From NCBI RefSeq assembly GCF_002944315.1, contig NZ_CP024314.1:2170001-2234000 (forward strand): a stretch of DNA of 64,000 bases, read 5' to 3'. Origin of the DNA: Rhizobium sp. NXC24. Its GTDB lineage: Bacteria; Pseudomonadota; Alphaproteobacteria; Rhizobiales; Rhizobiaceae. The notes below the pieces were generated by a model. That model saw only the letters and a list, made by a program, of their open reading frames with translations. It did not search any database and was not told the origin of the DNA. Below are positions 1 through 64,000 of this stretch, in pieces; the first letter of the stretch is position 1; each line of letters opens with the position of its first letter. A program made the position numbers and the translations under genes.

Positions 1-425
1 TGGAGTTCATGCGGCCGATTACGGAAAAGGCCTATGGCATCCCGCCGGAACAGGTGGTGGGAAGCACAATCACCACCGAATTTGCGATCGTCGACGACGT
101 ACCTGTCCTGAACCGTCTACCGGAAATCGACTTCATCGACGATGGCCCTGGCAAGCCTGCCGGTATCAACAAGTTCATCGGGCGCAAGCCGATCTTCGTT
201 GCAGGCAATTCCGACGGCGATTACGAGATGATGCGGTGGACGACCGCGGCGAAGAGCCCGGGCTTTGCGATGCTGATCCACCATACGGACGGCGATCGCG
301 AATATGCCTACGACCGCCAGTCCGCGTTTGGGAAGCTGGACAAGGCGCTCGACGAAGCCGGACGCCGCAACTGGCTGGTCGTTGACATGAAGAATGACTG
401 GAAGAAGATCTTCGCTTTCGAATAG
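1..425 (+). CDS. HAD-superfamily phosphatase, C-terminal part (5' end outside window)
   Basis: The reading frame is already open at the window edge, so the ATG at 9 is probably internal and only about the last 140 residues are present. The fragment carries the late haloacid-dehalogenase motifs: a lysine-containing stretch (INKFIGRKP) followed by motif IV, VAGNSDGDYEM, whose two aspartates bind Mg2+. The nucleophile motif DxD lies upstream of the window. The NSDGDYEM form resembles phosphoserine-phosphatase-like, often exported, HAD hydrolases of about 300-350 residues. The substrate cannot be told. The next intact gene is on the other strand and converges on it. Confidence 0.75.
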   Translation, partial: EFMRPITEKAYGIPPEQVVGSTITTEFAIVDDVPVLNRLPEIDFIDDGPGKPAGINKFIGRKPIFVAGNSDGDYEMMRWTTAAKSPGFAMLIHHTDGDREYAYDRQSAFGKLDKALDEAGRRNWLVVDMKNDWKKIFAFE

Positions 426-476
426 TCAGGGCTGATGGCGGCAAGCCGGGGGCCGGGCCTGCCTGCCCTCCCCCGG

Positions 477-665
477 TCAGAAGTGGAATACCGCACCCAC
501 CATCGGGCCGTGCTCCACGATATCCTCGGTGAGGCTGCCATTGCTGTAGTTGACGCCAAGCGCTCTGTAACCGGCAATCGCGGAGCCATGGCTGGCGCCA
601 GGTCGGCGGCGTGAGAAGCCACCGGAGCGGCAAGAGCCACTGCCGACAGGCGGCCTTCTCCGACA
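477..665 (-). pseudogene. Remnant of an outer-membrane beta-barrel gene with an internal deletion
   Basis: On the minus strand, about 590 down to 477 encodes SAIAGYRALGVNY...GPMVGAVFHF and then a stop. This is the C-terminal strand pair of the barrel protein encoded intact at 56310-57101 (which has SAVAGYRALGVNY...GPILGLAIRF). Immediately upstream, in a different frame, is a signal-peptide-like stretch (LSAVALAAPVASHAADLAPA). The start and end of one gene therefore appear joined out of frame, with the middle of about 200 codons lost. No start codon is obvious for the signal-peptide part, and the upstream edge runs into the stop of the next gene. This is inferred by eye from the two matching ends. 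Confidence 0.6.
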
Positions 666-674
666 TCCCCGCCT

Positions 675-2417
675 CTAGGATGCGCTGGCAAGCCGGTCGG
701 CGGCTTTGAAGTCCGCACCGGCCTTCGTCAGGCCGTCCTTGAGCTTTGCAGTAATGGACGGGTGATAATGTCTCTGCTCCATTCTTTGATGAAACAGGCG
801 AATGAAATCCGGATCCTGATTCTGCATGGCTGCGAGCCGCGGGGCAGCCTGGCTCGATCCGAGCTGAGCCAGTGCGGCGATCCTCAGCACCTTCAGCACA
901 TAGTCGCCGCGATGCACCTGCTCGGCCAGCAACGAGGCCTCGGACCAGTCGGACCTGCGATAGGCGTCGAGAGCGAGAACGATAACCGCATCGCCTGGCA
1001 CGGCGTCGACATTGCGCCCGGCATCCCGTGCCAGCGAGACGCCTGCGTCGAAATAGCCGGAGGCAAAAAGAACCGTGGCGAGCGTTGCGCCAACATCCGG
1101 ATTGTTCGGATTGAGGGACATGGCCCTGTTGCCTGTGTCTATTGCTGCCGTGTTCCAGCCCGCGGCAAACTGCGTCATCATCAGGGCGACTTGCGCCCGG
1201 TCGGAACGCGGCGCAAGCGATACGGAGCGGCTTGCGAGTTTATAGGATCTGGCGAGCGTCGCCTGGTCGATCACACCCTCTTCTCCTGTCAGCAGCGCCC
1301 TTGCGAGCGTTGCGCCGGCGTCTGCATCGTCCGGACTTTTCGCTATTGTCCGCTCCAGACAGTTCATCGATCTCGCAATCACCGCTGAGTCTCGGTCCTC
1401 GAGCGCGCGCTCTGCGCGGAGCACGCAAGCGTTTCCAAGCGAACCTGCAGCGCTTCCATAGGTCTCCGCGTTATTGATCACGCTATCGCTCGAGGCAAAC
1501 CTTCGGGCTAGAGACGCCGCGAGATTCATGCTAACGGCCGCGGGGCTCTTGCCTGCCGTATCCTCCCTTTCGACCCCGGACCGAAGCACTTCGCCGGTCG
1601 CGAGGTTCGCTATCTGCCACCAGATGCTTCTATCGTTCCCATCGCCATAATACTTCATCTCGATCCGATAGGTGTTTGCGTCGGAAGAACGGTGGGCCGC
1701 AAACTGCAGTCTGTCCGGGGGCAAAGCCTCGGTGACAGTCAGCGTCCGAAACTGGGTCAGGGCGGTCAGCAGCATCTCACGCGTCGCGTTTGCCTCTCCG
1801 CTCCATGCGGCGTCGGCAGCCACCATCTCGACCGAGACCGCCGGGCGGACAGTGATTGCCGGAGCAATCTCAGACATTCCCCACATGAGCGCCGTCCCCA
1901 TGCCAAGGACTGCCGCAATCGCTGCCCATGCCTGCCACCCTGCAACCGGAGAACGTTTCGAACGCGAAGTTTGGAGGGGGCCGATGTATTCCTCCAGCTC
2001 CCTCCTCGCTGTTTCGGCCTCTGCCGCTTCACCGCCGATCTCATATTCCGGCAAGGATGATGCGGAAAAAATCGTGACATAGCGCCCCTTTGGCAGGTCG
2101 ATCATGATTCCGCGCGGCGAGCCGTATGCTTCGTAATACTGGCTGAGCGCAGTACGAAGCCGGCTAACCTCGATACGGACGATAGGATCGAGGGAGGCAT
2201 CGAAACTGCTGGTGCGTCCAAGCACATCGATTGCTATGGAATAGGCTTTGACCCCTTCCGCACGCCCGCTTAATCCCTGCTCGGCAATATATCCGAGAAT
2301 TGCCTTCGCCCGATCCGTCGCATGAAACCTTGGGTCGGAGAGCAGCCTGTCGAGCTCGGCTCTGGCGTCTGCTTCGGAAACTTCGCAAGCCCTCGTGTCG
2401 TGTTCTTCAGCGTCCAT
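675..2417 (-). CDS. Winged-helix / single-TM / TPR protein of unknown role
   Basis: A protein of 580 residues if it starts at MDAEEHD. An open frame extends 61 residues upstream, but that part looks non-coding in composition. Residues about 15-105 resemble the winged-helix-like N-terminal domain found on rhizobial TPR and adenylate-cyclase-like proteins (DPIVRIEVSRLRTAL, then DLPKGRY). One transmembrane helix follows at about 161-180 (WQAWAAIAAVLGMGTALMW). The rest is alpha-helical, with TPR-like repeats near NPNNPDVGATLATVLF. No cyclase or kinase domain is visible. The architecture suggests a membrane-anchored, CadC-like regulator with a periplasmic TPR sensor. This is inferred from layout, not from a recognised family name. 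Confidence 0.6.
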   Translation of the reverse strand: MDAEEHDTRACEVSEADARAELDRLLSDPRFHATDRAKAILGYIAEQGLSGRAEGVKAYSIAIDVLGRTSSFDASLDPIVRIEVSRLRTALSQYYEAYGSPRGIMIDLPKGRYVTIFSASSLPEYEIGGEAAEAETARRELEEYIGPLQTSRSKRSPVAGWQAWAAIAAVLGMGTALMWGMSEIAPAITVRPAVSVEMVAADAAWSGEANATREMLLTALTQFRTLTVTEALPPDRLQFAAHRSSDANTYRIEMKYYGDGNDRSIWWQIANLATGEVLRSGVEREDTAGKSPAAVSMNLAASLARRFASSDSVINNAETYGSAAGSLGNACVLRAERALEDRDSAVIARSMNCLERTIAKSPDDADAGATLARALLTGEEGVIDQATLARSYKLASRSVSLAPRSDRAQVALMMTQFAAGWNTAAIDTGNRAMSLNPNNPDVGATLATVLFASGYFDAGVSLARDAGRNVDAVPGDAVIVLALDAYRRSDWSEASLLAEQVHRGDYVLKVLRIAALAQLGSSQAAPRLAAMQNQDPDFIRLFHQRMEQRHYHPSITAKLKDGLTKAGADFKAADRLASAS

Positions 2418-2544
2418 GGCGGCCCCCGCACACATTGGTCCAGCTAAAGTAGAACAGACGAATTTATCGCTCAGAAAACAAACGGTTGCAATACAAGTCT
2501 CTAACAAAACCACAACGTGATTGATTTTGACGCGAGTTCGCGGG

Positions 2545-2790
2545 TTATTTCGGCACGCTCGAACCGCGTTCGAGACAATATTGTATGACTTCGGATTCAA
2601 TTTCCGCGCAGATGCCCGTGTACTCTTCGATCATGGGCGAGCGGTCGCCGGTGGATTCGCTACGAAGCCGGTCCAGCGTGGAGCACGCGTCGTCATAGGC
2701 TTCGAACAGATTTCCAAGCGAAGAGGGCTTCGTGGCAAGAATCTGAAGGCGGCCGCGAATTGACGGCAGCTTCAACATCAACCGCCACAT
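2545..2790 (-). CDS. Small hypothetical protein
   Basis: An open frame of 81 residues (start MWRLMLK; a start at 2778 is equally possible). It has a plausible acidic, helical composition (NLFEAYDDACSTLDRLR, then PMIEEYTGICAEIESEVI) unlike the arginine-rich shadow frames around it. I do not recognise a family. It lies upstream of the winged-helix/TPR gene in the same orientation, and its 3' end lies over 120 bases before the preferred start of that gene. The longer frame beginning at 2844 adds residues of poor composition. Confidence 0.4.
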   Translation of the reverse strand: MWRLMLKLPSIRGRLQILATKPSSLGNLFEAYDDACSTLDRLRSESTGDRSPMIEEYTGICAEIESEVIQYCLERGSSVPK

Positions 2791-2907
2791 GCCGCGTTCC
2801 CGTGTACCTACCGGGGCTCTTTCGTTGCCGCTCCCCTTGTCCATCAGACCATTCAGACTCCCGCCGGCACCTTTTTCAGGAGTATGATCCGGCGCCCACT
2901 TTCAGGA

Positions 2908-2979
2908 AGTACGTTACCGTAACAAGGACCGTAAATGCCCTGCACGATAGTTGTTACGCCGAGTTTACCGTAACGTACT
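2908..2979. promoter_or_regulatory. Paired TTACCGTAAC sites with inverted extensions upstream of the MscS gene
   Basis: TTACCGTAAC occurs at 2914-2923 and again at 2965-2974, 51 bp apart. The left copy is preceded by AGTACG (2908-2913) and the right copy is followed by GTACT (2975-2979). The outer arms 2908-2922 and 2965-2979 are therefore inverted repeats matching at 14 of 15 positions, and each core is a near-palindrome. This looks like a double operator for a dimeric regulator, about 50-125 bp before the channel start. Which protein binds is unknown. Confidence 0.5.
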
Positions 2980-3031
2980 CCCCTGTAGGGAACTTGTATG
3001 CTCCATTTGAGGACCGACAGAGGAGCATTCC

Positions 3032-4990
3032 ATGAAGCCTGCATATCTTGCCGTCGCCACGGTCTTCATTCTCGGCCTGCTTCTCCTCGCACCCATGGCG
3101 CATGCCCAGCAGCAAACCTCGGATGCCAAGGTCGATGAACTCGTCCGCTTGCTGCAAGATCCCGACGTCAAAGCCTGGCTTGACAGCCGCAAGGCCGGCT
3201 CCGCAGCCGGGCCGGCTGCGGAGCAGGATGCTTCTGCGCTTGCCGACTGGGACAAGCGAGCGCGCTCGCGGTACGGTGGCATTATCGCCGCCATACCGAC
3301 GATTCCCGGTGAAATCGCCGCGGCCATGCGCCGAGGGCGGGCCGATGCAATCGACCACGGATATGCTCCGATCGTCGTGCTGCTGGGAGGGCTCGTACTG
3401 CTCGGCGCGGCGGTCGAAGCCGTATTCCGGCGACAATGGTCGCATCGCGCCTCGTCGTCTCCGGTCGCCGCGGAATTCCTGCCGATTGCCGTTTTTACCG
3501 CAGCCATGGCGATCGTTTTCTTCGTGGTCGACTGGCCGCCTCTCGTGCGCATCGTGCTGTTGACCTATCTCATCGCTTTCGTGGCCTATCGTTGCCTCTC
3601 GGCGGCAGTGGCGCTTGCAACCCCGGACATAGGCCTGCGTCGGCGAATCAAGGCGTTCGCAGGCCTGCTTTTCTTTGCAATAGCGACCGCAACCCTTGGG
3701 CCTCCACTCGGCGTCCCGCCACCTGTCAACCAGGCGATTTCCTTCTGCTTCTCGATCTTCCTGTTCGCGCTCGCCCTGGAAGCCGTCTGGACCCGCAATT
3801 CATCGTCGCGTTCGCGAAAACTTGCGCTATCGCTCTGCCTCTTTGCCGTCTGGCTGCTTTGGCTGCTGAACTTCAAGGGTCTTGCCTGGCTCGGGATCTT
3901 TGCCATGATCCTGCCGCCCCTGCTTCGCCTCGTCGGGCGCGCCGTCGAGCGTGCAATGGGAGACAACCGGAAAGATCTCAAGGCCGTTATCGCTGCCAGG
4001 GGTAGCCGGGCCGTCGTCATCGCGATCGCGGTCGCATGGCTTGCAATGGTGTGGCACCTCAATCCAGATTCGCTGGCGCATCAGGATCCCACCTTGAGCG
4101 CCATTACGTACGGCCTGCTGAAGAGCGCCGTCGTTCTTCTCGTTGCCGATCTCGTTTGGCATATCGCCAAAGCCTTCATCGACAGCAAGCTGCAGACTTT
4201 CTCCGCCGATCCTTCCGCGCATGGCGGCGAAGCCGCGAGCGAGCACCGCATCGCCACGCTGCTTCCGATCTTCCGCAATGCGCTGGCCGTCTTCGTGCTC
4301 GCCGCGACGGCACTGACCGTGCTCGCCGAACTGGGAGTTCAGATCGGCCCCCTCATTGCAGGCGCGGGTATCTTCGGCGTCGCCCTCGGCTTCGGCTCGC
4401 AGACGCTTGTGAAGGATGTCATCAGCGGCATCTTCTACATGCTCGACGACGCATTCCGCGTCGGCGAATACATCCAGAGCGGCAGTTACAAGGGCACTGT
4501 CGAATCCTTCAGCCTTCGTTCGGTACGCCTGCGCCATCACCGCGGGCCGATCTTTACCGTGCCCTTCGGGGCGCTAGGTGCGGTGCAGAACATGAGCCGG
4601 GACTGGGTGATCGACAAGTTCATGCTGCGTGTTGCATTCGACACCGACATCGCCATGGTGAAAAAGCTGGTAAAAGCCATTGGCGCAGAGATGAAAGAAG
4701 ATCCTGAGCTTGCCCCATTCATCATAGAGCCGGTGAAGATGAAAGGCGTCGAGCAGATCGGCGAATTCGGGATCGAGCTCAGCTTCGCATTCAGTACCGT
4801 GCCCGGCCATCAGTCCGCCGTGCGCCGTCGGGCCTATACGATGATCCGCGATGCGTTCCGATCGAACGGGATCGAGTTCGCCCAGCCGACCGTGCAGGTC
4901 GGCGGCGAAGAAAAAGCCGAGGGCAGCGCAGCGGTGGCGGCGCTCCGGTCGGTCCAGCTCAAGCAGCAGGCCACCGAGGCCCCGAAGTAA
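3032..4990 (+). CDS. MscS-family mechanosensitive ion channel with long N-terminal region
   Basis: A protein of 652 residues. A signal peptide (residues 1-25, cleaved after MAHA) precedes a periplasmic segment. Many hydrophobic helices then run from about 110 to 430. The conserved MscS pore and beta domain follows: the pore-lining helix is rich in Gly and Ala, and the GFGSQTLVKDVISGIFYMLDDAFRVGEYI stretch matches the family signature. E. coli MscS has 286 residues, so this belongs to the large multi-TM class. Such channels release solutes on membrane stretch. An RBS (GAGGA) lies just before the ATG at 3032. The gene stands alone behind the paired operator-like sites at 2908-2979. Confidence 0.9.
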   Translation: MKPAYLAVATVFILGLLLLAPMAHAQQQTSDAKVDELVRLLQDPDVKAWLDSRKAGSAAGPAAEQDASALADWDKRARSRYGGIIAAIPTIPGEIAAAMRRGRADAIDHGYAPIVVLLGGLVLLGAAVEAVFRRQWSHRASSSPVAAEFLPIAVFTAAMAIVFFVVDWPPLVRIVLLTYLIAFVAYRCLSAAVALATPDIGLRRRIKAFAGLLFFAIATATLGPPLGVPPPVNQAISFCFSIFLFALALEAVWTRNSSSRSRKLALSLCLFAVWLLWLLNFKGLAWLGIFAMILPPLLRLVGRAVERAMGDNRKDLKAVIAARGSRAVVIAIAVAWLAMVWHLNPDSLAHQDPTLSAITYGLLKSAVVLLVADLVWHIAKAFIDSKLQTFSADPSAHGGEAASEHRIATLLPIFRNALAVFVLAATALTVLAELGVQIGPLIAGAGIFGVALGFGSQTLVKDVISGIFYMLDDAFRVGEYIQSGSYKGTVESFSLRSVRLRHHRGPIFTVPFGALGAVQNMSRDWVIDKFMLRVAFDTDIAMVKKLVKAIGAEMKEDPELAPFIIEPVKMKGVEQIGEFGIELSFAFSTVPGHQSAVRRRAYTMIRDAFRSNGIEFAQPTVQVGGEEKAEGSAAVAALRSVQLKQQATEAPK

Positions 4991-5459
4991 CGGCCATGTC
5001 ATCGTATTAGGAAGAGCTGTGGCTACGGATCATGCGTGGCGGTCTTTTCGATACGCTGATGACTGGATTGAGACTCACAAAACGACGTGGCGCCCTCGTC
5101 TTGGGCAGTCCTGTGTTGGGGAACCCTGATCCTGTTGCTCCTGGGCTCCGGGCGACTACAGCGAACTGGAATTTTCCAGGCTTTTTAGGTGGTTACGCAC
5201 CAATCAATAGCCTCATTCCGCCTTCTCGGAACCCGCAAACATCGAGCCCGGAGGTCGGCTCGAGCGCAATGCGCTGCTTTGCGCAAAATGCACCACATTC
5301 TGTTTATTGGTTGGTAGTGCTTTTGATTTATCGGGATAATCAGAGGTTGATAGCCGCCATGCATGGCACAAGCGAAGCCGTCAGCCACGATATGAGTCTT
5401 ATCCATTTGCCAGCGAGGCGCGTCACTTGAACCACCGCCTCCTCCAATTTTTAGGCTAT
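4991..5459. other. No convincing gene
   Basis: A gap of about 470 bases between the channel and lipoprotein genes. Short frames exist on both strands (for example + 5032-5430) but have no recognisable motif or convincing RBS and mixed composition. No terminator hairpin with a T-run was found directly after the channel gene. Confidence 0.5.
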
Positions 5460-6056
5460 ATGATGAAAACAAAAATCCGTTCTTGCGCCATTTCCGTAGT
5501 CACTGTTGCGGCATTGGCAGGGTGCCAAACTGCAAAGCCTATCGCGATGAGCGTTGTGGCCACACCGACCGCGAAAGGCGTACAGTACGGCGATGTGCTG
5601 TCACCACAGCGCGCTGCCGGTCAAGACATCCCGGCGCTCAAAGGCCAGAAGATTGTTACGGTGCGAACCTACGAGGATGTCCGGAAGAAGGACGCACAAT
5701 TTTCCACCAGAACCGAATTGGAAGGCATCGACTGCGCGTTGGACAGCGAGGGGTATCGTGCCTCTGTGAAGACTCCCGCAGAAATTAGAGTGCCTGACTA
5801 CGGCTACGCCTCACGCCCGGTTTCCGTCCACTGCCAAGCCCCGGGCTACAGGACCGGTTATGCAAGCGCTCAGCCTTTCGATGAAACATCCCATGACCGC
5901 ATGGCGGCAGCAAGCAACAACGGTCTTGTAACAATGGTGGCAGTCGCCTTAGTCGATGCCGCGACAGACAAGAAAAAGCATGACTACAGCTATCCGCCCG
6001 TATTCGTGACGATGAACCGGATTGGATGTGAAAAGGACAAATCAGGATGCCACTAG
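5460..6056 (+). CDS. Putative lipoprotein, unknown function
   Basis: A protein of 198 residues from the first of two adjacent ATGs (MMKTKIRSC). An upstream in-frame ATG at 5427 would put 11 extra residues before the signal peptide and is less likely. The N-terminus is a lipoprotein signal: basic residues, a hydrophobic stretch, then the lipobox LAGC with the acylated cysteine about 20 residues in. The mature part contains several further cysteines (GIDCALD, VHCQAP, IGCEKDKSGC) that could form disulfides in the periplasm. I do not recognise the family. The gene ends 8 bases before the convergent GntR gene. Confidence 0.7.
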   Translation: MMKTKIRSCAISVVTVAALAGCQTAKPIAMSVVATPTAKGVQYGDVLSPQRAAGQDIPALKGQKIVTVRTYEDVRKKDAQFSTRTELEGIDCALDSEGYRASVKTPAEIRVPDYGYASRPVSVHCQAPGYRTGYASAQPFDETSHDRMAAASNNGLVTMVAVALVDAATDKKKHDYSYPPVFVTMNRIGCEKDKSGCH

Positions 6057-6063
6057 CGCATAG

Positions 6064-6777
6064 CTAGCTTTCACTTGCTTTGGCAAAGACCGCGCTAACG
6101 TCGCTGACAATTTCCACATGGGAATATGCGGCCTGCGCAGCGCCGGCGCCATCCGCTCGCATGATCGCCGTTACGATTACGTCGTGCTCGTCATAGGATT
6201 TCGCCAACCGGCCGGGTAACCGAAACTGCGCGCGACGGAACGGCGCAAGCCGCGCTCGGCTTTGCGTGACCAGTTCGTAGATGTGTTCGTTGTGCGCGCC
6301 GCGATAAAGCCGAGTATGAAACTCGGTATTATGGGCGGCATAGTCTTCCTCCGCACCCAGATGCACAAGGCGTGCGGAAGCGTGATGCTCGATTTCCAGC
6401 ATGCGCCGTTCTTCGACTGTCATTCGCTCGGCCGCAAGCCGCGCGCAGATTGCCTCAAGCTCCGCCATCGCCTCGAACATAGAATGCAGATAGGTCTCGG
6501 TCACATTGGTAACGAGGGCGCTGCGGTTCGGCTCGCGTTCGACAAGCCCCATTGCCCCGAGTTCGCGCAGCGCCTCGCGCACCGGCGTGCGCGATACTTC
6601 GAAACGGGCGGCCAGCGAAATTTCGTCAAGCTTCTCGCCCGGTAGCATCTGCCCGGTCACGATCATGTCGGCTATTGCCCGCACCATCTGTTCGACGGTC
6701 GTTCCTGCCCGGATGATCTCTCTGCGCCTGACCTGTTTCAAGGATCGATTCTGTTTTGTTGCGTGTTGCATACACAT
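6064..6777 (-). CDS. GntR-family (FadR/FCD type) transcriptional regulator
   Basis: The N-terminal winged helix-turn-helix is clear: EQMVRAIADMIVTGQMLPGEKL, the recognition region RFEVSRTPVREALREL, then the wing. The C-terminal half is the all-helical FCD ligand domain, with histidines such as those in HNTEFHTRLY that usually bind a metal. Starting at MCMQ (6777) gives 237 residues. Starts at 6801 and 6771 are in frame. The gene is divergent from the BMP-transporter/biuret operon, and its own start codon lies inside one copy of the repeated TTGCATACAC site. It is therefore probably an autoregulated repressor of that operon, responding to a transported or degraded nitrogen compound. That role is inference. 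Confidence 0.85.
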   Translation of the reverse strand: MCMQHATKQNRSLKQVRRREIIRAGTTVEQMVRAIADMIVTGQMLPGEKLDEISLAARFEVSRTPVREALRELGAMGLVEREPNRSALVTNVTETYLHSMFEAMAELEAICARLAAERMTVEERRMLEIEHHASARLVHLGAEEDYAAHNTEFHTRLYRGAHNEHIYELVTQSRARLAPFRRAQFRLPGRLAKSYDEHDVIVTAIMRADGAGAAQAAYSHVEIVSDVSAVFAKASES

Positions 6778-6778
6778 G
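6765..6778. promoter_or_regulatory. GntR-type operator copy 1
   Basis: GTTGCATACACATG. It shares TTGCATACAC with the copies at 6941 and 7021 and overlaps the likely start codon of the GntR gene (6777 or 6771), as expected for autoregulation. Confidence 0.55.
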
Positions 6779-6940
6779 TAGCGCCGGCTGATCAAAGTCA
6801 AACACTGGCAATATTATATTGTTTATATTGAATAATATATCGCGCGAATCCAAGCCAGCGTGCACTCAATCGCTATTGCTCATATGATTATACGGCTATT
6901 TTATAGGCTATGCACAATCTTTGGCCTGATTGAGATTAAA

Positions 6941-6954
6941 ATTGCATACACTTT
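6941..6954. promoter_or_regulatory. GntR-type operator copy 2
   Basis: ATTGCATACACTTT, identical over 14 bases to the copy at 7021-7034, exactly 80 bp away. It lies in the 300-bp AT-rich divergent region between the GntR gene and the transporter operon. Confidence 0.6.
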
Positions 6955-7020
6955 AACATCTTCCCTAAACAACCCCGGAAATTTTTATGTAAAATCAACG
7001 CAATAAAATCTGGCACGGGC

Positions 7021-7034
7021 ATTGCATACACTTT
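7021..7034. promoter_or_regulatory. GntR-type operator copy 3
   Basis: ATTGCATACACTTT, 48 bp before the ATG of the solute-binding-protein gene, close to where the transcript should begin. With copies 1 and 2 it suggests cooperative repression of the divergent promoters. Confidence 0.6.
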
Positions 7035-7081
7035 TCTGCAATCAGTTGAACCGGCAAAACCGCCGCACGGGGAGCATTCCG

Positions 7082-8209
7082 ATGACCAGACTCCTTTCCA
7101 TGAACCGCCGCCGTTTCCTTCAGGCTTCCACCACCACCCTCTTCGTCGGCACAGCACCCGGCTTTTTCTCCTCCCAGGCCCTTGCGCAGACAGCCCTCAC
7201 CGTCGGCTTCATCTATGTCGGCCCGAAGGATGACTATGGCTATAACCAGTCGCATGCCGAGGGCGCAGCCGCCGTCAAAGCGCTGCCGGGCATCACAGTT
7301 GTCGAAGAAGAGAACGTGCCCGAGACGGTCGACGTCCAGAAGACGATGGAATCGATGATCAATCTCGATGGCGCGACCCTGCTTTTCCCAACCTCCTTCG
7401 GCTATTTCGACCCCCACATGCTGGCCATGGCCGCCAAATACCCCGATGTCCAGTTCCGCCACTGCGGCGGCCTCTGGCAGGAGGGCAAGCATCCGGCCAA
7501 TACGGGTTCCTATTTCGGCTATATCTTCCAAGGTCAGTATCTGAACGGCATCGCAGCTGGCCATGCAACGAAGAGCAAGAAAATCGGCTTCGTTGCCGCC
7601 AAGCCGATCCCGCAGGTCCTGCAAAACATCAATGCCTTCCTGCTTGGGGCTCGGTCCGTGGATCCCACCATCACCTGCCAGGTGATCTTCACCGGAGAAT
7701 GGTCGCTCGCGGTCAAGGAGGCCGAAGCGACCAACGCACTGATCGATCAGGGCGCCGACGTCATCACTTGCCACGTCGACAGCCCCAAAGTGGTGGTCGA
7801 GACGGCCAGTGGCCGCGGCGCCTTCATTTGCGGCTACCACGCCAACCAGAGCCCGCTTGCTCCTGAAAAATATCTCACCGGTGCCGAATGGGCCTGGGGC
7901 AACGTCTACAGCAATTTCGTCAAGAAGGCGCAGGCAGGCGAAAAGCTCGGCAACTTCGTACGCGGCGGCCTGAAGGACGGCTTCGTAAAGATGAGCGCAC
8001 TCGGCCCAGGCGTTTCCGAGGCGGGCCGCAAGGCCTTCGAGGCCACGCATGCTGAGATGATGAAGGGTGGGTTCTCGGTCTTCAAGGGGCCGCTGAAGGA
8101 CAACAAGGGCAACATAGTCGTGACCGCCGACAAGAGCTACGCCGAAGACGCGATCGAGCTCGAAAGCATGAATTACCTGGTGGAAGGCGTCGTCGGGTCC
8201 ACAGCGTAA
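7082..8209 (+). CDS. BMP-family ABC transporter substrate-binding protein
   Basis: A protein of 375 residues starting at MTRLLSMN, with GGGGAGC as RBS. The N-terminus carries a twin-arginine-like signal (NRRRFLQAS, then a hydrophobic stretch ending SSQALAQ). The mature protein starts TALTVGFIYVGPKDDYGYN, typical of the basic-membrane-protein (PnrA/Med) family, which binds nucleosides, bases and related compounds in the periplasm. It is the first gene of an operon continuing with two permeases, BiuH and the ATPase. The context points to biuret or a related ureido or purine compound as ligand, but binding specificity cannot be read from the sequence. Confidence 0.88.
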   Translation: MTRLLSMNRRRFLQASTTTLFVGTAPGFFSSQALAQTALTVGFIYVGPKDDYGYNQSHAEGAAAVKALPGITVVEEENVPETVDVQKTMESMINLDGATLLFPTSFGYFDPHMLAMAAKYPDVQFRHCGGLWQEGKHPANTGSYFGYIFQGQYLNGIAAGHATKSKKIGFVAAKPIPQVLQNINAFLLGARSVDPTITCQVIFTGEWSLAVKEAEATNALIDQGADVITCHVDSPKVVVETASGRGAFICGYHANQSPLAPEKYLTGAEWAWGNVYSNFVKKAQAGEKLGNFVRGGLKDGFVKMSALGPGVSEAGRKAFEATHAEMMKGGFSVFKGPLKDNKGNIVVTADKSYAEDAIELESMNYLVEGVVGSTA

Positions 8210-8229
8210 ACCGCAAAGGGAGAAGCGCC

Positions 8230-9360
8230 ATGACTGTCCAGGCCAACGATCCCGCAATATCAGTCGCTTCCGAAAAACCGGCTTCGTTGCGCCCAACCCT
8301 TGAATGGATCGCGCGGCGGGCCGAGCCGATTGTCATCGGCCTTGCGGCTATCGTGATCGGTCTTGCGCTCTTCTCCCTCTTCATCCTGGCGATCGGCAAA
8401 TCGCCCGCAATGCTCTTCCAACTCATGTACACCGGCGGCTTCGGCAGTTGGTTTTCCGTGCAGAACAGCCTCAGCCGTGCCGCACCCCTTCTCCTGACGG
8501 CACTCTGCGTTGCCCTACCTGCCCGTCTCGGCCTCGTCATCATCGGCGGAGAGGGCGCGGTCGTGCTGGGTGGCGTAGCCGCCGCGGCGATGGCTCTGCC
8601 ACTCGTCGGCTCGGCACCGGTCTTCCTGACCTTCATTCTCATGGCGATCGCTGCCATGCTGGTTGGCGGCGTCTGGATCGGCCTCGCCGGCTTCCTGCGC
8701 CATTACCGCGGCGTCAATGAGACCATCTCGTCGCTGCTGCTTTCCTATATCGCCATCGCCCTGATGAACCAATTCGTCGAAGGGCCGCTGCGTGATCCTG
8801 CAAGCCTCAACAAGCCCTCGACCAAGCCGTTGCCGCAAGACTACATGCTTGGCCATATCCCGGGCATGGACGTGCATTGGGGTCTCGTCATTGGCGTCGT
8901 CGCCTGCATCGTTTCATGGGTATTGATCGAGGTGACGAGCTACGGCTTTGCGGCCCGCATCGCCGGTGGCAATGTCCGCGCCGCGCAGATCCAGGGCCTG
9001 CCGGTCGGCCGGCTGATTGCCGGCTTCACGGCGATCGCCGGCAGTTTCGCCGGGCTTGCCGGCATGATCGAGGTCACAGCCGTGCAGGGCAGCGCCAACG
9101 CGTCGCTTGCCGCTGGCTACGGCTACACCGGCATTCTCGTTGCCTTCCTCGCTCGGCACAATCCGCTGGCCATTATCCCGGTCGCGATCCTGCTTGGCGG
9201 CATCAATGCCGCGGGCGGCCTCATCCAGCGCCGCATGGGCCTGCCGGATGCCACGGTGCTGGTGCTGCAGGGCACGCTCTTCATCGTCATCCTCTTCTGC
9301 GAGACCTTTTACGGCCGCTTCAAGATCTTCAATCCCGACCTCTGGAAAAGGAGCGAATGA
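8230..9360 (+). CDS. ABC transporter permease, BMP/nucleoside type, subunit 1
   Basis: A 376-residue hydrophobic protein of the BPD_transp_2 permease family, like YufP/NupB. About ten membrane helices are predicted by eye from residue 30 onward. The family's central stretch is visible in VNETISSLLLSYIAIALMNQ and YGYTGILVAFLARHNPLAI. It begins 20 bases after the binding-protein gene with GGGAGAAG as RBS, and its stop overlaps the start of the second permease (ATGA at 9357-9360). It forms a heterodimeric inner-membrane pore with the next gene product. Confidence 0.88.
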   Translation: MTVQANDPAISVASEKPASLRPTLEWIARRAEPIVIGLAAIVIGLALFSLFILAIGKSPAMLFQLMYTGGFGSWFSVQNSLSRAAPLLLTALCVALPARLGLVIIGGEGAVVLGGVAAAAMALPLVGSAPVFLTFILMAIAAMLVGGVWIGLAGFLRHYRGVNETISSLLLSYIAIALMNQFVEGPLRDPASLNKPSTKPLPQDYMLGHIPGMDVHWGLVIGVVACIVSWVLIEVTSYGFAARIAGGNVRAAQIQGLPVGRLIAGFTAIAGSFAGLAGMIEVTAVQGSANASLAAGYGYTGILVAFLARHNPLAIIPVAILLGGINAAGGLIQRRMGLPDATVLVLQGTLFIVILFCETFYGRFKIFNPDLWKRSE

Positions 9361-10286
9361 TGGACGACACCGCAATCGGCCTCTGGGGAGTGCCCCTCGC
9401 CATCTTCGCCGGCGCGATCCGCGTCTCGACGCCCTTCATCTTCGTCAGCCTCGGCGAGACGATCACCGAGCGTTCGGGCCGCATCAATCTCGGCCTTGAA
9501 GGCACGCTCGTCTTCGGTGCCATGACCGCTTACGCTGTCGCCGTCATGAGCGGCTCCCCCTGGCTCGGCGTACTCGCTGCAATGGCGACCGGCGCAATTT
9601 TCGGCGCCGTGCATGGCTGGATCTGCAAATGGCCGAAGGTCAACGATATCGCGATCGGCATCGCCATGATGCAGTTTGGCCTGGGCCTCGCCTTCTTCCT
9701 CGGAAAACCGTTCATCCAGCCGGCGGCGCCACACCTGCCGGCAATTCCGTTAGGATTCTGGTCCAGCCTGCCGCAGATCCAAGCGGCGCTGAGCATCAAC
9801 GTGCTGTTCATCCTCGGCGCGATGCTCGCCTTCGCCCTCCGGTGGGCGTTCAAGAATACGCGTGTCGGCCTCATTTTGCGTGTCGTCGGCGATAGCACGG
9901 ATGCTGCACGCGCCATGGGCGTCAATCCGGATCGCGTGCGCCTGATGGCCACCGCCGTCGGCGGCTCGCTGGCGGCGATCGGCGGCGCCTATCTCTCGCT
10001 CTACTATCCAGGCTCGTGGAACGAACGCATCTCCTCCGGCCAAGGCTTGATGGCCGTGGCGCTCGTCATCTTTGCGCGGTGGAATCCGATCGGCTGCTTC
10101 CTCGCAGCATTGCTCTTCGGCGGCGCTGGGGCGCTCGGCCCGGCGTTGCAGTCGGTCGGAGTGACCGAAGGCTACTATCTTTTCTATGCCGCCCCTTACG
10201 TGCTCACGCTCGTCATCATGATCATTACCTCGTCGCCCACGCGCTCGCTCGCCGGTGCGCCGGGTGCACTCTCGCTCACCAAATAG
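9357..10286 (+). CDS. ABC transporter permease, BMP/nucleoside type, subunit 2
   Basis: A protein of 309 residues from the ATG at 9357 (a second ATG follows at 9360). It has the YufQ/NupC-type pattern: TPFIFVSLGETITERSGRINLGLEGTLVF near the N-terminus is the hallmark of this permease group. About eight to nine membrane helices follow. The start overlaps the stop of the first permease, so translation is probably coupled. A longer frame reaches upstream to 8877, but that part is the shadow of the first permease gene. Confidence 0.88.
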   Translation: MMDDTAIGLWGVPLAIFAGAIRVSTPFIFVSLGETITERSGRINLGLEGTLVFGAMTAYAVAVMSGSPWLGVLAAMATGAIFGAVHGWICKWPKVNDIAIGIAMMQFGLGLAFFLGKPFIQPAAPHLPAIPLGFWSSLPQIQAALSINVLFILGAMLAFALRWAFKNTRVGLILRVVGDSTDAARAMGVNPDRVRLMATAVGGSLAAIGGAYLSLYYPGSWNERISSGQGLMAVALVIFARWNPIGCFLAALLFGGAGALGPALQSVGVTEGYYLFYAAPYVLTLVIMIITSSPTRSLAGAPGALSLTK

Positions 10287-10298
10287 GAGAGATCATCC

Positions 10299-11008
10299 AT
10301 GAACAGTCTGGCAACAGCCGTCATCCCCGGGAAGCCGACCTATGTCGACGCCGACCCCTATCCCTGGCCCTATAATGGCGCGCTCCGGCCGGACAACACC
10401 GCCCTCATCATCATCGACATGCAGACTGATTTCTGCGGCAAGGGCGGCTATGTCGATCACATGGGTTATGATCTGTCACTGGTCCAGGCGCCTATCGAGC
10501 CAATCAAGGCAGTGCTGGCGGACATGCGCGCCAAGGGCTACCACATCATCCACACCCGTGAAGGTCATCGGCCCGACCTTGCGGACCTTCCGGCCAACAA
10601 GCGCTGGCGCTCGCGTCGCATCAATGCCGGCATCGGCGATCCCGGACCTTGTGGGCGCATCCTCGTGCGCGGCGAACCCGGCTGGGACATCATTCCCGAA
10701 CTTTATCCCCTTGCGGGCGAGACCATCATTGACAAGCCCGGCAAGGGCTCCTTCTGCGCCACCGATCTGGAACTGATCCTCAACCAGAAGCGCATCGACA
10801 ATATCATCCTGACTGGCATCACCACTGACGTCTGCGTGTCCACCACGATGCGCGAGGCCAACGATCGCGGGTTCGAATGCCTGCTATTGGAAGACTGCTG
10901 CGGCGCGACCGACTACGGCAATCACCTCGCCGCCATCAAGATGGTGAAGATGCAGGGCGGCGTCTTCGGTTCTGTCTCCAATTCTAAGACGCTGATCGAG
11001 GCTTTGCC

Positions 11009-11012
<4 letters not shown>
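10299..11012 (+). CDS. biuH: Biuret amidohydrolase (isochorismatase fold)
   Basis: Hydrolyses biuret to allophanate and ammonia in the cytoplasm. The 237-residue protein matches, from memory, the structurally studied BiuH of R. leguminosarum 3841 almost throughout ([17 protein letters not shown], then VQAPIEPIK). The Asp-Lys-Cys triad is Asp40 (IIIDMQTDF), Lys146 (DKPGKGSF) and Cys179 (TTDVCVSTT), four residues beyond the BiuH numbering Asp36/Lys142/Cys175 because of a longer N-terminus. It sits between the permease and ATPase genes of an importer and overlaps the ATPase start (ATGA). The allophanate formed can be removed by the AtzF encoded at 21806-23617. Confidence 0.9.
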
Positions 11013-12558
<1,546 letters not shown>

Positions 12559-12559
<1 letters not shown>

Positions 12560-13227
12560 TGGCGGAGATCAAGGCAGAACCCTTCGCCTTTCCGGTGAAA
12601 CACGACCAGCTTGCCCTTATCGTCATCGACATGCAGCGCGACTTCGCCGAACCCGGTGGCTTTGGTGCTAGCCTTGGCAATGATGTCAGTCGCATCGTCA
12701 GAATCGTCCCCGATGTCAAACGCCTCATCCAGGGCTTCCGCAACGCCGGCCTGCCGGTCATCCACACTATGGAATGCCACAAGCGCGATCTCTCCGACCT
12801 GCCGCCGGCAAAACGCGACCGCGGCAATCCGATGTTTAGGATCGGCGACAAGGGTCCCATGGGTCGCATCCTCATCTCCGGTGAGCCTGGCACGGCGATC
12901 CTACCGGAGCTTGCGCCGATCAAGGGCGAGGTCGTCATTGAAAAACCCGGCAAGGGCGCCTTTTACGCCACGAAACTTGGCGATGTCCTGCATGAGAAGG
13001 GTATCAAGCAGCTCGTCTTTGCGGGTGTAACGACAGAAGTCTGCGTGCAGACGACGATGCGCGAGGCAAACGACCGCGGCTATGAATGCCTGCTCGCCGA
13101 GGAGGCGACGGAAAGCTACTTCCCCGAATTCAAGGCCGCCGCCATTGCCATGATCCGCGCCCAGGGCGCCATCGTCGGCTGGACGGCTCGTGTCGACGAT
13201 ATCCTGGAAAGCATCGCCCATGCCTGA
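12559..13227 (+). CDS. Isochorismatase-family cysteine hydrolase
   Basis: A 222-residue paralogue of BiuH with the full triad Asp24 (VIDMQRDF), Lys129 (EKPGKGAF) and Cys162 (TTEVCVQTT). The surrounding residues differ from BiuH, so it may act on another amide such as a ureido acid, N-carbamoyl compound or carboxyamide. It starts on the last base of the ATPase gene and overlaps the cupin gene. The operon context indicates that the imported compound yields or accompanies a second amide substrate. Specificity is unknown. Confidence 0.85.
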
Positions 13228-13573
13228 AACGACCCGCGAACTGCTCACATCAGGCGGCTGGAAGGATCTGGAATTCGGGCCGTTCCGTGAAGAGGTGACA
13301 ATCCATTGGATTCGCCCCTTCGAAGGCGACCAACCGGGCGTGGCGCTCCTGAAATACGAAGCCGGCGCGTCCGTTCCCCGCCATCGCCATGAGGGGTTGG
13401 AAACCATTTTCGTTCTCGATGGGGTGCAGTCCGACGAGGCCGGCGACTACGGCCGCGGCAGTTACATCGTCAATGCCCCCGGCACAGAACATTCGGTCTG
13501 GAGCGATACCGGCTGTGTCGTGCTTATTCAGTGGGACCGGCCAGTGAAAATACTCGGAGAGGAAACGGCATGA
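13220..13573 (+). CDS. Small cupin protein (ChrR-like)
   Basis: A 117-residue single cupin domain starting MPETTREL, overlapping the preceding stop. Cupin motif 1 is visible as [16 protein letters not shown] (metal ligands His-His-Glu) and motif 2 as [13 protein letters not shown] (His). It resembles the ChrR/anti-sigma cupin type, but with no linked sigma factor. In this operon it could be a small metal-dependent enzyme or ligand sensor. The next frame begins at 13570 and overlaps its stop. Confidence 0.8.
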
Positions 13574-13920
13574 AAGCACGGTCAGCTTTCGAGGTCGCCC
13601 TACACGAATTCTACCGCAATGGCGGCAGCGCCAAGATGAACGATCCGGGCATCTTTATTCAACTGACGAAGAAGGACTCCGCGGGAACGCCGGCAGAAAT
13701 TCTGGGCAGCATGATCAAAATAGCGGCATTGAATGACGTCGCTGCCGTTCGCGATTATGCTTCAGACCGCATCTATCATACATATTTGGGAGTGGCATGG
13801 ACCTTGCTTCTTTATCCGCAGAGTTGGTGGCTAGGGTTCCGGCGCTCCTCTTCGGAGCGTGCTGGTCCGAGAGCCACCACCGGCTGGGGGAGAAATCCCA
13901 CCGGATGCACGGCGGGATAA
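13570..13920 (+). CDS. Hypothetical protein whose frame runs into the riboswitch; possibly truncated
   Basis: Starts ATG at 13570 with coupling (ATGA) to the cupin gene and an RBS-like GAGAGGAAA. The first about 75 residues (FEVALHEFYRNGGSAKMNDP, ILGSMIKIAALND) have normal protein composition, but I recognise no family. From about residue 86 the frame enters the guanidine-I riboswitch at 13826. The predicted C-terminus (Arg/Gly/Trp-rich) is then simply the reading of a structured RNA. Either the natural gene lost its 3' end when the riboswitch operon was placed here, or a frameshift before 13820 hides the true stop. Confidence 0.4.
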   Translation: MKARSAFEVALHEFYRNGGSAKMNDPGIFIQLTKKDSAGTPAEILGSMIKIAALNDVAAVRDYASDRIYHTYLGVAWTLLLYPQSWWLGFRRSSSERAGPRATTGWGRNPTGCTAG

Positions 13921-13943
13921 AAGCCCGGGAGACCTCGTAAGCC
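13826..13943 (+). promoter_or_regulatory. Guanidine-I riboswitch (ykkC class)
   Basis: The hallmark consensus elements of the ykkC/guanidine-I aptamer are present in order: CTAGGGTTCCGG at 13831, TGGTCCGAGAG at 13863, and CACGGCGGGATAAAAGCCCG at 13909, followed by GGAGAC. GGTGGC at 13827-13832 pairs with GCCACC at 13873-13878, and GCTCC/GGAGC forms the inner hairpin. On binding guanidinium this class switches on downstream genes. It precedes a transporter, carboxylase, DUF1989 pair and allophanate hydrolase, the established guanidine-degradation set. Confidence 0.93.
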
Positions 13944-13983
13944 AAGGGATTGGCGGCGCGATGGTCTTTGCCGATCCCTTTTT
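13944..13983 (+). terminator. Intrinsic terminator, expression platform of the riboswitch
   Basis: AAGGGATTGGC pairs with GCCGATCCCTT around a loop of about 18 bases, followed by a T-run. It sits directly after the aptamer and before the RBS (AAAAGGGGAA) of the binding-protein gene. This fits a transcription-terminating platform that opens when guanidine is bound. Confidence 0.8.
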
Positions 13984-14008
13984 GAAAAAAAGCAAAAGGG
14001 GAATTTCT

Positions 14009-15082
14009 ATGCAGACTTTTTCGAAGATCCTTTCCGTAACGGCTCTTTCGGTATCGCTGGCTTTCGGGCTTGGCTCTGCCGCAAGCGCCGCGCCGAAAAC
14101 CAGTTTCAAGGTCGCCTGGTCCATCTATGTCGGCTGGATGCCCTGGGGTTATGCCGCCGATCACGGTATCGTCAAGAAATGGGCCGACAAATACGGCATC
14201 AACATCGAGGTCACCCAGTTCAACGATTACGTCGAGTCGATGAACCAGTATACGGCCGGCGCCTTCGATGCCGTGACGCTGACCAACATGGACGGCCTCT
14301 CGATCCCGGCAGCCGGCGGCGTCGACACGACAGCCGTTATCGTTGGTGACTTTTCGAATGGCAATGACGCCGTCATTCTCAAGGACAAGGCAAGCCTCGC
14401 AGACCTCAAGGGCCAGAACGTCAATCTGGTTCAGTATTCGGTTTCGCATTATCTGCTCGCCCGCGCGCTCGACAGCATCAAGCTTACCGAACGCGACGTG
14501 AAGGTGGTTAACACCTCCGACGCCGATATGGTTGCGGCCTACAAGACGCCGGATGTCTCCGCCGTCGTCACCTGGAATCCGCTGGTCTCGACCATTCTCG
14601 AGGAGCCTTCCGCCAAGAAGGTCTTCGATAGCTCGCAGGTGCCGGGCGAGATCATCGACCTGATGGCCGCCAACAGCAACATCCTGAAGGACAATCCGAA
14701 TTTCGGTAAGGCGTTGGCCGGCATCTGGTATGAAACGGCGGCGCTGCTGAGGGCAGACACACCGGAAGGCAAGGCTGCCCGCGAGGCGATGGGGGCCGCA
14801 TCGGGCACAGACCTGAAGGGTTTCGAGGCGCAGCTCGCCGCAACCAAACTCTTCGATAAGCCTGCCGACGCGGTTGCCTTCACCACCTCGCCGAACCTGC
14901 CGAAGACGATGGATCTGGTGCGCAGCTTCCTGTTCCAGAAGGGTCTGCTCGGCAATGGAGCGCCTTCGGCTGACGTCATCGGCATCGAAATGCCCGATGG
15001 CAAGGTTCTCGGCGACAGTGCGAATGTCAAGTTGCGCTTCACGGAGACCTATATGAAGGCGGCCGCCGACGGTTCGCTCTGA
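14009..15082 (+). CDS. ABC substrate-binding protein, nitrate/taurine-type, guanidine-linked
   Basis: A 357-residue protein starting MQTFSKIL, with a Sec signal peptide ending GSAASAA. The mature part (FKVAWSIYVGWMPWGYAADHGIVKKWADKYGI) is an NMT1/SsuA-type fold, of the group regularly found with urea-carboxylase-like and DUF1989 genes. The ligand is most likely guanidine, because the gene is directly controlled by the guanidine-I riboswitch. Urea is the older annotation for this group. The frame stays open upstream to 13859, but that part is the riboswitch. It is followed by its permease and ATPase. Confidence 0.88.
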   Translation: MQTFSKILSVTALSVSLAFGLGSAASAAPKTSFKVAWSIYVGWMPWGYAADHGIVKKWADKYGINIEVTQFNDYVESMNQYTAGAFDAVTLTNMDGLSIPAAGGVDTTAVIVGDFSNGNDAVILKDKASLADLKGQNVNLVQYSVSHYLLARALDSIKLTERDVKVVNTSDADMVAAYKTPDVSAVVTWNPLVSTILEEPSAKKVFDSSQVPGEIIDLMAANSNILKDNPNFGKALAGIWYETAALLRADTPEGKAAREAMGAASGTDLKGFEAQLAATKLFDKPADAVAFTTSPNLPKTMDLVRSFLFQKGLLGNGAPSADVIGIEMPDGKVLGDSANVKLRFTETYMKAAADGSL

Positions 15083-15142
15083 GCGATACCTTCACTGGCG
15101 GCGCCGGCGCGCCGCCCGATCCCTTCATCCGCGGAGCCTTTC

Positions 15143-15961
15143 ATGCGTTGGATCAATAGCAGGCCTAGCCGGGGTGCGCAGCTTGCCTTGACGCTGTTGC
15201 CCTTTTTGCTGCTGATCGTCGCGTATGCCGTCGGTTCAGCCGCACGGCTTGCCGAAAACGCCAATGACAAGTTGCTGCCCAATCTTGCCGGCTTTGCCGA
15301 CGCCATCAACCGTATGGCCTTCATCGCCGATCCGCGCACGGGAGAATACCTGCTGTGGTCGGACACCTGGGCGAGCCTGGTACGGCTCCTGTCGGGCCTC
15401 AGCATATCCACGGCTATCGCGCTTTGCATCGGCATGCTCATCGGCATGCTGCCCTATCTCAGGGCTCTGCTGTCGCCCTTCGTCGCAGTCATTTCGATGG
15501 TGCCGCCGCTCGCGTTGCTGCCGATACTGTTCATCGTCATGGGCCTTGGCGAGACCTCCAAGATCGCCCTTATCGTGATCGGCGTTGCACCGACGATGAT
15601 CCGCGACCTGGCGCTGAAGGCGCTGGAATTGCCGCGCGAGCAGATCGTCAAGGCCGAGACGCTCGGCGGCTCCTCCTGGCAGATCGCGCTTCGCGTCGTG
15701 TTGCCACAGATCCTGCCGCGGCTGATCACCTGCCTGAGGCTCCAGCTCGGGCCGGCCTGGCTGTTCCTGATTGCCGCCGAGGCGATCTCCTCCGATTCCG
15801 GCCTTGGCTACCGTATTTTCCTCGTTCGCCGATATCTGTCGATGGATGTGATCTTTCCCTACGTCGTCTGGATCACACTGCTCGCCGTGCTCATGAATTA
15901 TCTTCTCGATCGCCTCCGCATCGCCGTCTTCCCCTGGTCCGAACTGGAGAAGCAGGCATGA
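15143..15961 (+). CDS. ABC transporter permease (TauC/SsuC family), guanidine-linked
   Basis: A 272-residue integral membrane protein with a BPD_transp_1 domain. The EAA loop, which contacts the ATPase, is visible as LGGSSWQIALRVVLPQILPRL. About six helices are evident, the first at residues 14-31. It overlaps the ATPase start by four bases. It is the single permease gene of the riboswitch operon, so the pore is probably a homodimer. Confidence 0.88.
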   Translation: MRWINSRPSRGAQLALTLLPFLLLIVAYAVGSAARLAENANDKLLPNLAGFADAINRMAFIADPRTGEYLLWSDTWASLVRLLSGLSISTAIALCIGMLIGMLPYLRALLSPFVAVISMVPPLALLPILFIVMGLGETSKIALIVIGVAPTMIRDLALKALELPREQIVKAETLGGSSWQIALRVVLPQILPRLITCLRLQLGPAWLFLIAAEAISSDSGLGYRIFLVRRYLSMDVIFPYVVWITLLAVLMNYLLDRLRIAVFPWSELEKQA

Positions 15962-16779
15962 GCGAACTCAGGATAGAAAAGGTCTGGAAGGAATACGGTG
16001 ACCAGATCGTGCTCGAGGATGTGTCGCTGACGGTCGCCTCCCGCGCCTTTGTCGCACTCGTCGGTCCCTCCGGCTGCGGTAAGTCGACCTTCCTGCGTAT
16101 GCTTTTGGGACAGGAACAGCCCACCAGAGGCGCGATCTCTCTCGATGGCGCGCCGCTGCCTAGCGAGCCCGACGCCGACCGCGGCGTGGTCTTTCAGCGC
16201 TACTCGGTCTTTCCGCATCTGACCGCACTCAACAACGTGCTGCTCGGCAAGGAGCTTGCCGGCTCGCGCTACAAGGCCAGGCTTTTCGGCGCGGCGCGGC
16301 GCAACGCGATCGACGAGGCGCGGCAACTCCTCGCGGAGGTCGGCCTTGCCGGCGCCGAAAACAAGTATCCAGCCCAGCTTTCCGGCGGCATGCAGCAGCG
16401 CCTGGCGCTGGCGCAGGCGCTCATCATGCGCCCCAAAGTGCTATTGCTCGACGAGCCTTTCGGCGCGCTCGACCCTGGTATCCGCGCCGAGATCCACACG
16501 CTGATGAAACGGCTTTGGCACGAAACGCAGATGACCGTCGTCATGGTCACGCATGACATGCGCGAAGCCTTCACGCTTGCCACAAGGGTAGTCGCCTTCG
16601 AGCGCCGCCGCGACCGGCCGGAAGAGAAGGAGCGCTACGGCGCGACGATTACCAAGGACATTTCCATCTGGCCGCCGCGTACTGCCGGCGCAGCCTCGAT
16701 CTTCAGCTCCGACCGGGACGGCCCGATCGCTTCAAAGGGGCACCGCCGGGACGACCTGGCACCGTCGGGAGACATCTAG
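15958..16779 (+). CDS. ABC transporter ATP-binding protein (TauB/SsuB type), guanidine-linked
   Basis: A 273-residue ATPase with Walker A GPSGCGKST, signature LSGGMQQRLALAQAL, Walker B VLLLDEPFGALD and the switch histidine in VTHDMREAF. The C-terminal 60 residues (ERRRDRPEEKERYGATITKDI onward) are an extension beyond the usual TauB length and typical of the urea/guanidine-associated subgroup. The start overlaps the permease stop. It powers import of the riboswitch operon's substrate. Confidence 0.88.
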   Translation: MSELRIEKVWKEYGDQIVLEDVSLTVASRAFVALVGPSGCGKSTFLRMLLGQEQPTRGAISLDGAPLPSEPDADRGVVFQRYSVFPHLTALNNVLLGKELAGSRYKARLFGAARRNAIDEARQLLAEVGLAGAENKYPAQLSGGMQQRLALAQALIMRPKVLLLDEPFGALDPGIRAEIHTLMKRLWHETQMTVVMVTHDMREAFTLATRVVAFERRRDRPEEKERYGATITKDISIWPPRTAGAASIFSSDRDGPIASKGHRRDDLAPSGDI

Positions 16780-16781
16780 CC

Positions 16782-17600
16782 ATGCAGCACGTCAGACGTT
16801 CGTCAGAAGAAATCGCCGTCAACCGCGCCCGTTATGAAGAACATCAGAGAAAGGGTCTGGAATTCGCACCCAAGGCCTTGCCGACACCGAGCCCCCTACC
16901 CGCCCCGCCGATCGATGCGGCTTTGATTGTCCATCAGGAAGTCATACCCAGCGGCTGGTACTGGTCGACACGCGTCAAGCACGGCGAGACGCTACACATT
17001 GCCCAGGAACAGGGCTTCTCGACCATCTCGCTCGCCGCCTGGAATGCGGCCGATACGAGCGAGCGGCTGAATCTGCCCGATACGGTGAAGATGCAATGGA
17101 CCACCGCCCTTTCGAAAGGCCGGGTGATCTTCTCCGACATGGGACGCGTGATGTTCTCCGTCACCGAGGATTCTTCCGGCGCACATGATTGCCTGATGGG
17201 CAGCTCGACTGCCGCCTCAAACCTGGCGAAATACGGCGAAGGCACCCGCAACAGCCGCGACAATTTCATCAAGCTTGCGACCAAGGCCGGATTGGACAAG
17301 CGCGACATTCCCGCCGTGCTCGCGCTCTTTGCTCCCGTTCGCGTTGATGTGGACGGCAAGTTCGCATGGCAGTCGGAGCTGCCGCATGACGGTGACTATG
17401 TTGAGCTGCGCGCCGAGATGGACATGATTGTCGGCTTTTCCAATTGCCCGCATCCGCTCGATCCAAGCCCGACATACGCACCGAAGCCGGTGACCGTGAC
17501 GCGGCTGGCTGTCCGGCCCACCAGCTCCGACGACCTGTGCCTCACAGCCACCGCAGAGGCAGTACGCGGCTTCGAGAACAACGCATCCGCCGACCTGTGA
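16782..17600 (+). CDS. DUF1989 protein, carboxyguanidine deiminase subunit lacking the cysteine motif
   Basis: A 272-residue member of the DUF1989 (urea-carboxylase-associated) family. Pairs of these proteins form carboxyguanidine deiminase (CgdAB), which converts carboxyguanidine to allophanate and ammonia. Family features are EEHQRKG near the N-terminus, then GARxD-type segments such as EDSSGAHDCLMGSS and GTRNSRDNFI. The cysteine cluster seen in the second paralogue is replaced here by SSTAASN, so this is probably the non-metal-binding partner. It starts two bases after the ATPase gene. I do not assign A or B names. Confidence 0.82.
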   Translation: MQHVRRSSEEIAVNRARYEEHQRKGLEFAPKALPTPSPLPAPPIDAALIVHQEVIPSGWYWSTRVKHGETLHIAQEQGFSTISLAAWNAADTSERLNLPDTVKMQWTTALSKGRVIFSDMGRVMFSVTEDSSGAHDCLMGSSTAASNLAKYGEGTRNSRDNFIKLATKAGLDKRDIPAVLALFAPVRVDVDGKFAWQSELPHDGDYVELRAEMDMIVGFSNCPHPLDPSPTYAPKPVTVTRLAVRPTSSDDLCLTATAEAVRGFENNASADL

Positions 17601-17617
17601 GCAGTGGAGAGACTATC

Positions 17618-18268
17618 ATGACCGACTTTATCCAGACCGCTCCGTTCCGCACGCTCAAGAACGCCGTGCAGGATCACTTCATTGCCGCAGAAGCGCCGTT
17701 CTCGACGGTGGTTCGGAAAGGCCAGACATTGCGCATCGAGGATAGCTATGGCCAGCAGGCGATCGACACGCTGTTCTACAACGCAGAAGATCATTCCGAA
17801 CGCTATTCCAGCCAGGACACCATGCGCGAGCAGGGTGCGGCCTATATCACAACGGGCACCGAGATTATGTCCAACGAGGGTCGCGTCATGTTGAGGATGA
17901 CGGCCGACAGTTGCGGACGTCACGACACTTCAGCCGGCGCATGCTCCTGCGAGAGCAACACGGTGCGCTTCGGCCACGGCACCAGATATCTCCATGCCTG
18001 CCGGGACAATTTCGTTCTGGAGGTCGCAAAACATGGCATGGGCAAGCGCGACGTCGTGCCCAACATCAACTTCTTCATGAATGTGCCGATCGAGCCGACC
18101 GGCGAGATGACCATCGTCGACGGCATCTCCGCACCGGGCGATTATGTTGAGCTCAAGGCCGAGATGGACGTGCTGATCGTCATTTCCAATTGCCCGCAAA
18201 TCAACAATCCCTGCAACGGCTTCGATCCGACGCCGATCCGCGTCCTCGTCTGGGACGGTGAGGCTTGA
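17618..18268 (+). CDS. DUF1989 protein, carboxyguanidine deiminase subunit with cysteine motif
   Basis: A 216-residue protein starting MTDFIQTAP, with GTGGAGAG as RBS. Between residues 99 and 111 lies DSCGRHDTSAGACSCES, with Cys99, His102, Cys109 and Cys111 as likely metal ligands. Further DUF1989 signatures are GTRYLHACRDNF and GDYVELKAEMDV. With the preceding gene it should form the heteromeric deiminase that turns carboxyguanidine into allophanate. The frame extends upstream of 17618, but that stretch overlaps the end of the partner gene in another frame. The carboxylase gene starts two bases after its stop. Confidence 0.84.
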   Translation: MTDFIQTAPFRTLKNAVQDHFIAAEAPFSTVVRKGQTLRIEDSYGQQAIDTLFYNAEDHSERYSSQDTMREQGAAYITTGTEIMSNEGRVMLRMTADSCGRHDTSAGACSCESNTVRFGHGTRYLHACRDNFVLEVAKHGMGKRDVVPNINFFMNVPIEPTGEMTIVDGISAPGDYVELKAEMDVLIVISNCPQINNPCNGFDPTPIRVLVWDGEA

Positions 18269-18269
18269 G

Positions 18270-21200
18270 ATGTTCAGGAAGATATTGATCGCCAATCGCG
18301 GCGAAATCGCTGTCCGGATCATCCGGACGCTGAGGCGCATGGGCATCGCCTCCGTCGTCGTCTATTCGGACGCCGATCGCTTCGCCAAGGCATCGCTGAT
18401 GGCCGACGAGGCCGTCAGGCTCGGTCCGGCGCCGGCCGCCGAAAGCTATCTCGATGTCGACGCCGTCATTGCGGCTTGCAAGGCTACCGGCGCAGAAGCC
18501 GTGCATCCCGGCTACGGTTTCCTTTCGGAAAACATCGGCTTTGCCAAGCGGCTGGCGCAGGAGGGCATCGCCTTCATCGGCCCGACGCCGGATAATATCG
18601 CCGCCTTCGGGCTCAAGCACACGGCCCGCGAATTGGCGCGCGCAAGCGGCGTACCGCTGCTACCGGGCAGTGGTCTCGTCGAGACGGGCGACGCAGCGCT
18701 CGCTGCGGCGGTTGAGATCGGATATCCGGTCATGCTGAAATCGACGGCCGGCGGCGGCGGCATCGGCATGCAGCTTTGTGAGGATGCCGATAGTCTTAAG
18801 GCCGCCTTCGAAAGCGTGCAGCGCACGGCCAAGGCCAGTTTCGGCGATGCGCGCGTCTATCTCGAACGCTTCGTATCGAAGGCACGGCACGTCGAAGTCC
18901 AGATCTTCGGCGACGGCAAGGGCCGCGTGATCGCGCTCGGCGAACGCGATTGCTCGTTGCAGCGCCGGAATCAGAAGGTGATTGAGGAGACGCCCGCTCC
19001 CGGTCTTTCGCCTGAGATACGCGAGCGCCTGCATGCCGCGGCCATGGCGCTGGGCTCTTCCGCGCGCTACCAGTCCGCCGGAACCGTGGAGTTCATCTAT
19101 GATCCTGCCCGCGAGGAATTCTATTTCCTCGAGGTCAATACCCGCCTGCAGGTCGAGCACCCGGTTACGGAAGCCGTCTACGGCATCGATCTTGTCGAAT
19201 GGATGATCCGTCAAGCCGCCGGCGAGGATGTCATTTCCGGCAGCGAAATCCTCGTCCCTAAAGGCGTGGCGATCGAAGCGCGCCTCTACGCCGAGATGCC
19301 GCATGCCGGCTTCCGGCCGAGCGCCGGCCTGCTGACGGAGGTCGTCTTTCCGGCGGGCACGCGCGTCGACGGCTGGATTGAGACGGGCACCGAAGTCACC
19401 CCTTTCTACGATCCGATGCTTGCCAAGGTGATCGTGGCAGCCGAGGACCGGCCGGCCGCGATCGAGAAGCTGAAGCGCGCGCTGGCGGAAAGCTCCATCT
19501 CCGGCATCGAGACCAATCTGCAATATCTCCAGGCCATAGCAGGATCCAAGCTGCTGGCGAGCGGCGACGTGGCGACGACGGCGCTCAGGGACTTTCCTTT
19601 CGTGCCCGATGTGATCGAGGTGCTGGCGCCGGGTGCGCAGTCGAGCATTCAGGAGCTGCCCGGCCGGCTCGGCCTCTGGCATGTCGGCGTGCCGCCGAGC
19701 GGCCCGATGGACGAGCGCTCGTTTCGTCATGCAAACAGGCTCGTCGGCAATGCTGACGAAACCGCGGCGCTGGAACTTACTGTTTCCGGGCCGGTGCTTA
19801 AAATCTTTTCCGACATTACGATCGCGCTCGCAGGCGCCTGCATGCCGATGACCCTCGACGGCGTACTGCTGCCACATGGCGAAGCCGTCAGTGCGAGGGC
19901 GGGGCAGACACTGGCCATTGGTGCGATAGAGGGGCCGGGCCAGCGGTCTTACCTCGCCGTTGCCGGAGGCCTTTCCGCGCCGGTCATGCTCGGCTCCAGG
20001 GCGACCTTCGGTCTCGGACGGTTCGGGGGCCATGCCATCGGCACGCTCCAGACCGGCCATGTTCTGAGGCTGGCACGCACGCCACAGCAGCAAACGACGG
20101 CGGCAGGCCGGCCCGCCCCTTTGACCCGAGCCTGGGAGGTCGGTGTCCTCTACGGCCCGCACGGTGCGCCCGACTTCTTTCTCGAAAGCGATATCGAGAC
20201 GTTGTTCTCGACCGAATACGAGGTGCACTTCAACAGCGCCCGCACCGGCGTGCGCCTGATCGGTCCTGCGCCAAAATGGGCACGCAGCGACGGTGGTGAA
20301 GCCGGCCTTCATCCCTCCAACCTGCATGACAATGCCTATGCGATCGGCGCGATCGACTTTACCGGCGACATGCCGATCATTCTCGGGCCCGATGGTCCGA
20401 GCCTCGGCGGGTTCGTCTGCCCCGCCGTCATTGCTCGCGACGAGCAATGGAAGATGGGCCAGTTCAAGCCCGGTGACAAAATCCGGTTTCGTCCTGCTGA
20501 ACGTGCCGAAGACCCCGTCGCCGGTCCGAGGCTGCAGCACCTCGGCAATGCAGCAGGGTCGGGGATCGTCGGCCAGGGCCAAGAAGGACCCGTGCCCGTC
20601 GTCTATCGCCGCCAGGGCGACGACAATCTGCTGGTCGAATATGGGGCGATGACGCTTGATATCGCGCTGCGTCTGCGCGTGCAGCTTTTGATGCAGGCGA
20701 TCGTCCAAGCTCGCCTGCCGGGCATCATCGATCTGACGCCCGGCATCCGCTCGCTGCAGATCCATTACGATGGCACGACCTTGACCCGCAAACGCCTGCT
20801 CGGCCTGCTCACCGAGATCGAGGCGGGCTTGCCGGCCGCGCAGGATATCAAGGTCCCCAGCCGCATCGTGCACCTGCCGCTGTCCTGGAACGATCCGGAT
20901 GCCGAGCTTGCCATGCGCAAATATCAGGAACTGGTGCGCCCGAACGCGCCCTGGTGCCCTTCCAATATCGAGTTCATCCGTCGTATCAACGGCCTGCCGG
21001 ATGAACAGGCGGTGCGCGACGTCGTCTTCAATGCCAGCTATCTGGTGCTCGGCCTCGGCGATGTCTATCTCGGCGCGCCGGTCGCAACCCCGGTCGACCC
21101 GCGCCATCGGCTGGTGACGACGAAATACAATCCAGCTCGTACCTGGACGCCGGAAAACGCCGTCGGCATCGGCGGCGCCTATATGTGCATCTACGGCATG

Positions 21201-21806
21201 GAGGGGCCTGGCGGCTACCAGCTTTTCGGCCGCACCATCCAGGTCTGGAACAGTTGGCGGCAGACTGCGGTCTTCGCCAAGGACAAGCCATGGCTGCTCG
21301 ACTTCTTCGATCAGATCCGCTTCTTCCCCGTCAGTCACAAAGAGCTGACAGAAGCCCGCGCCGCCTTCCCACACGGGGGTTATCCGGTCAGGATAGAGGA
21401 GACCGAATTCTCCTATGCCGCCTATGAAGCCGGGCTTGCCCGCGAAGTCGCCGCGATAGGCGCCTTCAAATCAGGGCAGCAGGCGGCTTTCGAAGCGGAA
21501 CGGCAACGGTGGAAGGAACTCGGTCTCGACAGCTTCACCGTCGAGGAAGGCGCAGGCGCCGGCCTCGACGGCGACATACCGGAGGGTTGCTTCGGGATAG
21601 AAAGCGCCGTGCCCGGCAACGTCTGGAAGATACTGGTCGAAGAAGGCCAGCCAGTGGCTGCCGGCGATACATTGGCGATCATCGAATCCATGAAGATGGA
21701 AATCAACGTAACCGCACATGCCGCCGGACGCGTCCGCGATCTGCGCGCCGGCCCTGGGCGCAATGTCAAAGCCGGCGATGTGCTGGTCATTCTGGAGGAA
21801 ATCTGA
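18270..21806 (+). CDS. Biotin-dependent guanidine/urea carboxylase
   Basis: An 1178-residue single-chain carboxylase. Residues 1-450 are biotin carboxylase (FRKILIANRGEIAVRIIRT; ATP-grasp loop TAGGGGIGM; EVNTRLQVEHPVTE). The middle is the KipI/KipA-type carboxyltransferase half (QELPGRLGLWHVGVPPSGPMD, and later LPLSWNDP). The C-terminus is a biotinyl domain with ESMKMEI, Lys about 1142 carrying biotin. This is the urea-carboxylase layout. Members encoded with a guanidine-I riboswitch and DUF1989 proteins prefer guanidine, giving carboxyguanidine. That preference is taken from context, because I did not verify the specificity residues. The allophanate hydrolase start overlaps its stop. Confidence 0.9.
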   Translation: MFRKILIANRGEIAVRIIRTLRRMGIASVVVYSDADRFAKASLMADEAVRLGPAPAAESYLDVDAVIAACKATGAEAVHPGYGFLSENIGFAKRLAQEGIAFIGPTPDNIAAFGLKHTARELARASGVPLLPGSGLVETGDAALAAAVEIGYPVMLKSTAGGGGIGMQLCEDADSLKAAFESVQRTAKASFGDARVYLERFVSKARHVEVQIFGDGKGRVIALGERDCSLQRRNQKVIEETPAPGLSPEIRERLHAAAMALGSSARYQSAGTVEFIYDPAREEFYFLEVNTRLQVEHPVTEAVYGIDLVEWMIRQAAGEDVISGSEILVPKGVAIEARLYAEMPHAGFRPSAGLLTEVVFPAGTRVDGWIETGTEVTPFYDPMLAKVIVAAEDRPAAIEKLKRALAESSISGIETNLQYLQAIAGSKLLASGDVATTALRDFPFVPDVIEVLAPGAQSSIQELPGRLGLWHVGVPPSGPMDERSFRHANRLVGNADETAALELTVSGPVLKIFSDITIALAGACMPMTLDGVLLPHGEAVSARAGQTLAIGAIEGPGQRSYLAVAGGLSAPVMLGSRATFGLGRFGGHAIGTLQTGHVLRLARTPQQQTTAAGRPAPLTRAWEVGVLYGPHGAPDFFLESDIETLFSTEYEVHFNSARTGVRLIGPAPKWARSDGGEAGLHPSNLHDNAYAIGAIDFTGDMPIILGPDGPSLGGFVCPAVIARDEQWKMGQFKPGDKIRFRPAERAEDPVAGPRLQHLGNAAGSGIVGQGQEGPVPVVYRRQGDDNLLVEYGAMTLDIALRLRVQLLMQAIVQARLPGIIDLTPGIRSLQIHYDGTTLTRKRLLGLLTEIEAGLPAAQDIKVPSRIVHLPLSWNDPDAELAMRKYQELVRPNAPWCPSNIEFIRRINGLPDEQAVRDVVFNASYLVLGLGDVYLGAPVATPVDPRHRLVTTKYNPARTWTPENAVGIGGAYMCIYGMEGPGGYQLFGRTIQVWNSWRQTAVFAKDKPWLLDFFDQIRFFPVSHKELTEARAAFPHGGYPVRIEETEFSYAAYEAGLAREVAAIGAFKSGQQAAFEAERQRWKELGLDSFTVEEGAGAGLDGDIPEGCFGIESAVPGNVWKILVEEGQPVAAGDTLAIIESMKMEINVTAHAAGRVRDLRAGPGRNVKAGDVLVILEEI

Positions 21807-23617
21807 TGCTTCCCACCATTCTCGATCTTGCTTCGCTGAGGCACGCTTATGCGGCCGGCCTGTCGCCGCTCCAGCTAATGGAAGAGATCATCGCAAGATG
21901 CAGGGCATCGGACGATCCGGCCATCTTCATCACGATGACGCCCGAGGACGACTTGCGAGCTGCGGCCCGTGAACTGGTGGCGCGTGCGCCAGAATCCAAC
22001 AGCCTGCCGCTCTGGGGCATTCCCTTCGCGGTCAAGGACAATATCGACGTAGCGGGCTTGCCGACAACGGCCGCCTGCCCGGCCTTCGCCTATCACCCGC
22101 AGGCGGATGCGACGACAGTCGCGCGATTGAGGGCTGCCGGCGCCATCGTGATCGGCAAGACCAATCTCGATCAGTTCGCGACCGGACTGAACGGCACGCG
22201 CTCGCCGCATGGCGCGCCGCGCTCGGTGTTTGATCGTAATTACGTCTCCGGCGGCTCCAGCTCAGGCTCGGCGGTCGCCGTTGCGGCAGGTCTCGCGAGC
22301 TTTTCGCTCGGCACCGACACCGCCGGTTCGGGGCGCGTGCCGGCAGCATTCAACAATCTTGTCGGCATCAAGCCAACGCCGGGGTTAGTGCCCAATGTCG
22401 GCGTGGTGCCCGCCTGCCGCAGCGTCGACGTCGTCACTATCTTTGCCGCGACGGTGGGCGACGGCATTGCCATCCGCAAGATCATGGAAGGCTACGACGC
22501 CCGCGATCCGTTCTCGCGGCAAGCCGCTCCAGCAAGCTTGCCGTCGACACGCCCGCGTATCGGCGTTCTCGACGCTGCGGAACGGGAGTTCTACGGCAAC
22601 AAGGATGTGGAGGCGCTTTATGACGCCGCCATCGAACGGGCGCGATCGCTGGGCGCTGTGATCGTGCCCTTCGACTACGCTCCTTTCCGGCAAGCGGCCG
22701 AACTGCTCTATAACGGCCCCTGGGTCGCCGAGCGGCTGGCGGCGGTCAAGGAGTTCCTGGCGACGAATGGCGACGACTTCGATCCGACGGTGCGGGCCAT
22801 CATCGAAGGGGCAAAAGCCTACGATGCCGTGGACGCCTTCGAAGGCCGGTACAAGCTGGAAGCATTGCGGCAGAAAACCAGGACCGAATGGGAGAAGGTG
22901 GATTTCCTGATGCTGCCGACGTCCCCGACCACCTACACGGTCGAAGAAATGCAAGCGGACCCGATCGTCAGGAACAGCCACTTTGGCCGCTATACCAACT
23001 TCGCCAACCTGCTCGATTGCGCGGCGATTGCCATTCCCGCCGGATTTGACGCCGACGGCCATCTGCCCGCAGGTGTGATGCTGGTGGGACCCGCCTTCAC
23101 CGACGATGCGCTGGCCCCCTTCGCCGATGCCATGCATCGAGCGCTGGATACCGGAATGGGCAAGGACCGCAAAGCCGCGCTGCCGGAGGCAAGCCGCGTG
23201 GCGCCTTCGGCCGACGACTTCGTGCCGATCGTGGTGGTCGGCGCGCATCTGACGGATATGCCTCTGAACCACGAGCTGACGCGACCGGGCGGATATAGAG
23301 TGCGAACCGGACGGACGGACGGCAGCTACCGGCTCTTTGCCCTCCCCGGCACGATCCCGCCCAAGCCGGGGCTGCTGCGCGATCCCGGCTTTACGGGTAA
23401 CGGCGTGGAGGTCGAAGTCTGGGCCTTGCCACCTGCGGCATTCGCCCGTTTCGTCCAGAACATTCCGGCGCCGCTTGGCGTCGGCAAAGTCACGCTTGAC
23501 GACGGCAGTTACGTCACTGGTTTTCTCTGCGAGGCCCACGCGGTCACCGGCGGTCGAGAGATTACCGAGTTCGGCGGCTGGCGCAATTATATCCGCGCCT
23601 CCGGCCCGACAGTGTGA
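21806..23617 (+). CDS. atzF: Allophanate hydrolase
   Basis: Converts allophanate to two ammonia and two CO2. The 603-residue protein has the amidase-signature N-domain with the Ser-cisSer-Lys triad: Lys77 (AVKDNID), Ser151 (in GGSSSGS) and Ser175 (in TDTAGSGR). A C-terminal AtzF/DUR-type domain from about residue 465 begins PIVVVGAHL, and the protein has the family length of about 600. It starts on the last base of the carboxylase gene. It closes the guanidine pathway and can also consume allophanate from BiuH encoded 11 kb upstream. Confidence 0.93.
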   Translation: MLPTILDLASLRHAYAAGLSPLQLMEEIIARCRASDDPAIFITMTPEDDLRAAARELVARAPESNSLPLWGIPFAVKDNIDVAGLPTTAACPAFAYHPQADATTVARLRAAGAIVIGKTNLDQFATGLNGTRSPHGAPRSVFDRNYVSGGSSSGSAVAVAAGLASFSLGTDTAGSGRVPAAFNNLVGIKPTPGLVPNVGVVPACRSVDVVTIFAATVGDGIAIRKIMEGYDARDPFSRQAAPASLPSTRPRIGVLDAAEREFYGNKDVEALYDAAIERARSLGAVIVPFDYAPFRQAAELLYNGPWVAERLAAVKEFLATNGDDFDPTVRAIIEGAKAYDAVDAFEGRYKLEALRQKTRTEWEKVDFLMLPTSPTTYTVEEMQADPIVRNSHFGRYTNFANLLDCAAIAIPAGFDADGHLPAGVMLVGPAFTDDALAPFADAMHRALDTGMGKDRKAALPEASRVAPSADDFVPIVVVGAHLTDMPLNHELTRPGGYRVRTGRTDGSYRLFALPGTIPPKPGLLRDPGFTGNGVEVEVWALPPAAFARFVQNIPAPLGVGKVTLDDGSYVTGFLCEAHAVTGGREITEFGGWRNYIRASGPTV

Positions 23618-23929
23618 ACAAGGAGGGGCGGAATGCGAAAACTTCTGTCAATGGCAGCGCAGCTCGTTCTCAGAGGCCTGATCGCCAGGACCTGGGCGAT
23701 TGGCGGCCGCTGCGCAGCCAGACATGGTGCTCGCTTGCGAGAGGCTCGCACGGGAGATCCTTGACCGTCTGTCGCCATATTTGCTGCAAGCTGCCTTGAA
23801 AGGATACGAGCTGGCGCACAGCCCGACGGTTGACGAGGTCATGCCTCGAACGCGCCAGACGTTCCTCTTTTCGCAAACTCTTCAAGCAGCTATTCTATCA
23901 GCCTGATATCAAGCGAGGGCCATTTGCAG
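23618..23929. other. Gap with weak small frames only
   Basis: A good RBS (AAGGAGG) precedes an ATG at 23633 that opens only 43 codons of arginine-rich sequence. A second frame at 23700-23906 (68 residues, LACERLAREILDRLSPYLLQA then PTVDEVMPRTRQTF) has a more protein-like, helical composition but no RBS and no recognised family. Either could be a remnant. I do not call a gene. Confidence 0.35.
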
Positions 23930-24214
23930 ATGCAGCCACGACAGGGTGAGTTTCGAGAACACATGACCATCCTTGGCGACGTCAACTCGACCTCATTCGT
24001 CCCGTGGATCCAACGCCACGCCGATAAACTCGGACTTTCGCAGACATTCTTCCATTCTGGCGCAGATAGGATCGAGCTTGAGGTTGCCGGCCCCGTGGAA
24101 TTGATCGATATGCTGGAAATGGGCTGTTCACTCGGTCCTTTCGACGTCTGGGTCGAGGAGATCCAGCGCAGAGTCATTGAGCGCCCCGAAATATCGCGTC
24201 TTAGCAATCCCTGA
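23930..24214 (+). CDS. Degenerate acylphosphatase-like protein
   Basis: A 94-residue protein with the length and pattern of acylphosphatase: an early GDVNSTSFVPWIQRHADKLGL in place of the canonical G-x-V-x-G-V-x-F-R loop, then a central beta strand (RIELEVAG), and GPFDVWVEEI near the end. The catalytic arginine position carries Val (STSFV), and the catalytic Asn region reads FFHSGAD, so activity is doubtful. An in-frame TTG at 23924 is another possible start. It lies between the allophanate hydrolase gene and the purine-type operon and could be the first gene of the latter, though a 138-base gap follows. Confidence 0.55.
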   Translation: MQPRQGEFREHMTILGDVNSTSFVPWIQRHADKLGLSQTFFHSGADRIELEVAGPVELIDMLEMGCSLGPFDVWVEEIQRRVIERPEISRLSNP

Positions 24215-24352
24215 TTTTCTGCCTTTTATTTAATCAATGTTGCCAATGCGAATCATTTATGCAAGCTTCCGAGTGCTGAGGGGATGCAGGGATCGGCGCC
24301 TGCCTATGACCGGTGGCGCTAAGTCATTGGTGAAATTAAGAGAGTTAAGGCT

Positions 24353-24997
24353 ATGCCATTTGATGGGGCCGGATCTTGGGCGCCAGTTGCCCTTTCCTCT
24401 GATCTGCCACCAGGAACGGTCATACCGGCCTGGACAGCGGCCGGCCCAATTGCCCTGTGGCGCAGCCAGTCGGGCCGCGTAACCGCATCCGCGGATCGCT
24501 GTCCACATCGCGGAATGCGATTGTCGCATGGTTTTGTCCGTGGTGAGGCGCTGTCCTGCATTTATCATGGATGGAGCTATTCCCCATCGGGCGGATGCAT
24601 TCGCATTCCGGCTCATCCCGATCTGGTCCCTCCGGAAACCATCCGTGTCGCTGTCCAGCGGGTCGAAGAATCGGGCGGTATTTTATGGATAGCCGCCGGA
24701 CAACCGGCGACACAGCCCCCACGCTTCGACAAGCTCATACCGTTGCGCTCGCTAACAATGGAAGCGGATGTTGCGGCAATCGAGATCGTAGCAGGAGCAA
24801 AGACCGACGCAAACGGGCTGATCCACCTGCCTGATTTCCCCTGGATCATGCTGCTGCTCGCGCCCCAGGGTAAGCATACGCTCCTTCATCTCATGATCGA
24901 ACAGGACCGCAGCCCGACAAACCGTCTGACGGCTTCCCGTATTGCCGAATCTCTCCGCCGCCGGGCGGAAGAACGCCAAAGGGAGGGTGCGGAATGA
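24353..24997 (+). CDS. Stand-alone Rieske [2Fe-2S] protein, N-terminal half of a split oxygenase
   Basis: A 214-residue protein with a Rieske domain at residues 8-100. The ligands are Cys50-x-His52 (RCPHRG) and Cys69-x2-His72 (CIYHGW), the form found in ring-hydroxylating oxygenase alpha subunits. No mononuclear iron motif follows. The C-terminal about 110 residues (SLTMEADVAAIEI...FPWIMLLLAPQGKHTLLHLM) look like a vestige of the catalytic-domain fold. Its stop overlaps the start of the next gene, which encodes the iron catalytic domain without a Rieske centre. The two products probably work as one enzyme, passing electrons between chains. Confidence 0.85.
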   Translation: MPFDGAGSWAPVALSSDLPPGTVIPAWTAAGPIALWRSQSGRVTASADRCPHRGMRLSHGFVRGEALSCIYHGWSYSPSGGCIRIPAHPDLVPPETIRVAVQRVEESGGILWIAAGQPATQPPRFDKLIPLRSLTMEADVAAIEIVAGAKTDANGLIHLPDFPWIMLLLAPQGKHTLLHLMIEQDRSPTNRLTASRIAESLRRRAEERQREGAE

Positions 24998-25839
24998 CAG
25001 GCGGCGCGATGATCGACGAATGGTATCCGGTCGCCCTTTTCAGCCAGCTCAGCGAAAAGGGAAGCAAGACCTGTCTGATGGGCGAGGCGATCGAAGTCGC
25101 GCGCGATCGCGACGGGAATGCGCGGGTGACGACCGACAATGGACGCTCCCTTCCCGTCCGCGTCCGGTATGGCCATGTCTGGTCCTCCCTCGGAAAGCCG
25201 GACAAGGAGCTATTCGCCATTCCGGAAGCCGATCAGCCAGGCCGCCGCTTCGTCGATGTCGGTGTGGTCCGCGTGCGCTGTTCACCGCTTCGTGCCGTCG
25301 AGAACTTTCTCGACATCGCGCATTTTCCCTTCGTTCACACCGATATCCTCGGTGCGGAACCGCATACAGAGGTCGAAAATTACAAGGTCGAGATCCGCGA
25401 GAGTGAGGATGAAGTCTGGGCAACGCAGGTGAAATTCTACCAGCCGCAGGCAGCAAAATCGGCGTCCGGCGGCATTACGACCGAATATATGTACCGCGTG
25501 CCGGCACCGACCTGTTCGGTGCTCTACAAGACGTGTCCTCCGCGACCGAACGAATGGGACGTCATTACCTTGTTCGTGCAGCCTCTTGCGGAAGACCTTT
25601 GCGACGTATGGCCATGGATGGCTCTCTTCGACGACGATACACCGATGACCGATCTTATCCACTTTCAGCAGACGATCTTCCTGCAGGATCGCTCGATCCT
25701 CGAAAACCAGATACCCACGCTTCTTCCGCTTGATCCGGGCATGGAAATTCCGACAAGGGCCGACCTCACCTCGGTCGCCTATAGGCGATGGCTCAAGCGC
25801 CATAATTATACCTACGGCGCACAGTTGGTCGCACAATGA
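24994..25839 (+). CDS. Oxygenase catalytic subunit with mononuclear iron site and no Rieske cluster
   Basis: A 281-residue protein. It starts DEWYPVALFSQL, as vanillate-demethylase-type oxygenases do. The segment that should hold the CxH and CxxH cluster ligands is missing, and GEAIEVARDRDG runs almost directly into YGHVWSSLGKPD. The non-haem iron motif is intact: Glu103-Asn104-x2-Asp107-x2-His110-x4-His115 (ENFLDIAHFPFVH). It is therefore a catalytic chain that needs an external Rieske partner, evidently the preceding gene product. No reductase gene is visible in the operon. The substrate is probably a purine- or pterin-like base, judging from the deaminase two genes later. Confidence 0.82.
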   Translation: MTGGAMIDEWYPVALFSQLSEKGSKTCLMGEAIEVARDRDGNARVTTDNGRSLPVRVRYGHVWSSLGKPDKELFAIPEADQPGRRFVDVGVVRVRCSPLRAVENFLDIAHFPFVHTDILGAEPHTEVENYKVEIRESEDEVWATQVKFYQPQAAKSASGGITTEYMYRVPAPTCSVLYKTCPPRPNEWDVITLFVQPLAEDLCDVWPWMALFDDDTPMTDLIHFQQTIFLQDRSILENQIPTLLPLDPGMEIPTRADLTSVAYRRWLKRHNYTYGAQLVAQ

Positions 25840-26489
25840 AGCTCTACGACTATATTTTATCGCCGAGCTGCTACAAAGTACGGCTGATGGCCGCCCTCTT
25901 GGGCATCAAGCTCGAAATCCGGCCAGTCGATTTCCATCCCGGTGCGGAGCATCGCGGACCGGAGCTTCTGGCGCTCAATGCGGCGGGGTCTATTCCAATC
26001 CTCGAGGATGGCGATCTTGTGCTCACCGAGTCCACAGCAATGCTCGCCTATCTCGCTGCCAGTGGTGCGCCGGAATGGCTGGGCCATAGTTCGCCGCAGG
26101 AGACGGCGCGCGTGCAGCAATGGCTCTCCTTTTCGCATCGCCTGACCGCAAACCTTGGAGGCGCGCGGCTCCACGAAATGCTGCTGCGACCGGGAGATAT
26201 CAAGGCATTGCAGGCTCAGGGGATTGCGGCCCTGCGCGAGCTGGAGGCCGGCCTCTTCGAACAGGGCGAGCGCGGCATGCGGTTCCTTGCGGCAAGCCAG
26301 CCAACGATCGCAGACATCGCCTGCTTTCCCTATGTGGCGCTTGCACCCGACGGCGGCATCTCGCTCGATCCCTATCCCTTGATCCGGCTCTGGTTGCGCG
26401 CCATCCGCAGCCTGCCCGGTTTCATCGAAATGCCCGGCATTCACCGCCTGCACGAGCTGAAACCCGATCCGCATCCGGCTGGGGAGTAA
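25836..26489 (+). CDS. Glutathione S-transferase family protein
   Basis: A 217-residue protein with a thioredoxin-like N-domain (MKLYDYILSPSCYKVRLMAALLGI; the SPSCYK stretch is where the catalytic Ser or Cys of beta/zeta-like GSTs lies) and the G-site signature NAAGSIPILEDGDLVLTESTAML. The helical C-domain follows (ASQPTIADIACFPYVALAP). It overlaps the oxygenase gene by four bases. In catabolic operons such GSTs often isomerise or detoxify a reactive intermediate. The role here is unknown. Confidence 0.85.
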   Translation: MKLYDYILSPSCYKVRLMAALLGIKLEIRPVDFHPGAEHRGPELLALNAAGSIPILEDGDLVLTESTAMLAYLAASGAPEWLGHSSPQETARVQQWLSFSHRLTANLGGARLHEMLLRPGDIKALQAQGIAALRELEAGLFEQGERGMRFLAASQPTIADIACFPYVALAPDGGISLDPYPLIRLWLRAIRSLPGFIEMPGIHRLHELKPDPHPAGE

Positions 26490-26496
26490 TGATGGA

Positions 26497-27876
26497 ATGA
26501 CTGGCTATCTTCTGAAGAATTGTGCGGCTGTTATCATCGACGAGGGCAACGGGCCGAGCGTGCGCCGGAATGTCGACCTGCTCACCAGGGGTCCAGCGAT
26601 CCAGGCGATCGGGGAGAACCTGTCGCTGAACGCCCTGCCCGAGGGCATCGTTGCGCAGGACGCCTCCGGCTGGTTCGTCTATCCGGGGCTCGTCAATACG
26701 CATCACCACTTCTTTCAGTGCTTCGTGCGCAATCGGGCCGACCTCGACTGGACGAAGCTTTCCGTCATCGAATGGCTCGACCGGATCTATCCGATCTTCT
26801 CTCGACTGACGGAGGACTGCTTCTATCACGCTTCGGTCACTGCAATGGCCGAGATGATCAAGCATGGGTGCACCACCGCATTCGACCATCAATATTGCTT
26901 TCCCCGCCATGCGGGAAAGCGCCTGATCGATCGTCAGTTCGAGGCGGCCGAACTTCTGGGCATGCGCTTTCACGCAGGCCGCGGCGGCAATACCCTGCCG
27001 AAATCCGAGGGGTCGACGATCCCGGATGCCATGCTCGAAACCACCGATGAATTCATCTCCGATTGCGCGCGGCTGATCGATAGCTATCACGATGCCAGCC
27101 CCTTCAGCATGCGCCAGGTGGTGGTCGCCCCCTGCCAGCCAGTCAATTGCTATCGCGAAACCTTCGTCGAGTCGGTCGCGCTGGCGCGAGATCGCGGCGT
27201 GCAGTTGCACACGCATGTCGGCGAGGGCGAAAGCCCCGTCATCAAAGCGCGGCATGGAATGCGCACGGTCGACTACTGCGCCGAATTGGGTTTTGCAGGC
27301 CCCGACACATTCTATGCTCATTGCTGGGAATTGACGCACGACGAATTACGCAAAATGGCAGCGAGCGGCACGGGCGTCTCCCATTGCCCCGAGCCGGTTT
27401 ACCTGGTCGGCGCCGAAGTGACCGACATCCCAGCGATGCAGGCCTTCGGATTGCGTATCGGTCTTGGTTGCGACGGAGCGGCATCGAACGACAACTCGAA
27501 CCTGATGCATTGCGTCCATTCCGCCTACATGCTGCAGTGCCTGACAGCCTCGACGCGTCAGCATGCCGTCCCCGCCCCGCTTGACTTTCTCCAGTACGCG
27601 ACAGGCGGAGGCGCGAGCCTGCTGGGGCGCACGGATATCGGGCGTCTTGCCCCGGGCATGGCGGCCGACCTTTTCGCAATCGATACGCGACGGATGGACT
27701 ATGTCGGGACGCGGCATGACCCGCTGAGCCTCATTGCCAAGGTCGGGATCGGTATGCCGACGGATATGACCATGATCAACGGACGCATTGTCTGGCAGGG
27801 CGGTGAATTCACCGGACTGGATGAGGCCGCACTGTTTGCGGCAGCCGAGGCAACACTTGCAACAGTAGAATTCTGA
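26497..27876 (+). CDS. Amidohydrolase, 8-oxoguanine/isoxanthopterin deaminase-like
   Basis: A 459-residue member of the AtzB/TrzN/8-oxoguanine-deaminase branch of the amidohydrolase superfamily. Metal and catalytic motifs: His69-x-His71 (VNTHHHFFQ), HTHVGEGES (His and Glu), HCWELT and GCDGAASNDNSN (Asp). The FQCFVRNRADLDWTKLSVIEWLDRIYPIF region matches this subgroup. It probably removes an amino group from an oxidised purine or pterin, for example 8-oxoguanine to urate. It sits between the split oxygenase/GST genes and a BMP importer in one operon. The exact base is inferred from the family. Confidence 0.82.
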   Translation: MTGYLLKNCAAVIIDEGNGPSVRRNVDLLTRGPAIQAIGENLSLNALPEGIVAQDASGWFVYPGLVNTHHHFFQCFVRNRADLDWTKLSVIEWLDRIYPIFSRLTEDCFYHASVTAMAEMIKHGCTTAFDHQYCFPRHAGKRLIDRQFEAAELLGMRFHAGRGGNTLPKSEGSTIPDAMLETTDEFISDCARLIDSYHDASPFSMRQVVVAPCQPVNCYRETFVESVALARDRGVQLHTHVGEGESPVIKARHGMRTVDYCAELGFAGPDTFYAHCWELTHDELRKMAASGTGVSHCPEPVYLVGAEVTDIPAMQAFGLRIGLGCDGAASNDNSNLMHCVHSAYMLQCLTASTRQHAVPAPLDFLQYATGGGASLLGRTDIGRLAPGMAADLFAIDTRRMDYVGTRHDPLSLIAKVGIGMPTDMTMINGRIVWQGGEFTGLDEAALFAAAEATLATVEF

Positions 27877-27898
27877 AAAACCAAAAAGGGGAACTGGG

Positions 27899-28999
27899 AT
27901 GCAGAAGAATCTGACCCGCAGAACATTGATGAAGAGCGCGGCCGTCGCAGGCCTCGCAACGGCCTTCACCGGTCGCTCCGCCTTTGCCGCCGACGAACCG
28001 CTCGGCATCACGCTCGTCGTGCCCTCGCCGATCGGCGATGTCGGCTGGGGGCATGCGCTGGCTGCCGGCCTTGATCCGATCAAGGCCGCCTATGGCGACA
28101 AGGTCAAGGTGACCGTGATTGAGAACATCGCGGAAGGCCCGGATGCCGACCGCATCATGAACAAGACGGTCGCCGACGGAAATCACTTCCTGATCGCCGG
28201 CTCGTTCGGCTATCAGAACGGCGCGCTTCAGATTGCCCGCCGCAACCCCAAGGTTACCGTCCTGCATGCCTCCGGCTTCCAGGTCGCACCGAATTTCTCA
28301 CCCTTTGCCGCCAAGTATTTTCAAGGGACCTACCTGCTTGGCATGGCGGCGGCCGCTGTCTCCAAGACGGGCAAGCTTGGTTCTGTTTCCGCCTTTGCCA
28401 TTCCCGAATTGATCACCTCCATCAACGCTTTCACGCTGGGAGCGCAGGCCGTGAAGCCGGACATCGAGGTATCGGTCGTTTGGGTCAATTCCTGGTTCGA
28501 TCCGGCCAAGGAGCAGGAAGCAGCCAAGGCATTGATCTCGCAGGGCTGCGACGTGATCTTCTCGAACGCTCAGGATACGCCCTCGGTCATTTCTGCCTGC
28601 GAGCAAGCGGGTGTCTACGCCTTCAATCTGAACTCCTCGATGAAGAAATATGCGCCGAAAACCTATCTCGGCTGCATCTCCACGGACTGGTCGCCGTTCT
28701 TCAAGGCATCGGTCGATGCCCATCTCGCCGGTACCTTCAAAGGCGCCAACGCGTTTCTCGGCGTCGCCGACAAGGTCGTCGAAGTCGTCGACTGGAGCCC
28801 GGCGATCCCGGCAGACACCATGGCGAAGATCAGGGAGATTGAAGCGAAGATCGCCAGCGGCGGCTTTTCGCCGTTCGCCGGTCCGATCGCCAAGGCAGAC
28901 GGCAGCGAAGGAGCGGCCTCGGGCACAATCTTGACGGATGCCCAGATCGTCGCGATGGACTGGCATGTCAAAGGTGTGAAGACGCCTTTGCCGAAGTAA
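27899..28999 (+). CDS. BMP-family ABC transporter substrate-binding protein (second system)
   Basis: A 366-residue protein with a signal peptide that starts with a twin-arginine-like TRRTLMKSAAVAG and ends SAFAAD. The mature part (LGITLVVPSPIGDVGWGHALAAGLDPI) and the FGYQNGALQIARRNPKV segment are typical of the BMP family. It is distinct from the copy at 7082. It is followed by an ATPase and two permease genes, and preceded by the deaminase gene 22 bases upstream with AAAAGGGGAA as RBS. The ligand is probably the base degraded by this operon. Confidence 0.88.
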   Translation: MQKNLTRRTLMKSAAVAGLATAFTGRSAFAADEPLGITLVVPSPIGDVGWGHALAAGLDPIKAAYGDKVKVTVIENIAEGPDADRIMNKTVADGNHFLIAGSFGYQNGALQIARRNPKVTVLHASGFQVAPNFSPFAAKYFQGTYLLGMAAAAVSKTGKLGSVSAFAIPELITSINAFTLGAQAVKPDIEVSVVWVNSWFDPAKEQEAAKALISQGCDVIFSNAQDTPSVISACEQAGVYAFNLNSSMKKYAPKTYLGCISTDWSPFFKASVDAHLAGTFKGANAFLGVADKVVEVVDWSPAIPADTMAKIREIEAKIASGGFSPFAGPIAKADGSEGAASGTILTDAQIVAMDWHVKGVKTPLPK

Positions 29000-29006
29000 G
29001 TCAATC

Positions 29007-30530
29007 ATGACCATCCCGCTGCTGTCGCTGCGCGGCATCTCCAAAAGCTACGGCCAGGTCCATGCCAACCAGCATATTGATCTGGACGTAGTCCCCGGCT
29101 CGATCCATGCCATCCTTGGAGAGAATGGCGCCGGCAAATCGACCCTGATGAAGTTGATCTACGGCGTCGAACAACCGGACGACGGGACTGTTGCCTGGTA
29201 TGGACAGCCCCTCAGCCTTGCCTCCCCCGCGGAGGCGAGGCGTGCCGGCATCGGGATGGTCTTTCAGCATTTCTCGCTGTTCGAGAGTCTCACGGTTGTC
29301 GAAAACATCCGGCTGATCGTGTCAGGCCGAACGGCCGAACTTGCGAAGCGCATCCGCACATTGGGGGATGAATTCGGACTTGAAGTCGATCCGCTGGCCC
29401 ACGTGCATGAACTGTCGGTCGGCGAGCGGCAGCGGGTGGAAATCATCCGATGCTTGTTGACCGATCCGAAACTGCTGATCCTCGACGAGCCGACATCGGT
29501 CCTGCCGCCGCAAGCCGTCGGGAAGCTGTTCGACACGCTGCGCCGACTTCGCGACGGCGGCGTGTCGATCCTCTTCATCTCGCACAAGCTGGAGGAGATC
29601 CAGTCCCTGTGCGACCGTGCCACTATCCTGCGCGGCGGACGCGTGACCGGACATGTGGATCCGCGCGAGCATGACGCCCATGATCTCGCCCGCATGATGA
29701 TTGGCCGCGATATGCCGGAGCCGATGGCCGCATTGCCTATGGCCGAGGGCGAAAAGCGCCTAGAAATCATTGGCCTCGATTACCGGCCAGGCGATCCTTT
29801 CGCAGTGCCGCTCTCCGCTGTCAGCCTGAGCGTGCGCCGCGGCGAGATTCTCGGCATTGCCGGTATTTCCGGCAATGGACAAAAGGAACTTGCCGCGCTG
29901 ATTTCGGGGGAAACGACCCTGCCACGGGACAAGCGCGACCAGATCTTCATGATGGGACGGGATGTGGGTAGCCTCGACGCCGCCAGCCGTAGAAAACTGG
30001 GCTTTGCCTTCGTCCCGGAAGACCGGCTCGGTCACGGCGCAGTTCCCGAGATGTCGCTGACGCTCAACAGCCTGCTGACGGCTCATCCCTTGAAGCTCGT
30101 GCGGCATGGTCTCCTCGACAGCGCCAGGGCCACCGCCTTCGCAAACGAGTGCATCCGGGATTATGACGTGCGCACGCCAGGCCCGGATGCGGAAGCCGGC
30201 TCACTTTCCGGGGGAAACCTGCAGAAGTTCATCGTCGGACGCGAAATCATGCTGGCGCCGAAACTGCTCTTCCTTGCGCAGCCAACCTGGGGCGTAGACG
30301 TCGGCGCGGCCTCTGCCATTCGCAAGCGGCTGATCGAGCTGCGCAATCAAGGCATGGCCATTCTCGTCATATCCGAAGAGCTCGAGGAATTGTTCGAGCT
30401 CAGCGACTTCATCCAGGTCCTGTATCATGGCACGCTGAGCCCGCCGCTCGTCACACGCGATACAAAACCGGAAGAGATCGGTCGATACATGATCGGCGCA
30501 CAGCCCCAACGGGAAAAGCTATCCGCATGA
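29007..30530 (+). CDS. ABC transporter ATP-binding protein, BMP/nucleoside type (second system)
   Basis: A 507-residue tandem ATPase. Domain 1: Walker A GENGAGKST, signature LSVGERQRVEIIRCL, Walker B LLILDEPTSVL. Domain 2: degenerate Walker A GISGNGQKE, signature LSGGNLQKFIVGREI. It is organised like the ATPase at 11009 but clearly divergent. It follows the binding-protein gene after seven bases and overlaps the first permease start (ATGA at 30527-30530). Confidence 0.88.
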   Translation: MTIPLLSLRGISKSYGQVHANQHIDLDVVPGSIHAILGENGAGKSTLMKLIYGVEQPDDGTVAWYGQPLSLASPAEARRAGIGMVFQHFSLFESLTVVENIRLIVSGRTAELAKRIRTLGDEFGLEVDPLAHVHELSVGERQRVEIIRCLLTDPKLLILDEPTSVLPPQAVGKLFDTLRRLRDGGVSILFISHKLEEIQSLCDRATILRGGRVTGHVDPREHDAHDLARMMIGRDMPEPMAALPMAEGEKRLEIIGLDYRPGDPFAVPLSAVSLSVRRGEILGIAGISGNGQKELAALISGETTLPRDKRDQIFMMGRDVGSLDAASRRKLGFAFVPEDRLGHGAVPEMSLTLNSLLTAHPLKLVRHGLLDSARATAFANECIRDYDVRTPGPDAEAGSLSGGNLQKFIVGREIMLAPKLLFLAQPTWGVDVGAASAIRKRLIELRNQGMAILVISEELEELFELSDFIQVLYHGTLSPPLVTRDTKPEEIGRYMIGAQPQREKLSA

Positions 30531-31627
30531 GCAGTTCCTTCTCCGCCGCCCTACCCACCTTCGTTCGCCGGGAACGGGCCTCGTTCACCGCGAAGTTGCT
30601 TGCGCCGCCGATCGCCCTCATCGTCACTATCGCTCTTAATTTGGGCCTCTATGTCGCCATGGGTCGTGATCCGGCAGCGGTGATCTACGCCATGTTGATC
30701 GAGCCATTTTTCTCCTGGGCGTCATTCTCCGAAGTATTGCTGAAAACCGGCCCACTGCTTCTCATCGCACAGGGTCTGGCGATCGGCTTTCGGGCGAAGG
30801 TCTTCAACATTGGTGCCGAGGGTCAATTCATTCTCGGCGCAATCTTCGCCTCCGCCATACCCATCTGGATGCCGCAGGCAACGGGCCAATGGATCTGGCC
30901 GGCAATGCTGCTGCTCGGCACCATCGGGGGTGCGGTATGGGCCTCCCTCACCGCCTTCTGGCGCGTCAGGCTCAATGCCAACGAAATTCTCGTCTCGCTG
31001 ATGCTGAGCTTCGTCGCCGCACAATTGCTCAATTATCTGCTTCTCGGGCCATGGAAAGATCCGAACGGTTTCAATTTCCCGCAGTCGGTCATGTTCCAGT
31101 ACGATGCCATGGTGCCGATCCTGTTCGAAGGGACGCGCGTCAATGTCTCGCTTCTCCTCGCGGTCGGCCTATCGATCGCGGCATGGATCTTCATGCAGAA
31201 AAGCTTCGCCGGATACAAATTGCAGGTTGGCGGACTGGCTCCCCGCGCGGCAAGCTATGCCGGCTTCAAGGAGAGTTGGGCAATTTGGCTCTCGCTGATC
31301 ATCGGCGGTGCGGCGGCCGGTCTTGCCGGCGCTGCCGAAGTTGCCGGCCCCCTTGGTCAGCTACAGCGCTCCATCTCGACAGGGTATGGCTACGCGGCCA
31401 TCATCGTTGCCTATCTCGGCGGTCTCAATCCGATCGGCATCGTTATTTCCTCGATCATCATGGCCGCGCTCTACATCGGCGGCGACAATGCCATGGTTTC
31501 CGCCAATCTACCCATCGCGGCCGTCCGCGTCTTCCAGGGCAGTCTGCTCCTCATCTATCTCATCGCCGTGGCTTTCGTGCGCTATCGCATCGTATGGCGC
31601 CCCGTGTCCGCCCGGAGCGCATCATGA
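30527..31627 (+). CDS. ABC transporter permease 1 (second BMP system)
   Basis: A 366-residue membrane protein of the YufP/NupB group. Family stretches include LLLIAQGLAIGFRAKVFNIGAEGQFILG and LNANEILVSLMLSF, and the GYGYAAIIVAYLGGLNPIGI segment aligns with the equivalent region of the first permease of the other system. It overlaps both neighbours by four bases, so the importer subunits are probably translationally coupled. Confidence 0.88.
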   Translation: MSSSFSAALPTFVRRERASFTAKLLAPPIALIVTIALNLGLYVAMGRDPAAVIYAMLIEPFFSWASFSEVLLKTGPLLLIAQGLAIGFRAKVFNIGAEGQFILGAIFASAIPIWMPQATGQWIWPAMLLLGTIGGAVWASLTAFWRVRLNANEILVSLMLSFVAAQLLNYLLLGPWKDPNGFNFPQSVMFQYDAMVPILFEGTRVNVSLLLAVGLSIAAWIFMQKSFAGYKLQVGGLAPRAASYAGFKESWAIWLSLIIGGAAAGLAGAAEVAGPLGQLQRSISTGYGYAAIIVAYLGGLNPIGIVISSIIMAALYIGGDNAMVSANLPIAAVRVFQGSLLLIYLIAVAFVRYRIVWRPVSARSAS

Positions 31628-32535
31628 GCGCTGTCGAGTTCATTCTCGCGGGCATGCTGGCGGCCGCAACCCCGTTTCTGCTGGCGGCTTTAGGTGAGCT
31701 TGTCGTCGAGCGCGCCGGCGTCCTCAATCTCGGCGTCGAGGGACTAATGGCGCTTGGTGCCGTCATCGCGTTCATTGTTGTTTATCACGGGGGCGGTCAT
31801 TTTCTGGCTTTCCTCGCGGCCGGTCTCGGAAGCGCTCTCCTCTCGATGATTTTTGCCGGTATCATTCTGGGGTTTAACGCAAACCAGGTCGCGGCCGGTC
31901 TTGCGCTCGGGATTCTCGGTCAGGGCCTCTCGGCGCTGTTTGGCAAAAGCTATGAAAGCCTGACCGTCACCACGCTGCCGAAGATCGCGATCCCCGGGCT
32001 TTCGGAGATTCCCGTCGTCGGCGGGCTCTTCAATCAGGATATCGTCGTCTGGATCTCCCTTGTCTTGACCTTAGGCATCTGGGCGCTGTTTGCCTACGGC
32101 AAGATTGGCCTGGTCCTGCGCGCTGTCGGTGAAAATCCGAAAGCCGCCCATGCTATCGGCTATCCCATCGTCGCGATCCGTTTCGCCGCAGTTGCGTTCG
32201 GCGGCATGATGGCAGGCTTTGCCGGTGCCTACGCCGCGACGATCTACACGCCGCTCTGGGCGGACGGCATGATCGCCGGTCGTGGCTGGATTGCCATTGC
32301 TCTTGTTGTCTTTGGCACCTGGCTGACATCAAGGATTTTCTTAGGCGCCTGCCTGTTTGGCGCGGTATCGCTGATGGGTCTTGCCGCCCAGGCAAGCGGG
32401 CTTGCCGTTCCCTCACAACTGCTGGCATGCCTGCCCTATCTCGTGACGATCATCGTCCTCGGCATCATCTCGGCAGATCGCCGCCTACTGAAGCTCAACG
32501 GCGTCGCCTCACTCGGCGAGCCGTTCGAGCGGTGA
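31624..32535 (+). CDS. ABC transporter permease 2 (second BMP system)
   Basis: A 303-residue protein starting MSAVEFIL, of the YufQ/NupC group. The hallmark LAALGELVVERAGVLNLGVEGLMALGA lies near the N-terminus. About eight hydrophobic helices follow. It is the last gene of the Rieske/deaminase/BMP operon, ending before a 300-base gap and a convergent LysR gene. A frame open upstream to 30889 is a shadow of permease 1. Confidence 0.88.
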   Translation: MSAVEFILAGMLAAATPFLLAALGELVVERAGVLNLGVEGLMALGAVIAFIVVYHGGGHFLAFLAAGLGSALLSMIFAGIILGFNANQVAAGLALGILGQGLSALFGKSYESLTVTTLPKIAIPGLSEIPVVGGLFNQDIVVWISLVLTLGIWALFAYGKIGLVLRAVGENPKAAHAIGYPIVAIRFAAVAFGGMMAGFAGAYAATIYTPLWADGMIAGRGWIAIALVVFGTWLTSRIFLGACLFGAVSLMGLAAQASGLAVPSQLLACLPYLVTIIVLGIISADRRLLKLNGVASLGEPFER

Positions 32536-32838
32536 CTGTATTTGCGCCGAGGGTTACAGGACTCGGTGTTTGCATAAGCCATGACGTTCGCCTCGCAGCG
32601 CTCTGAAGGGCGTCGTCGTCGATGCCATCGCAAAAGTCTTCGAGACTCGCCGGAATTTCCTACATGGATAGACAGGCTTAAAAAGTGCAAATCTATAACC
32701 TTGGTCGTTTGCTTCGGACGCTCCCCTGGCGCGGCAAGGACAGAACGACGGCAAGCTACCGCCGTGCGGTCCATCCACTTGTGTAGGCCGAGTGCTCCCC
32801 CTCCGGTCGACGGAGTCCATTTGGTTCGGGCAATGTCA
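32536..32838. other. Gap between convergent genes, nothing recognised
   Basis: About 300 bases between the last BMP permease and the LysR stop. Only short, arginine-rich frames are present. I saw no strong hairpin with a T-run for either strand. Confidence 0.5.
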
Positions 32839-33768
32839 CTATTGGCTAGGCAATGAAGCCGATTCCAATTCACGGAATTCCGCTGTCTCTCGCAGAAGCC
32901 ATTCTCGAAATGCTTTGACAGGCTTGGGAGGCTCCAGCCCTTCCGGTGACACAAGATAGTAATTGCTTCTGCTTCGCACCCGATGATGTGAGGCAACAAT
33001 GAGTTGCCCGCTGTCCAATTCAGGTTTGATGAGAAAAAGAGGCATCAAGGCTACGCCGAGACCCGCGATGCAAGCTTGAGCAACACCGAGAAATTGCTCG
33101 AAACCCATATTTGCTAGCGGCTTGCCTTCAATTCCCAGGCTCGAAAACCAGTCTTCCCAAGCAAGGGGTCTCGAGCGCATTTGGAGAAGCGGTAAGCGTA
33201 GAAGATCCTGCTCCGAGACAATTGCACTGTCTTTCAAGAACGCAGGGCTGCAAACCGGTGCGACGATCTCTTCCATAAGAAACGTACACTCGCCGTTCGG
33301 CCAGTCATCGCCGCCGATGTGGATCGCCGCGTCAATGCCTTCGCTTGCGAAATCAAAGACTCCGATACGCGTTGCAAAATTGAGTGTCACTTCGGGATGC
33401 TCAGAAACGAAATTTGGAATGCGAGGTAGAAGCCACCGCGTTCCGAACGTCGGTAGAATGGCAAGGTTCAGCGTTGCCGATGGCGAGCCCGTTATAGCGT
33501 GCAACGAGGCAGTTCGGATCAACGCAAGAGCCTCTTGAATCGATTTGTGGTAGACGACGCCTTGAGGCGTCAACGCCACGCCGCGCCCGCCGCGTATGAA
33601 AAGCGTCGTGTTAAGCCGCTCCTCGAGCGTCAGAATCTGGCGGCTTATCGCCGCCTGAGTCAGCGTCAGCTCAACGGCAGCGGCGGAAAAGCTTCCGAGG
33701 CGGACGACGGAATCGAATGCCGCCAGAGCGGTTGTCGAGGGCAGCAGACGACGTTGTAGCGGATCCAT
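32839..33768 (-). CDS. LysR-family transcriptional regulator (GcvA-like)
   Basis: A 309-residue regulator. The N-terminal helix-turn-helix is clear (TALAAFDSVVRLGSFSAAAVELTLTQAAISRQILTLEERL), and the effector domain shows the GcvA-type WLLPRIPNF and ASEGIDAAIHIG stretches. It is divergent from the glutaryl-CoA dehydrogenase gene, with 98 bases between them that contain a dyad, so it most likely controls the glutarate module at 33867-38848. The ligand is unknown; glutarate or glutaryl-CoA would fit the neighbours. Confidence 0.88.
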   Translation of the reverse strand: MDPLQRRLLPSTTALAAFDSVVRLGSFSAAAVELTLTQAAISRQILTLEERLNTTLFIRGGRGVALTPQGVVYHKSIQEALALIRTASLHAITGSPSATLNLAILPTFGTRWLLPRIPNFVSEHPEVTLNFATRIGVFDFASEGIDAAIHIGGDDWPNGECTFLMEEIVAPVCSPAFLKDSAIVSEQDLLRLPLLQMRSRPLAWEDWFSSLGIEGKPLANMGFEQFLGVAQACIAGLGVALMPLFLIKPELDSGQLIVASHHRVRSRSNYYLVSPEGLEPPKPVKAFREWLLRETAEFRELESASLPSQ

Positions 33769-33783
33769 CAGCTATAACTATAC

Positions 33784-33799
33784 CTCATACCTCGATGAG
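33784..33799. promoter_or_regulatory. Dyad in the LysR/gcdH divergent region
   Basis: CTCAT-6-ATGAG (CTCATACCTCGATGAG), a likely LysR binding half-site pair, 68 bp before the gcdH start and 16 bp from the LysR start codon. Confidence 0.4.
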
Positions 33800-33866
33800 T
33801 AAACATCGTTTCTCGCTGCGCAGATTTGCTGACATCCTAGAGGAAGTCCAAATGTGAGATACGACG

Positions 33867-35042
33867 ATGACGTTCGCCTGGAACGACCCTTTTCTCCTTG
33901 ATGAACAGCTTGCGGAAGACGAGCGGATGATCCGCGACACAGCAGCGGCTTTCGCCAAAATAGAATTGCTGCCTCGCATTCAGGAGGCCTATCTTGATGA
34001 AGTTACGGATCCCGAGCTGTTTCGCCTCATGGGTCGAGCCGGGCTTCTTGGAATAACATTGCCAGAGGAATACGGCGCCGCGAATGCGAGTTATGTGGCA
34101 TACGGCCTTGTTGCCCGTGAGGTCGAACGCATCGATTCCGGATACCGCTCTATGATGAGCGTGCAGTCCTCACTGGTCATATATCCAATCTTTGCCTACG
34201 GCTCGAGCGATCAGAAAAAGAAATACCTTCCGGGCCTTGTTTCCGGCGACTTGATTGGCTGCTTCGGCCTGACGGAGCCGGATGCGGGCTCAGACCCGGG
34301 CAGCATGAAAACCCGCGCGGAAAAGATCGAAGGCGGCTATCGTCTTCGCGGTGCGAAAATGTGGATTTCCAATTCGCCAATCGCCGATGTTTTCGTCGTG
34401 TGGGCGAAATCCGAGGCCCATAACAATGAGATCCGCGGCTTCGTGCTCGAAAAAGGCATGAAGGGCCTTTCGGCTCCGAAGATCGGCGGCAAACTGAGCC
34501 TGCGTGCCTCGATCACCGGCGAGATCGTTATGGACGGCGTCGAGGTCACAGAGGACGCACTGCTTCCGAATGTCTCAGGCCTCAAAGGCCCCTTCGGGTG
34601 CCTTAACCGAGCGCGATATGGCATCTCATGGGGCGTCATGGGTGCGGCGGAGGACTGCTGGATTCGCACCGTGCAATACGGCCTTGATCGCAAGCAGTTT
34701 GGCAAGCCGCTTGCAGGTATGCAGCTCTATCAGAAGAAGCTCGCCGATATGCAAACGGAGATCGCACTCGGGCTTCAGGCATCGCTGCGTGTCGGACGGC
34801 TCCTCGACGATCATAAGATGGCGCCGGAAATGATTTCCATCGTCAAGCGTAACAATTGCGGCAAGGCCCTCGATATCGCTCGGCAAGCCCGCGACATGCA
34901 CGGCGGCAACGGCATTCAGATCGAGTATCATGTCATGCGTCATGCGCAGAACCTTGAGACCGTCAATACGTACGAGGGGACACATGATGTCCATGCTCTC
35001 ATCCTCGGCCGCGCTCAGACCGGCATTCAAGCCTTCTTCTGA
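33867..35042 (+). CDS. gcdH: Glutaryl-CoA dehydrogenase
   Basis: A 391-residue acyl-CoA dehydrogenase. It oxidises and decarboxylates glutaryl-CoA to crotonyl-CoA, passing electrons to ETF. The family-specific C-terminus has [20 protein letters not shown] with catalytic Glu370. FAD and substrate segments include [18 protein letters not shown] and the Arg-containing [18 protein letters not shown]. The length matches the family. It is followed by a CoA-transferase gene 22 bases later and by etfBA, which together activate glutarate and accept the electrons. Confidence 0.9.
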
Positions 35043-35064
35043 TCCCCATCATCGAGGACATATA

Positions 35065-36237
35065 ATGTCGCAAGCACCCCTCGCCGGACTGAAGGTTGTG
35101 GAACTTGCTCGCATCCTGGCAGGTCCGTGGATCGGCCAAACGCTGGCAGAACTGGGGGCCGATGTCATCAAAATCGAAAGTCCGGACGGTGACGACACCC
35201 GCCATTGGGGTCCGCCGTACATCGACGAAGGCGAAGGCAAGCGCTCGGCCGCCTATTTTCACGCGTGCAATCGCGGCAAAAGATCGATGATCGCAGATTT
35301 CAACTCAAGCGATGACATGAGAGCCGTCCGGGCGCTGATCGCCTCCGCTGATATAGTCATTGAGAACTTCAAGGTCGGGGGGTTGAAGAAGTTCGCCCTC
35401 GACTACCAGAGCCTCCAAGCGACACATCCGCGCTTGATCTATTGCTCCGTGACCGGCTTCGGCCAAACTGGCCCATATGCGCACCGGCCAGGCTATGACT
35501 TCATGATCCAAGGCATGAGCGGCATCATGGATTTGACGGGAGAGCCCGATGGGTCGCCGCAAAAAGTGGGCGTCGCGTTCGCCGATATCTTCACAGGCCT
35601 TTACGGCGTCATTGCTATTCAGGCCGCTCTGAAAGCACGCGAAGACAGCGGTTGCGGCCAGCACATCGACATGGCGCTTTTCGACTGCATGGCTGCGGTG
35701 TTGGCCAACCAAAGCATGAATTTCCTGGCTTCGGGAGTTACGCCGAAGCGCATGGGCAATGCCCATCCGAATATTGCGCCGTATCAGACCTTTCCTGTTG
35801 CTGATGGCTATATCATCGTCGCCTGCGGAAACGACGGCCAATTTTCCCGTTTGTGTGAGGTGTTGGCCATGCCTGAGCTGCCTGTCAGCGAGGCGTTCGC
35901 GACAAACGCTCAACGTGTCCAGAACCGGCTTGTTCTTGAACAAACGTTGGCCGCGAAGACGGCTTTATGGACCCGAGACAGTCTTTTAGAAGCACTCGAA
36001 AAAGCCACCGTGCCGGCGGGGCCGATCAATACGGTTGGCGACTTGTTTGCCGACGAGCAGTTCCATCATCGCCAAATGCTCGTCGAACTCGATGGTGTGC
36101 CGGGCTTACGAACGCCGATCAGATTTTCGGGGGCCTCGTTCAACCCATCCCGCCGCTCGCCCCGATTGGGTGAGCACACTGCGGAGATCCTGGCCGAAAT
36201 CGGTCTTGGCGATCATGTTGAAGGAAGGTTTCCATGA
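35065..36237 (+). CDS. CaiB/BaiF-family CoA-transferase, probably glutarate CoA-transferase
   Basis: A 390-residue class III CoA-transferase starting MSQAPLAG. Catalytic Asp145 lies in [13 protein letters not shown], and the N-terminal [23 protein letters not shown] is characteristic. Beside glutaryl-CoA dehydrogenase, the best guess is a succinyl-CoA:glutarate CoA-transferase (SUGCT-like). The frame is open upstream to 34930, but that overlaps gcdH. Its stop overlaps the etfB start (ATGA at 36234-36237). Confidence 0.85.
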
Positions 36238-36983
36238 AGATTCTCGTCCCGGTGAAGCGGGTGGTTGATTACAACGTGAAGATCCGTGTGAAGGCGGATG
36301 GCACGGGTGTCGAGTTTGCGAATGTGAAGATGTCGATGAACCCGTTCGACGAGATCTCGGTCGAGGAAGCGCTGCGGCTGAAGGAAGCCGGCAAGGCCGA
36401 AGAGGTGGTGGTGGTATCGATTGGCCCGGCCAAGGCCGAGGAGACGCTGCGGACGGCGCTCGCCATGGGGGCCGATCGTGCGGTGCTGGTCGAGACCGAC
36501 GATCAGGTCGAGCCGCTGGCAGTGGCGAAGATCCTGAAAGGGGTCGCCGCGGCCGAACAGCCCGGCCTGATCATCGTCGGCAAGCAGGCGATCGATGATG
36601 ACTCGAACCAGACCGGCCAGATGCTGGCGGCCCTCTTGGGCTCGGCGCAGGCAACCTTCGCCTCGAAGATCGAGATCGGTGAGGGAAGCGCCAAGGTCAC
36701 CCGCGAAGTGGATGGCGGCCTGCAGACGATCGAGGTCAAGCTGCCGGCGGTGGTCACGACGGACCTGCGCCTCAACGAGCCGCGTTATGCCTCGCTGCCG
36801 AACATCATGAAGGCAAAGAAGAAGCCGCTCGACAAGAAGGCACCTGCCGACTTCGGCGTCTCCACCGAGCCGCGCCTGAAGGTGTTGAAGACCGAGGAAC
36901 CGTCGGGCCGCAAGGCGGGCGTCAAGGTCAAGTCGGTGGCCGAGCTGGTCGAAAAACTCAAGACCGAAGCCGGCGTGCTCTGA
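36234..36983 (+). CDS. etfB: Electron transfer flavoprotein beta subunit
   Basis: A 249-residue protein with the ETF-beta start [20 protein letters not shown] and the family signature stretch [44 protein letters not shown]. It receives electrons from acyl-CoA dehydrogenases together with the alpha subunit. Its base composition is visibly more GC-rich than the downstream dehydrogenase gene, and with etfA it resembles a housekeeping etf copy recruited into this operon. Confidence 0.93.
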
Positions 36984-36990
36984 GGCCGTT

Positions 36991-37033
36991 CATGCTCCCG
37001 AAAAGTGGGTACCGGTTTTCGGTCAAGAGCATG
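36991..37033. repeat. Rhizobial palindromic intergenic repeat between etfB and etfA
   Basis: Outer arms CATGCTC and GAGCATG enclose CCGAAAA and TTTTCGG around GTGGGTACCGG. The CCCGAAAAGTGGGTACCGG core is the well-known repeated intergenic palindrome of Rhizobium and Agrobacterium genomes. It could fold into a hairpin between the two etf coding regions. Confidence 0.75.
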
Positions 37034-37061
37034 GACTCAGCAAATGTAAAGGATAAGACCC

Positions 37062-37997
37062 ATGGCCATTCTTCTTCTGGCTGATCATGACAGCAACCAC
37101 CTTTCCGACCAGACCGCCAAGGCGCTCACGGCGGCGACACAGATCGGCGGCGAAGTCCATGTGCTTGTCGCCGGCAAGGACGCGAGGCCGGCTGCCGAGC
37201 AGGCAGCCAAGCTTGCCGGCGTCTCCAAGGTGCTGCTGGCCGAAAGTGACGCGCTTGCCAACAATCTCGCCGAACCGCTTGCCGATCTGATCGTGTCGCT
37301 GGCGGCGAGTTATCACACCATCGTCGCGGCGGCCACTTCCGTCGGCAAAAACGTCATGCCGCGGGTCGCCGCCCTGCTCGATGTCGCTCAGGTCTCTGAG
37401 ATCATCGAGGTTCTTTCGCCCTATATGTTCAAGCGACCGATCTATGCCGGCAACGCCATCCAGACGGTGCAGTCGACCGATGCCAAGAGGGTGATCACCA
37501 TTCGTACCTCTTCTTTCGCCGCCTCAGGCGAAGAGGGATCGGCCGTTATTGTGAAAAGCGACTCGGTTACGGCCGGTCCCAATCTTTCCAGCTTCGTTGC
37601 CGATGCGCTGTCGACCTCGGATCGTCCGGAACTCACCTCCGCGAAGATCATCATCTCCGGTGGCCGCGCCCTCGGTTCGGCGGAGAAGTTCAAGGAAGTC
37701 ATCCTTCCCGTCGCCGACAAGCTCGGGGCTGCGGTCGGCGCATCCCGCGCCGCCGTCGATGCCGGTTATGCCCCGAACGACTGGCAGGTCGGCCAGACCG
37801 GCAAGGTGGTGGCACCGCAGCTTTATATCGCCTGCGGCATCTCCGGGGCCATCCAGCATCTCGCCGGCATGAAGGACTCGAAAGTCATCGTCGCCATCAA
37901 CAAGGACGAAGAGGCCCCGATCTTCCAGATCGCCGACTACGGCCTCGTCGCCGATCTCTTCGAAATCCTACCACAGTTTGAGCAAGCAATATCATGA
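37062..37997 (+). CDS. etfA: Electron transfer flavoprotein alpha subunit
   Basis: A 311-residue protein with the FAD-binding C-terminal signature: [56 protein letters not shown] and [20 protein letters not shown]. It forms the heterodimer with EtfB that passes electrons from glutaryl-CoA dehydrogenase to the quinone pool through ETF-QO, which is not in this window. The stop overlaps the next dehydrogenase gene. Confidence 0.93.
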
Positions 37998-38848
37998 ACG
38001 ATCAAGGTCCAATTCCAATCCGGTCGGTCGGCATCATCGGCGCCGGACAGATGGGGCTCGGCATTGCCCAAGTCTCCCTCCAAGCTGGGCTTAGCGTACG
38101 GCTTTACGATGTCTCGAACGAGCGCGTCTGCGAGGGTATAGAGAAAGTTCGCCATTCGCTGAGTCGAAAGGTTGGTGAAGATCGGCGTCTGGAGGGAACG
38201 TTCAGCGGTTCGGACTCCATCGGTGACTTGGGCAACTGTGATCTCGTGGTAGAGGCAGCGACAGAAAACGAGAATATTAAGAAAAATATTTTTGAAGGGC
38301 TATGTCCGATCCTGAAGCCCGAGGCGATCCTCGCCACCAATACCTCATCTCTTTCGATCACTCGTCTTGCAAAATCGACGGACCGGCCAGACCGTTTCAT
38401 GGGCATTCACTTTATGAACCCGGTTCCGGTGATGAAGCTCGTTGAGCTAGTAAGAGGAATGGCCACGTCGCAACAAACATACGAGGCGGCCAAAAGCTTC
38501 GCCGCACAGCTCGGCAAACAGGTGACGACCTCAGAAGATTCCCCCGCGTTTATTGTGAATCGAATAATCTTGCCGATGATCAACGAGGCCATTTTTGCGC
38601 TTTACGAGGGTGTCGGAAGCATTGAAGCCATTGATACAGGGGTAAGACTTGGCGCTAACCATCCCATGGGACCGTTGCAATTGGCCGATTTCATAGGTCT
38701 CGACACCTGCCTTGCGATCATGCGAGTGCTGCACGAAGGTTTGGCAGACCCAAAGTACCGGCCTTGTCCTCTCCTCGTGAGATATGTTGAAGCCGGTTGG
38801 CTTGGACGTAAGGCAGGTCGGGGATTTTATGACTATCGTGGTAAATAG
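37994..38848 (+). CDS. 3-hydroxyacyl-CoA (3-hydroxybutyryl-CoA) dehydrogenase
   Basis: A 284-residue protein with the NAD motif GIIGAGQMGLGIAQ at residues 13-26 and the family signature HFMNPVPVMKLVE. The C-terminal domain begins at DSPAFIVNRI. It oxidises 3-hydroxybutyryl-CoA to acetoacetyl-CoA, the step after hydration of crotonyl-CoA. No enoyl-CoA hydratase gene is present in the module, so that step must be supplied elsewhere. It overlaps etfA by four bases and is more AT-rich than etfBA. Confidence 0.88.
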   Translation: MNDQGPIPIRSVGIIGAGQMGLGIAQVSLQAGLSVRLYDVSNERVCEGIEKVRHSLSRKVGEDRRLEGTFSGSDSIGDLGNCDLVVEAATENENIKKNIFEGLCPILKPEAILATNTSSLSITRLAKSTDRPDRFMGIHFMNPVPVMKLVELVRGMATSQQTYEAAKSFAAQLGKQVTTSEDSPAFIVNRIILPMINEAIFALYEGVGSIEAIDTGVRLGANHPMGPLQLADFIGLDTCLAIMRVLHEGLADPKYRPCPLLVRYVEAGWLGRKAGRGFYDYRGK

Positions 38849-38921
38849 ATTGTTCGGGCAGATCAGGTCGATCCTGTCAATTAACCCTTAGAGTTTGCAT
38901 AAAGGATCGTGCGCTCCGTAA

Positions 38922-38943
38922 TTTATGCTAACGTTAGCATAAA
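38922..38943. promoter_or_regulatory. LacI-type operator O1, perfect 22-bp palindrome
   Basis: The central 20 bases are TTATGCTAACGTTAGCATAA. The palindrome is perfect over 22 bp with the central CpG usual for LacI-family operators. It lies 137 bp centre-to-centre upstream of O2, which fits repression by looping in front of the hydroxyacid dehydrogenase gene. Confidence 0.8.
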
Positions 38944-39041
38944 TTTAATGATCGCAACGTCGAGCTATCGATGCGGCGATGCTGGATGCATCCGCGCTCC
39001 GAAACAGTTAGCGACAGCCTCCTATCGATCACCAATTTTCC

Positions 39042-39080
39042 TTGACTCAGATAGCACGCTTGCGCTAACGTTCGCATAAA
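39042..39080 (+). promoter_or_regulatory. Promoter with LacI-type operator O2
   Basis: TTGACT at 39042-39047 could be the -35 box. The operator copy TGCGCTAACGTTCGCA (39061-39076) covers the expected -10 region (TAACGT at 39066, 18-bp spacing). The start codon of the hydroxyacid dehydrogenase gene follows at 39095 with CAGGAGG as RBS. Confidence 0.65.
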
Positions 39081-39094
39081 CAGGAGGATCTTTC

Positions 39095-40057
39095 ATGACT
39101 CGCACCGTGTTGCTGACCGACTACGCATGGCCGGATGACAATGTGGAACGGGAGGTCATTGAGCGAGCCGGATTTACTCTCGTGAGCGGACCCGCAAAAC
39201 CATCCTCGGCCGCCGAAATTGATGCGTTGGCGGTCCAGCATCTGCCGGATGCCATTTTGACCTGCTGGGCCCAGGTCAGCGAAACCGCGATCGCGGCATC
39301 TCCAAATCTCAAGATTGTTGCTCGTCTGGGCGTTGGACTGGATAACATCGCTGTCGACGCAGCCTCGGAGCGCGGCGTCTGGGTGACGAACGTTCCTGAC
39401 TATTGTGTCGCGGAGGTTTCGGATCACGCGGTCGGCTTTGCCATCGCTTGGGCCCGCGGCCTGATCCATTTCGATCGTGAGGTTCGTAGCGGTCATTGGG
39501 ACCCCGCCTCCGCCAACCTTCGTCGACTGTCAGAACTAACCTGCGGCATCGTGGGATTTGGCCGGATTGGCCGAGCAACCGCAGCGAGGATGCAAGCGCT
39601 AGGCTGCAAAGTATTGGCGCACGATCCCTTTGCATCCAACCTCCCTGATAATGTCGAGCTGGTCGATTTTGAAGCCCTTCTTGGCAACAGCGACATCGTC
39701 GTGGTTCATGCGCCGCTTTCCGCATCGACCCACCACCTGATCGATCGGGACGCAGTTTCGAAAATGCGTCGAGGCAGCTTGTTGATCAACGTCAGCCGAG
39801 GCGGGGTTGTCGACACTGCGGCCGTGATCCATGGACTGGAATCCGGCATCCTGAGCGGCGTCGGCCTTGACGTTTTGGAAGATGAGCCGCGCGTTCCGCA
39901 AGAATTGATCAATCACCCTGGGGCGATGATCACCCCGCACGTCGCTTTTTCTTCCGACGCATCGCTCATCGAGTTACGCCGCCGCGCCGCGGAAGAAGTC
40001 GTCAGGGTTCTCTCTGGAGAAATGCCTGAACAGCCCCGCAACACGCCCCGCCGCTAG
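39095..40057 (+). CDS. D-2-hydroxyacid dehydrogenase family protein
   Basis: A 320-residue NAD(P)-dependent dehydrogenase of the D-isomer-specific family (SerA/CtBP-like). The Rossmann motif is GFGRIGRA (154-161). The catalytic residues are Arg235 (INVSRGG), Glu264 (LEDEP) and His282 (TPHVAF). It would reduce a 2-keto acid or oxidise a D-2-hydroxy acid in the cytoplasm. It starts the operon behind operators O1 and O2 and is followed 21 bases later by a kinase-fold gene. The substrate is unknown. Links to an enolase paralogue suggest a phosphorylated or dehydrated hydroxy acid in the same pathway. Confidence 0.87.
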   Translation: MTRTVLLTDYAWPDDNVEREVIERAGFTLVSGPAKPSSAAEIDALAVQHLPDAILTCWAQVSETAIAASPNLKIVARLGVGLDNIAVDAASERGVWVTNVPDYCVAEVSDHAVGFAIAWARGLIHFDREVRSGHWDPASANLRRLSELTCGIVGFGRIGRATAARMQALGCKVLAHDPFASNLPDNVELVDFEALLGNSDIVVVHAPLSASTHHLIDRDAVSKMRRGSLLINVSRGGVVDTAAVIHGLESGILSGVGLDVLEDEPRVPQELINHPGAMITPHVAFSSDASLIELRRRAAEEVVRVLSGEMPEQPRNTPRR

Positions 40058-40078
40058 ATCGCACAGGACACTCAATTC

Positions 40079-41074
40079 ATGTCTGTATCTGAGATGACCA
40101 TTTTCGATGTGTTTTTACAGAAGAGCGGGCTAAAAGAACCTTCAGAGGAAGCAATATACAAGCCTCTGACGGGCGGCGTCTCTTCTGATATCTATCGAGT
40201 TGAGCTTCCCGGGCGGGCCCTCTGCGTAAAACGGGCCCTTCCCAAGCTAAAAGTCGCTACCGACTGGCAAGCCCCGGTATCGAGAAATGAGTACGAATGG
40301 AACTGGATCTCCTTCGTAGCCAAACATTTCCCATCCGCTGTTCCCAAGCCGCTCGCCCATGACCCATCGTCGGGCGTGTTTGCGATGGAATTTCTCCCTG
40401 GCGACGAATATCCACTATGGAAAGCAGAGCTTCTTCAGGGGCATGTTGATCTGAAGGCCGCGGAAATTATCGGTCGACGGATCGGGCAGATTCATTCGGT
40501 GAGTGCGCGTATGCCCGGGCTACCCGAACAGTTCGATTCAACTCGCAACTTTTACGCTCTGCGGCTTGAGCCTTATCTGGTCGCTACCGCGGCCAAACAC
40601 CCATTCATCTCCGATCGTCTATCAGAATTGGTCGACCGTACCGCTAATACAAGGCACGCACTCGTTCATGGGGATGTAAGCCCCAAAAACATTCTCTTGA
40701 GCAAGATCGGCCCCGTCTTCCTGGATGCAGAATGCGCGTGGTTCGGCGATCCGGCCTTCGATTTGGCTTTCTGCCTGAATCACTTACTGTTGAAGAAGCT
40801 CATTGTAGAGAATGCAGCACCTGAGCTTGCGGCGTCCTTCGAGGCGCTGACTTCTGCGTACCTCAATGAGGTAGATTGGGAAGATCGGGAAGCTGTCGAA
40901 GCCCGGACATCGAGCCTTTTACCTGCCCTCTTTCTCGCTCGTGTCGATGGCAAATCGCCGGTCGAATACGTGACAGAGGAAAGCCAACGAATGCTCGTGC
41001 GCAAAGTCGCCGTCCCGTTGATCGCTTCGCCGCGCAGGAAACTGGCTGAAATCGCGCAAGCTTGGTTTTCCTAA
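40079..41074 (+). CDS. APH-fold phosphotransferase (small-molecule kinase)
   Basis: A 331-residue aminoglycoside-phosphotransferase-fold protein. Brenner motif HGDVSPKNILL gives catalytic Asp199 and metal-binding Asn204. DAECAWFGDPAFDLAF gives the second metal Asp217. Lys51 (CVKRAL) is the likely ATP lysine. Members outside the resistance group phosphorylate sugars, homoserine, choline or methylthioribose. It shares a LacI-type operator-controlled operon with a D-2-hydroxyacid dehydrogenase, so it may phosphorylate a hydroxy acid or sugar acid that later meets the enolase paralogue. That link is inference. A hairpin follows its stop directly. Confidence 0.82.
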   Translation: MSVSEMTIFDVFLQKSGLKEPSEEAIYKPLTGGVSSDIYRVELPGRALCVKRALPKLKVATDWQAPVSRNEYEWNWISFVAKHFPSAVPKPLAHDPSSGVFAMEFLPGDEYPLWKAELLQGHVDLKAAEIIGRRIGQIHSVSARMPGLPEQFDSTRNFYALRLEPYLVATAAKHPFISDRLSELVDRTANTRHALVHGDVSPKNILLSKIGPVFLDAECAWFGDPAFDLAFCLNHLLLKKLIVENAAPELAASFEALTSAYLNEVDWEDREAVEARTSSLLPALFLARVDGKSPVEYVTEESQRMLVRKVAVPLIASPRRKLAEIAQAWFS

Positions 41075-41076
41075 CG

Positions 41077-41098
41077 CCAGATAATGCACTATCTGGCT
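41077..41098 (+). other. Stem-loop just after the kinase stop
   Basis: GCCAGATA and TATCTGGC form a perfect 8-bp stem with a 6-base loop three bases after the stop codon. No T-run follows, so it may stabilise the 3' end rather than terminate alone. Confidence 0.5.
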
Positions 41099-41218
41099 GG
41101 CGCAGCTTGCGTCAACGCGACGAACGCCTGCCATCGTGGCAGTGAAATTTTCTTCCAAGATTTGTTGGATTTCGGACCTGCATCGCGGCGGAAGCGGTCA
41201 GTTCTGTAACTGGCTGTT

Positions 41219-41254
41219 AAAGAAAAGCCATCGCCCCTTTTTGGGAGCGATGGC
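41219..41254 (-). terminator. Intrinsic terminator of the minus-strand operon ending at 41297
   Basis: GCCATCGC at 41227-41234 and GCGATGGC at 41247-41254 form a stem. Read on the minus strand the hairpin is followed by TTTTCTTT. It lies 43 bases after the FMN reductase stop, between convergent operons. Confidence 0.75.
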
Positions 41255-41296
41255 AGGCTGGGAACGAATATTTGCTTGATGTGCGGGAGCCTCTGC

Positions 41297-41851
41297 TTAC
41301 ATGAACCGAGCGACCCATACCTCGAACGCATCGAGAAAACTTTCGATGAACTTCTGAGTTCCTTCGTTTAAGAATTCGCCGCTATCCCCCACCAGCTTGT
41401 CTGCGGTGCTAAGATAAACTTCCGGCTGCGGCAGCGTAGGAACGTTGATGTTGGTGAGAATTACGCGGAGTTGAAGCGCCGCTGCCGCACCTCCTATGAG
41501 ACCTGGGGAAGCCCCGGTCACTGCACCGGGCTTGTGATCCCACACGCTCTTCCCGAACGGCCGAGAACCGACTTCGATCGCATTCTTCAATACCGCTGGT
41601 ACGGATCGATTGTACTCGGGCGTTACGAAGATTGCGCCATCGCAAGCCTTGATGCGTTCGCGGAAGGACGTCCACTCCGCCGGCGGCGTCTCCGTCTCCA
41701 GGTCTTGATTGTAGAGCGGAAGATCGCCGATCGGTACGATCTCCAGGTTCAGCCCGCCGGGCGCCACTTTCTGCATTGCACGGGCGAACTTCAGGTTGAT
41801 CGAAGCCTGACGAAGGCTTCCAACCAAGACCGCGATATCTTTCTTGGACAT
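41297..41851 (-). CDS. NAD(P)H-dependent FMN reductase
   Basis: A 184-residue flavodoxin-fold protein of the ChrR/SsuE-like family: IAVLVGSLRQASINLKFARAM (FMN phosphate loop GSLRQAS) and the signature FVTPEYNRSVPAVLKNAIE. It reduces FMN or quinones with NAD(P)H. It is the last gene of the operon starting with the extradiol dioxygenase, where it might keep the dioxygenase iron reduced, reduce a quinone or feed a monooxygenase. The frame stays open far upstream, but that part overlaps the dehydrogenase gene. Confidence 0.87.
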   Translation of the reverse strand: MSKKDIAVLVGSLRQASINLKFARAMQKVAPGGLNLEIVPIGDLPLYNQDLETETPPAEWTSFRERIKACDGAIFVTPEYNRSVPAVLKNAIEVGSRPFGKSVWDHKPGAVTGASPGLIGGAAAALQLRVILTNINVPTLPQPEVYLSTADKLVGDSGEFLNEGTQKFIESFLDAFEVWVARFM

Positions 41852-41904
41852 GTTCTCTCTTTTCGCGTGAGGGAGGCGTCGGTGATAGCCGGCGCCGGTG
41901 ATTG

Positions 41905-43035
41905 TTATTGATAAGCGGCGGGGACCGGAGGAACGACCACGTAGTTGCTGAAGCCGCCATCGCGTTCGCCGATGCCGGAGATGGCTTCGTTCACCCGCTC
42001 GAGCGGATAGATCTTGTGCTCGAGATACGAGAGGTCGAGCGCACCGGTGCGGACCATGTCGGCCATTTCCTGCCCCTGGGCAGCGCTGAACCAGTTGGAG
42101 CCGATGAGCTGAACCTGCTCGTCCATCAGCCACTTCACGTCGACGGGAACATCTTCCGCGACGCCGCCAACGACAACCACACGACCGCCCCGGCGAACCC
42201 CGCGCATGGAGTCGACCACGGTCGCTGCCGGGGCTCTCGCACCCAGCGCACTGATAACGAAGTCCACTCCCTCGCCGCCAGTTTGAGCCTTTGCCCATTC
42301 TCCAGTCGAGCCTTCGCCGAGCAGGATTGTGTCGATGCGGTCGGGAGCGATGGCCTTTATGCGGTCCATCAATTCTTTGTTTCTGCCGGTGCCCAGAATT
42401 TTGGAGAGGCCCATTGCAAGACCGAGCTTGGTGGCTGCGACGCCGAGTGTGCCGGTAATCCCATCGACGAGGCAAACCTGGCCGGGTCCGGCCTGTGCGT
42501 TCTTCAGGGCGCCGTATGATGTACCGAGGTAGCCGAAGCGACCGGCCTGTTCGAAGCTGAGATTATCCGGCAGGCATACGAGGGAATATTCCGGGGCAGT
42601 CATGTACTGGCTGAAGCCGCCGTACGGATAAAGATCAAAGATTCTTTGGCCATCGCGGCTGGTGCTGAAGTACCCATTCAAGGTGTAGTAGCGGCATTGG
42701 CTGCGATTGCCTGACCGGCACGCCTTGCAAGAACCGCAGGATCTGAGGGGGCTGACATAGACACGATCGCCAATTTTGACATTGGTGACCGCCTCGCCGA
42801 CTTCGGCGACGACCCCGGCTGGGTCCAAGCCAAACACTGCCGGAAACTTCGGTAGTGGCTGGTGGGGAAACCAGGTTGGCCAATTATTGATGACGTTGGC
42901 CATGTTGGGCACGATACCGCAAGCCCTGACCTGCACCAGGACGTCGTTGGGCCGGGGCGTGGGAACCGGAATCTCATCCAGCGACATCGGCTGATGCAGA
43001 GCATGCAGCCGAGCGGCGATCATAGTTTTAACCAT
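41905..43035 (-). CDS. Zinc-type alcohol dehydrogenase (MDR family) with altered catalytic zinc site
   Basis: A 376-residue MDR protein. The start MVKTMIAARL is chosen because GGAGGAG lies just before it; the open frame reaches 43125. The structural zinc cysteines are present: Cys100, Cys103, Cys106 and Cys114 (CGSCKACRSGNRSQC). At the catalytic site Cys39 is kept (ACGIVPN), but the usual GHE motif reads GLDP at 69-72. The zinc histidine and glutamate are therefore missing there, as in quinone or enoyl reductases. The Rossmann region is GITGTLGVAATKLG. It probably reduces a carbonyl or conjugated double bond in the pathway. Confidence 0.82.
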   Translation of the reverse strand: MVKTMIAARLHALHQPMSLDEIPVPTPRPNDVLVQVRACGIVPNMANVINNWPTWFPHQPLPKFPAVFGLDPAGVVAEVGEAVTNVKIGDRVYVSPLRSCGSCKACRSGNRSQCRYYTLNGYFSTSRDGQRIFDLYPYGGFSQYMTAPEYSLVCLPDNLSFEQAGRFGYLGTSYGALKNAQAGPGQVCLVDGITGTLGVAATKLGLAMGLSKILGTGRNKELMDRIKAIAPDRIDTILLGEGSTGEWAKAQTGGEGVDFVISALGARAPAATVVDSMRGVRRGGRVVVVGGVAEDVPVDVKWLMDEQVQLIGSNWFSAAQGQEMADMVRTGALDLSYLEHKIYPLERVNEAISGIGERDGGFSNYVVVPPVPAAYQ

Positions 43036-43128
43036 TAACTCCTCCATAGGGACATCGGTCGGACCGTGCCCGACCGAATGCATTTTTTCAGTTTCAGACA
43101 GGTGGGCGGGAGTGCCGGGCGGCATTCG

Positions 43129-44343
43129 TCAGGGGGTCAGGAACTCCTTCCCAGCCGGTCGGAAGTCCGCAGGCCAGACAGTCACCCAATCCTTTCCTTG
43201 AATTTGCTTGAGCTTCGTCGATGGCTTTCCGGCATTGAACTTGCCGTCGAAAGTCCTGGGCCCGACGACCGTCTTGACGGTATTCGAGCGCAACCACGCA
43301 GCCATCGCGGCGTCGTCCAACTTCCCTGCACCTTCTGCTGCCGCTGCAAGGATTTGCCACGCAGCATATTCCACGGCGGCCTGATACTCGGTGCGCGGAT
43401 ACGGGAAACCCGCCGCCTTCGCCTTGCTGTCATATGCGCTTACGAAATCCTGAGCGCCGTCATACTTGAGGAACGGCTCGTGCTCTTCAAACCAGGTCAG
43501 CGAGGTCAAGCCATTCGCTTTAGGGTGAGCTGCGGTCGGGCCGGGTGCCGGGAACAGGTAGAACTGGTTCTTTGGCTGGTAATCGATCCGGCTCATTGCA
43601 TCGAGAAGCTGCACGGCCTCCATTCCGATCGCACCGGACCACAGCAGGTCCGGATCAGCCGCCTTGATGCGGTTGGCGATTGCGCCGAAGTCCTTCGTGC
43701 CGAACTCGTATTCAAGATCCAGCACGTTCTTGATGCCACGCTTCTCAGCGACTTGCTGGCCGCCCTTGGCAATCGTCAGAGCCGACGGAAATTTGCTGGT
43801 GACAAACGCGATCGTCTTGGGAGGGGTCGGCAGGCTCGCATAGGCATCGAGAACGACCTCGGTGTCCGTCAGTTGCGGTTCGGCCCCGATCGGAAGAGAC
43901 GGGAACTGCAGCGGATACGGTGCGAGACTCGGGTCGCCAAGGCTGCTCTGAACAAGCATCTTCTTGAATCGAGCGGCAACGCCCATTGCTGCGATAATCG
44001 AGGACGTGCCATAGGGGCCCATCAGGAGGTCGACCTTGTCGGCCGTCACAAGGCGCTCATAGAGCGTTCGAGCATTGGCGGGAACCGATTGGTCGTCGAG
44101 AAGGACAAACTCCACCTTTCGTCCCAGAATACCGCCTTTGGCGTTGGTCTGTTCAACGAAAACCTCTGCCGCGAGTTTATGGATTGCGCCTACGCCCGCA
44201 AGCGGACCCGTCAACGGCAGCGTTCCGCCAACGCGGATCGGCCCCTCTTGGGCAAAAGCCCTCGGCATCGCGCTGAAGGCAGCCACGGCGGCGGCAGACC
44301 CGAGAAATGCTCGTCTGTTCAGTATAGTGGAATTCGCACTCAT
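43129..44343 (-). CDS. Branched-chain-type ABC substrate-binding protein (LivJ-like)
   Basis: A 404-residue periplasmic-binding protein. A twin-arginine-like signal (LNRRAFLGSAAAVAAF, ending PRAFAQ) precedes IRVGGTLPLTGPLAGVGAIHKLAAEVFVEQTNAKGGILGRKVE, the Peripla_BP_6 start. It belongs functionally to the LivHMGF genes at 47472-50759, although it is in another operon of the same operator set. Proteins of this group in catabolic clusters often bind aromatic carboxylates rather than amino acids. The ligand cannot be named. Confidence 0.87.
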   Translation of the reverse strand: MSANSTILNRRAFLGSAAAVAAFSAMPRAFAQEGPIRVGGTLPLTGPLAGVGAIHKLAAEVFVEQTNAKGGILGRKVEFVLLDDQSVPANARTLYERLVTADKVDLLMGPYGTSSIIAAMGVAARFKKMLVQSSLGDPSLAPYPLQFPSLPIGAEPQLTDTEVVLDAYASLPTPPKTIAFVTSKFPSALTIAKGGQQVAEKRGIKNVLDLEYEFGTKDFGAIANRIKAADPDLLWSGAIGMEAVQLLDAMSRIDYQPKNQFYLFPAPGPTAAHPKANGLTSLTWFEEHEPFLKYDGAQDFVSAYDSKAKAAGFPYPRTEYQAAVEYAAWQILAAAAEGAGKLDDAAMAAWLRSNTVKTVVGPRTFDGKFNAGKPSTKLKQIQGKDWVTVWPADFRPAGKEFLTP

Positions 44344-44425
44344 CTTTTCCTCCCAAGTGCCTCCAGCATGTCATCATGCTCATGACTCTCGCAGCGCGTC
44401 AGTCTCCCGCCGCTGGCGGCAGGTC

Positions 44426-45427
44426 TCACCTCTTCGCCAGCTCTCCTGCGTAGCGTTCCAGCGTCATGGGGTTCGGCATTTTCTCGGGGTGCTCCAACGG
44501 TACTCCCGTAAATTCGCTGGCCTCGAAGAACCACTTCGAGACGGCCGGCATTCCCCAATGCACATTGGTGCTAAGGGACGCCGCGTCCCAACGAATGGGC
44601 TCCAATTCCGCGTCTATCGTGGTGTAGTGATTGTTGAAGAACTCCACCCGATGTCCATCGGGATCGCGCAGATAGACGAACAGGACTCCCGAAGGACCAT
44701 GGCGCCCGGGCCCGCGCTCAACGCTGTCTCCATATCCATAACGGCTGGCAAAGTCGCACACGGCGAAGATGTCGCTGCTTTCCGGAACCGTATAAGCAAA
44801 ATGATGCAGTTGCGGGCCGATGCCAGGCACCAACGCCAGGTCGAGGCAGACACCTTTGCGATACAGGAAGTTCGCAATGAGAGTGTCGCCTGCCGCAATA
44901 TATTCCGAAGTCCGGAAGCCGAGTTCGCCGTAGAATGCACTTAGACCCAGCGGATCGGCAACTATGACCTGGCAATGGTCGAGGCCCTGGGCTCGCGCGC
45001 CACGATGCTCATGCACCTCGAGAAACTTGCGGGGATGGACGCTCATGCTGGAGCAAAGCTCGATGCGGGCGCCCGACGGATCGCTGACAAGCAGGGTCCG
45101 TCCTTGATTTCGAACTTCGACCCATTCCGTCGGAAGCCCCTTCTCTTCAAAAAAGACCTTGGCCTTGTCGAGATCCTCCTCCAGGAACACCCGGTAACCG
45201 ATCCGCCTGCACGCCGGCTTCCCGCCGGTAGGTGCCAGGACAAGACTGTGATGGCAGGCCTCGGACAATCCGCGAAGGTAGGAAACACCGTCCGCGAATT
45301 CTGTTTCGACCAGGCCGCCGACATTGACATAGAAATCTCGGCTGCGCTCCACATCATTGACCTCAAGCACGACATGGCTGAAGCGCGTGATGTTGAAGGG
45401 AGGTTTCAAATTAACAGCCGGAAGCAT
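44426..45427 (-). CDS. Type I extradiol (catechol 2,3-) dioxygenase, VOC fold
   Basis: A 333-residue protein. The start at MLPAVNL is chosen because AGGA lies just before it; an ATG at 45442 is 15 bases upstream. There are two VOC domains. The C-terminal one has the complete iron triad His151 (GLDHCQV), His208 or His209 (QLHHFAY) and Glu262 (GHRVEFF), close to the spacing in homoprotocatechuate 2,3-dioxygenase. A C-terminal tail (residues about 275-333) resembles the lid of that enzyme. It should open a catechol-type ring. The first gene of its operon, directly behind operator O3. Confidence 0.84.
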   Translation of the reverse strand: MLPAVNLKPPFNITRFSHVVLEVNDVERSRDFYVNVGGLVETEFADGVSYLRGLSEACHHSLVLAPTGGKPACRRIGYRVFLEEDLDKAKVFFEEKGLPTEWVEVRNQGRTLLVSDPSGARIELCSSMSVHPRKFLEVHEHRGARAQGLDHCQVIVADPLGLSAFYGELGFRTSEYIAAGDTLIANFLYRKGVCLDLALVPGIGPQLHHFAYTVPESSDIFAVCDFASRYGYGDSVERGPGRHGPSGVLFVYLRDPDGHRVEFFNNHYTTIDAELEPIRWDAASLSTNVHWGMPAVSKWFFEASEFTGVPLEHPEKMPNPMTLERYAGELAKR

Positions 45428-45441
45428 CTCATCCTCATTCA

Positions 45442-45482
45442 TTTTGCTAACGTTAGCATAAAAGGGCCGGATCTTTTGTCAA
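45442..45482 (-). promoter_or_regulatory. Promoter with LacI-type operator O3
   Basis: On the minus strand a consensus -35 TTGACA (45482-45477) is followed after 16 bp by TATGCT (45460-45455). The palindrome TGCTAACGTTAGCA (45445-45458) overlaps this -10 box. Binding there would block the promoter of the dioxygenase operon. Confidence 0.8.
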
Positions 45483-45524
45483 CGCCTGTTTTTGAGCGAG
45501 ACCCGCAGCCGGCCCATCGAAATT

Positions 45525-46892
45525 CTAACCTACAGCGGCAGCCGCGGCTGGCTTTTCAGCCAAGTCCAGCGCCGACCATCCGGCGAACGAAGCCTCTTTT
45601 CCGAGGGCCTCCTCGATCCGGAGAACCTCGTTCCACTTGGCCATCCGTTCGGAACGGGAGAAGGATCCGACCTTGAGCTGCTTGGCATCCCACCCGACCG
45701 ACAGATGGGCGATCGTTACATCTTCCGTCTCACCGGATCTGGCCGAAACGATCGTCCGAAAACCCGCCTTCTTGGCAACGGAGAGCGCATCGAACGTCTC
45801 TGTGATCGTGCCCGCCTGGTTCGGCTTGATCAGAACCGCATTGGCGCTTTTATCCTTGATCGCTTCGGTTACCCGCGCCGCGTTCGTCACGAAAAAGTCG
45901 TCGCCGATGATCTGGCATCTGGAGCCGTAGCGCGCGGTAAATTCCTTGAACCCATCCGGATCGTCCTCGGCGAGCGGATCCTCGATGGAGACGATTGGAT
46001 AGGCCTTCAACCAGTCGCCAAGCATGTCGATCATCTCGGCCGTATCGAGCTGCCGATCTTCCAGTGCCAGCGAATACTTGCCGCCGCGACCGAATTCGGA
46101 GGCCGCAATGTCCAGTGATATCGCAACTTGGCCGCCTGGCTTCAGACCGGCAGCCTCGATCGAACGCACCAAGGCATCAAGAGCCTCTTCATTGCTGGTA
46201 AAGGCAGGCCAGTAGCCTCCCTCGTCCGCCACGCCCTGGAGCTTGCCGGTGCGTTTCATGATGTCGCCTGCCGCGCGGTAAACTTCAGCAGTCCACTCCA
46301 AAGCCTCCGAGAAAGTCGAGGCAGCAGGGCACATGATCATGAAATCCTGGACGTCTACCCGGCGCGCTGCGTGCGCTCCGCCTCCGAAAATCTGGATTTC
46401 CGGGAGCGGCATGGTAATTCCCGTGTCGGAGCCCGCGAGATACCGCCAGATCGGTTGATCGGCCGCGGCCGCTGCCGCGTGAAGCAGCGCCATCGACGTT
46501 GCTACCGACGCATTTCCACCCAATCTGCTCCGGTTTGGGGTGCCATCCAGCTCGATGATTGCACGATCCAGCTCGACTTGATCTTTGGCATCCCGGCCAA
46601 CCAGCAACTTGGCGATTTCACCGTTGACGGCGCCCAAGGCCTTATTGATGCCCAAGCCAGCAAGGGCGCTGCCGCCGTCACGAAGGTCTAGAGCTTCGCC
46701 GGTGCCGGTCGATGCGCCGGCAGGTGCGATGGCCCTGCCGATCGCGCCAGACGCCAGCTCGATCTCTACCTCAACGGTGGGCCTGCCACGGGAATCCCAG
46801 ACGCGACGGCCCTGCACTTTTCTGATTTCGGTGTTGGTCATGTTCAGTTGGTCCACAAAGTCGGATTGAGATTTTGGATCATTGAGGCTCAC
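45525..46892 (-). CDS. Enolase paralogue with substituted active-site residues
   Basis: A protein of 455 residues from a GTG that overlaps the cupin stop; MTNTEIRK at residue 18 is the canonical enolase start. The whole enolase fold is present, with metal ligands Asp261, Glu304 and Asp331, general base Lys356 (LIKPNQ), Lys407 (KVGS), Glu224 (DEGGY) and His174 (GGGAHA). Three active-site positions differ from true enolases: the loop SGAST is AGAST (Ala58), the QEFMI glutamate is Asp183, and the phosphate-binding SHRSGETED is SARSGETED (Ala384). It probably performs a dehydration on a substrate other than 2-phosphoglycerate. The LacI-type operator set and the kinase in the same regulon support a catabolic role. 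Confidence 0.85.
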   Translation of the reverse strand: MSLNDPKSQSDFVDQLNMTNTEIRKVQGRRVWDSRGRPTVEVEIELASGAIGRAIAPAGASTGTGEALDLRDGGSALAGLGINKALGAVNGEIAKLLVGRDAKDQVELDRAIIELDGTPNRSRLGGNASVATSMALLHAAAAAADQPIWRYLAGSDTGITMPLPEIQIFGGGAHAARRVDVQDFMIMCPAASTFSEALEWTAEVYRAAGDIMKRTGKLQGVADEGGYWPAFTSNEEALDALVRSIEAAGLKPGGQVAISLDIAASEFGRGGKYSLALEDRQLDTAEMIDMLGDWLKAYPIVSIEDPLAEDDPDGFKEFTARYGSRCQIIGDDFFVTNAARVTEAIKDKSANAVLIKPNQAGTITETFDALSVAKKAGFRTIVSARSGETEDVTIAHLSVGWDAKQLKVGSFSRSERMAKWNEVLRIEEALGKEASFAGWSALDLAEKPAAAAAVG

Positions 46893-47449
46893 AGGCCGTC
46901 ATCGTAATCCGTTGTTTCGGGGGTTCTTGCGCCAACCAGCACCACGGCGATGCTTGCCGGTTTGTCGCTTTTATTTCGCCAGGCGTGACGCGTTCCGTTC
47001 TGCACGAAGGCGTCGAACTGACCCAAGCGGGTCTCATTGCCATCGTCGAGTTCCATCCAGATTTCGCCGTCGAGAACGATGCCATAATCGACGGTGGGAG
47101 TTTGATGTTTGCCATCCGGCTGGAAGCGTTCGGCCAAACCTGGGCTGACCGCCAGATTCTCCGCCCTGGCCGCCGGGCCATCGAAATCCGGAGACATAAA
47201 AACAGCATCTGGCGGGAACGTTAGCACTAAAAAGCGCGTTTCGCCGGGCTGAGGAACGAAGCTTGTCACCAGCGGAGTTGGATCGTGTCCGTTAAATGGG
47301 ACGGCCGTGGAAGTCGATGTCGACCAGACCATCCGCGACACCAATCCAGGGATCGTTCTGAATATGTCCGTACGCGGAACGGCGCCGTCTTGGGCGAACC
47401 TGGCAACGCCCTGACTGCAATGCTCCGTCACGACGCGTCGAACATGCAC
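46889..47449 (-). CDS. Cupin-domain protein
   Basis: 186 residues from the GTG at 47449, which has GGGGGAG five bases upstream. The open frame to 47509 would overlap livF and is less likely. The C-terminal half is a single cupin (HQTPTVDYGIVLDGEIWMELDDGNETRLGQFDAFVQNGTRHAWRNKSDKPASIAVVLVG), with fewer metal histidines than usual. The DYGIVLDGEIWMELDDG pattern is common in cupins of aromatic and sugar catabolic clusters. Its role may be an isomerase, hydrolase or sensor. The enolase-like gene starts on its stop (GTGA). Confidence 0.78.
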   Translation of the reverse strand: MHVRRVVTEHCSQGVARFAQDGAVPRTDIFRTIPGLVSRMVWSTSTSTAVPFNGHDPTPLVTSFVPQPGETRFLVLTFPPDAVFMSPDFDGPAARAENLAVSPGLAERFQPDGKHQTPTVDYGIVLDGEIWMELDDGNETRLGQFDAFVQNGTRHAWRNKSDKPASIAVVLVGARTPETTDYDDGL

Positions 47450-47471
47450 GGGAACTCCCCCGCTCGAATTT

Positions 47472-48179
47472 TCAGATACCAAGATACGCCTCCCTGATGC
47501 TTGAATCATTGATGAGAATCTCAGGCGCTCCGGATGCCGTCACGCGGCCTTGCTCGATCACGTAGGCCTGATGGGCAATTTCAAGCGCCTTGTTCACGTT
47601 CTGCTCGACAAGCAGCACGGCTACGCCTCGCTCATTGATCATCTGGATGATTTTGAACATTTCCCCGACGATCAAAGGCGACAGCCCGAGCGACGGCTCG
47701 TCCATGAGCAGCACGCGCGGCTTGGCCATCAGGCCACGGCCGATCGCAACCATTTGCTGCTGCCCACCCGACAAGGAGCCCGCCAATGAATCCTGGCGCT
47801 CTTTCAGAACAGGGAAAAGCTGAAACACCTCAGCGAGCGTAGCATCGCGATCAGCCCGAGCGATCGAGCGGTACGCACCGAGCAACAGGTTGTCGAGGAC
47901 CGTCATCGCGGTGAAGAGCCGGCGCCCTTCCGGGACGACTGCTATGCCGTAGTCGCAGACCCGATGGCTGGGCACTTTGGAAACGTCGTTACCCTGGATA
48001 ACGATCTTTCCCTTGTGCGGCCGAAGAATTCCGGCGATGGCATTTACCAGCGTGCTCTTCCCTGCTCCGTTCGGGCCGACGACGGAAACGATCTCGCCTG
48101 GCCTTACACTGATAGACAGGTCCCACAGAGCGATCGCATCTCCGTAGCCAACCTCGATCTTATCGACCTCAAGCAGCAT
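47472..48179 (-). CDS. livF: Branched-chain-type ABC ATP-binding protein LivF
   Basis: A 235-residue ATPase of the LivF type: Walker A GPNGAGKST, signature LSGGQQQMVAIGRGL, Walker B VLLMDEPSLGLSP, and the LivF-specific start VDKIEVGYGDAIALWDLS. It pairs with the LivG domain fused to LivM in the preceding gene. It overlaps the end of that gene by 11 bases. Confidence 0.9.
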   Translation of the reverse strand: MLLEVDKIEVGYGDAIALWDLSISVRPGEIVSVVGPNGAGKSTLVNAIAGILRPHKGKIVIQGNDVSKVPSHRVCDYGIAVVPEGRRLFTAMTVLDNLLLGAYRSIARADRDATLAEVFQLFPVLKERQDSLAGSLSGGQQQMVAIGRGLMAKPRVLLMDEPSLGLSPLIVGEMFKIIQMINERGVAVLLVEQNVNKALEIAHQAYVIEQGRVTASGAPEILINDSSIREAYLGI

Positions 48180-49911
48180 AACTGCCTCCCAGATATGCGC
48201 TGACCACTGCTGGATCTCTCATCGTTTCGCTTGGATGCCCAAGCGCCAGAACTTTGCCTTGATCCAGCACCGCGACACGGTCCGCCAGCGCGACAACCGC
48301 ACGCATGAGGTGTTCAACGAAGATGATCGCCGTACCGCCAGCCTTGATACGCTTGATCATTTCGACTGCGTGGTCGACCTCGGCTGGGTTCAAGCCACAA
48401 AGCACCTCATCAAGCAGGAGCAGGCGTGGTTTTGCGGCCAGCGCTCTGGCGAATTCGACAAACTTTCTATCATGCAGGTTCAAGGCCTCGGGAAGCACGT
48501 TGGCCTTGTCAGCCAGGCCAGTGAAGGCGAGCGCTTCCCTGGTGACTGCGTCGACCGCAGCCACGCCCATGCGATCCGCGCTGCCAAATTTCGCGCAGAG
48601 CCGAATGTTTTCGAGGACGGTGAGATTATCGAACAGGCGCGGGATCTGGTAAGTTCGCGCCACGCCCTGTTGCGCGATCAGATGCGGTGATCGACCGGAA
48701 ATCTCCTCGCCTTCCAGTGTGATCTTACCGGAGGTCATGGAGTAGTGGCCGCTGATCATGTTGATCAGTGTGGACTTGCCGGAACCATTTGGCCCAACCA
48801 GGGCCAGGATTTCGCCCCGCCGGACGTCCAGGGTTACTCCAGTCAAGGCACGGATACCGCCAAAGGATTTCGTGACATCTTCGCACTTCAGAAGCACCGA
48901 ACCGGAATCTGACGCGGTTGAAGGCGGGAGCTCAATAGCAGCCTGAGCGGCTGCCTCCGGTGCTCCAGTTTCTTTGCGATTGGCGGCGAACTTGCGAATA
49001 AGGCTGGGAACAATGCCAGACGGCAGCACCAGGATTACAACTATCAGCGCAAGAGCCACGCCCGCGCGGCCGAATTCCGCATGGGCACCGCTGACGATAG
49101 CGCTCTGCAGCACGGTGATGATGACTGCGCCGATTGCGGGTCCAGCCCAATGGCGAGCGCCGCCAAGAATGCTCATGAGCACGACATAGAGAGGAACGGT
49201 CACCGCAAACGTCTCGCCAACCGTGACGTAGCCTACATATACGGCATGGATCGCACCCATTCCGCCGGCAAGCGCCGACGAGACGGCAAACGACATCAGC
49301 TTATAGCGAAACGTCGGAACGCCTTTCACCTCTGCGACGTCTTCATCGTCGTGGATTGCAAGCAAGCCCTGACCGAATTTGCTGTGAAAGATGATGTAGG
49401 ACGTCGCCAGCGCAGCAAGAGCCGCGATAAGCCCGAACATGTAGAGGGAGCCAGACGCCGTCACGCCGATCATCGGGATTTCGATCCCTGAGAGGAATAC
49501 GCCGGTGCCCGAGTCCAGCGCAGTGTTCGACACAATGGCCGCGATGACAAACGTTACCGACAGCGTCAGCAGCGCGAAGAACTCGCCGCGCAAAGCTCCG
49601 GAGCGAAAGACAACCAAGCCAATCAGCACGGCAATTGCGGCCGCAAGCAGTGCCGCAGCAGGTATCGTCGCGACGAAGGGCCATGACAACTGCGTCGCCA
49701 GCGTGGCCGTTGTGTAGACGCCAATCCCGAAAAATGCGGCGTGGCCAAAACTCCAGTAGCCCGTGTAACCGCTCAGGATGCCCCAGCTCGTTGCCAGCAC
49801 GACCCAGAAGAAGATAATGTACAGGTAGGACAGGTAGTAATCCGCCATTCCCAAGTAAGGCAGCGAGGCCAAAATCGCCACGCCCAGCGCTGTGATTAGA
49901 AGCTTTTTCAT
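48169..49911 (-). CDS. Fused branched-chain-type ABC permease and ATPase (LivM-LivG)
   Basis: A 580-residue fusion. Residues 1-305 are LivM, with about eight membrane helices (SGYTGYWSFGHAAFFGIGVY and HDDEDVAEVKGV, the EAA-like loop). A linker at about 306-338 is rich in Ala and Pro. Residues 339-580 are LivG, with Walker A GPNGSGKST at 373-381 and Walker B LLLLDEVLCGLNPAE. The ABC signature is unusual (LNLHDRKFVEFARAL instead of LPYGQQR-type). A single-chain LivM-LivG fixes one membrane and one ATPase domain together, to pair with LivH and LivF. The frame is open upstream to 50175, but that part is a livH shadow. Confidence 0.87.
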   Translation of the reverse strand: MKKLLITALGVAILASLPYLGMADYYLSYLYIIFFWVVLATSWGILSGYTGYWSFGHAAFFGIGVYTTATLATQLSWPFVATIPAAALLAAAIAVLIGLVVFRSGALRGEFFALLTLSVTFVIAAIVSNTALDSGTGVFLSGIEIPMIGVTASGSLYMFGLIAALAALATSYIIFHSKFGQGLLAIHDDEDVAEVKGVPTFRYKLMSFAVSSALAGGMGAIHAVYVGYVTVGETFAVTVPLYVVLMSILGGARHWAGPAIGAVIITVLQSAIVSGAHAEFGRAGVALALIVVILVLPSGIVPSLIRKFAANRKETGAPEAAAQAAIELPPSTASDSGSVLLKCEDVTKSFGGIRALTGVTLDVRRGEILALVGPNGSGKSTLINMISGHYSMTSGKITLEGEEISGRSPHLIAQQGVARTYQIPRLFDNLTVLENIRLCAKFGSADRMGVAAVDAVTREALAFTGLADKANVLPEALNLHDRKFVEFARALAAKPRLLLLDEVLCGLNPAEVDHAVEMIKRIKAGGTAIIFVEHLMRAVVALADRVAVLDQGKVLALGHPSETMRDPAVVSAYLGGSYAA

Positions 49912-49913
49912 GG

Positions 49914-50759
49914 TCAAATCACCGGTTTGCGCAAGAGGATGACGATGAGCACGCTGAATGCGACGAGCGGCGCCCAAGCGGGATTGACGACGGACATGGT
50001 AAGGCTCTCGGCCACGCCAATCAGCATACCGGCACCCAGCGCGCCGATAGGGCTGCCCAATCCTCCAATGATGGCGACGGCAAATACGACCCCAATCCAG
50101 GCCTCGATTTGAGATGGAGCCAAAGTTCCAATCAGGGCAATGAAGACACCCGCGATGCCGGCCGTAGCTGAGCAAAAGCCGGCTAGAATGTATGAGACGC
50201 GGGTGGAATTGATCCCAAAAGCCGACGCTACGGGGGCGTCATGGGCAGCGGCACGCAGGGCCTTGCCGAGCATGGTCTTGTTCAACGCGTACCAGGCCAT
50301 TGTGGCAAGCACCCCTGCACAGACAAACGCTGAAAGATCCAATACGGGCACGAAGATCGGTCCGAGCCGGATGGTGCTCTGGGCATAGGGTGTTTCATAG
50401 CGAAGGAAGTCAGCCGACCAGATCCATTGGATCAGCGACTCGATCAGGATCGTGACGCCGAACGTCACCAAGAGAGAGGCGAATTCCTTCACCTTGAAGC
50501 GCACGAACAAGCTGTGCAACGCAACTCCGAGCGCGAAGAACAGCGGCGCGATCAGAAGAGCGCTCAAATATGCCGGGATGCCATAGACGGTCCCGAGCTG
50601 GTAGGTCAGGTAAGCGCCAAGGAACGCCAGCGCGAAATGGCTGAGGTTCACAAGCTTCAACAGCCCCCAGCTCAGGCTGAGGCCCATCGCCAGCAGGCCA
50701 TAGATCCCACCCAGCAAGACGCCACCGACAGCGGATTGCAAGAAAAGAGCAAGAGTCAT
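49914..50759 (-). CDS. livH: Branched-chain-type ABC permease LivH
   Basis: A 281-residue membrane protein starting MTLALFLQ. Family segments: GGVLLGGIYGLLAMGLSLSWGLLKLVNLSHF and the LGKALRAAAHDAPVASAFGIN loop that contacts the ATPases. The ATG overlaps the stop of a 20-codon leader frame, and this gene itself has no strong RBS, so its translation may depend on the leader. First large gene of the operon livH - livMG - livF - cupin - enolase paralogue. Confidence 0.9.
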   Translation of the reverse strand: MTLALFLQSAVGGVLLGGIYGLLAMGLSLSWGLLKLVNLSHFALAFLGAYLTYQLGTVYGIPAYLSALLIAPLFFALGVALHSLFVRFKVKEFASLLVTFGVTILIESLIQWIWSADFLRYETPYAQSTIRLGPIFVPVLDLSAFVCAGVLATMAWYALNKTMLGKALRAAAHDAPVASAFGINSTRVSYILAGFCSATAGIAGVFIALIGTLAPSQIEAWIGVVFAVAIIGGLGSPIGALGAGMLIGVAESLTMSVVNPAWAPLVAFSVLIVILLRKPVI

Positions 50760-50818
50760 CGGGATCCACGTCCTTCTGTGGACACGATGGTCGACTCCGG
50801 GAACACCAGAATATCCAT
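50756..50818 (-). CDS. Possible 20-residue leader peptide upstream of livH
   Basis: Behind operator O4 lies a strong RBS (GGGAGGAGG) and, eight bases on, an ATG opening a frame of 20 codons (MDILVFPEST...). It ends in TGA overlapping the livH ATG (ATGA). This arrangement implies translational coupling: ribosomes that finish the leader reinitiate on livH. It is not a member of a known leader family that I recognise and has no run of one amino acid that would suggest attenuation. Confidence 0.5.
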   Translation of the reverse strand: MDILVFPESTIVSTEGRGSR

Positions 50819-50838
50819 ACGTTATGCCTCCTCCCGAT

Positions 50839-50856
50839 TGCGCTAACGTTAGCATA
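50839..50856 (-). promoter_or_regulatory. LacI-type operator O4 (livH operon)
   Basis: TGCGCTAACGTTAGCATA, with a perfect 12-bp core GCTAACGTTAGC at 50842-50853, directly upstream of the leader RBS. TATGCT on its edge (50856-50851) could be the -10 box. A TTGACA at 50889-50884 is too far away (27 bp) to pair with it, so the exact promoter is uncertain. Confidence 0.75.
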
Positions 50857-51138
50857 GATATTCATCCCACAGCGAAGCCTCCGTGTCAACGGCGTTCAAG
50901 AGGCTAATTCGCTGCCTCTTCGCTGCGGGCGCATCGACGCGGGACGAAAAAATCCCAGAAAGTGAGATCAAATCTATGAGAAATCTACTAGTTTAGAATC
51001 GCAACTCGATACCGAGCTTCAGTATCCGGGGCGAAAATTAGATTAGTTCAATTTGGCAGAAACGTCTGCGATCTCGGAGTTTGACAACTGCGACGCCAAT
51101 GCTATCGTTGGCGAAAGTGATCATTCGAGCCAAACACA
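50857..51138. promoter_or_regulatory. Divergent control region livH / lacI-type gene, with weak operator O5
   Basis: The 280-base divergent region. On the plus strand TTGACA (51081-51086) and TATCGT (51103-51108, 16-bp spacing) form a likely promoter for the regulator gene. GCTATCGTTGGC at 51101-51112 matches the operator core at 10 of 12 positions and covers this -10 box, suggesting weaker autoregulation. No other feature was recognised. Confidence 0.55.
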
Positions 51139-52149
51139 ATGGTAACAATTAAAGACATCGCCGCCATACTGCAAGTTTCACCCTCAACCGTCGGTCGCGC
51201 TCTTGCCGACGATCGACGTATCAGCGCCGAGATGAAGCGAAAGGTGAATGAAGCTGCAGCGCAAGCGGGGTACGTTGCCAATCGTGCTGCACGGATGATG
51301 CGCGGGGTTCAGAGTAATCTCGTTGGGCTGATCGTTCCAGATATCAGAAACAGCTTTTATTCGACTATTGCACACGCTCTCTCGCGGTGCCTTCTTTCGG
51401 CGAATTACCAACTGACTTTGTGCGAAACCGATGACGACAGAATGCATGAGCTTCGTCACATCAAGGAACTTACTAGCGCCAACGTTGCGGGGATCATTCT
51501 GGTCCCGAGCGCAAAACCTCATCCCGATTCTGCGCGAATCCTGAAGATGACGCCTCACATCCAATTGCTGCGAAAGGCACCACTGCTCGGTGACCAATGG
51601 TTTGGGATTGATGACCGACGGGCACTTTACGAGAGTACTGAACATATCATCAATGAAGGTCACAAACGGATCGCTTACATCGGCGGCACGGAAGAACTGC
51701 CCACTGGCGCGGCTCGCGTGCAGGGTTTCCGGGAGGCCGTAAAAAGCTCCGGTCAAGCGATCACCGTTCGTGAGGAGCTTGGCGCGCCCTCCTCGCCCGA
51801 ATTCGGACGGGAGGCCGTGCGTCGCCTACTTTCCTTAAAGGATCGACCCACGGCGCTCGTGATCGGTGCGGTACAAAACACCTCAGGAGTTATTGATGAA
51901 CTCCAGGACCAAGCTTTAAGCATCCCCCAAGACATTTCCGTCATCGGATTCGGAGATGAGCTCGGGTACCGGTGGTGGGGTCCAGGATTGACCACCGTAC
52001 AGCTACCTGTTTCGGAGTTGGCAACGGCTTGCGGACTTTGGTTTTTGCATCACCTTCAGAATAAGTCTGACCTTAGCAAGCCGTACAGCTTCATCTCTCC
52101 GCCTCAATTGATTGTTCGTGGCAGTACGGCGACCCCATCGAAGCAATGA
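51139..52149 (+). CDS. LacI-family transcriptional regulator
   Basis: A 336-residue repressor. The helix-turn-helix is at residues 3-25 (TIKDIAAILQVSPSTVGRALADD), followed by the hinge region NRAARMMRG and a periplasmic-binding-protein-like sensor domain (LVGLIVPDIRNSFYSTIAHALSRCL; ISVIGFGDELGYRWWGPGLTTV). It lies inside the cluster whose operons all carry TGCTAACGTTAGCA-type palindromes, the operator type bound by this family, so it is the obvious local regulator. The inducer is unknown and would be the substrate or an intermediate of the pathway. Confidence 0.9.
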   Translation: MVTIKDIAAILQVSPSTVGRALADDRRISAEMKRKVNEAAAQAGYVANRAARMMRGVQSNLVGLIVPDIRNSFYSTIAHALSRCLLSANYQLTLCETDDDRMHELRHIKELTSANVAGIILVPSAKPHPDSARILKMTPHIQLLRKAPLLGDQWFGIDDRRALYESTEHIINEGHKRIAYIGGTEELPTGAARVQGFREAVKSSGQAITVREELGAPSSPEFGREAVRRLLSLKDRPTALVIGAVQNTSGVIDELQDQALSIPQDISVIGFGDELGYRWWGPGLTTVQLPVSELATACGLWFLHHLQNKSDLSKPYSFISPPQLIVRGSTATPSKQ

Positions 52150-52182
52150 CGGCGTCATTTCCCCACGTTTCAAGGCCATGGG

Positions 52183-52233
52183 GAAAAAGGGGCCGTCCGC
52201 CATACGACCACACCTCTTTCTCCGGACGGCCCC
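52183..52233 (-). terminator. Intrinsic terminator between convergent genes
   Basis: GGGGCCGTCCG (52189-52199) pairs with CGGACGGCCCC (52223-52233). On the minus strand the stem is followed by TTTTT (52187-52183), so it terminates the gene ending at 52314. It may also slow transcription from the LacI-type gene. Confidence 0.75.
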
Positions 52234-52313
52234 TCATCCGCCACTGCGATCTTGAGGAGAGGCCGCTTTAAGGACCAGAGCAAAGTAAAGGCCTCGATGG
52301 TGATCTCAGGTCC

Positions 52314-52850
52314 CTACTTCTTGTAGGAGTCCTCAAGATCTACTTTCAACGCGCCCATCAACCGTACGCCGGAATTGTACCACGCGACATTAATTGCCAA
52401 TTCGACCAATTGCTTCTCGGAAAGGAATTTCGCGATACCGTTCCAAACCTCGTCGGAAACATCGACATGCAGGGTCGAGTCCTTCGCGAAAGCCATCACC
52501 GCCCTTTCCTCTTCCGTGAATAAGTCCGAGGTCTCGAATTCAGGGATAGCTTGGAACTGCTCCTCGGTGAGTCCTGCCTTCAGACCATGCGAATGGTGAT
52601 GAACGATCTCATATTCCGAGTTGGTGCAGTAACCTACCGTAAGGATCGCCATCTCTCTCAGCTTCGGACTGAGGTCAGAAGCACGAACAGCATTGGCGTA
52701 GGTCAGGAAGTCATTCAAAATTGCTGGTGCATTTGCGAGTGCAAGGAAAATGTTCCCTGTCGGCACCTTCCTTTCCTTCAGCAGGCGCTCATTGAGCGCC
52801 GCGTGCGTGTCTGCCAGTTCTGAATTCGGAACATATCTAACTCGTGCCAT
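52314..52850 (-). CDS. Carboxymuconolactone decarboxylase (CMD/AhpD-fold) family protein
   Basis: A 178-residue helical protein. The CMD core is LSPKLREMAILTVGYCTNSEYEIVHHHSHGLKAGLTEEQFQAI, then LVELAINVAWYNSGVRLM. The redox CxxC of AhpD is absent (only Cys-Thr-Asn-Ser), while the EIVHHHSHG histidines are kept, so a decarboxylase, lyase or hydrolase role is more likely than peroxidase. It has its own operator copy O6 about 80 bp upstream. It would act on a lactone or ring-cleavage-derived acid. Confidence 0.82.
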   Translation of the reverse strand: MARVRYVPNSELADTHAALNERLLKERKVPTGNIFLALANAPAILNDFLTYANAVRASDLSPKLREMAILTVGYCTNSEYEIVHHHSHGLKAGLTEEQFQAIPEFETSDLFTEEERAVMAFAKDSTLHVDVSDEVWNGIAKFLSEKQLVELAINVAWYNSGVRLMGALKVDLEDSYKK

Positions 52851-52929
52851 TACTCCACCCTTGGGTTGTCATCGAAGATCACTATTGGTCAAGTGCCACA
52901 ACGAAGGCCACCGCGAAAATTGACCCGTT

Positions 52930-52947
52930 ATGCGCTAACGTTTGCAT
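52930..52947 (-). promoter_or_regulatory. LacI-type operator O6 (CMD gene)
   Basis: TGCGCTAACGTTTGCA at 52931-52946, one mismatch from a symmetric core, upstream of the CMD-family gene start at 52850. No clear -35 box was seen next to it. Confidence 0.7.
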
Positions 52948-53012
52948 TACTAACATCGAGTCACCCGGGATCAATCGCTTCTTTTCCTAAACAAATCCCG
53001 AAAGGTCTCGTT

Positions 53013-53891
53013 CTAATTTGCTTTCTGGGAGTCCTCACCACGGCTGAAGCGAGCCGACCGCGCGTGAAATGGGCGCGGGTTGCCATGCACACCTTGGACG
53101 CTCTCAAGCATGGCTCGATGCGCGGCAAGTACAACTGGATTCTTCAAAATGCCGATGCCGGGGATCTCCACTTCGAGATCATCACCCGGACTGATGGGGC
53201 CTACCCCGGCAGGAGTGCCCGTCATGATAGCATCGCCTGGCAAAAGCGTCATGAACCGGCTCAAATAAGCAACGATGTCAGCCACTGAGTAAACTAGATC
53301 CCTTGTGTTTCCGGACTGCTTCACCGCACCATTTTGACGAAGAATGACGTCGAGATTTGTGGGATCAAGGTCGGTTACGATCGCCGGCCCCATGGGCGCA
53401 AAGGTGTCGTATCCTTTCCCGGCCAAAAGGCAGCCGAACTTGCTTTCCTGACGCTGTATGATGCGATCGCTGATGTCGTTGCCGCATGTATATCCAAGGA
53501 CGTGGCTCAGTGCCTGGTCCTTGCTGATGTGCCGACCACCCTTGCCAATGATCGCGACTAGCTCAGCCTCGTAATGTACGATTTCACCGTCTCGCGGGAA
53601 TTCGATCCCATCTCCGTTGCCGCTCGCTGCGGTGCTAGGCTTCATGAACAAAACCGGAAGTGAAGGCTGCTCTTTCCCTGACTCGTTGGTATGTTCTCGA
53701 TAATTGTATGCCACTCCAAAAATGCGGGGACGGTTGACTGGGCATAGTAAGCGAACCGTGGACAGATCGTCCACCTTTCCAGTTCCTTTTATCTCGCTGA
53801 ATGGCTCTCCAGCGATCCGCACGATACTGCCGCCGCCGCTATCGACACCATAGTGAATCCCATCGGCCGCCTCGTATCGCAAAATTCTCAT
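53013..53891 (-). CDS. Fumarylacetoacetate hydrolase family protein
   Basis: A 292-residue protein starting MRILRYEA, with GGAG eight bases upstream (an ATG at 53903 is the alternative). The FAH metal-binding and active-site segments are visible: RIFGVAYNYREH, VHYEAELVAIIG, GYTCGNDISDR and GDAIMTGTPAGVG. Family members hydrolyse or isomerise ring-cleavage products (2-hydroxyhepta-2,4-dienedioate isomerase, acylpyruvases) or decarboxylate oxaloacetate-like acids. With the extradiol dioxygenase in the same operator set, it probably acts on an opened ring. Operator O7 lies directly upstream. Confidence 0.86.
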   Translation of the reverse strand: MRILRYEAADGIHYGVDSGGGSIVRIAGEPFSEIKGTGKVDDLSTVRLLCPVNRPRIFGVAYNYREHTNESGKEQPSLPVLFMKPSTAASGNGDGIEFPRDGEIVHYEAELVAIIGKGGRHISKDQALSHVLGYTCGNDISDRIIQRQESKFGCLLAGKGYDTFAPMGPAIVTDLDPTNLDVILRQNGAVKQSGNTRDLVYSVADIVAYLSRFMTLLPGDAIMTGTPAGVGPISPGDDLEVEIPGIGILKNPVVLAAHRAMLESVQGVHGNPRPFHARSARFSRGEDSQKAN

Positions 53892-53906
53892 TTCGATCTC
53901 CATTTT

Positions 53907-53941
53907 TGCTAACGTTAGCGCAAACCATCGGTCGTCGTCAA
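53907..53941 (-). promoter_or_regulatory. Promoter with LacI-type operator O7
   Basis: On the minus strand TTGACG (53941-53936) is a likely -35 box. The palindrome core GCTAACGTTAGC (53908-53919) covers the -10 position (TAACGT, 18-bp spacing, the same geometry as O2), just before the FAH-family gene. Confidence 0.75.
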
Positions 53942-53969
53942 CGCCATCTCTAGCCGTTAGTGATCTTTC

Positions 53970-54215
53970 TCAATTTGCGTGGTGTTCGGCATTTTTGATC
54001 GGCATCATCCGTACCCTGAGAAACTCTGAGCCAGCACTGCCGTGCGTTGCACGCTTGATCGTTTTCAAACGGTTGATATGAGCTTGTGCTTGGCCATTGC
54101 TCCACGGGAGGTCGATTGCATTGCGAATGGCGTCGATGTCGCGGCGAAGAACGAGAGCGAACCGAGCAAGCGAGATAAGGCCGGAGACGATGGCATCAAT
54201 CCAAGCACTTCTTAA
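53970..54215 (-). pseudogene. ISL3-type transposase C-terminal remnant
   Basis: The minus-strand frame contains FALVLRRDIDAIRNAIDLPWSNGQ followed by AHINRLKTIKRATHGSAGSEFLRVRM. This corresponds to the C-terminus of ISL3-family transposases (family form PWSNG-x2-EG-x-INRLK-x-IKR-x-MYGRAG-x2-LLR-x-R). Only about 80 residues remain, there are no inverted repeats that I can see, and upstream sequence leaves the transposase pattern. It marks an old insertion at the outer edge of the LacI-type regulon. From here to 54477 I see nothing else apart from the RBS of the next gene. Confidence 0.7.
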
Positions 54216-54477
54216 CACCATTCGTTGGATGTCTTTTGCTGGACGCAAATTCCAGTGCTGGCCCCCTGCTGACGACCTTCGTCCGGGGTTGCCTTCAGCG
54301 ATTTCCGTCGTCGGTTGCACCCATATGAGTTATCTGCCTCCGGTATTAGAGTAACTATCCTAAGTTTAGTTTTCTCTTTATAATTCGATTCGTCACGTAG
54401 CTGGGGAGCTATGTGCACAGGGGATACATCAACAGGTCCGTTCGCATTTCACCTGATCTTAACAACAGGAGGACGCA

Positions 54478-55962
54478 ATGCGTGCATTGGCGAATGACGA
54501 CAGAAACCTGTTCTGCAAACTGAGACCGGTCGCTTTTCTCACTATTGGCCTTACGGCCTTTTCGATCGGCGCGGCAGATGCGAACACCATCACCGAAGAG
54601 GAAGCCCATGCGATAGGCGTGGACGCGTACGTGTATTTCTATCCACTGCTATCAATGGACATCACCCGGAAGCAACTGACCAACGCCGATGCCAAAAAAG
54701 GTGCGATCGGCGGCCCGTCCAATCAGTTCAACAACATCCTCGAATTCCCTCCCGCGGACATGAAGGTGGTGGTCCGGCCGAATTTTGACACTCTATATTC
54801 GAGCGCCTGGCTTGATCTGACGAAAGAACCGGTCGTGGTTTCGGTCCCCGACACCGGCGGACGCTTCTACTTGCTGCCCATGCTCGACATGTGGACGGAC
54901 GTGTTTGCGGCACCGGGCTGGCGGACCACTGGAACTGCGGTCGGCCATTTCCTGATTGCCCGTCCCGGCTGGCGGCCCGATCTCCGTGAAGGGTTCAATG
55001 AGTTCAAGCTGCCGGCAGGAACCCAGCGGATCGATGCGCCGACACCCTATGTCTGGGTCATCGGACGGACAAAGACCGACGGACCGCCAGACTATGACGC
55101 CGTTCATAAGATCCAAGATGGTTACACTGTCACATTGCTTTCGCAGTGGGGAAAGGATGCAAAACCGGTGGAGGTGAAAATCGACCCGTCGGTGGATATG
55201 AAGACACCACCCAAGACCCAGGTCGATACCGCCTCGGCAGGAGCTTATTTCGCCTACGCTGCCGAGCTCCTGAAGCTCCATCCGCCGCATGTCACCGATG
55301 AGCCCATAATTGCCCGAATGAAGAAGATCGGCATTGAGCCGGGCAAGAGCTTCGATCTTTCCAAAGCAGATACAGTCGTCCAAAAGGCACTCGAGACAGT
55401 TCCACAAGACGCTCAGGCGCTGATGGCCTGGAAGGTGAAGACGCTGGCACGCGTCGCCAATGGCTGGTCGATGAATACCGACACGATGGGTGTTTATGGC
55501 AATTACTACCTGAAGCGCGCTATCGTTGCGCAGCAGGGCCTCGGCGCCAACCTGCCCGAAGACGCCATCTATCCGCTCAACCTTGCTGACGAAAATGGCC
55601 ACCCGCTTGACGGCAGAAACAACTATACGATCCACTTTGACAAGGATCAAATTCCGCCAGTCCAAGCCTTCTGGTCTGTGACATTGTATGACGACAACGG
55701 ATTTCAGGTCGCCAATTCCCTCAACCGCTTCGCAGTCAGCAGTTGGATGCCGTTCAAGTATAACGCCGACGGCTCGCTCGATCTCTATTTCCAGAACGAG
55801 AGCCCAGGCAAGGACAAGGAATGGAACTGGTTGCCAGCGCCCAAAGGGGCGTACAACCTGACAATGCGGCTCTACGCACCCAAGCCCGACGCGCTGACGG
55901 GCAAGTGGAACCCGCCGCCGGTCAGTGAAGCAATCGCAGCATCTCCACTTGCTGCGCAATAA
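54478..55962 (+). CDS. DUF1254/DUF1214 domain protein, exported
   Basis: A 494-residue protein with a signal peptide (FLTIGLTAFSIGAADA). The DUF1254 part covers about residues 45-180 (YVYFYPLLSMDITRKQLTN; VRPNFDTLYSSAWLDLTKEPVVVSVPD), and the C-terminal DUF1214 part about 370-480 (FWSVTLYDDNGFQVANSLNRFAVSSW, then YFQNESPG). The family is widespread in proteobacteria, periplasmic, and has no firmly established biochemical function that I know. It has a good RBS (ACAGGAGG) and stands alone. Confidence 0.85.
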   Translation: MRALANDDRNLFCKLRPVAFLTIGLTAFSIGAADANTITEEEAHAIGVDAYVYFYPLLSMDITRKQLTNADAKKGAIGGPSNQFNNILEFPPADMKVVVRPNFDTLYSSAWLDLTKEPVVVSVPDTGGRFYLLPMLDMWTDVFAAPGWRTTGTAVGHFLIARPGWRPDLREGFNEFKLPAGTQRIDAPTPYVWVIGRTKTDGPPDYDAVHKIQDGYTVTLLSQWGKDAKPVEVKIDPSVDMKTPPKTQVDTASAGAYFAYAAELLKLHPPHVTDEPIIARMKKIGIEPGKSFDLSKADTVVQKALETVPQDAQALMAWKVKTLARVANGWSMNTDTMGVYGNYYLKRAIVAQQGLGANLPEDAIYPLNLADENGHPLDGRNNYTIHFDKDQIPPVQAFWSVTLYDDNGFQVANSLNRFAVSSWMPFKYNADGSLDLYFQNESPGKDKEWNWLPAPKGAYNLTMRLYAPKPDALTGKWNPPPVSEAIAASPLAAQ

Positions 55963-56309
55963 CCGGTAGTGAGAAAGTGAAACGTATCGCAGTGCGCATG
56001 CTGTAACGCCAAGGGGGCCGCATTCGTACCTCCTTGGCGGATATACAGCGTTGCTGGCGTGTGAGTACGGCTTGGATTTTTTGTTGCCGGCGTTCATTTC
56101 TAACAAGCCGAAGCCGTTTTGGAGCCTTAAGGGGAATGGCAAGGTTCCACCGTTACGAACCTCGAAGGCTGACCGCAGCATGACGGAGTTCTGCGCAACT
56201 CCGTCATTCGAAGCTTGTGTCGATATCGCAACTGTATGCTCGTCTCGAGACCAGACGATCAACTGCAAGCATGGATCTGGGACTGGAGCGGACCGCGAGG
56301 ATTGATATT
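55963..56309. other. Gap between convergent genes with a perfect 11-bp hairpin
   Basis: ATGACGGAGTT at 56180-56190 and AACTCCGTCAT at 56197-56207 form an 11-bp stem with a 6-base loop. No T-run follows on either strand. It could be a weak bidirectional terminator or an operator. Nothing else was recognised; short frames here look non-coding. Confidence 0.55.
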
Positions 56310-57101
56310 TCAGAATCGGATCGCAAGCCCCAAAATAGGTCCTTGCTGAACCACGTCGAATATAAAGCCGTCATTGCGATAATTGACGCCGAGAGCGCGA
56401 TAACCGGCGACGGCGGAGATGGTATCGTTGAACTTGTAGCCGAGCCCTGCCATGACATCCCAATCGATATCTGCGCCGCCGCCGCCGACAAGGCCCCAGC
56501 CCGTCAGGTAGACTTTCGGTGTAAAGAAATAGCTACCCTTGACGCCGGCCAGGGCGTCCACCCAGGTGGCGCTGTCGTCTTGGGAGATCCCGTCGAGAAA
56601 CCCGCCGTTGAAAGATATATTGGTGTCAACGGACCAGAGCCTGGCGCCTCCCACGACGTCGAGATGACCGTCAGGGCCGTCAAGGACCGAGTAGCCTACG
56701 CCGAGCAGCCCCGCAAAGGTCTTGGAGGTAACCTCGACATTGTTCACGATGATGCCCCTCGGCGTGTGGGCGTCATTGGAGAGTTTAGTGTACATGATGT
56801 CGCCGAAGATGCTGAAGCGGTCGTAGCGCGCTTCGCCAATGGCCATCATGGCAAAATCAAGGTTCTCGAAGAGATCGCCGAAGCTTGCGTCGACATGAAC
56901 CTCAGGAAGGCCGAACTGCGCCACGTCTCCGGACATGCTCGCGCCCCAAAAATAAGGGGCAAACGTAAAAGTCCATCCACTCTGGGTCTCGATCGATGGT
57001 GCCTGCGGGTTCAGAAGTGGCGTCAGATCCGCCGCCTCCAGCGGGCCGCAAGCTGTCATTGCGCCCAAAAGAACAGCAACATAGCCGACATGGTATTTCA
57101 T
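56310..57101 (-). CDS. Outer-membrane beta-barrel protein
   Basis: A 263-residue protein starting MKYHVGYV, with a signal peptide ending PLEAAD (an ATG at 57158 is in frame but unlikely). The mature part is made of alternating amphipathic strands (GWTFTFAPYFWGASMSGDVA, YDRFSIFGDIMYTKL, GYSVLDGPDGHLDVVGGARLW) and ends in a C-terminal phenylalanine (LGLAIRF), the barrel-assembly signal. It is the intact relative of the remnant at 477-665. The function is unknown; rhizobial proteins of this type are short porin-like or surface barrels. Confidence 0.82.
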   Translation of the reverse strand: MKYHVGYVAVLLGAMTACGPLEAADLTPLLNPQAPSIETQSGWTFTFAPYFWGASMSGDVAQFGLPEVHVDASFGDLFENLDFAMMAIGEARYDRFSIFGDIMYTKLSNDAHTPRGIIVNNVEVTSKTFAGLLGVGYSVLDGPDGHLDVVGGARLWSVDTNISFNGGFLDGISQDDSATWVDALAGVKGSYFFTPKVYLTGWGLVGGGGADIDWDVMAGLGYKFNDTISAVAGYRALGVNYRNDGFIFDVVQQGPILGLAIRF

Positions 57102-58067
57102 AGTCTTGTCCCCCCAGATCAGCCGGCTCTTTGCCGGCGATTCAAATCGTGCTTCCACCCCTCATGCATTCGTTCGACCCACATCGCGACGCCAAAAGGC
57201 AATCCCAGCCATAGACGGTGTGTCCCCCAAAAATGTCATTTTGGAAAGGCATGCGGATCAGCAATGCTATCGGATTGGACACCTTCTTTGCGTGACCCGC
57301 AAAGTTATCCTCGGCCACTGCCAAGAACACCACGGATAGAACCAGAGGAACGCAAATCAGGCACTGAACTGAGATAACTGCCACACGAACCCCCGTCGCA
57401 GTTAGTCGCCGAACGATATATTAGAATCCCCTTACCATTCAATGGTATGAACTGAAAACGAGCCTTGGTCAATATCTCATTGCCGATTGGGATGAGCCCC
57501 TAGTTTGGGTGATGGCTGTGTTCCAGGGACCGTCGAAGGTGCTGGATTCGGTTTGGGAAAACCGCCCATTTTCCGAAGATGAATTGCCCGCGGAAGGGAC
57601 AATCTGCTGCGAATTTCCCTCGTGCTCTCCGAAACTGGGCGTCCGACCATGATGTTTGATCCCAGGATCGCAACTACGTCTGCCAAAGCTGCCAGATCGC
57701 ACGAGGACGTCTTTTCCTTCAGTGCGTAATTGGCGTTGATGGGTTCGTTGGATGGCTTCAAGCGTGAAGGCTCCGATGTGGCTCGCTGCTCGGTTGCTCG
57801 GCTCACAAGATCGATGGACCTTCAAGGCATCGTCAGCGAAAACCGATCCGCACGATGTTCTCAGGCGAGGCGGCTCCGAGCCCACTCGACCGCGTGAAGT
57901 TCGGGCGCCGAAGAGATTCTGATTTCTGATCTCACGCGTCTCAAGCAGCATGTTCGCCGTGCTGATGCAGGTTCTTTTCCTCGGTATCCGCTTATTTTGG
58001 AAATTCGTATCTCCTCATCCCTTTTAATGCACATAATCTATAGACATTATTATTTTAGGGGTTACCT
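57102..58067. other. Gap of nearly 1 kb, no convincing gene
   Basis: Several medium frames exist on the minus strand (57469-57951 and 57477-57806) but they overlap in different frames, have odd composition and no recognised motif, and could be the decayed remains of a gene. Close to 58067 lies an AT-rich stretch that probably holds the promoter of the sugar-transporter operon; AGGGGTTACCT before 58068 serves as RBS. Confidence 0.4.
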
Positions 58068-59078
58068 ATGGGCATCGAAAAATCTGAAAGCGGCCTCGGA
58101 AGACGGGACTTGTTGAAACTGTCTGCTGCGATGGGGGCCGCCATTGCCGGCGCTGCCCTTGTGGGGCAAAAGCCAGCCTCTGCGGAGGGTGAACTTTCTC
58201 TCAAGGGAAAGCGCATCGCCATCAGCGCAACGGGCACCGATCACTTCTTCGATCTTCAGGCCTATAATGCACAGATTGCCGAGGTAAAGCGCCTCGGCGG
58301 CGAGCCGATCGCGGTGGATGCCGGGCGTAACGACGGCAAGCTCGTCTCGCAGCTACAGACGCTGATCGCCCAAAAGCCGGATGCAATCGTCCAGATTCTC
58401 GGCACGTTGAGCGTCATCGATCCCTGGCTGAAAAAGGCGCGCGATGCCGGCATTCCCGTGCTGACGGTCGATGTCGGCTCTACCAATTCGCTCAACAACA
58501 CCACGTCCGACAATTGGGGCATCGGCAAGGATCTTGCCCTGCAGCTTGTCTCGGACATCGGCGGCGAAGGCAATATTGTCGTCTTCAATGGCTTTTATGG
58601 CGTGACGCCTTGCGCGATCCGCTATGACCAATTGGTGAACGTGGTCAAATATTTCCCGAAGGTAAAGATCCTTCAGCCGGAATTGCGCGACGTCATTCCC
58701 AACACCGTTCAGGACGCCTTTGCGCAGATCACCGCAATCCTGAACAAGTATCCGGAAAAAGGATCGATAAAGGCAATCTGGTCGGCCTGGGACATTCCGC
58801 AGCTAGGGGCGACCCAGGCATTGACGGCTGCCGGCAGAACCGAGATCCGCACATACGGCGTCGACGGCAGCCCGGAAGTTCTGCAGCTTATCGCCGACAA
58901 AAGCTCTCCGGCCGGCGCCGACGTAGCGCAGCAGCCGGCGGAAATCGGCCGCACGGCGATCCGCAACGTCGCAAGACTGCTTGCTGGAGAAAGCTTGCCG
59001 CGCGAGACCTATGTCCCGGCCTTACTGGCCAACAAGGACAATGTTTCGGACGTCGTCAAGAAACTCGGCATCGGCTGA
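58068..59078 (+). CDS. Sugar-type ABC substrate-binding protein (RbsB-like)
   Basis: A 336-residue periplasmic-binding protein of the Peripla_BP_4 family. The N-terminus is a twin-arginine-like signal (LGRRDLLKLSAAMGAAIAGAALVG). The mature part shows ISATGTDHFFDLQAYNAQIAEVKRLGGEPIAVDAGRNDGKLVSQLQTLIAQKPDAI, the LacI/RbsB fold. It heads an operon with an RbsA-like ATPase and two permeases. The ligand is unknown. Two different permease genes and a flavin monooxygenase downstream suggest something other than plain ribose. Confidence 0.87.
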   Translation: MGIEKSESGLGRRDLLKLSAAMGAAIAGAALVGQKPASAEGELSLKGKRIAISATGTDHFFDLQAYNAQIAEVKRLGGEPIAVDAGRNDGKLVSQLQTLIAQKPDAIVQILGTLSVIDPWLKKARDAGIPVLTVDVGSTNSLNNTTSDNWGIGKDLALQLVSDIGGEGNIVVFNGFYGVTPCAIRYDQLVNVVKYFPKVKILQPELRDVIPNTVQDAFAQITAILNKYPEKGSIKAIWSAWDIPQLGATQALTAAGRTEIRTYGVDGSPEVLQLIADKSSPAGADVAQQPAEIGRTAIRNVARLLAGESLPRETYVPALLANKDNVSDVVKKLGIG

Positions 59079-59147
59079 CGCCACTCAATCGCGATCCGGG
59101 CAATTCCCGGATCGCTTACTATTGGTGCGGTGTCGGGAGAAATTGAT

Positions 59148-60698
59148 ATGACGGCCATTTCGGTCACGCAGCCGGTCAAGGCGCGAGATGACATCATCCG
59201 CTTCGAGGGGATCTTCAAGCACTTCGGCGGGGCGCAGGCACTCGCGGGGGCGTCACTGATCGTCAAGCGCGGAACCATCCACGGTCTTGTCGGCCAGAAT
59301 GGCGCGGGCAAGTCGACGCTGATCAAATTGCTCGCCGGTCTCCATCATCCCGACGGGGGCACGATCGAGATCGAGGGCGAATATGTCGACAGGTTGACAC
59401 CCCATCTTGCCGAAGAACTCGGCATCCACTTCATCCATCAAGACCGCCTGCTGGTGTCGACATTCACGGTCGGGGAGACCCTGTTCCTTGGTCGCGAGCC
59501 ACGGATTGCTGGAACCCCGTTCCTCGATCGCAGGCTAATGCAGCGCCGTGCATCCGAAATCCTCGACGATTATTTCGGGGTTCGGCTTCCGAATGGCGCC
59601 TTGATCAGTGAGCTTTCGACCGCCGAAAAGCAGATCGTGCAAATCACCCGCGCGCTTCTGAACCGGCCGAAAGTGCTTGTTTTCGACGAGCCGACAGCGG
59701 CGCTCGTTCGCCGTGAGGCGGACATCCTGTTCCGGTTAATCCGCCGTCTTCGGGATGAAGGCGTCACCATTCTCTACATTTCCCATTACCTGAACGAGAT
59801 CGAGGATCTCTGCGATCATGTCACCGTGCTGCGCAACGGGCTCGATGTGGCTTCCCTGCCGATCAAAAGCACGTCCGCCGCAGCGATTGCCCGGCTGATG
59901 GTGGAACGGGACATCAAGGAGATGTTTCCCAAAAGGCAGGTCGCGTTCGGCGATGAAATCGTCAGGGTCGAGCAGCTCAGCGCGCCGGGCAAATACAGCG
60001 ATATCACCTTTACACTTCGGCGCGGCGAAGTGCTCGGTATCACCGGCCTGCTGGGTTCCGGCGCAAAAGAACTCGTCCGAACGCTCTTCGGCCTGGAGAA
60101 CCCGGCGTCCGGCAGCATCGAGGTCAATGGCAGGGCGGCGCGTTTCTCCAATCCGACCCATGCCGCAGACCACAATTTTGCGCTTGTGCCGGAAGATCGA
60201 CGCCGCCATGGGATAGCGCTCGACCTCAGCGTGAAGGAAAACATCAGCCTTTCCAGCCTGGAGCGTTTCACCCGCTTCGGTTTCCTCGATCGAAAAAGCG
60301 AACAGGATGAAGCCGATAGCTTGATCAAACGGCTTGAGGTCAAGACTAGTAGTCGGGATGCCTTGTTGCTGACGCTGTCGGGCGGCAATCAGCAAAAGGT
60401 CGCGATCGCCAAGTGGCTGAGCCGGCAATCGGAGGTCTATCTTCTCGATGAACCAACTGTGGGCGTCGATATCGGCTCGAAGGTCGAAATCTACAGCATC
60501 ATCGGCGAACTCGCCGCCCGAGGCGCCGGCATTATCGTGCTTTCTTCCGATTTGCCTGAGCTCGTCGGCATCACCGATCGAATACTGGTTCTCTTCCGCG
60601 GCCGCATAGTGCGAGAATTTAAATCATCAGACACCACGGCGGATGAAGTCCTGGCCGAATCCACCGGATCCTCGGAGGGATTGCGCCATGTCGGCTGA
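59148..60698 (+). CDS. Sugar-type ABC ATP-binding protein (RbsA-like)
   Basis: A 516-residue tandem ATPase starting MTAISVTQ, with GGGAGA seven bases upstream (a GTG at 59130 is in frame). Domain 1: Walker A GQNGAGKST, signature LSTAEKQIVQITRAL, Walker B VLVFDEPTAAL. Domain 2: degenerate Walker A region GLLGSGAKE, signature LSGGNQQKVAIAKWL, Walker B YLLDEPTVGVD. This is the RbsA/XylG/AraG layout. The first permease gene starts 11 bases before its end. Confidence 0.88.
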   Translation: MTAISVTQPVKARDDIIRFEGIFKHFGGAQALAGASLIVKRGTIHGLVGQNGAGKSTLIKLLAGLHHPDGGTIEIEGEYVDRLTPHLAEELGIHFIHQDRLLVSTFTVGETLFLGREPRIAGTPFLDRRLMQRRASEILDDYFGVRLPNGALISELSTAEKQIVQITRALLNRPKVLVFDEPTAALVRREADILFRLIRRLRDEGVTILYISHYLNEIEDLCDHVTVLRNGLDVASLPIKSTSAAAIARLMVERDIKEMFPKRQVAFGDEIVRVEQLSAPGKYSDITFTLRRGEVLGITGLLGSGAKELVRTLFGLENPASGSIEVNGRAARFSNPTHAADHNFALVPEDRRRHGIALDLSVKENISLSSLERFTRFGFLDRKSEQDEADSLIKRLEVKTSSRDALLLTLSGGNQQKVAIAKWLSRQSEVYLLDEPTVGVDIGSKVEIYSIIGELAARGAGIIVLSSDLPELVGITDRILVLFRGRIVREFKSSDTTADEVLAESTGSSEGLRHVG

Positions 60699-61710
60699 TG
60701 TAGAGCTTGCGCCGCCCATGAGTTTCGAACCTGCGGGACCGAATCGACGTCAGGCCGGCAGCGTGGCTGCCGCGGCATTGCGATACGGATCCCTGATCGC
60801 CTTTGCGGCCATCCTGGTGGTCTTCTCGCTGACGGCCCCTTATTTCCTCAGCATCGGCAATATCGGCAACGTGCTTGGGCAATCGACGATCTCAGGCGTG
60901 CTTGCTATCGGGCTGACCATCGTGCTGATTGCAGGCGGCTCCAATGTCGTCAAAGGCGGGATAGACCTTTCCCTTGCGGCCAATATGGGTTTGAGCGCCG
61001 CCGTCTATGCCAGCCTGACCCAACTTGGCTACGGTGACGCGGTGGCTGTGGCGGCGTCGCTTCTCACCGGCGCGCTGATTGGCACAATCAATGCGCTTGC
61101 TGTCGTCGTCGCCGGCATCGTGCCTTTGCTCGCCACACTTGCCGTGATGAACGTGGTCGCCGGCCTCGAATTGGTGCTGACGCAGAATACCGTTCTTCCT
61201 GCCTCGACACCGCTCCTCGCGATGCTTGCCGCGTCGGATTCCCTCGGCATCCCCGTTCTCGCCTATTACCTGCTCGGTTTTACGGTGATTACGGCTGCCG
61301 TCGTGCAGTACACGCCGCTTGGCTTGCGTCTTTATGCCGTCGGTGAATTTCCGGACGCGGCGCGCGCCGCGGGCCTGCCGCTTCGCAGATTGCTGGCGGG
61401 AGCGTTCATCGCAAGCGGCATTTCCGGCGGCATAGCGGGCATCCTCTCCGTTTCCTATCTCAGCGGCAGCACGACTGGCTCCGGCGAGATGCTGCTGCCG
61501 GTGGTCGTAACGGCTCTGCTTGGCTCGGTCTTCTCGCGCCGGCTGGTGCCGACTGTCACGGGCACGTTGCTCTCCGCTCTGCTGGTCGGATTTCTGGTCA
61601 ACGGCTTCCAGCTTCTGAATATTTCGAGCACGCTGGTGAGCGGCGTCCAGGGCGTCCTCATTCTCATCGTCGTCTCCGCCACCACGCTGCTGCGCAAACA
61701 GGAGAGCTGA
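60688..61710 (+). CDS. Sugar-type ABC permease 1 (RbsC-like)
   Basis: A 340-residue membrane protein starting MSADVELA, with GGAGGGA as RBS. The RbsC-family segments are GVLAIGLTIVLIAGGSNVVKGGIDLSLAANMGLSAAV and YAVGEFPDAARAAGLPLRRLLAGAFIASGI. The substitution of the usual GGIDLSVG region by VVKGGIDLSLAAN is mild. The second permease gene follows two bases after its stop, so the pore is likely a heterodimer. Confidence 0.87.
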   Translation: MSADVELAPPMSFEPAGPNRRQAGSVAAAALRYGSLIAFAAILVVFSLTAPYFLSIGNIGNVLGQSTISGVLAIGLTIVLIAGGSNVVKGGIDLSLAANMGLSAAVYASLTQLGYGDAVAVAASLLTGALIGTINALAVVVAGIVPLLATLAVMNVVAGLELVLTQNTVLPASTPLLAMLAASDSLGIPVLAYYLLGFTVITAAVVQYTPLGLRLYAVGEFPDAARAAGLPLRRLLAGAFIASGISGGIAGILSVSYLSGSTTGSGEMLLPVVVTALLGSVFSRRLVPTVTGTLLSALLVGFLVNGFQLLNISSTLVSGVQGVLILIVVSATTLLRKQES

Positions 61711-61712
61711 CC

Positions 61713-62714
61713 ATGTCGTTCCAGACCTCCACTCCCGCTGCCGCCAGCTTGCCCCGCGCTATCGCCGGCAGCCTGGTACGCTACGGGCTGATCCTGGCGC
61801 TGGTCGCCGTCTTCGCAGCATTCTCCATCGCAACGCCCACTTTCCTGACGCTTGCGAACCTGCAGAGTGTGTTGGTCAATAACTTCACGCTTCTCGCCAT
61901 CGTTTCCATCGCCATGACCTTTGCCGTCTCATTGGGCGGGATTGATCTCTCGGTCGGAACGGCGGCCGATTTCGCGAGCTTCGCCTTCGTGTCCCTCGTG
62001 CTTGCGGGCCAATCGGTAGTATTCGCTGCGGCCGCCGGATTGGGTGCGGGCGCGCTGGTCGGCGCCTTCAACGCGCTTCTGATCTCGGGCATCGGCGTAT
62101 CGCCTTTCCTGGCGACGCTCGGCACGCTGTTCATTGGCCGCAGCATCCAGCAGCTTCTGACCAATGGCGGCAATCCGGTCTATCTGCCGCCAACGGGTGT
62201 GCCGGAATCGTTCCGCTACCTTGGCCATGGCACCATTGGCGGCTTCCCAGTGCCGCTGGCGGTTTCCGTCGTAATCATTGCCGCAGCGGCGATCGTTTTT
62301 GCCCGTACGCGCTTCGGCCGCGTCGTCCTGTCGATCGGCGTTCAGCCGAGTGTGGTCCGATATTCCGGCGTCGCCTCGCGTAGCCATGTCGCAATGACCT
62401 TCATTCTGGTCGGACTGATAGCTGCCGTTGCCGGGTTGATCCTAACGGCGACGGTCACCGTCTACATCCCCTCCTCGGGCAATGCGTTTCTCCTGAATGC
62501 GATCGGTGCCACCTTCATCGGCACGACGCTCAGCCCGCTGGGGCGGCCGAACGTAGCTGGAACTGTTCTCGGCGTATTGCTGCTCAGCATCATCGCCAAC
62601 GGTCTGCTGCTGACCGATCTCAACTTCTACTGGCAGCAGGTGGGAACGGGCACAGTGATCTTCGCCGTCCTGGCCTTAAGCTTCACGAGTCGAAAATCCA
62701 GCACTGCCGGCTGA
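61713..62714 (+). CDS. Sugar-type ABC permease 2 (RbsC-like)
   Basis: A 333-residue RbsC-family permease: ANLQSVLVNNFTLLAIVSIAMTFAVSLGGIDLSVGTAADFASF carries the classical GGIDLSVG motif, and LLISGIGVSPFLATLGTLFIGRSIQQLLTNGG the middle-domain signature. It completes the importer with the preceding permease, the tandem ATPase and the binding protein. The monooxygenase gene starts 42 bases later and may be cotranscribed. Confidence 0.87.
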   Translation: MSFQTSTPAAASLPRAIAGSLVRYGLILALVAVFAAFSIATPTFLTLANLQSVLVNNFTLLAIVSIAMTFAVSLGGIDLSVGTAADFASFAFVSLVLAGQSVVFAAAAGLGAGALVGAFNALLISGIGVSPFLATLGTLFIGRSIQQLLTNGGNPVYLPPTGVPESFRYLGHGTIGGFPVPLAVSVVIIAAAAIVFARTRFGRVVLSIGVQPSVVRYSGVASRSHVAMTFILVGLIAAVAGLILTATVTVYIPSSGNAFLLNAIGATFIGTTLSPLGRPNVAGTVLGVLLLSIIANGLLLTDLNFYWQQVGTGTVIFAVLALSFTSRKSSTAG

Positions 62715-62756
62715 GAACTCGCGTCCAAAACTCATAGAGATCAGCAGGCAGACAGC

Positions 62757-63848
62757 ATGAGCAATCCGTCCGAATTTCTTTGGTATATCCCGAACGACGT
62801 CAAAGCCGGCCATCGTGGCGATTCCAGCGTCGAGAACCATAACAGCCTGGAGAGGCTAACCACCCACGCAAAGGCGCTGGAGGAACACGGCTGGAAGGGC
62901 GCGCTCATCGGCACCGGCTGGGGCAGACCCGACACCTTCACGGTGGCGACTTCGCTTGCCGCGCGCACCACCACCTTCGAGCCACTTATCGCGGTCCGCC
63001 CTGGCTATTGGCGGCCGGCAAACTTCGCGACTGCTGCCGCCACGCTCGACCATTTGTCCGGCGGGCGCGTGCGCGTCAACATCGTGTCTGGCCAGGACGA
63101 CCTTGCCGCCTACGGCGACAGCGAAGGCGACCAGGCCCATCGTTATGACCGCACCAAGGAGTTTATGCGGCTGGTTCGCAGACTGTGGACGGAAGAGAAT
63201 GTCACCTATGCCGGCGAGCACTTCTGGGTCACCGGATCGACCGCGATGCCGCGCATCGAGGTCCGCGGCGACCGGCGGCATCCCAAGCTCTATTTCGGCG
63301 GCGCCTCCGAGGCGGCCGAGCGGGTGGCCGCCACCGAGGCCGATGTCCAGCTTTTCTGGGGCGAACCCCTCGACGGCGTCCGGGAGCGGATCGGGCGGCT
63401 GAGGGCGCTGAGCAAAGAACTCGAACGCGACTTGCCGCCGCTGGAGTTCGGGTTGCGGATCACCACGCTGGTTCGCGACACCACGGAACAAGCCTGGGCC
63501 GATGCCGAGGCGAAGGTCGCCGAGATGGTAAAGAACAAGGGCGCCGGCTGGAACGACCACCGGCAGGCCGTGGCGGTTGGCCAGAAGCGGCTGCTCGATC
63601 TGCACGCGCGCGGCGATGTCCTTGACGACAACCTCTATACCGCGCCGGGCAGGTTCGGTGGCGGCGGCGCCGGCACCACCTGGCTGGTGGGATCGGCCGC
63701 GGACGTTGCCCGTTCGCTACGCAAGTATCGGGATCTCGGCATCACGCATTTCGTGCTCTCCGACACGCCGTACCTGTCCGAGATCAAGCGCCAGGGCAAT
63801 CAACTGCTTCCGCTACTGCGCAGCATCGAAATCAGGCTTCCAGATTAG
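62757..63848 (+). CDS. LLM-class FMNH2-dependent monooxygenase (SsuD-like)
   Basis: A 363-residue bacterial-luciferase-like protein close to alkanesulfonate monooxygenase: FLWYIPNDVKAGHRGDS at the start, HAKALEEHGWKGALIGTGWGRPDTFTVATSLAARTT, the RPGYWRPANFATAAATLDHLSGGRVRVNIVSGQ block, and a flexible arginine-containing loop near GRFGGGGAGTTWLVG. It would use reduced FMN and O2 to cleave C-S or oxidise a similar bond. No reductase gene is adjacent; an FMN reductase is encoded at 41297-41851 under other control. The preceding importer may bring in its substrate. Confidence 0.86.
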   Translation: MSNPSEFLWYIPNDVKAGHRGDSSVENHNSLERLTTHAKALEEHGWKGALIGTGWGRPDTFTVATSLAARTTTFEPLIAVRPGYWRPANFATAAATLDHLSGGRVRVNIVSGQDDLAAYGDSEGDQAHRYDRTKEFMRLVRRLWTEENVTYAGEHFWVTGSTAMPRIEVRGDRRHPKLYFGGASEAAERVAATEADVQLFWGEPLDGVRERIGRLRALSKELERDLPPLEFGLRITTLVRDTTEQAWADAEAKVAEMVKNKGAGWNDHRQAVAVGQKRLLDLHARGDVLDDNLYTAPGRFGGGGAGTTWLVGSAADVARSLRKYRDLGITHFVLSDTPYLSEIKRQGNQLLPLLRSIEIRLPD

Positions 63849-63960
63849 CGAGCCGTAGGCGAATATCCAAAGTGCATCGCCTTGCGATTCCTGATACAGC
63901 CGCCTCGCCAGCGCGTCCAGTTCGTCTTCCGCGCGTCCTGCAGATGGGCCACGTCCCCGT
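63813..63960 (-). pseudogene. Truncated ChaC-like gamma-glutamylcyclotransferase fragment
   Basis: On the minus strand, about 63950 down to 63813 reads DELDALARRLYQESQGDALWIFAYGSLIWKPDFDAAQ and then a stop. The WIFAYGSLIWKP stretch is the N-terminal glycine-loop signature of ChaC-type cyclotransferases, which continue for another 150 residues. Here the frame ends at once, overlapping the last codons of the monooxygenase gene. No clear start codon is visible in the same frame. It looks like a remnant left where the transporter/monooxygenase operon was inserted. Confidence 0.55.
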
Positions 63961-64000
63961 TATCGGCTGCCATCCAAGCACCCGCATCGCGACCGGGGTG

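What the first reader, a model, noticed from the sequence alone, without database searches (positions are those of the whole stretch)
38922..53941. A self-contained LacI-type regulon of a pathway I cannot match to any described one
Seen: six strong copies and one weak copy of a TGCTAACGTTAGCA-type palindrome lie before five operons and the regulator gene itself, in 15 kb, several placed on the -10 box. Known: central-CpG palindromes are bound by LacI-family repressors. The genes combine an importer, extradiol dioxygenase, FAH-family and CMD-family proteins (ring-opening chemistry) with a hydroxyacid dehydrogenase, an APH-fold kinase and an enolase paralogue (phosphorylated hydroxy-acid chemistry). 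Inference: uptake of a carboxylate, ring cleavage or lyase steps, phosphorylation and an enolase-type dehydration in one pathway.
Basis: partly seen in the sequence, partly recalled or inferred. Interest (0 to 1): 0.88.

Follow-up and report, generated by a model that had tools for sequence, protein, structure and literature searches.

The report
Cross-phylum regulon with an altered enolase
A stretch of a Rhizobium plasmid holds a real, probably repressor-controlled set of genes for breaking down a still unidentified compound, possibly aromatic, and it includes a relative of the sugar-burning enzyme enolase whose active site has been remodelled.

Summary
Six strong TGCTAACGTTAGCA-type palindromes and one weak one precede five operons and lacI. 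In the 7.3 Mb genome all four places with at most one mismatch lie in this cluster. Of 30 Rhizobium genomes searched, the 15 with the regulator carry 3-6 such sites each (60 of 61 within 20 kb of lacI); the 15 without carry one in all.

The regulon recurs in Burkholderiales, Sphingobium and Rhodococcus, with operators fitting TGCTAWCGWTAGCA. Relatives add PEP carboxylase, 3-hydroxybutyryl-CoA dehydrogenase, a glutaryl-CoA-dehydrogenase-like gene and a phenol-hydroxylase relative. The window strain has lost ppc, leaving an operator.

Three labels mislead. The 'enolase' belongs to a separate clade with both C3-hydroxyl side-chain contacts changed (E168D, H373A) and has an APH-fold kinase partner. 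The 'extradiol dioxygenase' lacks His200. The 'alcohol dehydrogenase' lacks its catalytic zinc ligands.

Best reading: catabolism of an unidentified, probably aromatic, acid by a ring module, a reductase-kinase-enolase module of new specificity and a glutaryl-CoA module. Regulon near certain; new enolase specificity likely; substrate unknown. Six literature searches aimed at this gene set found no description.

The parts
38926..38939 (.). operator TGCTAACGTTAGCA (0 mismatches); orphan here, heads ppc in relatives
38940..39062 (+). scar of a lost ppc gene: 123 bases between two operators where relatives have ppc; a possible last-codon remnant ALRNS-stop
   Evidence: inference for the remnant
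39063..39076 (.). operator CGCTAACGTTCGCA, TTGACT 17 bases before its CTAACG
39095..40057 (+). DH2: D-isomer-specific 2-hydroxyacid dehydrogenase
   Evidence: Pfam PF02826 179 bits; PDB phosphoglycerate dehydrogenase kin
40079..41074 (+). APH-fold kinase; same regulon as the enolase, adjacent to it in other lineages
   Evidence: PF01636 68.8 bits
41297..41851 (-). FMNr: NAD(P)H-dependent FMN reductase; its homologue has its own operator in Ensifer and Pandoraea
   Evidence: PF03358
41905..43038 (-). ADH-like medium-chain reductase without catalytic zinc ligands
43129..44343 (-). SBP: periplasmic substrate-binding protein (Peripla_BP_6)
44426..45442 (-). VOC: HpaD-like extradiol dioxygenase homologue, metal ligands kept, His200 to Leu
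45445..45458 (.). operator TGCTAACGTTAGCA (0 mismatches) before VOC operon
45525..46847 (-). ENO: D-type enolase (E168D, H373A)
46889..47494 (-). CUP: cupin-domain protein
   Evidence: PF07883
47472..48179 (-). LivF-type ABC ATPase
48169..49917 (-). fused LivM permease - LivG ATPase
49914..50765 (-). LivH permease
50841..50854 (.). operator CGCTAACGTTAGCA (1 mismatch) before LivH operon
51100..51113 (.). weak operator TGCTATCGTTGGCG before lacI, TTGACA upstream
51139..52149 (+). LacI-family repressor
   Evidence: PF00356 38.7 bits (cut-off 27), PF13377
52314..52850 (-). CMD-family protein
   Evidence: PF02627 48.4 bits
52933..52946 (.). operator CGCTAACGTTTGCA (2 mismatches) before CMD
53013..53888 (-). 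FAH-family protein, kin of HpaG/acylpyruvate hydrolases
   Evidence: PF01557 204 bits
53907..53920 (.). operator TGCTAACGTTAGCG (1 mismatch) before FAH
32839..38848 (.). adjacent glutarate block: LysR(-), glutaryl-CoA dehydrogenase, CaiB-type CoA-transferase, EtfB, EtfA, 3-hydroxybutyryl-CoA dehydrogenase; outside the finding but linked to the regulon in several lineages

Best explanation
A LacI-family repressor holds shut, at about seven TGCTAWCGWTAGCA-type operators some of which overlap the -10 box, a catabolic pathway for one imported carboxylate, most likely an aromatic acid with an oxygenated side chain. Three modules cooperate. (1) The ring module (VOC, zinc-less ADH-like reductase, cupin, CMD, FMN reductase, FAH) opens and reduces the ring-derived chain. 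(2) DH2 reduces a 2-oxo acid to the D-2-hydroxy acid, the APH-fold kinase phosphorylates its 2-OH, and the D-type enolase removes the C2 proton and the C3 group from a substrate larger than 2-phosphoglycerate, giving a substituted enol-phosphate or PEP. (3) The linked glutaryl-CoA block takes a five-carbon product to acetyl-CoA; PEP carboxylase, present in the regulon of relatives but lost here, supplies oxaloacetate. Shown by sequence: the regulon, its membership in relatives, the residue changes, the kinase-enolase pairing, the linkage to glutaryl-CoA genes. Inferred: repression, order of steps, enolase substrate class, aromatic substrate.
For: Regulon: all four sites with at most 1 mismatch in the own genome are here; of 61 such sites in 15 Rhizobium genomes with the regulator 60 lie within 20 kb of lacI, and 15 genomes without it hold 1 in all; the same families sit behind the same sites in Burkholderiales, Sphingobium and Rhodococcus (17 of 18 sites on three plasmids inside the clusters). 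In Ensifer the only site far from the cluster precedes an FMN reductase gene. Enolase: E168D and H373A in 49 of 49, 5 of 5 and 3 of 3 further D-type sequences, against Glu and His in 25 of 25 canonical ones; one clade, support 99/99; in E. coli enolase Glu167, Lys392 and His369 bind the hydroxyl that mimics the C3-OH of 2-PGA (PMC6863902, passage read), so two of three C3-OH contacts are changed and the phosphate contacts kept; an APH kinase gene abuts the enolase gene in 29 of 29 loci tested outside the Rhizobium/Burkholderiales regulon clusters and is in the same regulon within those. Glutaryl-CoA: block beside the regulon in Rhizobium, Pararhizobium, Paraburkholderia, Caballeronia, Pseudoduganella and Sphingobium, between regulon genes in Paraburkholderia; 3-hydroxybutyryl-CoA dehydrogenase directly behind an operator in Sphingobium; it and a gcdH-like gene follow the kinase-enolase genes on the same strand in R. 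pseudokoreensis. ppc: 15 of 15 Rhizobium genomes with the regulator other than the own one (one match N-terminally incomplete) and 0 of 8 without. Aromatic: PcaK-like transporter beside an operator in Sphingobium; HsaAB-like hydroxylase genes behind a one-mismatch site in Rhodococcus.
Against: No substrate is identified. VOC has lost His200 and the ADH its catalytic zinc, so ring cleavage and alcohol oxidation are not given. PEP carboxylase points to true PEP, but the enolase changes point away from 2-phosphoglycerate; I cannot reconcile both with one scheme. Several other members of the enolase clade sit among sugar-acid genes. The glutarate block has no operator of its own in Rhizobium and was not found in the stretches fetched for Pandoraea, Ensifer or Cupriavidus (etfA remnants only in C. 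necator). The hydroxylase and the PcaK-like transporter are each seen in one lineage only, and both score below the NCBIfam cut-offs (146 against 450 for HsaA; 386 against 418.55); so does the window's glutaryl-CoA dehydrogenase (202 against 470). Ensifer has the kinase but no enolase, VOC, cupin, CMD or FAH in the stretch fetched. Repressor binding was not measured.
Confidence: 0.55

Rival explanations
1. Plain glycerate route: DH2 reduces hydroxypyruvate to D-glycerate, the kinase makes 2-phosphoglycerate, the enolase is merely an inducible isozyme making PEP, and ppc makes oxaloacetate.
For: ppc has its own operator in Rhizobium, Pararhizobium and Ensifer and lies in the cluster in Cupriavidus and Rhodococcus; DH2 resembles phosphoglycerate dehydrogenases and glyoxylate/hydroxypyruvate reductases; sugar-acid contexts of some other members could yield glycerate (inference).
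Against: The own genome has a canonical enolase. Both C3-OH contacts are changed throughout one clade while 25 of 25 canonical enolases examined keep them. An isozyme needs no such change.
Confidence: 0.2
2. A sugar-acid pathway with no aromatic ring: VOC, ADH-like, cupin and CMD act on a polyhydroxy acid, and FAH is a diketo-acid hydrolase as in the L-rhamnonate route.
For: Kinase-enolase pairs lie beside galactarate-dehydratase-like, DHDPS-family, gluconolactonase-like and sugar ABC genes elsewhere; FAH is related to L-2,4-diketo-3-deoxyrhamnonate hydrolase at 138 bits; VOC has lost His200.
Against: Those contexts show no VOC or ADH-like hit in the stretches compared (annotation); the regulon proper has a PcaK-like transporter in Sphingobium and a phenol-hydroxylase relative in Rhodococcus; glutaryl-CoA is a reduced product not expected from sugar acids (my reasoning).
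Confidence: 0.2
3. Mimosine breakdown, since the strain comes from Leucaena.
For: Best record is Rhizobium sp. CB3060 from Leucaena leucocephala; VOC is a dioxygenase homologue.
Against: No aminotransferase among the proteins of the operons scanned; orthologous clusters in rhizobia from bean and pea, in Pandoraea, Cupriavidus and Rhodococcus. The mimosine literature was seen as a listing only.
Confidence: 0.03
4. Chance palindromes beside unrelated genes.
For: The raw count at up to 2 mismatches is not above the reversed control (10 against 35).
Against: Concentration in one locus and co-occurrence with the regulator across two phyla.
Confidence: 0.02

Closest known systems
LacI-family catabolic repressor regulons
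   Same: N-terminal LacI HTH and periplasmic-binding-type domain; central-CpG palindromes at own and target promoters
   Different: About seven operators over several operons, kept from Rhizobium to Rhodococcus; effector unknown
Canonical enolase (phosphopyruvate hydratase)
   Same: Fold family, Mg ligands, K345 base, E211, phosphate contacts
   Different: E168D and H373A throughout; APH kinase partner gene; separate clade
Homoprotocatechuate 2,3-dioxygenase (HpaD)
   Same: 174 bits to PDB entries; 2-His-1-Glu site, Tyr257, His248, Arg243 kept
   Different: His200 to Leu and Arg293 to Thr; also Asn157 to Gln and Trp192 to Phe, which some relatives outside the regulon share; below the NCBIfam HpaD cut-off (276.5 against 321.4)
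Zinc alcohol dehydrogenases
   Same: Domains and the four structural-zinc cysteines
   Different: All three catalytic-zinc ligands replaced, as also in two R. etli relatives outside the regulon
gcdR-gcdH-gcoT glutarate cluster of Pseudomonas putida (PMC6667623, passages read)
   Same: Order LysR, glutaryl-CoA dehydrogenase, CoA-transferase at 32839-36237
   Different: Sits beside or inside a LacI regulon with ETF and 3-hydroxybutyryl-CoA dehydrogenase genes
Dehydratase / 4-dehydrogenase / FAH-hydrolase sugar-acid route (L-rhamnonate type; recalled)
   Same: FAH-family hydrolase; SDRs beside the kinase-enolase pair in Roseibium and Paracoccus
   Different: A kinase plus enolase stands where a sugar-acid dehydratase would be expected

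Membership tests
LacI-family regulator | LacI HTH plus periplasmic-binding-type effector domain | tested here: met
   PF00356 38.7 bits (cut-off 27), PF13377 90.4 bits
LacI-family regulator | palindromic operators at own gene and targets, co-occurring with the regulator | tested here: met
   the site at lacI itself is weak in the window (3 mismatches)
LacI-family regulator | binds the operator and releases it with an effector | not testable with these tools
   needs EMSA or footprinting
Canonical enolase | Mg ligands D246, E295, D320; K345; E211; R374/S375 | tested here: met
Canonical enolase | C3-OH contacts E168 and H373 (E. coli E167, H369) | tested here: not met
   Asp and Ala in every D-type sequence tabulated (49, 5 more, 3 more); role from PMC6863902
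HpaD-type extradiol dioxygenase | 2-His-1-Glu metal site | tested here: met
   24 of 24 distinct orthologues
HpaD-type extradiol dioxygenase | acid-base His200 | tested here: not met
   Leu in 24 of 24 and in three further regulon members; His in three relatives outside the regulon. The catalytic role of His200 is recalled
Zinc alcohol dehydrogenase | catalytic zinc ligands Cys/His/Cys | tested here: not met
   Val/Leu/Tyr in 24 of 24
Homoprotocatechuate (Hpa) pathway | aldehyde dehydrogenase, hydratase and HpaI aldolase with HpaD | tested here: not met
   none among the proteins of the operons scanned; the rest of the genome was not searched for them
Glutarate catabolic cluster | LysR - glutaryl-CoA dehydrogenase - CoA-transferase order | tested here: met
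   window 32839-36237; 73% and 61% identity to genes annotated gcdH and CoA transferase in Sphingobium. The NCBIfam glutaryl-CoA dehydrogenase model is hit below its cut-off (201.9 against 470); activity not tested

The most novel reading that the evidence does not exclude
APH-fold kinase plus D-type enolase is an undescribed two-enzyme, ATP-dependent 'dehydratase' that converts 2,3-dihydroxy (or 3-substituted 2-hydroxy) acids, through their 2-phosphates, into substituted enolpyruvate phosphates. One branch serves a cross-phylum aromatic-acid pathway that splits its substrate into a C3 unit entering at PEP level and a C5 unit entering as glutaryl-CoA; the other serves sugar-acid pathways.
Probability: 0.35. 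Interest if true: 0.87.

Novelty: new variant of a known kind. Interest (0 to 1): 0.72.

Why it matters
Enolase is a textbook enzyme with one reaction. A separate clade with both C3-hydroxyl side-chain contacts replaced, and with an APH kinase gene next to it in 29 of 29 loci tested outside the Rhizobium/Burkholderiales clusters, suggests a second reaction among proteins that public annotation calls phosphopyruvate hydratase. The regulon gives a direct handle: a repressor and operator that together name the pathway's genes in two phyla, so the inducer and substrate could be found with one reporter strain. It also bears on what soil and root bacteria eat.

Tried and rejected
Rejected: chance sites; mimosine (no aminotransferase in the operons scanned; hosts of other carriers; literature seen as a listing only); a standard Hpa meta-cleavage pathway (no aldehyde dehydrogenase, hydratase or aldolase among the proteins scanned); independent origin of the E168D/H373A changes in Rhodococcus and Sphingobium (the tree gives one clade, 99/99); FAH cleavage of an acyl-PEP (it would need a vinyl carbanion; my own chemical reasoning). 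Considered, not testable here: direct elimination of another leaving group at C3, giving PEP itself.

Six were aimed at this gene set and found no description of it; four were aimed elsewhere (52 and 71 enolase residues, 72 glutarate, 79 mimosine), of which 71 and 72 gave the enolase and glutarate papers cited. Gene calling in the unnamed high-GC loci was too unreliable to use beyond homology hits; 20 ORFs chosen from it were scanned with Pfam. In the RB-TnSeq paper PMC12543098 (passages) 'enolase' does not occur in the main text and 'LacI' occurs once, not in the passages I saw. The M. tuberculosis enolase paper PMC10619443 (passages) confirms the lysine base and the glutamate acid but I found nothing there on the His373 equivalent; it also places Glu163 (the E168 equivalent by my alignment) at the carboxylate, which is less clear-cut than PMC6863902. 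The ppc scar alignment supports only the operators and flanks; the last-codon remnant is suggestive.

Dropped or incomplete rows: Ensifer BR816 (L040/L153) lacks ENO, VOC, cupin, CMD and FAH in the stretch fetched, and its APH and ADH match in two pieces; four family-level LacI hits of 41-43% identity were not counted as orthologues; of 132 Rhizobium genomes without the regulator only 15 served as controls and 8; the 57 sites were not all placed; of the D-type enolase loci, 20 were fetched with flanks; loci were returned only for the best matches, so the 25 canonical enolases are those; the kinase-adjacency count leaves out the Rhizobium and Burkholderiales regulon clusters, where kinase and enolase lie in different operons.

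Full report
What is there. The window is 64 kb of a 7.3 Mb Rhizobium genome; the finding's stretch matches Rhizobium sp. CB3060 plasmid NZ_CP104159.1 (isolated from Leucaena) at 100% and Rhizobium sp. CB3171 at 98.7%. They precede DH2-APH (two sites), VOC-SBP-ADH-FMNr, LivHMGF-cupin-enolase, CMD, FAH and lacI. Across 19 relatives' loci 26 of 86 sites have a TTGACA-like box, 21 of these with 16-17 bases to the CTAACG of the operator, against 133 of 1720 random positions spread evenly (a few sites are counted twice where stretches overlap). So a good part of the operators, in the window at least 39063 and 53907, cover the -10 box.

Is it more than chance? In the own genome the four places with at most one mismatch are all in this cluster; with exactly two mismatches there are six, two of them here. 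The total number is not unusual, since the reversed control pattern scores 35 against 10; the concentration is. The regulator occurs in 16 of 148 Rhizobium genomes. In 15 of those (own genome excluded) there are 61 sites with at most one mismatch, 60 within 20 kb of lacI; in 15 of the 132 genomes without the regulator there is one. All 14 other records with the regulator that I searched have 2-7 sites.

The regulon reaches two phyla. LacI orthologues (62-95% identity) lie in Rhizobium, Ensifer, Pseudoduganella, Pandoraea, Paraburkholderia and Caballeronia. Around them, behind the same operator, lie DH2, APH, cupin-ENO, VOC-CMD-ADH and FAH. A search with VOC and ADH found the set in Sphingobium sp. 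TomTYG74 and in Rhodococcus opacus PD630 and R. pseudokoreensis, an actinomycete genus, with LacI at 47% and 55% identity. There the operators fit TGCTAWCGWTAGCA; on the three plasmids 17 of 18 sites with at most one mismatch lie inside the clusters. Importers vary: Liv-type ABC in Rhizobium, Pararhizobium and Pseudoduganella, MFS in the other Burkholderiales seen and in Rhodococcus, a PcaK-like symporter in Sphingobium.

(a) PEP carboxylase has its own operator in Rhizobium sp. CIAT894, Pararhizobium and Ensifer and lies in the Cupriavidus and Rhodococcus clusters. In Rhizobium it is the only ppc match per genome: 15 of 15 with the regulon (one N-terminally incomplete), 0 of 8 without, and none in the window's own genome. 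Where relatives have operator-ppc-operator-DH2, the window has two operators with 123 bases between them: ppc was lost and its operator stayed. (b) FMN reductase homologues have their own operator in Pandoraea and at a distant place in Ensifer. (c) 3-Hydroxybutyryl-CoA dehydrogenase and a cytochrome b561 gene diverge from an operator in Sphingobium; in R. pseudokoreensis the dehydrogenase and a gene 48% identical to the window's gcdH follow DH2-ENO-APH-FAH on one strand. In the window a LysR - glutaryl-CoA dehydrogenase - CoA-transferase - EtfBA - 3-hydroxybutyryl-CoA dehydrogenase block lies at 32839-38848, the order of the known gcdR-gcdH-gcoT cluster (PMC6667623, passages), and in Paraburkholderia the block lies between regulon genes. 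In the stretches fetched it was not found for Pandoraea or Ensifer, and only as etfA remnants in Cupriavidus necator. (d) Rhodococcus has a two-component hydroxylase related to HsaA/HsaB (below those models' cut-offs) behind a one-mismatch site.

Three enzymes are not what their names say. ENO: in 49 of 49 D-type enolases the residues equivalent to yeast Glu168 and His373 are Asp and Ala; metal ligands, Lys345, Glu211, Arg374 and Ser375 are kept. In one search five more D-type sequences show the same and 25 of 25 canonical ones keep Glu and His. Sphingobium and Rhodococcus regulon enolases, only 46% identical to the window's, carry the same two changes. All 21 D-type sequences in a 50-row tree form one branch with support 99/99. 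In E. coli enolase the hydroxyl of inhibitor SF2312 that mimics the C3-OH of 2-PGA is bound by Glu167, Lys392 and His369 (PMC6863902, passage); the first and last are the changed pair (the numbering match yeast 168/373 to E. coli 167/369 is mine). A second paper puts the Glu163 of M. tuberculosis enolase, which I align with this Glu, at the carboxylate (PMC10619443, passages). So the phosphate side is intact and the C3 side is remodelled, which argues for a substrate with another group at C3. An APH kinase gene lies beside the enolase gene in 29 of 29 loci tested (28 within 300 bases on the same strand, one at 331); these were fetched because of their enolase or VOC and do not include the Rhizobium and Burkholderiales regulon clusters, where the kinase is in the same regulon but another operon. 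D-type enolases at E 1e-150 or better occur in 32 of 397 sampled genomes of the order. VOC: closest to homoprotocatechuate 2,3-dioxygenase, with both His and the Glu of the metal site kept, but His200 is Leu and Arg293 is Thr in 24 of 24 distinct orthologues and in Sphingobium and Rhodococcus, while three relatives outside the regulon keep His200. Whether a His200-less enzyme cleaves rings cannot be told from sequence; among the PDB chains listed are homoprotocatechuate dioxygenases with Cys or Gln at that position (alignments), so the fold tolerates change there. ADH: the three catalytic-zinc ligands are Val, Leu and Tyr and the four structural-zinc cysteines remain; this is shared by two relatives outside the regulon. 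A reductase role is my inference.

How it may work. In each lineage where the whole locus was seen (Ensifer excepted) LacI, VOC, ADH-like, cupin, CMD family, DH2, APH, ENO and FAH occur together. Two further contexts split this set. R. etli IE4803 has ADH-like, cupin, FMN reductase, FAH and a His200-bearing VOC with a P450, but no ENO, APH or DH2 hit in the 21 kb fetched. Roseibium and Paracoccus have APH-ENO-FAH-SDR among sugar-uptake genes without VOC, and several other loci have sugar-acid-type neighbours. That suggests a ring module and a hydroxy-acid module joined here, plus a glutaryl-CoA outlet. The simplest carbon sum is a C6-C3 compound giving C5 (glutaryl-CoA), C3 (PEP level) and CO2; this sum is conjecture. 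PEP carboxylase argues for PEP as a product, the enolase changes argue against 2-phosphoglycerate as its precursor; this tension is unresolved.

Comparison and novelty. As a LacI regulon it is an ordinary kind. As a pathway I could not match it: six literature searches aimed at the gene set in an open-access library gave nothing, which does not cover subscription journals. The enolase clade with its kinase partner is the new element. The verdict is a new variant of a known kind, with a fair chance that the kinase-enolase pair is a new reaction module.

Noticed in passing
G000:C1:1690014-1691222 and G000:C4:177250-178458 (L199, L200): Two further enolase paralogues in the same genome, 33% identical to the finding's enolase, with other active-site changes (His159 to Tyr, Glu211 to Ser, His373 to Gly): a second unexplained enolase family.
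   Followed up: partly
L205 (Rhizobium etli IE4803 plasmid, CP007644.1 139197-160192): A related cluster with ADH-like, cupin, P450, FMN reductase, FAH and a His200-bearing VOC, and two CGCTAACGTTCGCA sites, but no kinase or enolase hit: perhaps a sister pathway.
   Followed up: partly
47213-47226: A 3-mismatch operator-like site inside the cupin gene; in ten Rhizobium loci a 2-mismatch form (TGGGAACGTTAGCA) lies at the same place.
   Followed up: no
24353-32535: Rieske-type oxygenase-like ORFs, a GST-like ORF, an amidohydrolase-like ORF and a BMP-type ABC importer upstream of the glutarate block (judged by eye from the translations only).
   Followed up: no
53970-54320 and 54478-55962: A fragment matching ISL3 transposase next to the FAH operator, followed by a DUF1254/DUF1214 protein.
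   Followed up: no
L201:8027-8356; L155:9400-9717: A NIPSNAP-family gene in the Sphingobium glutarate block; an ORF that looks similar by eye lies near the Cupriavidus ppc operator.
   Followed up: partly
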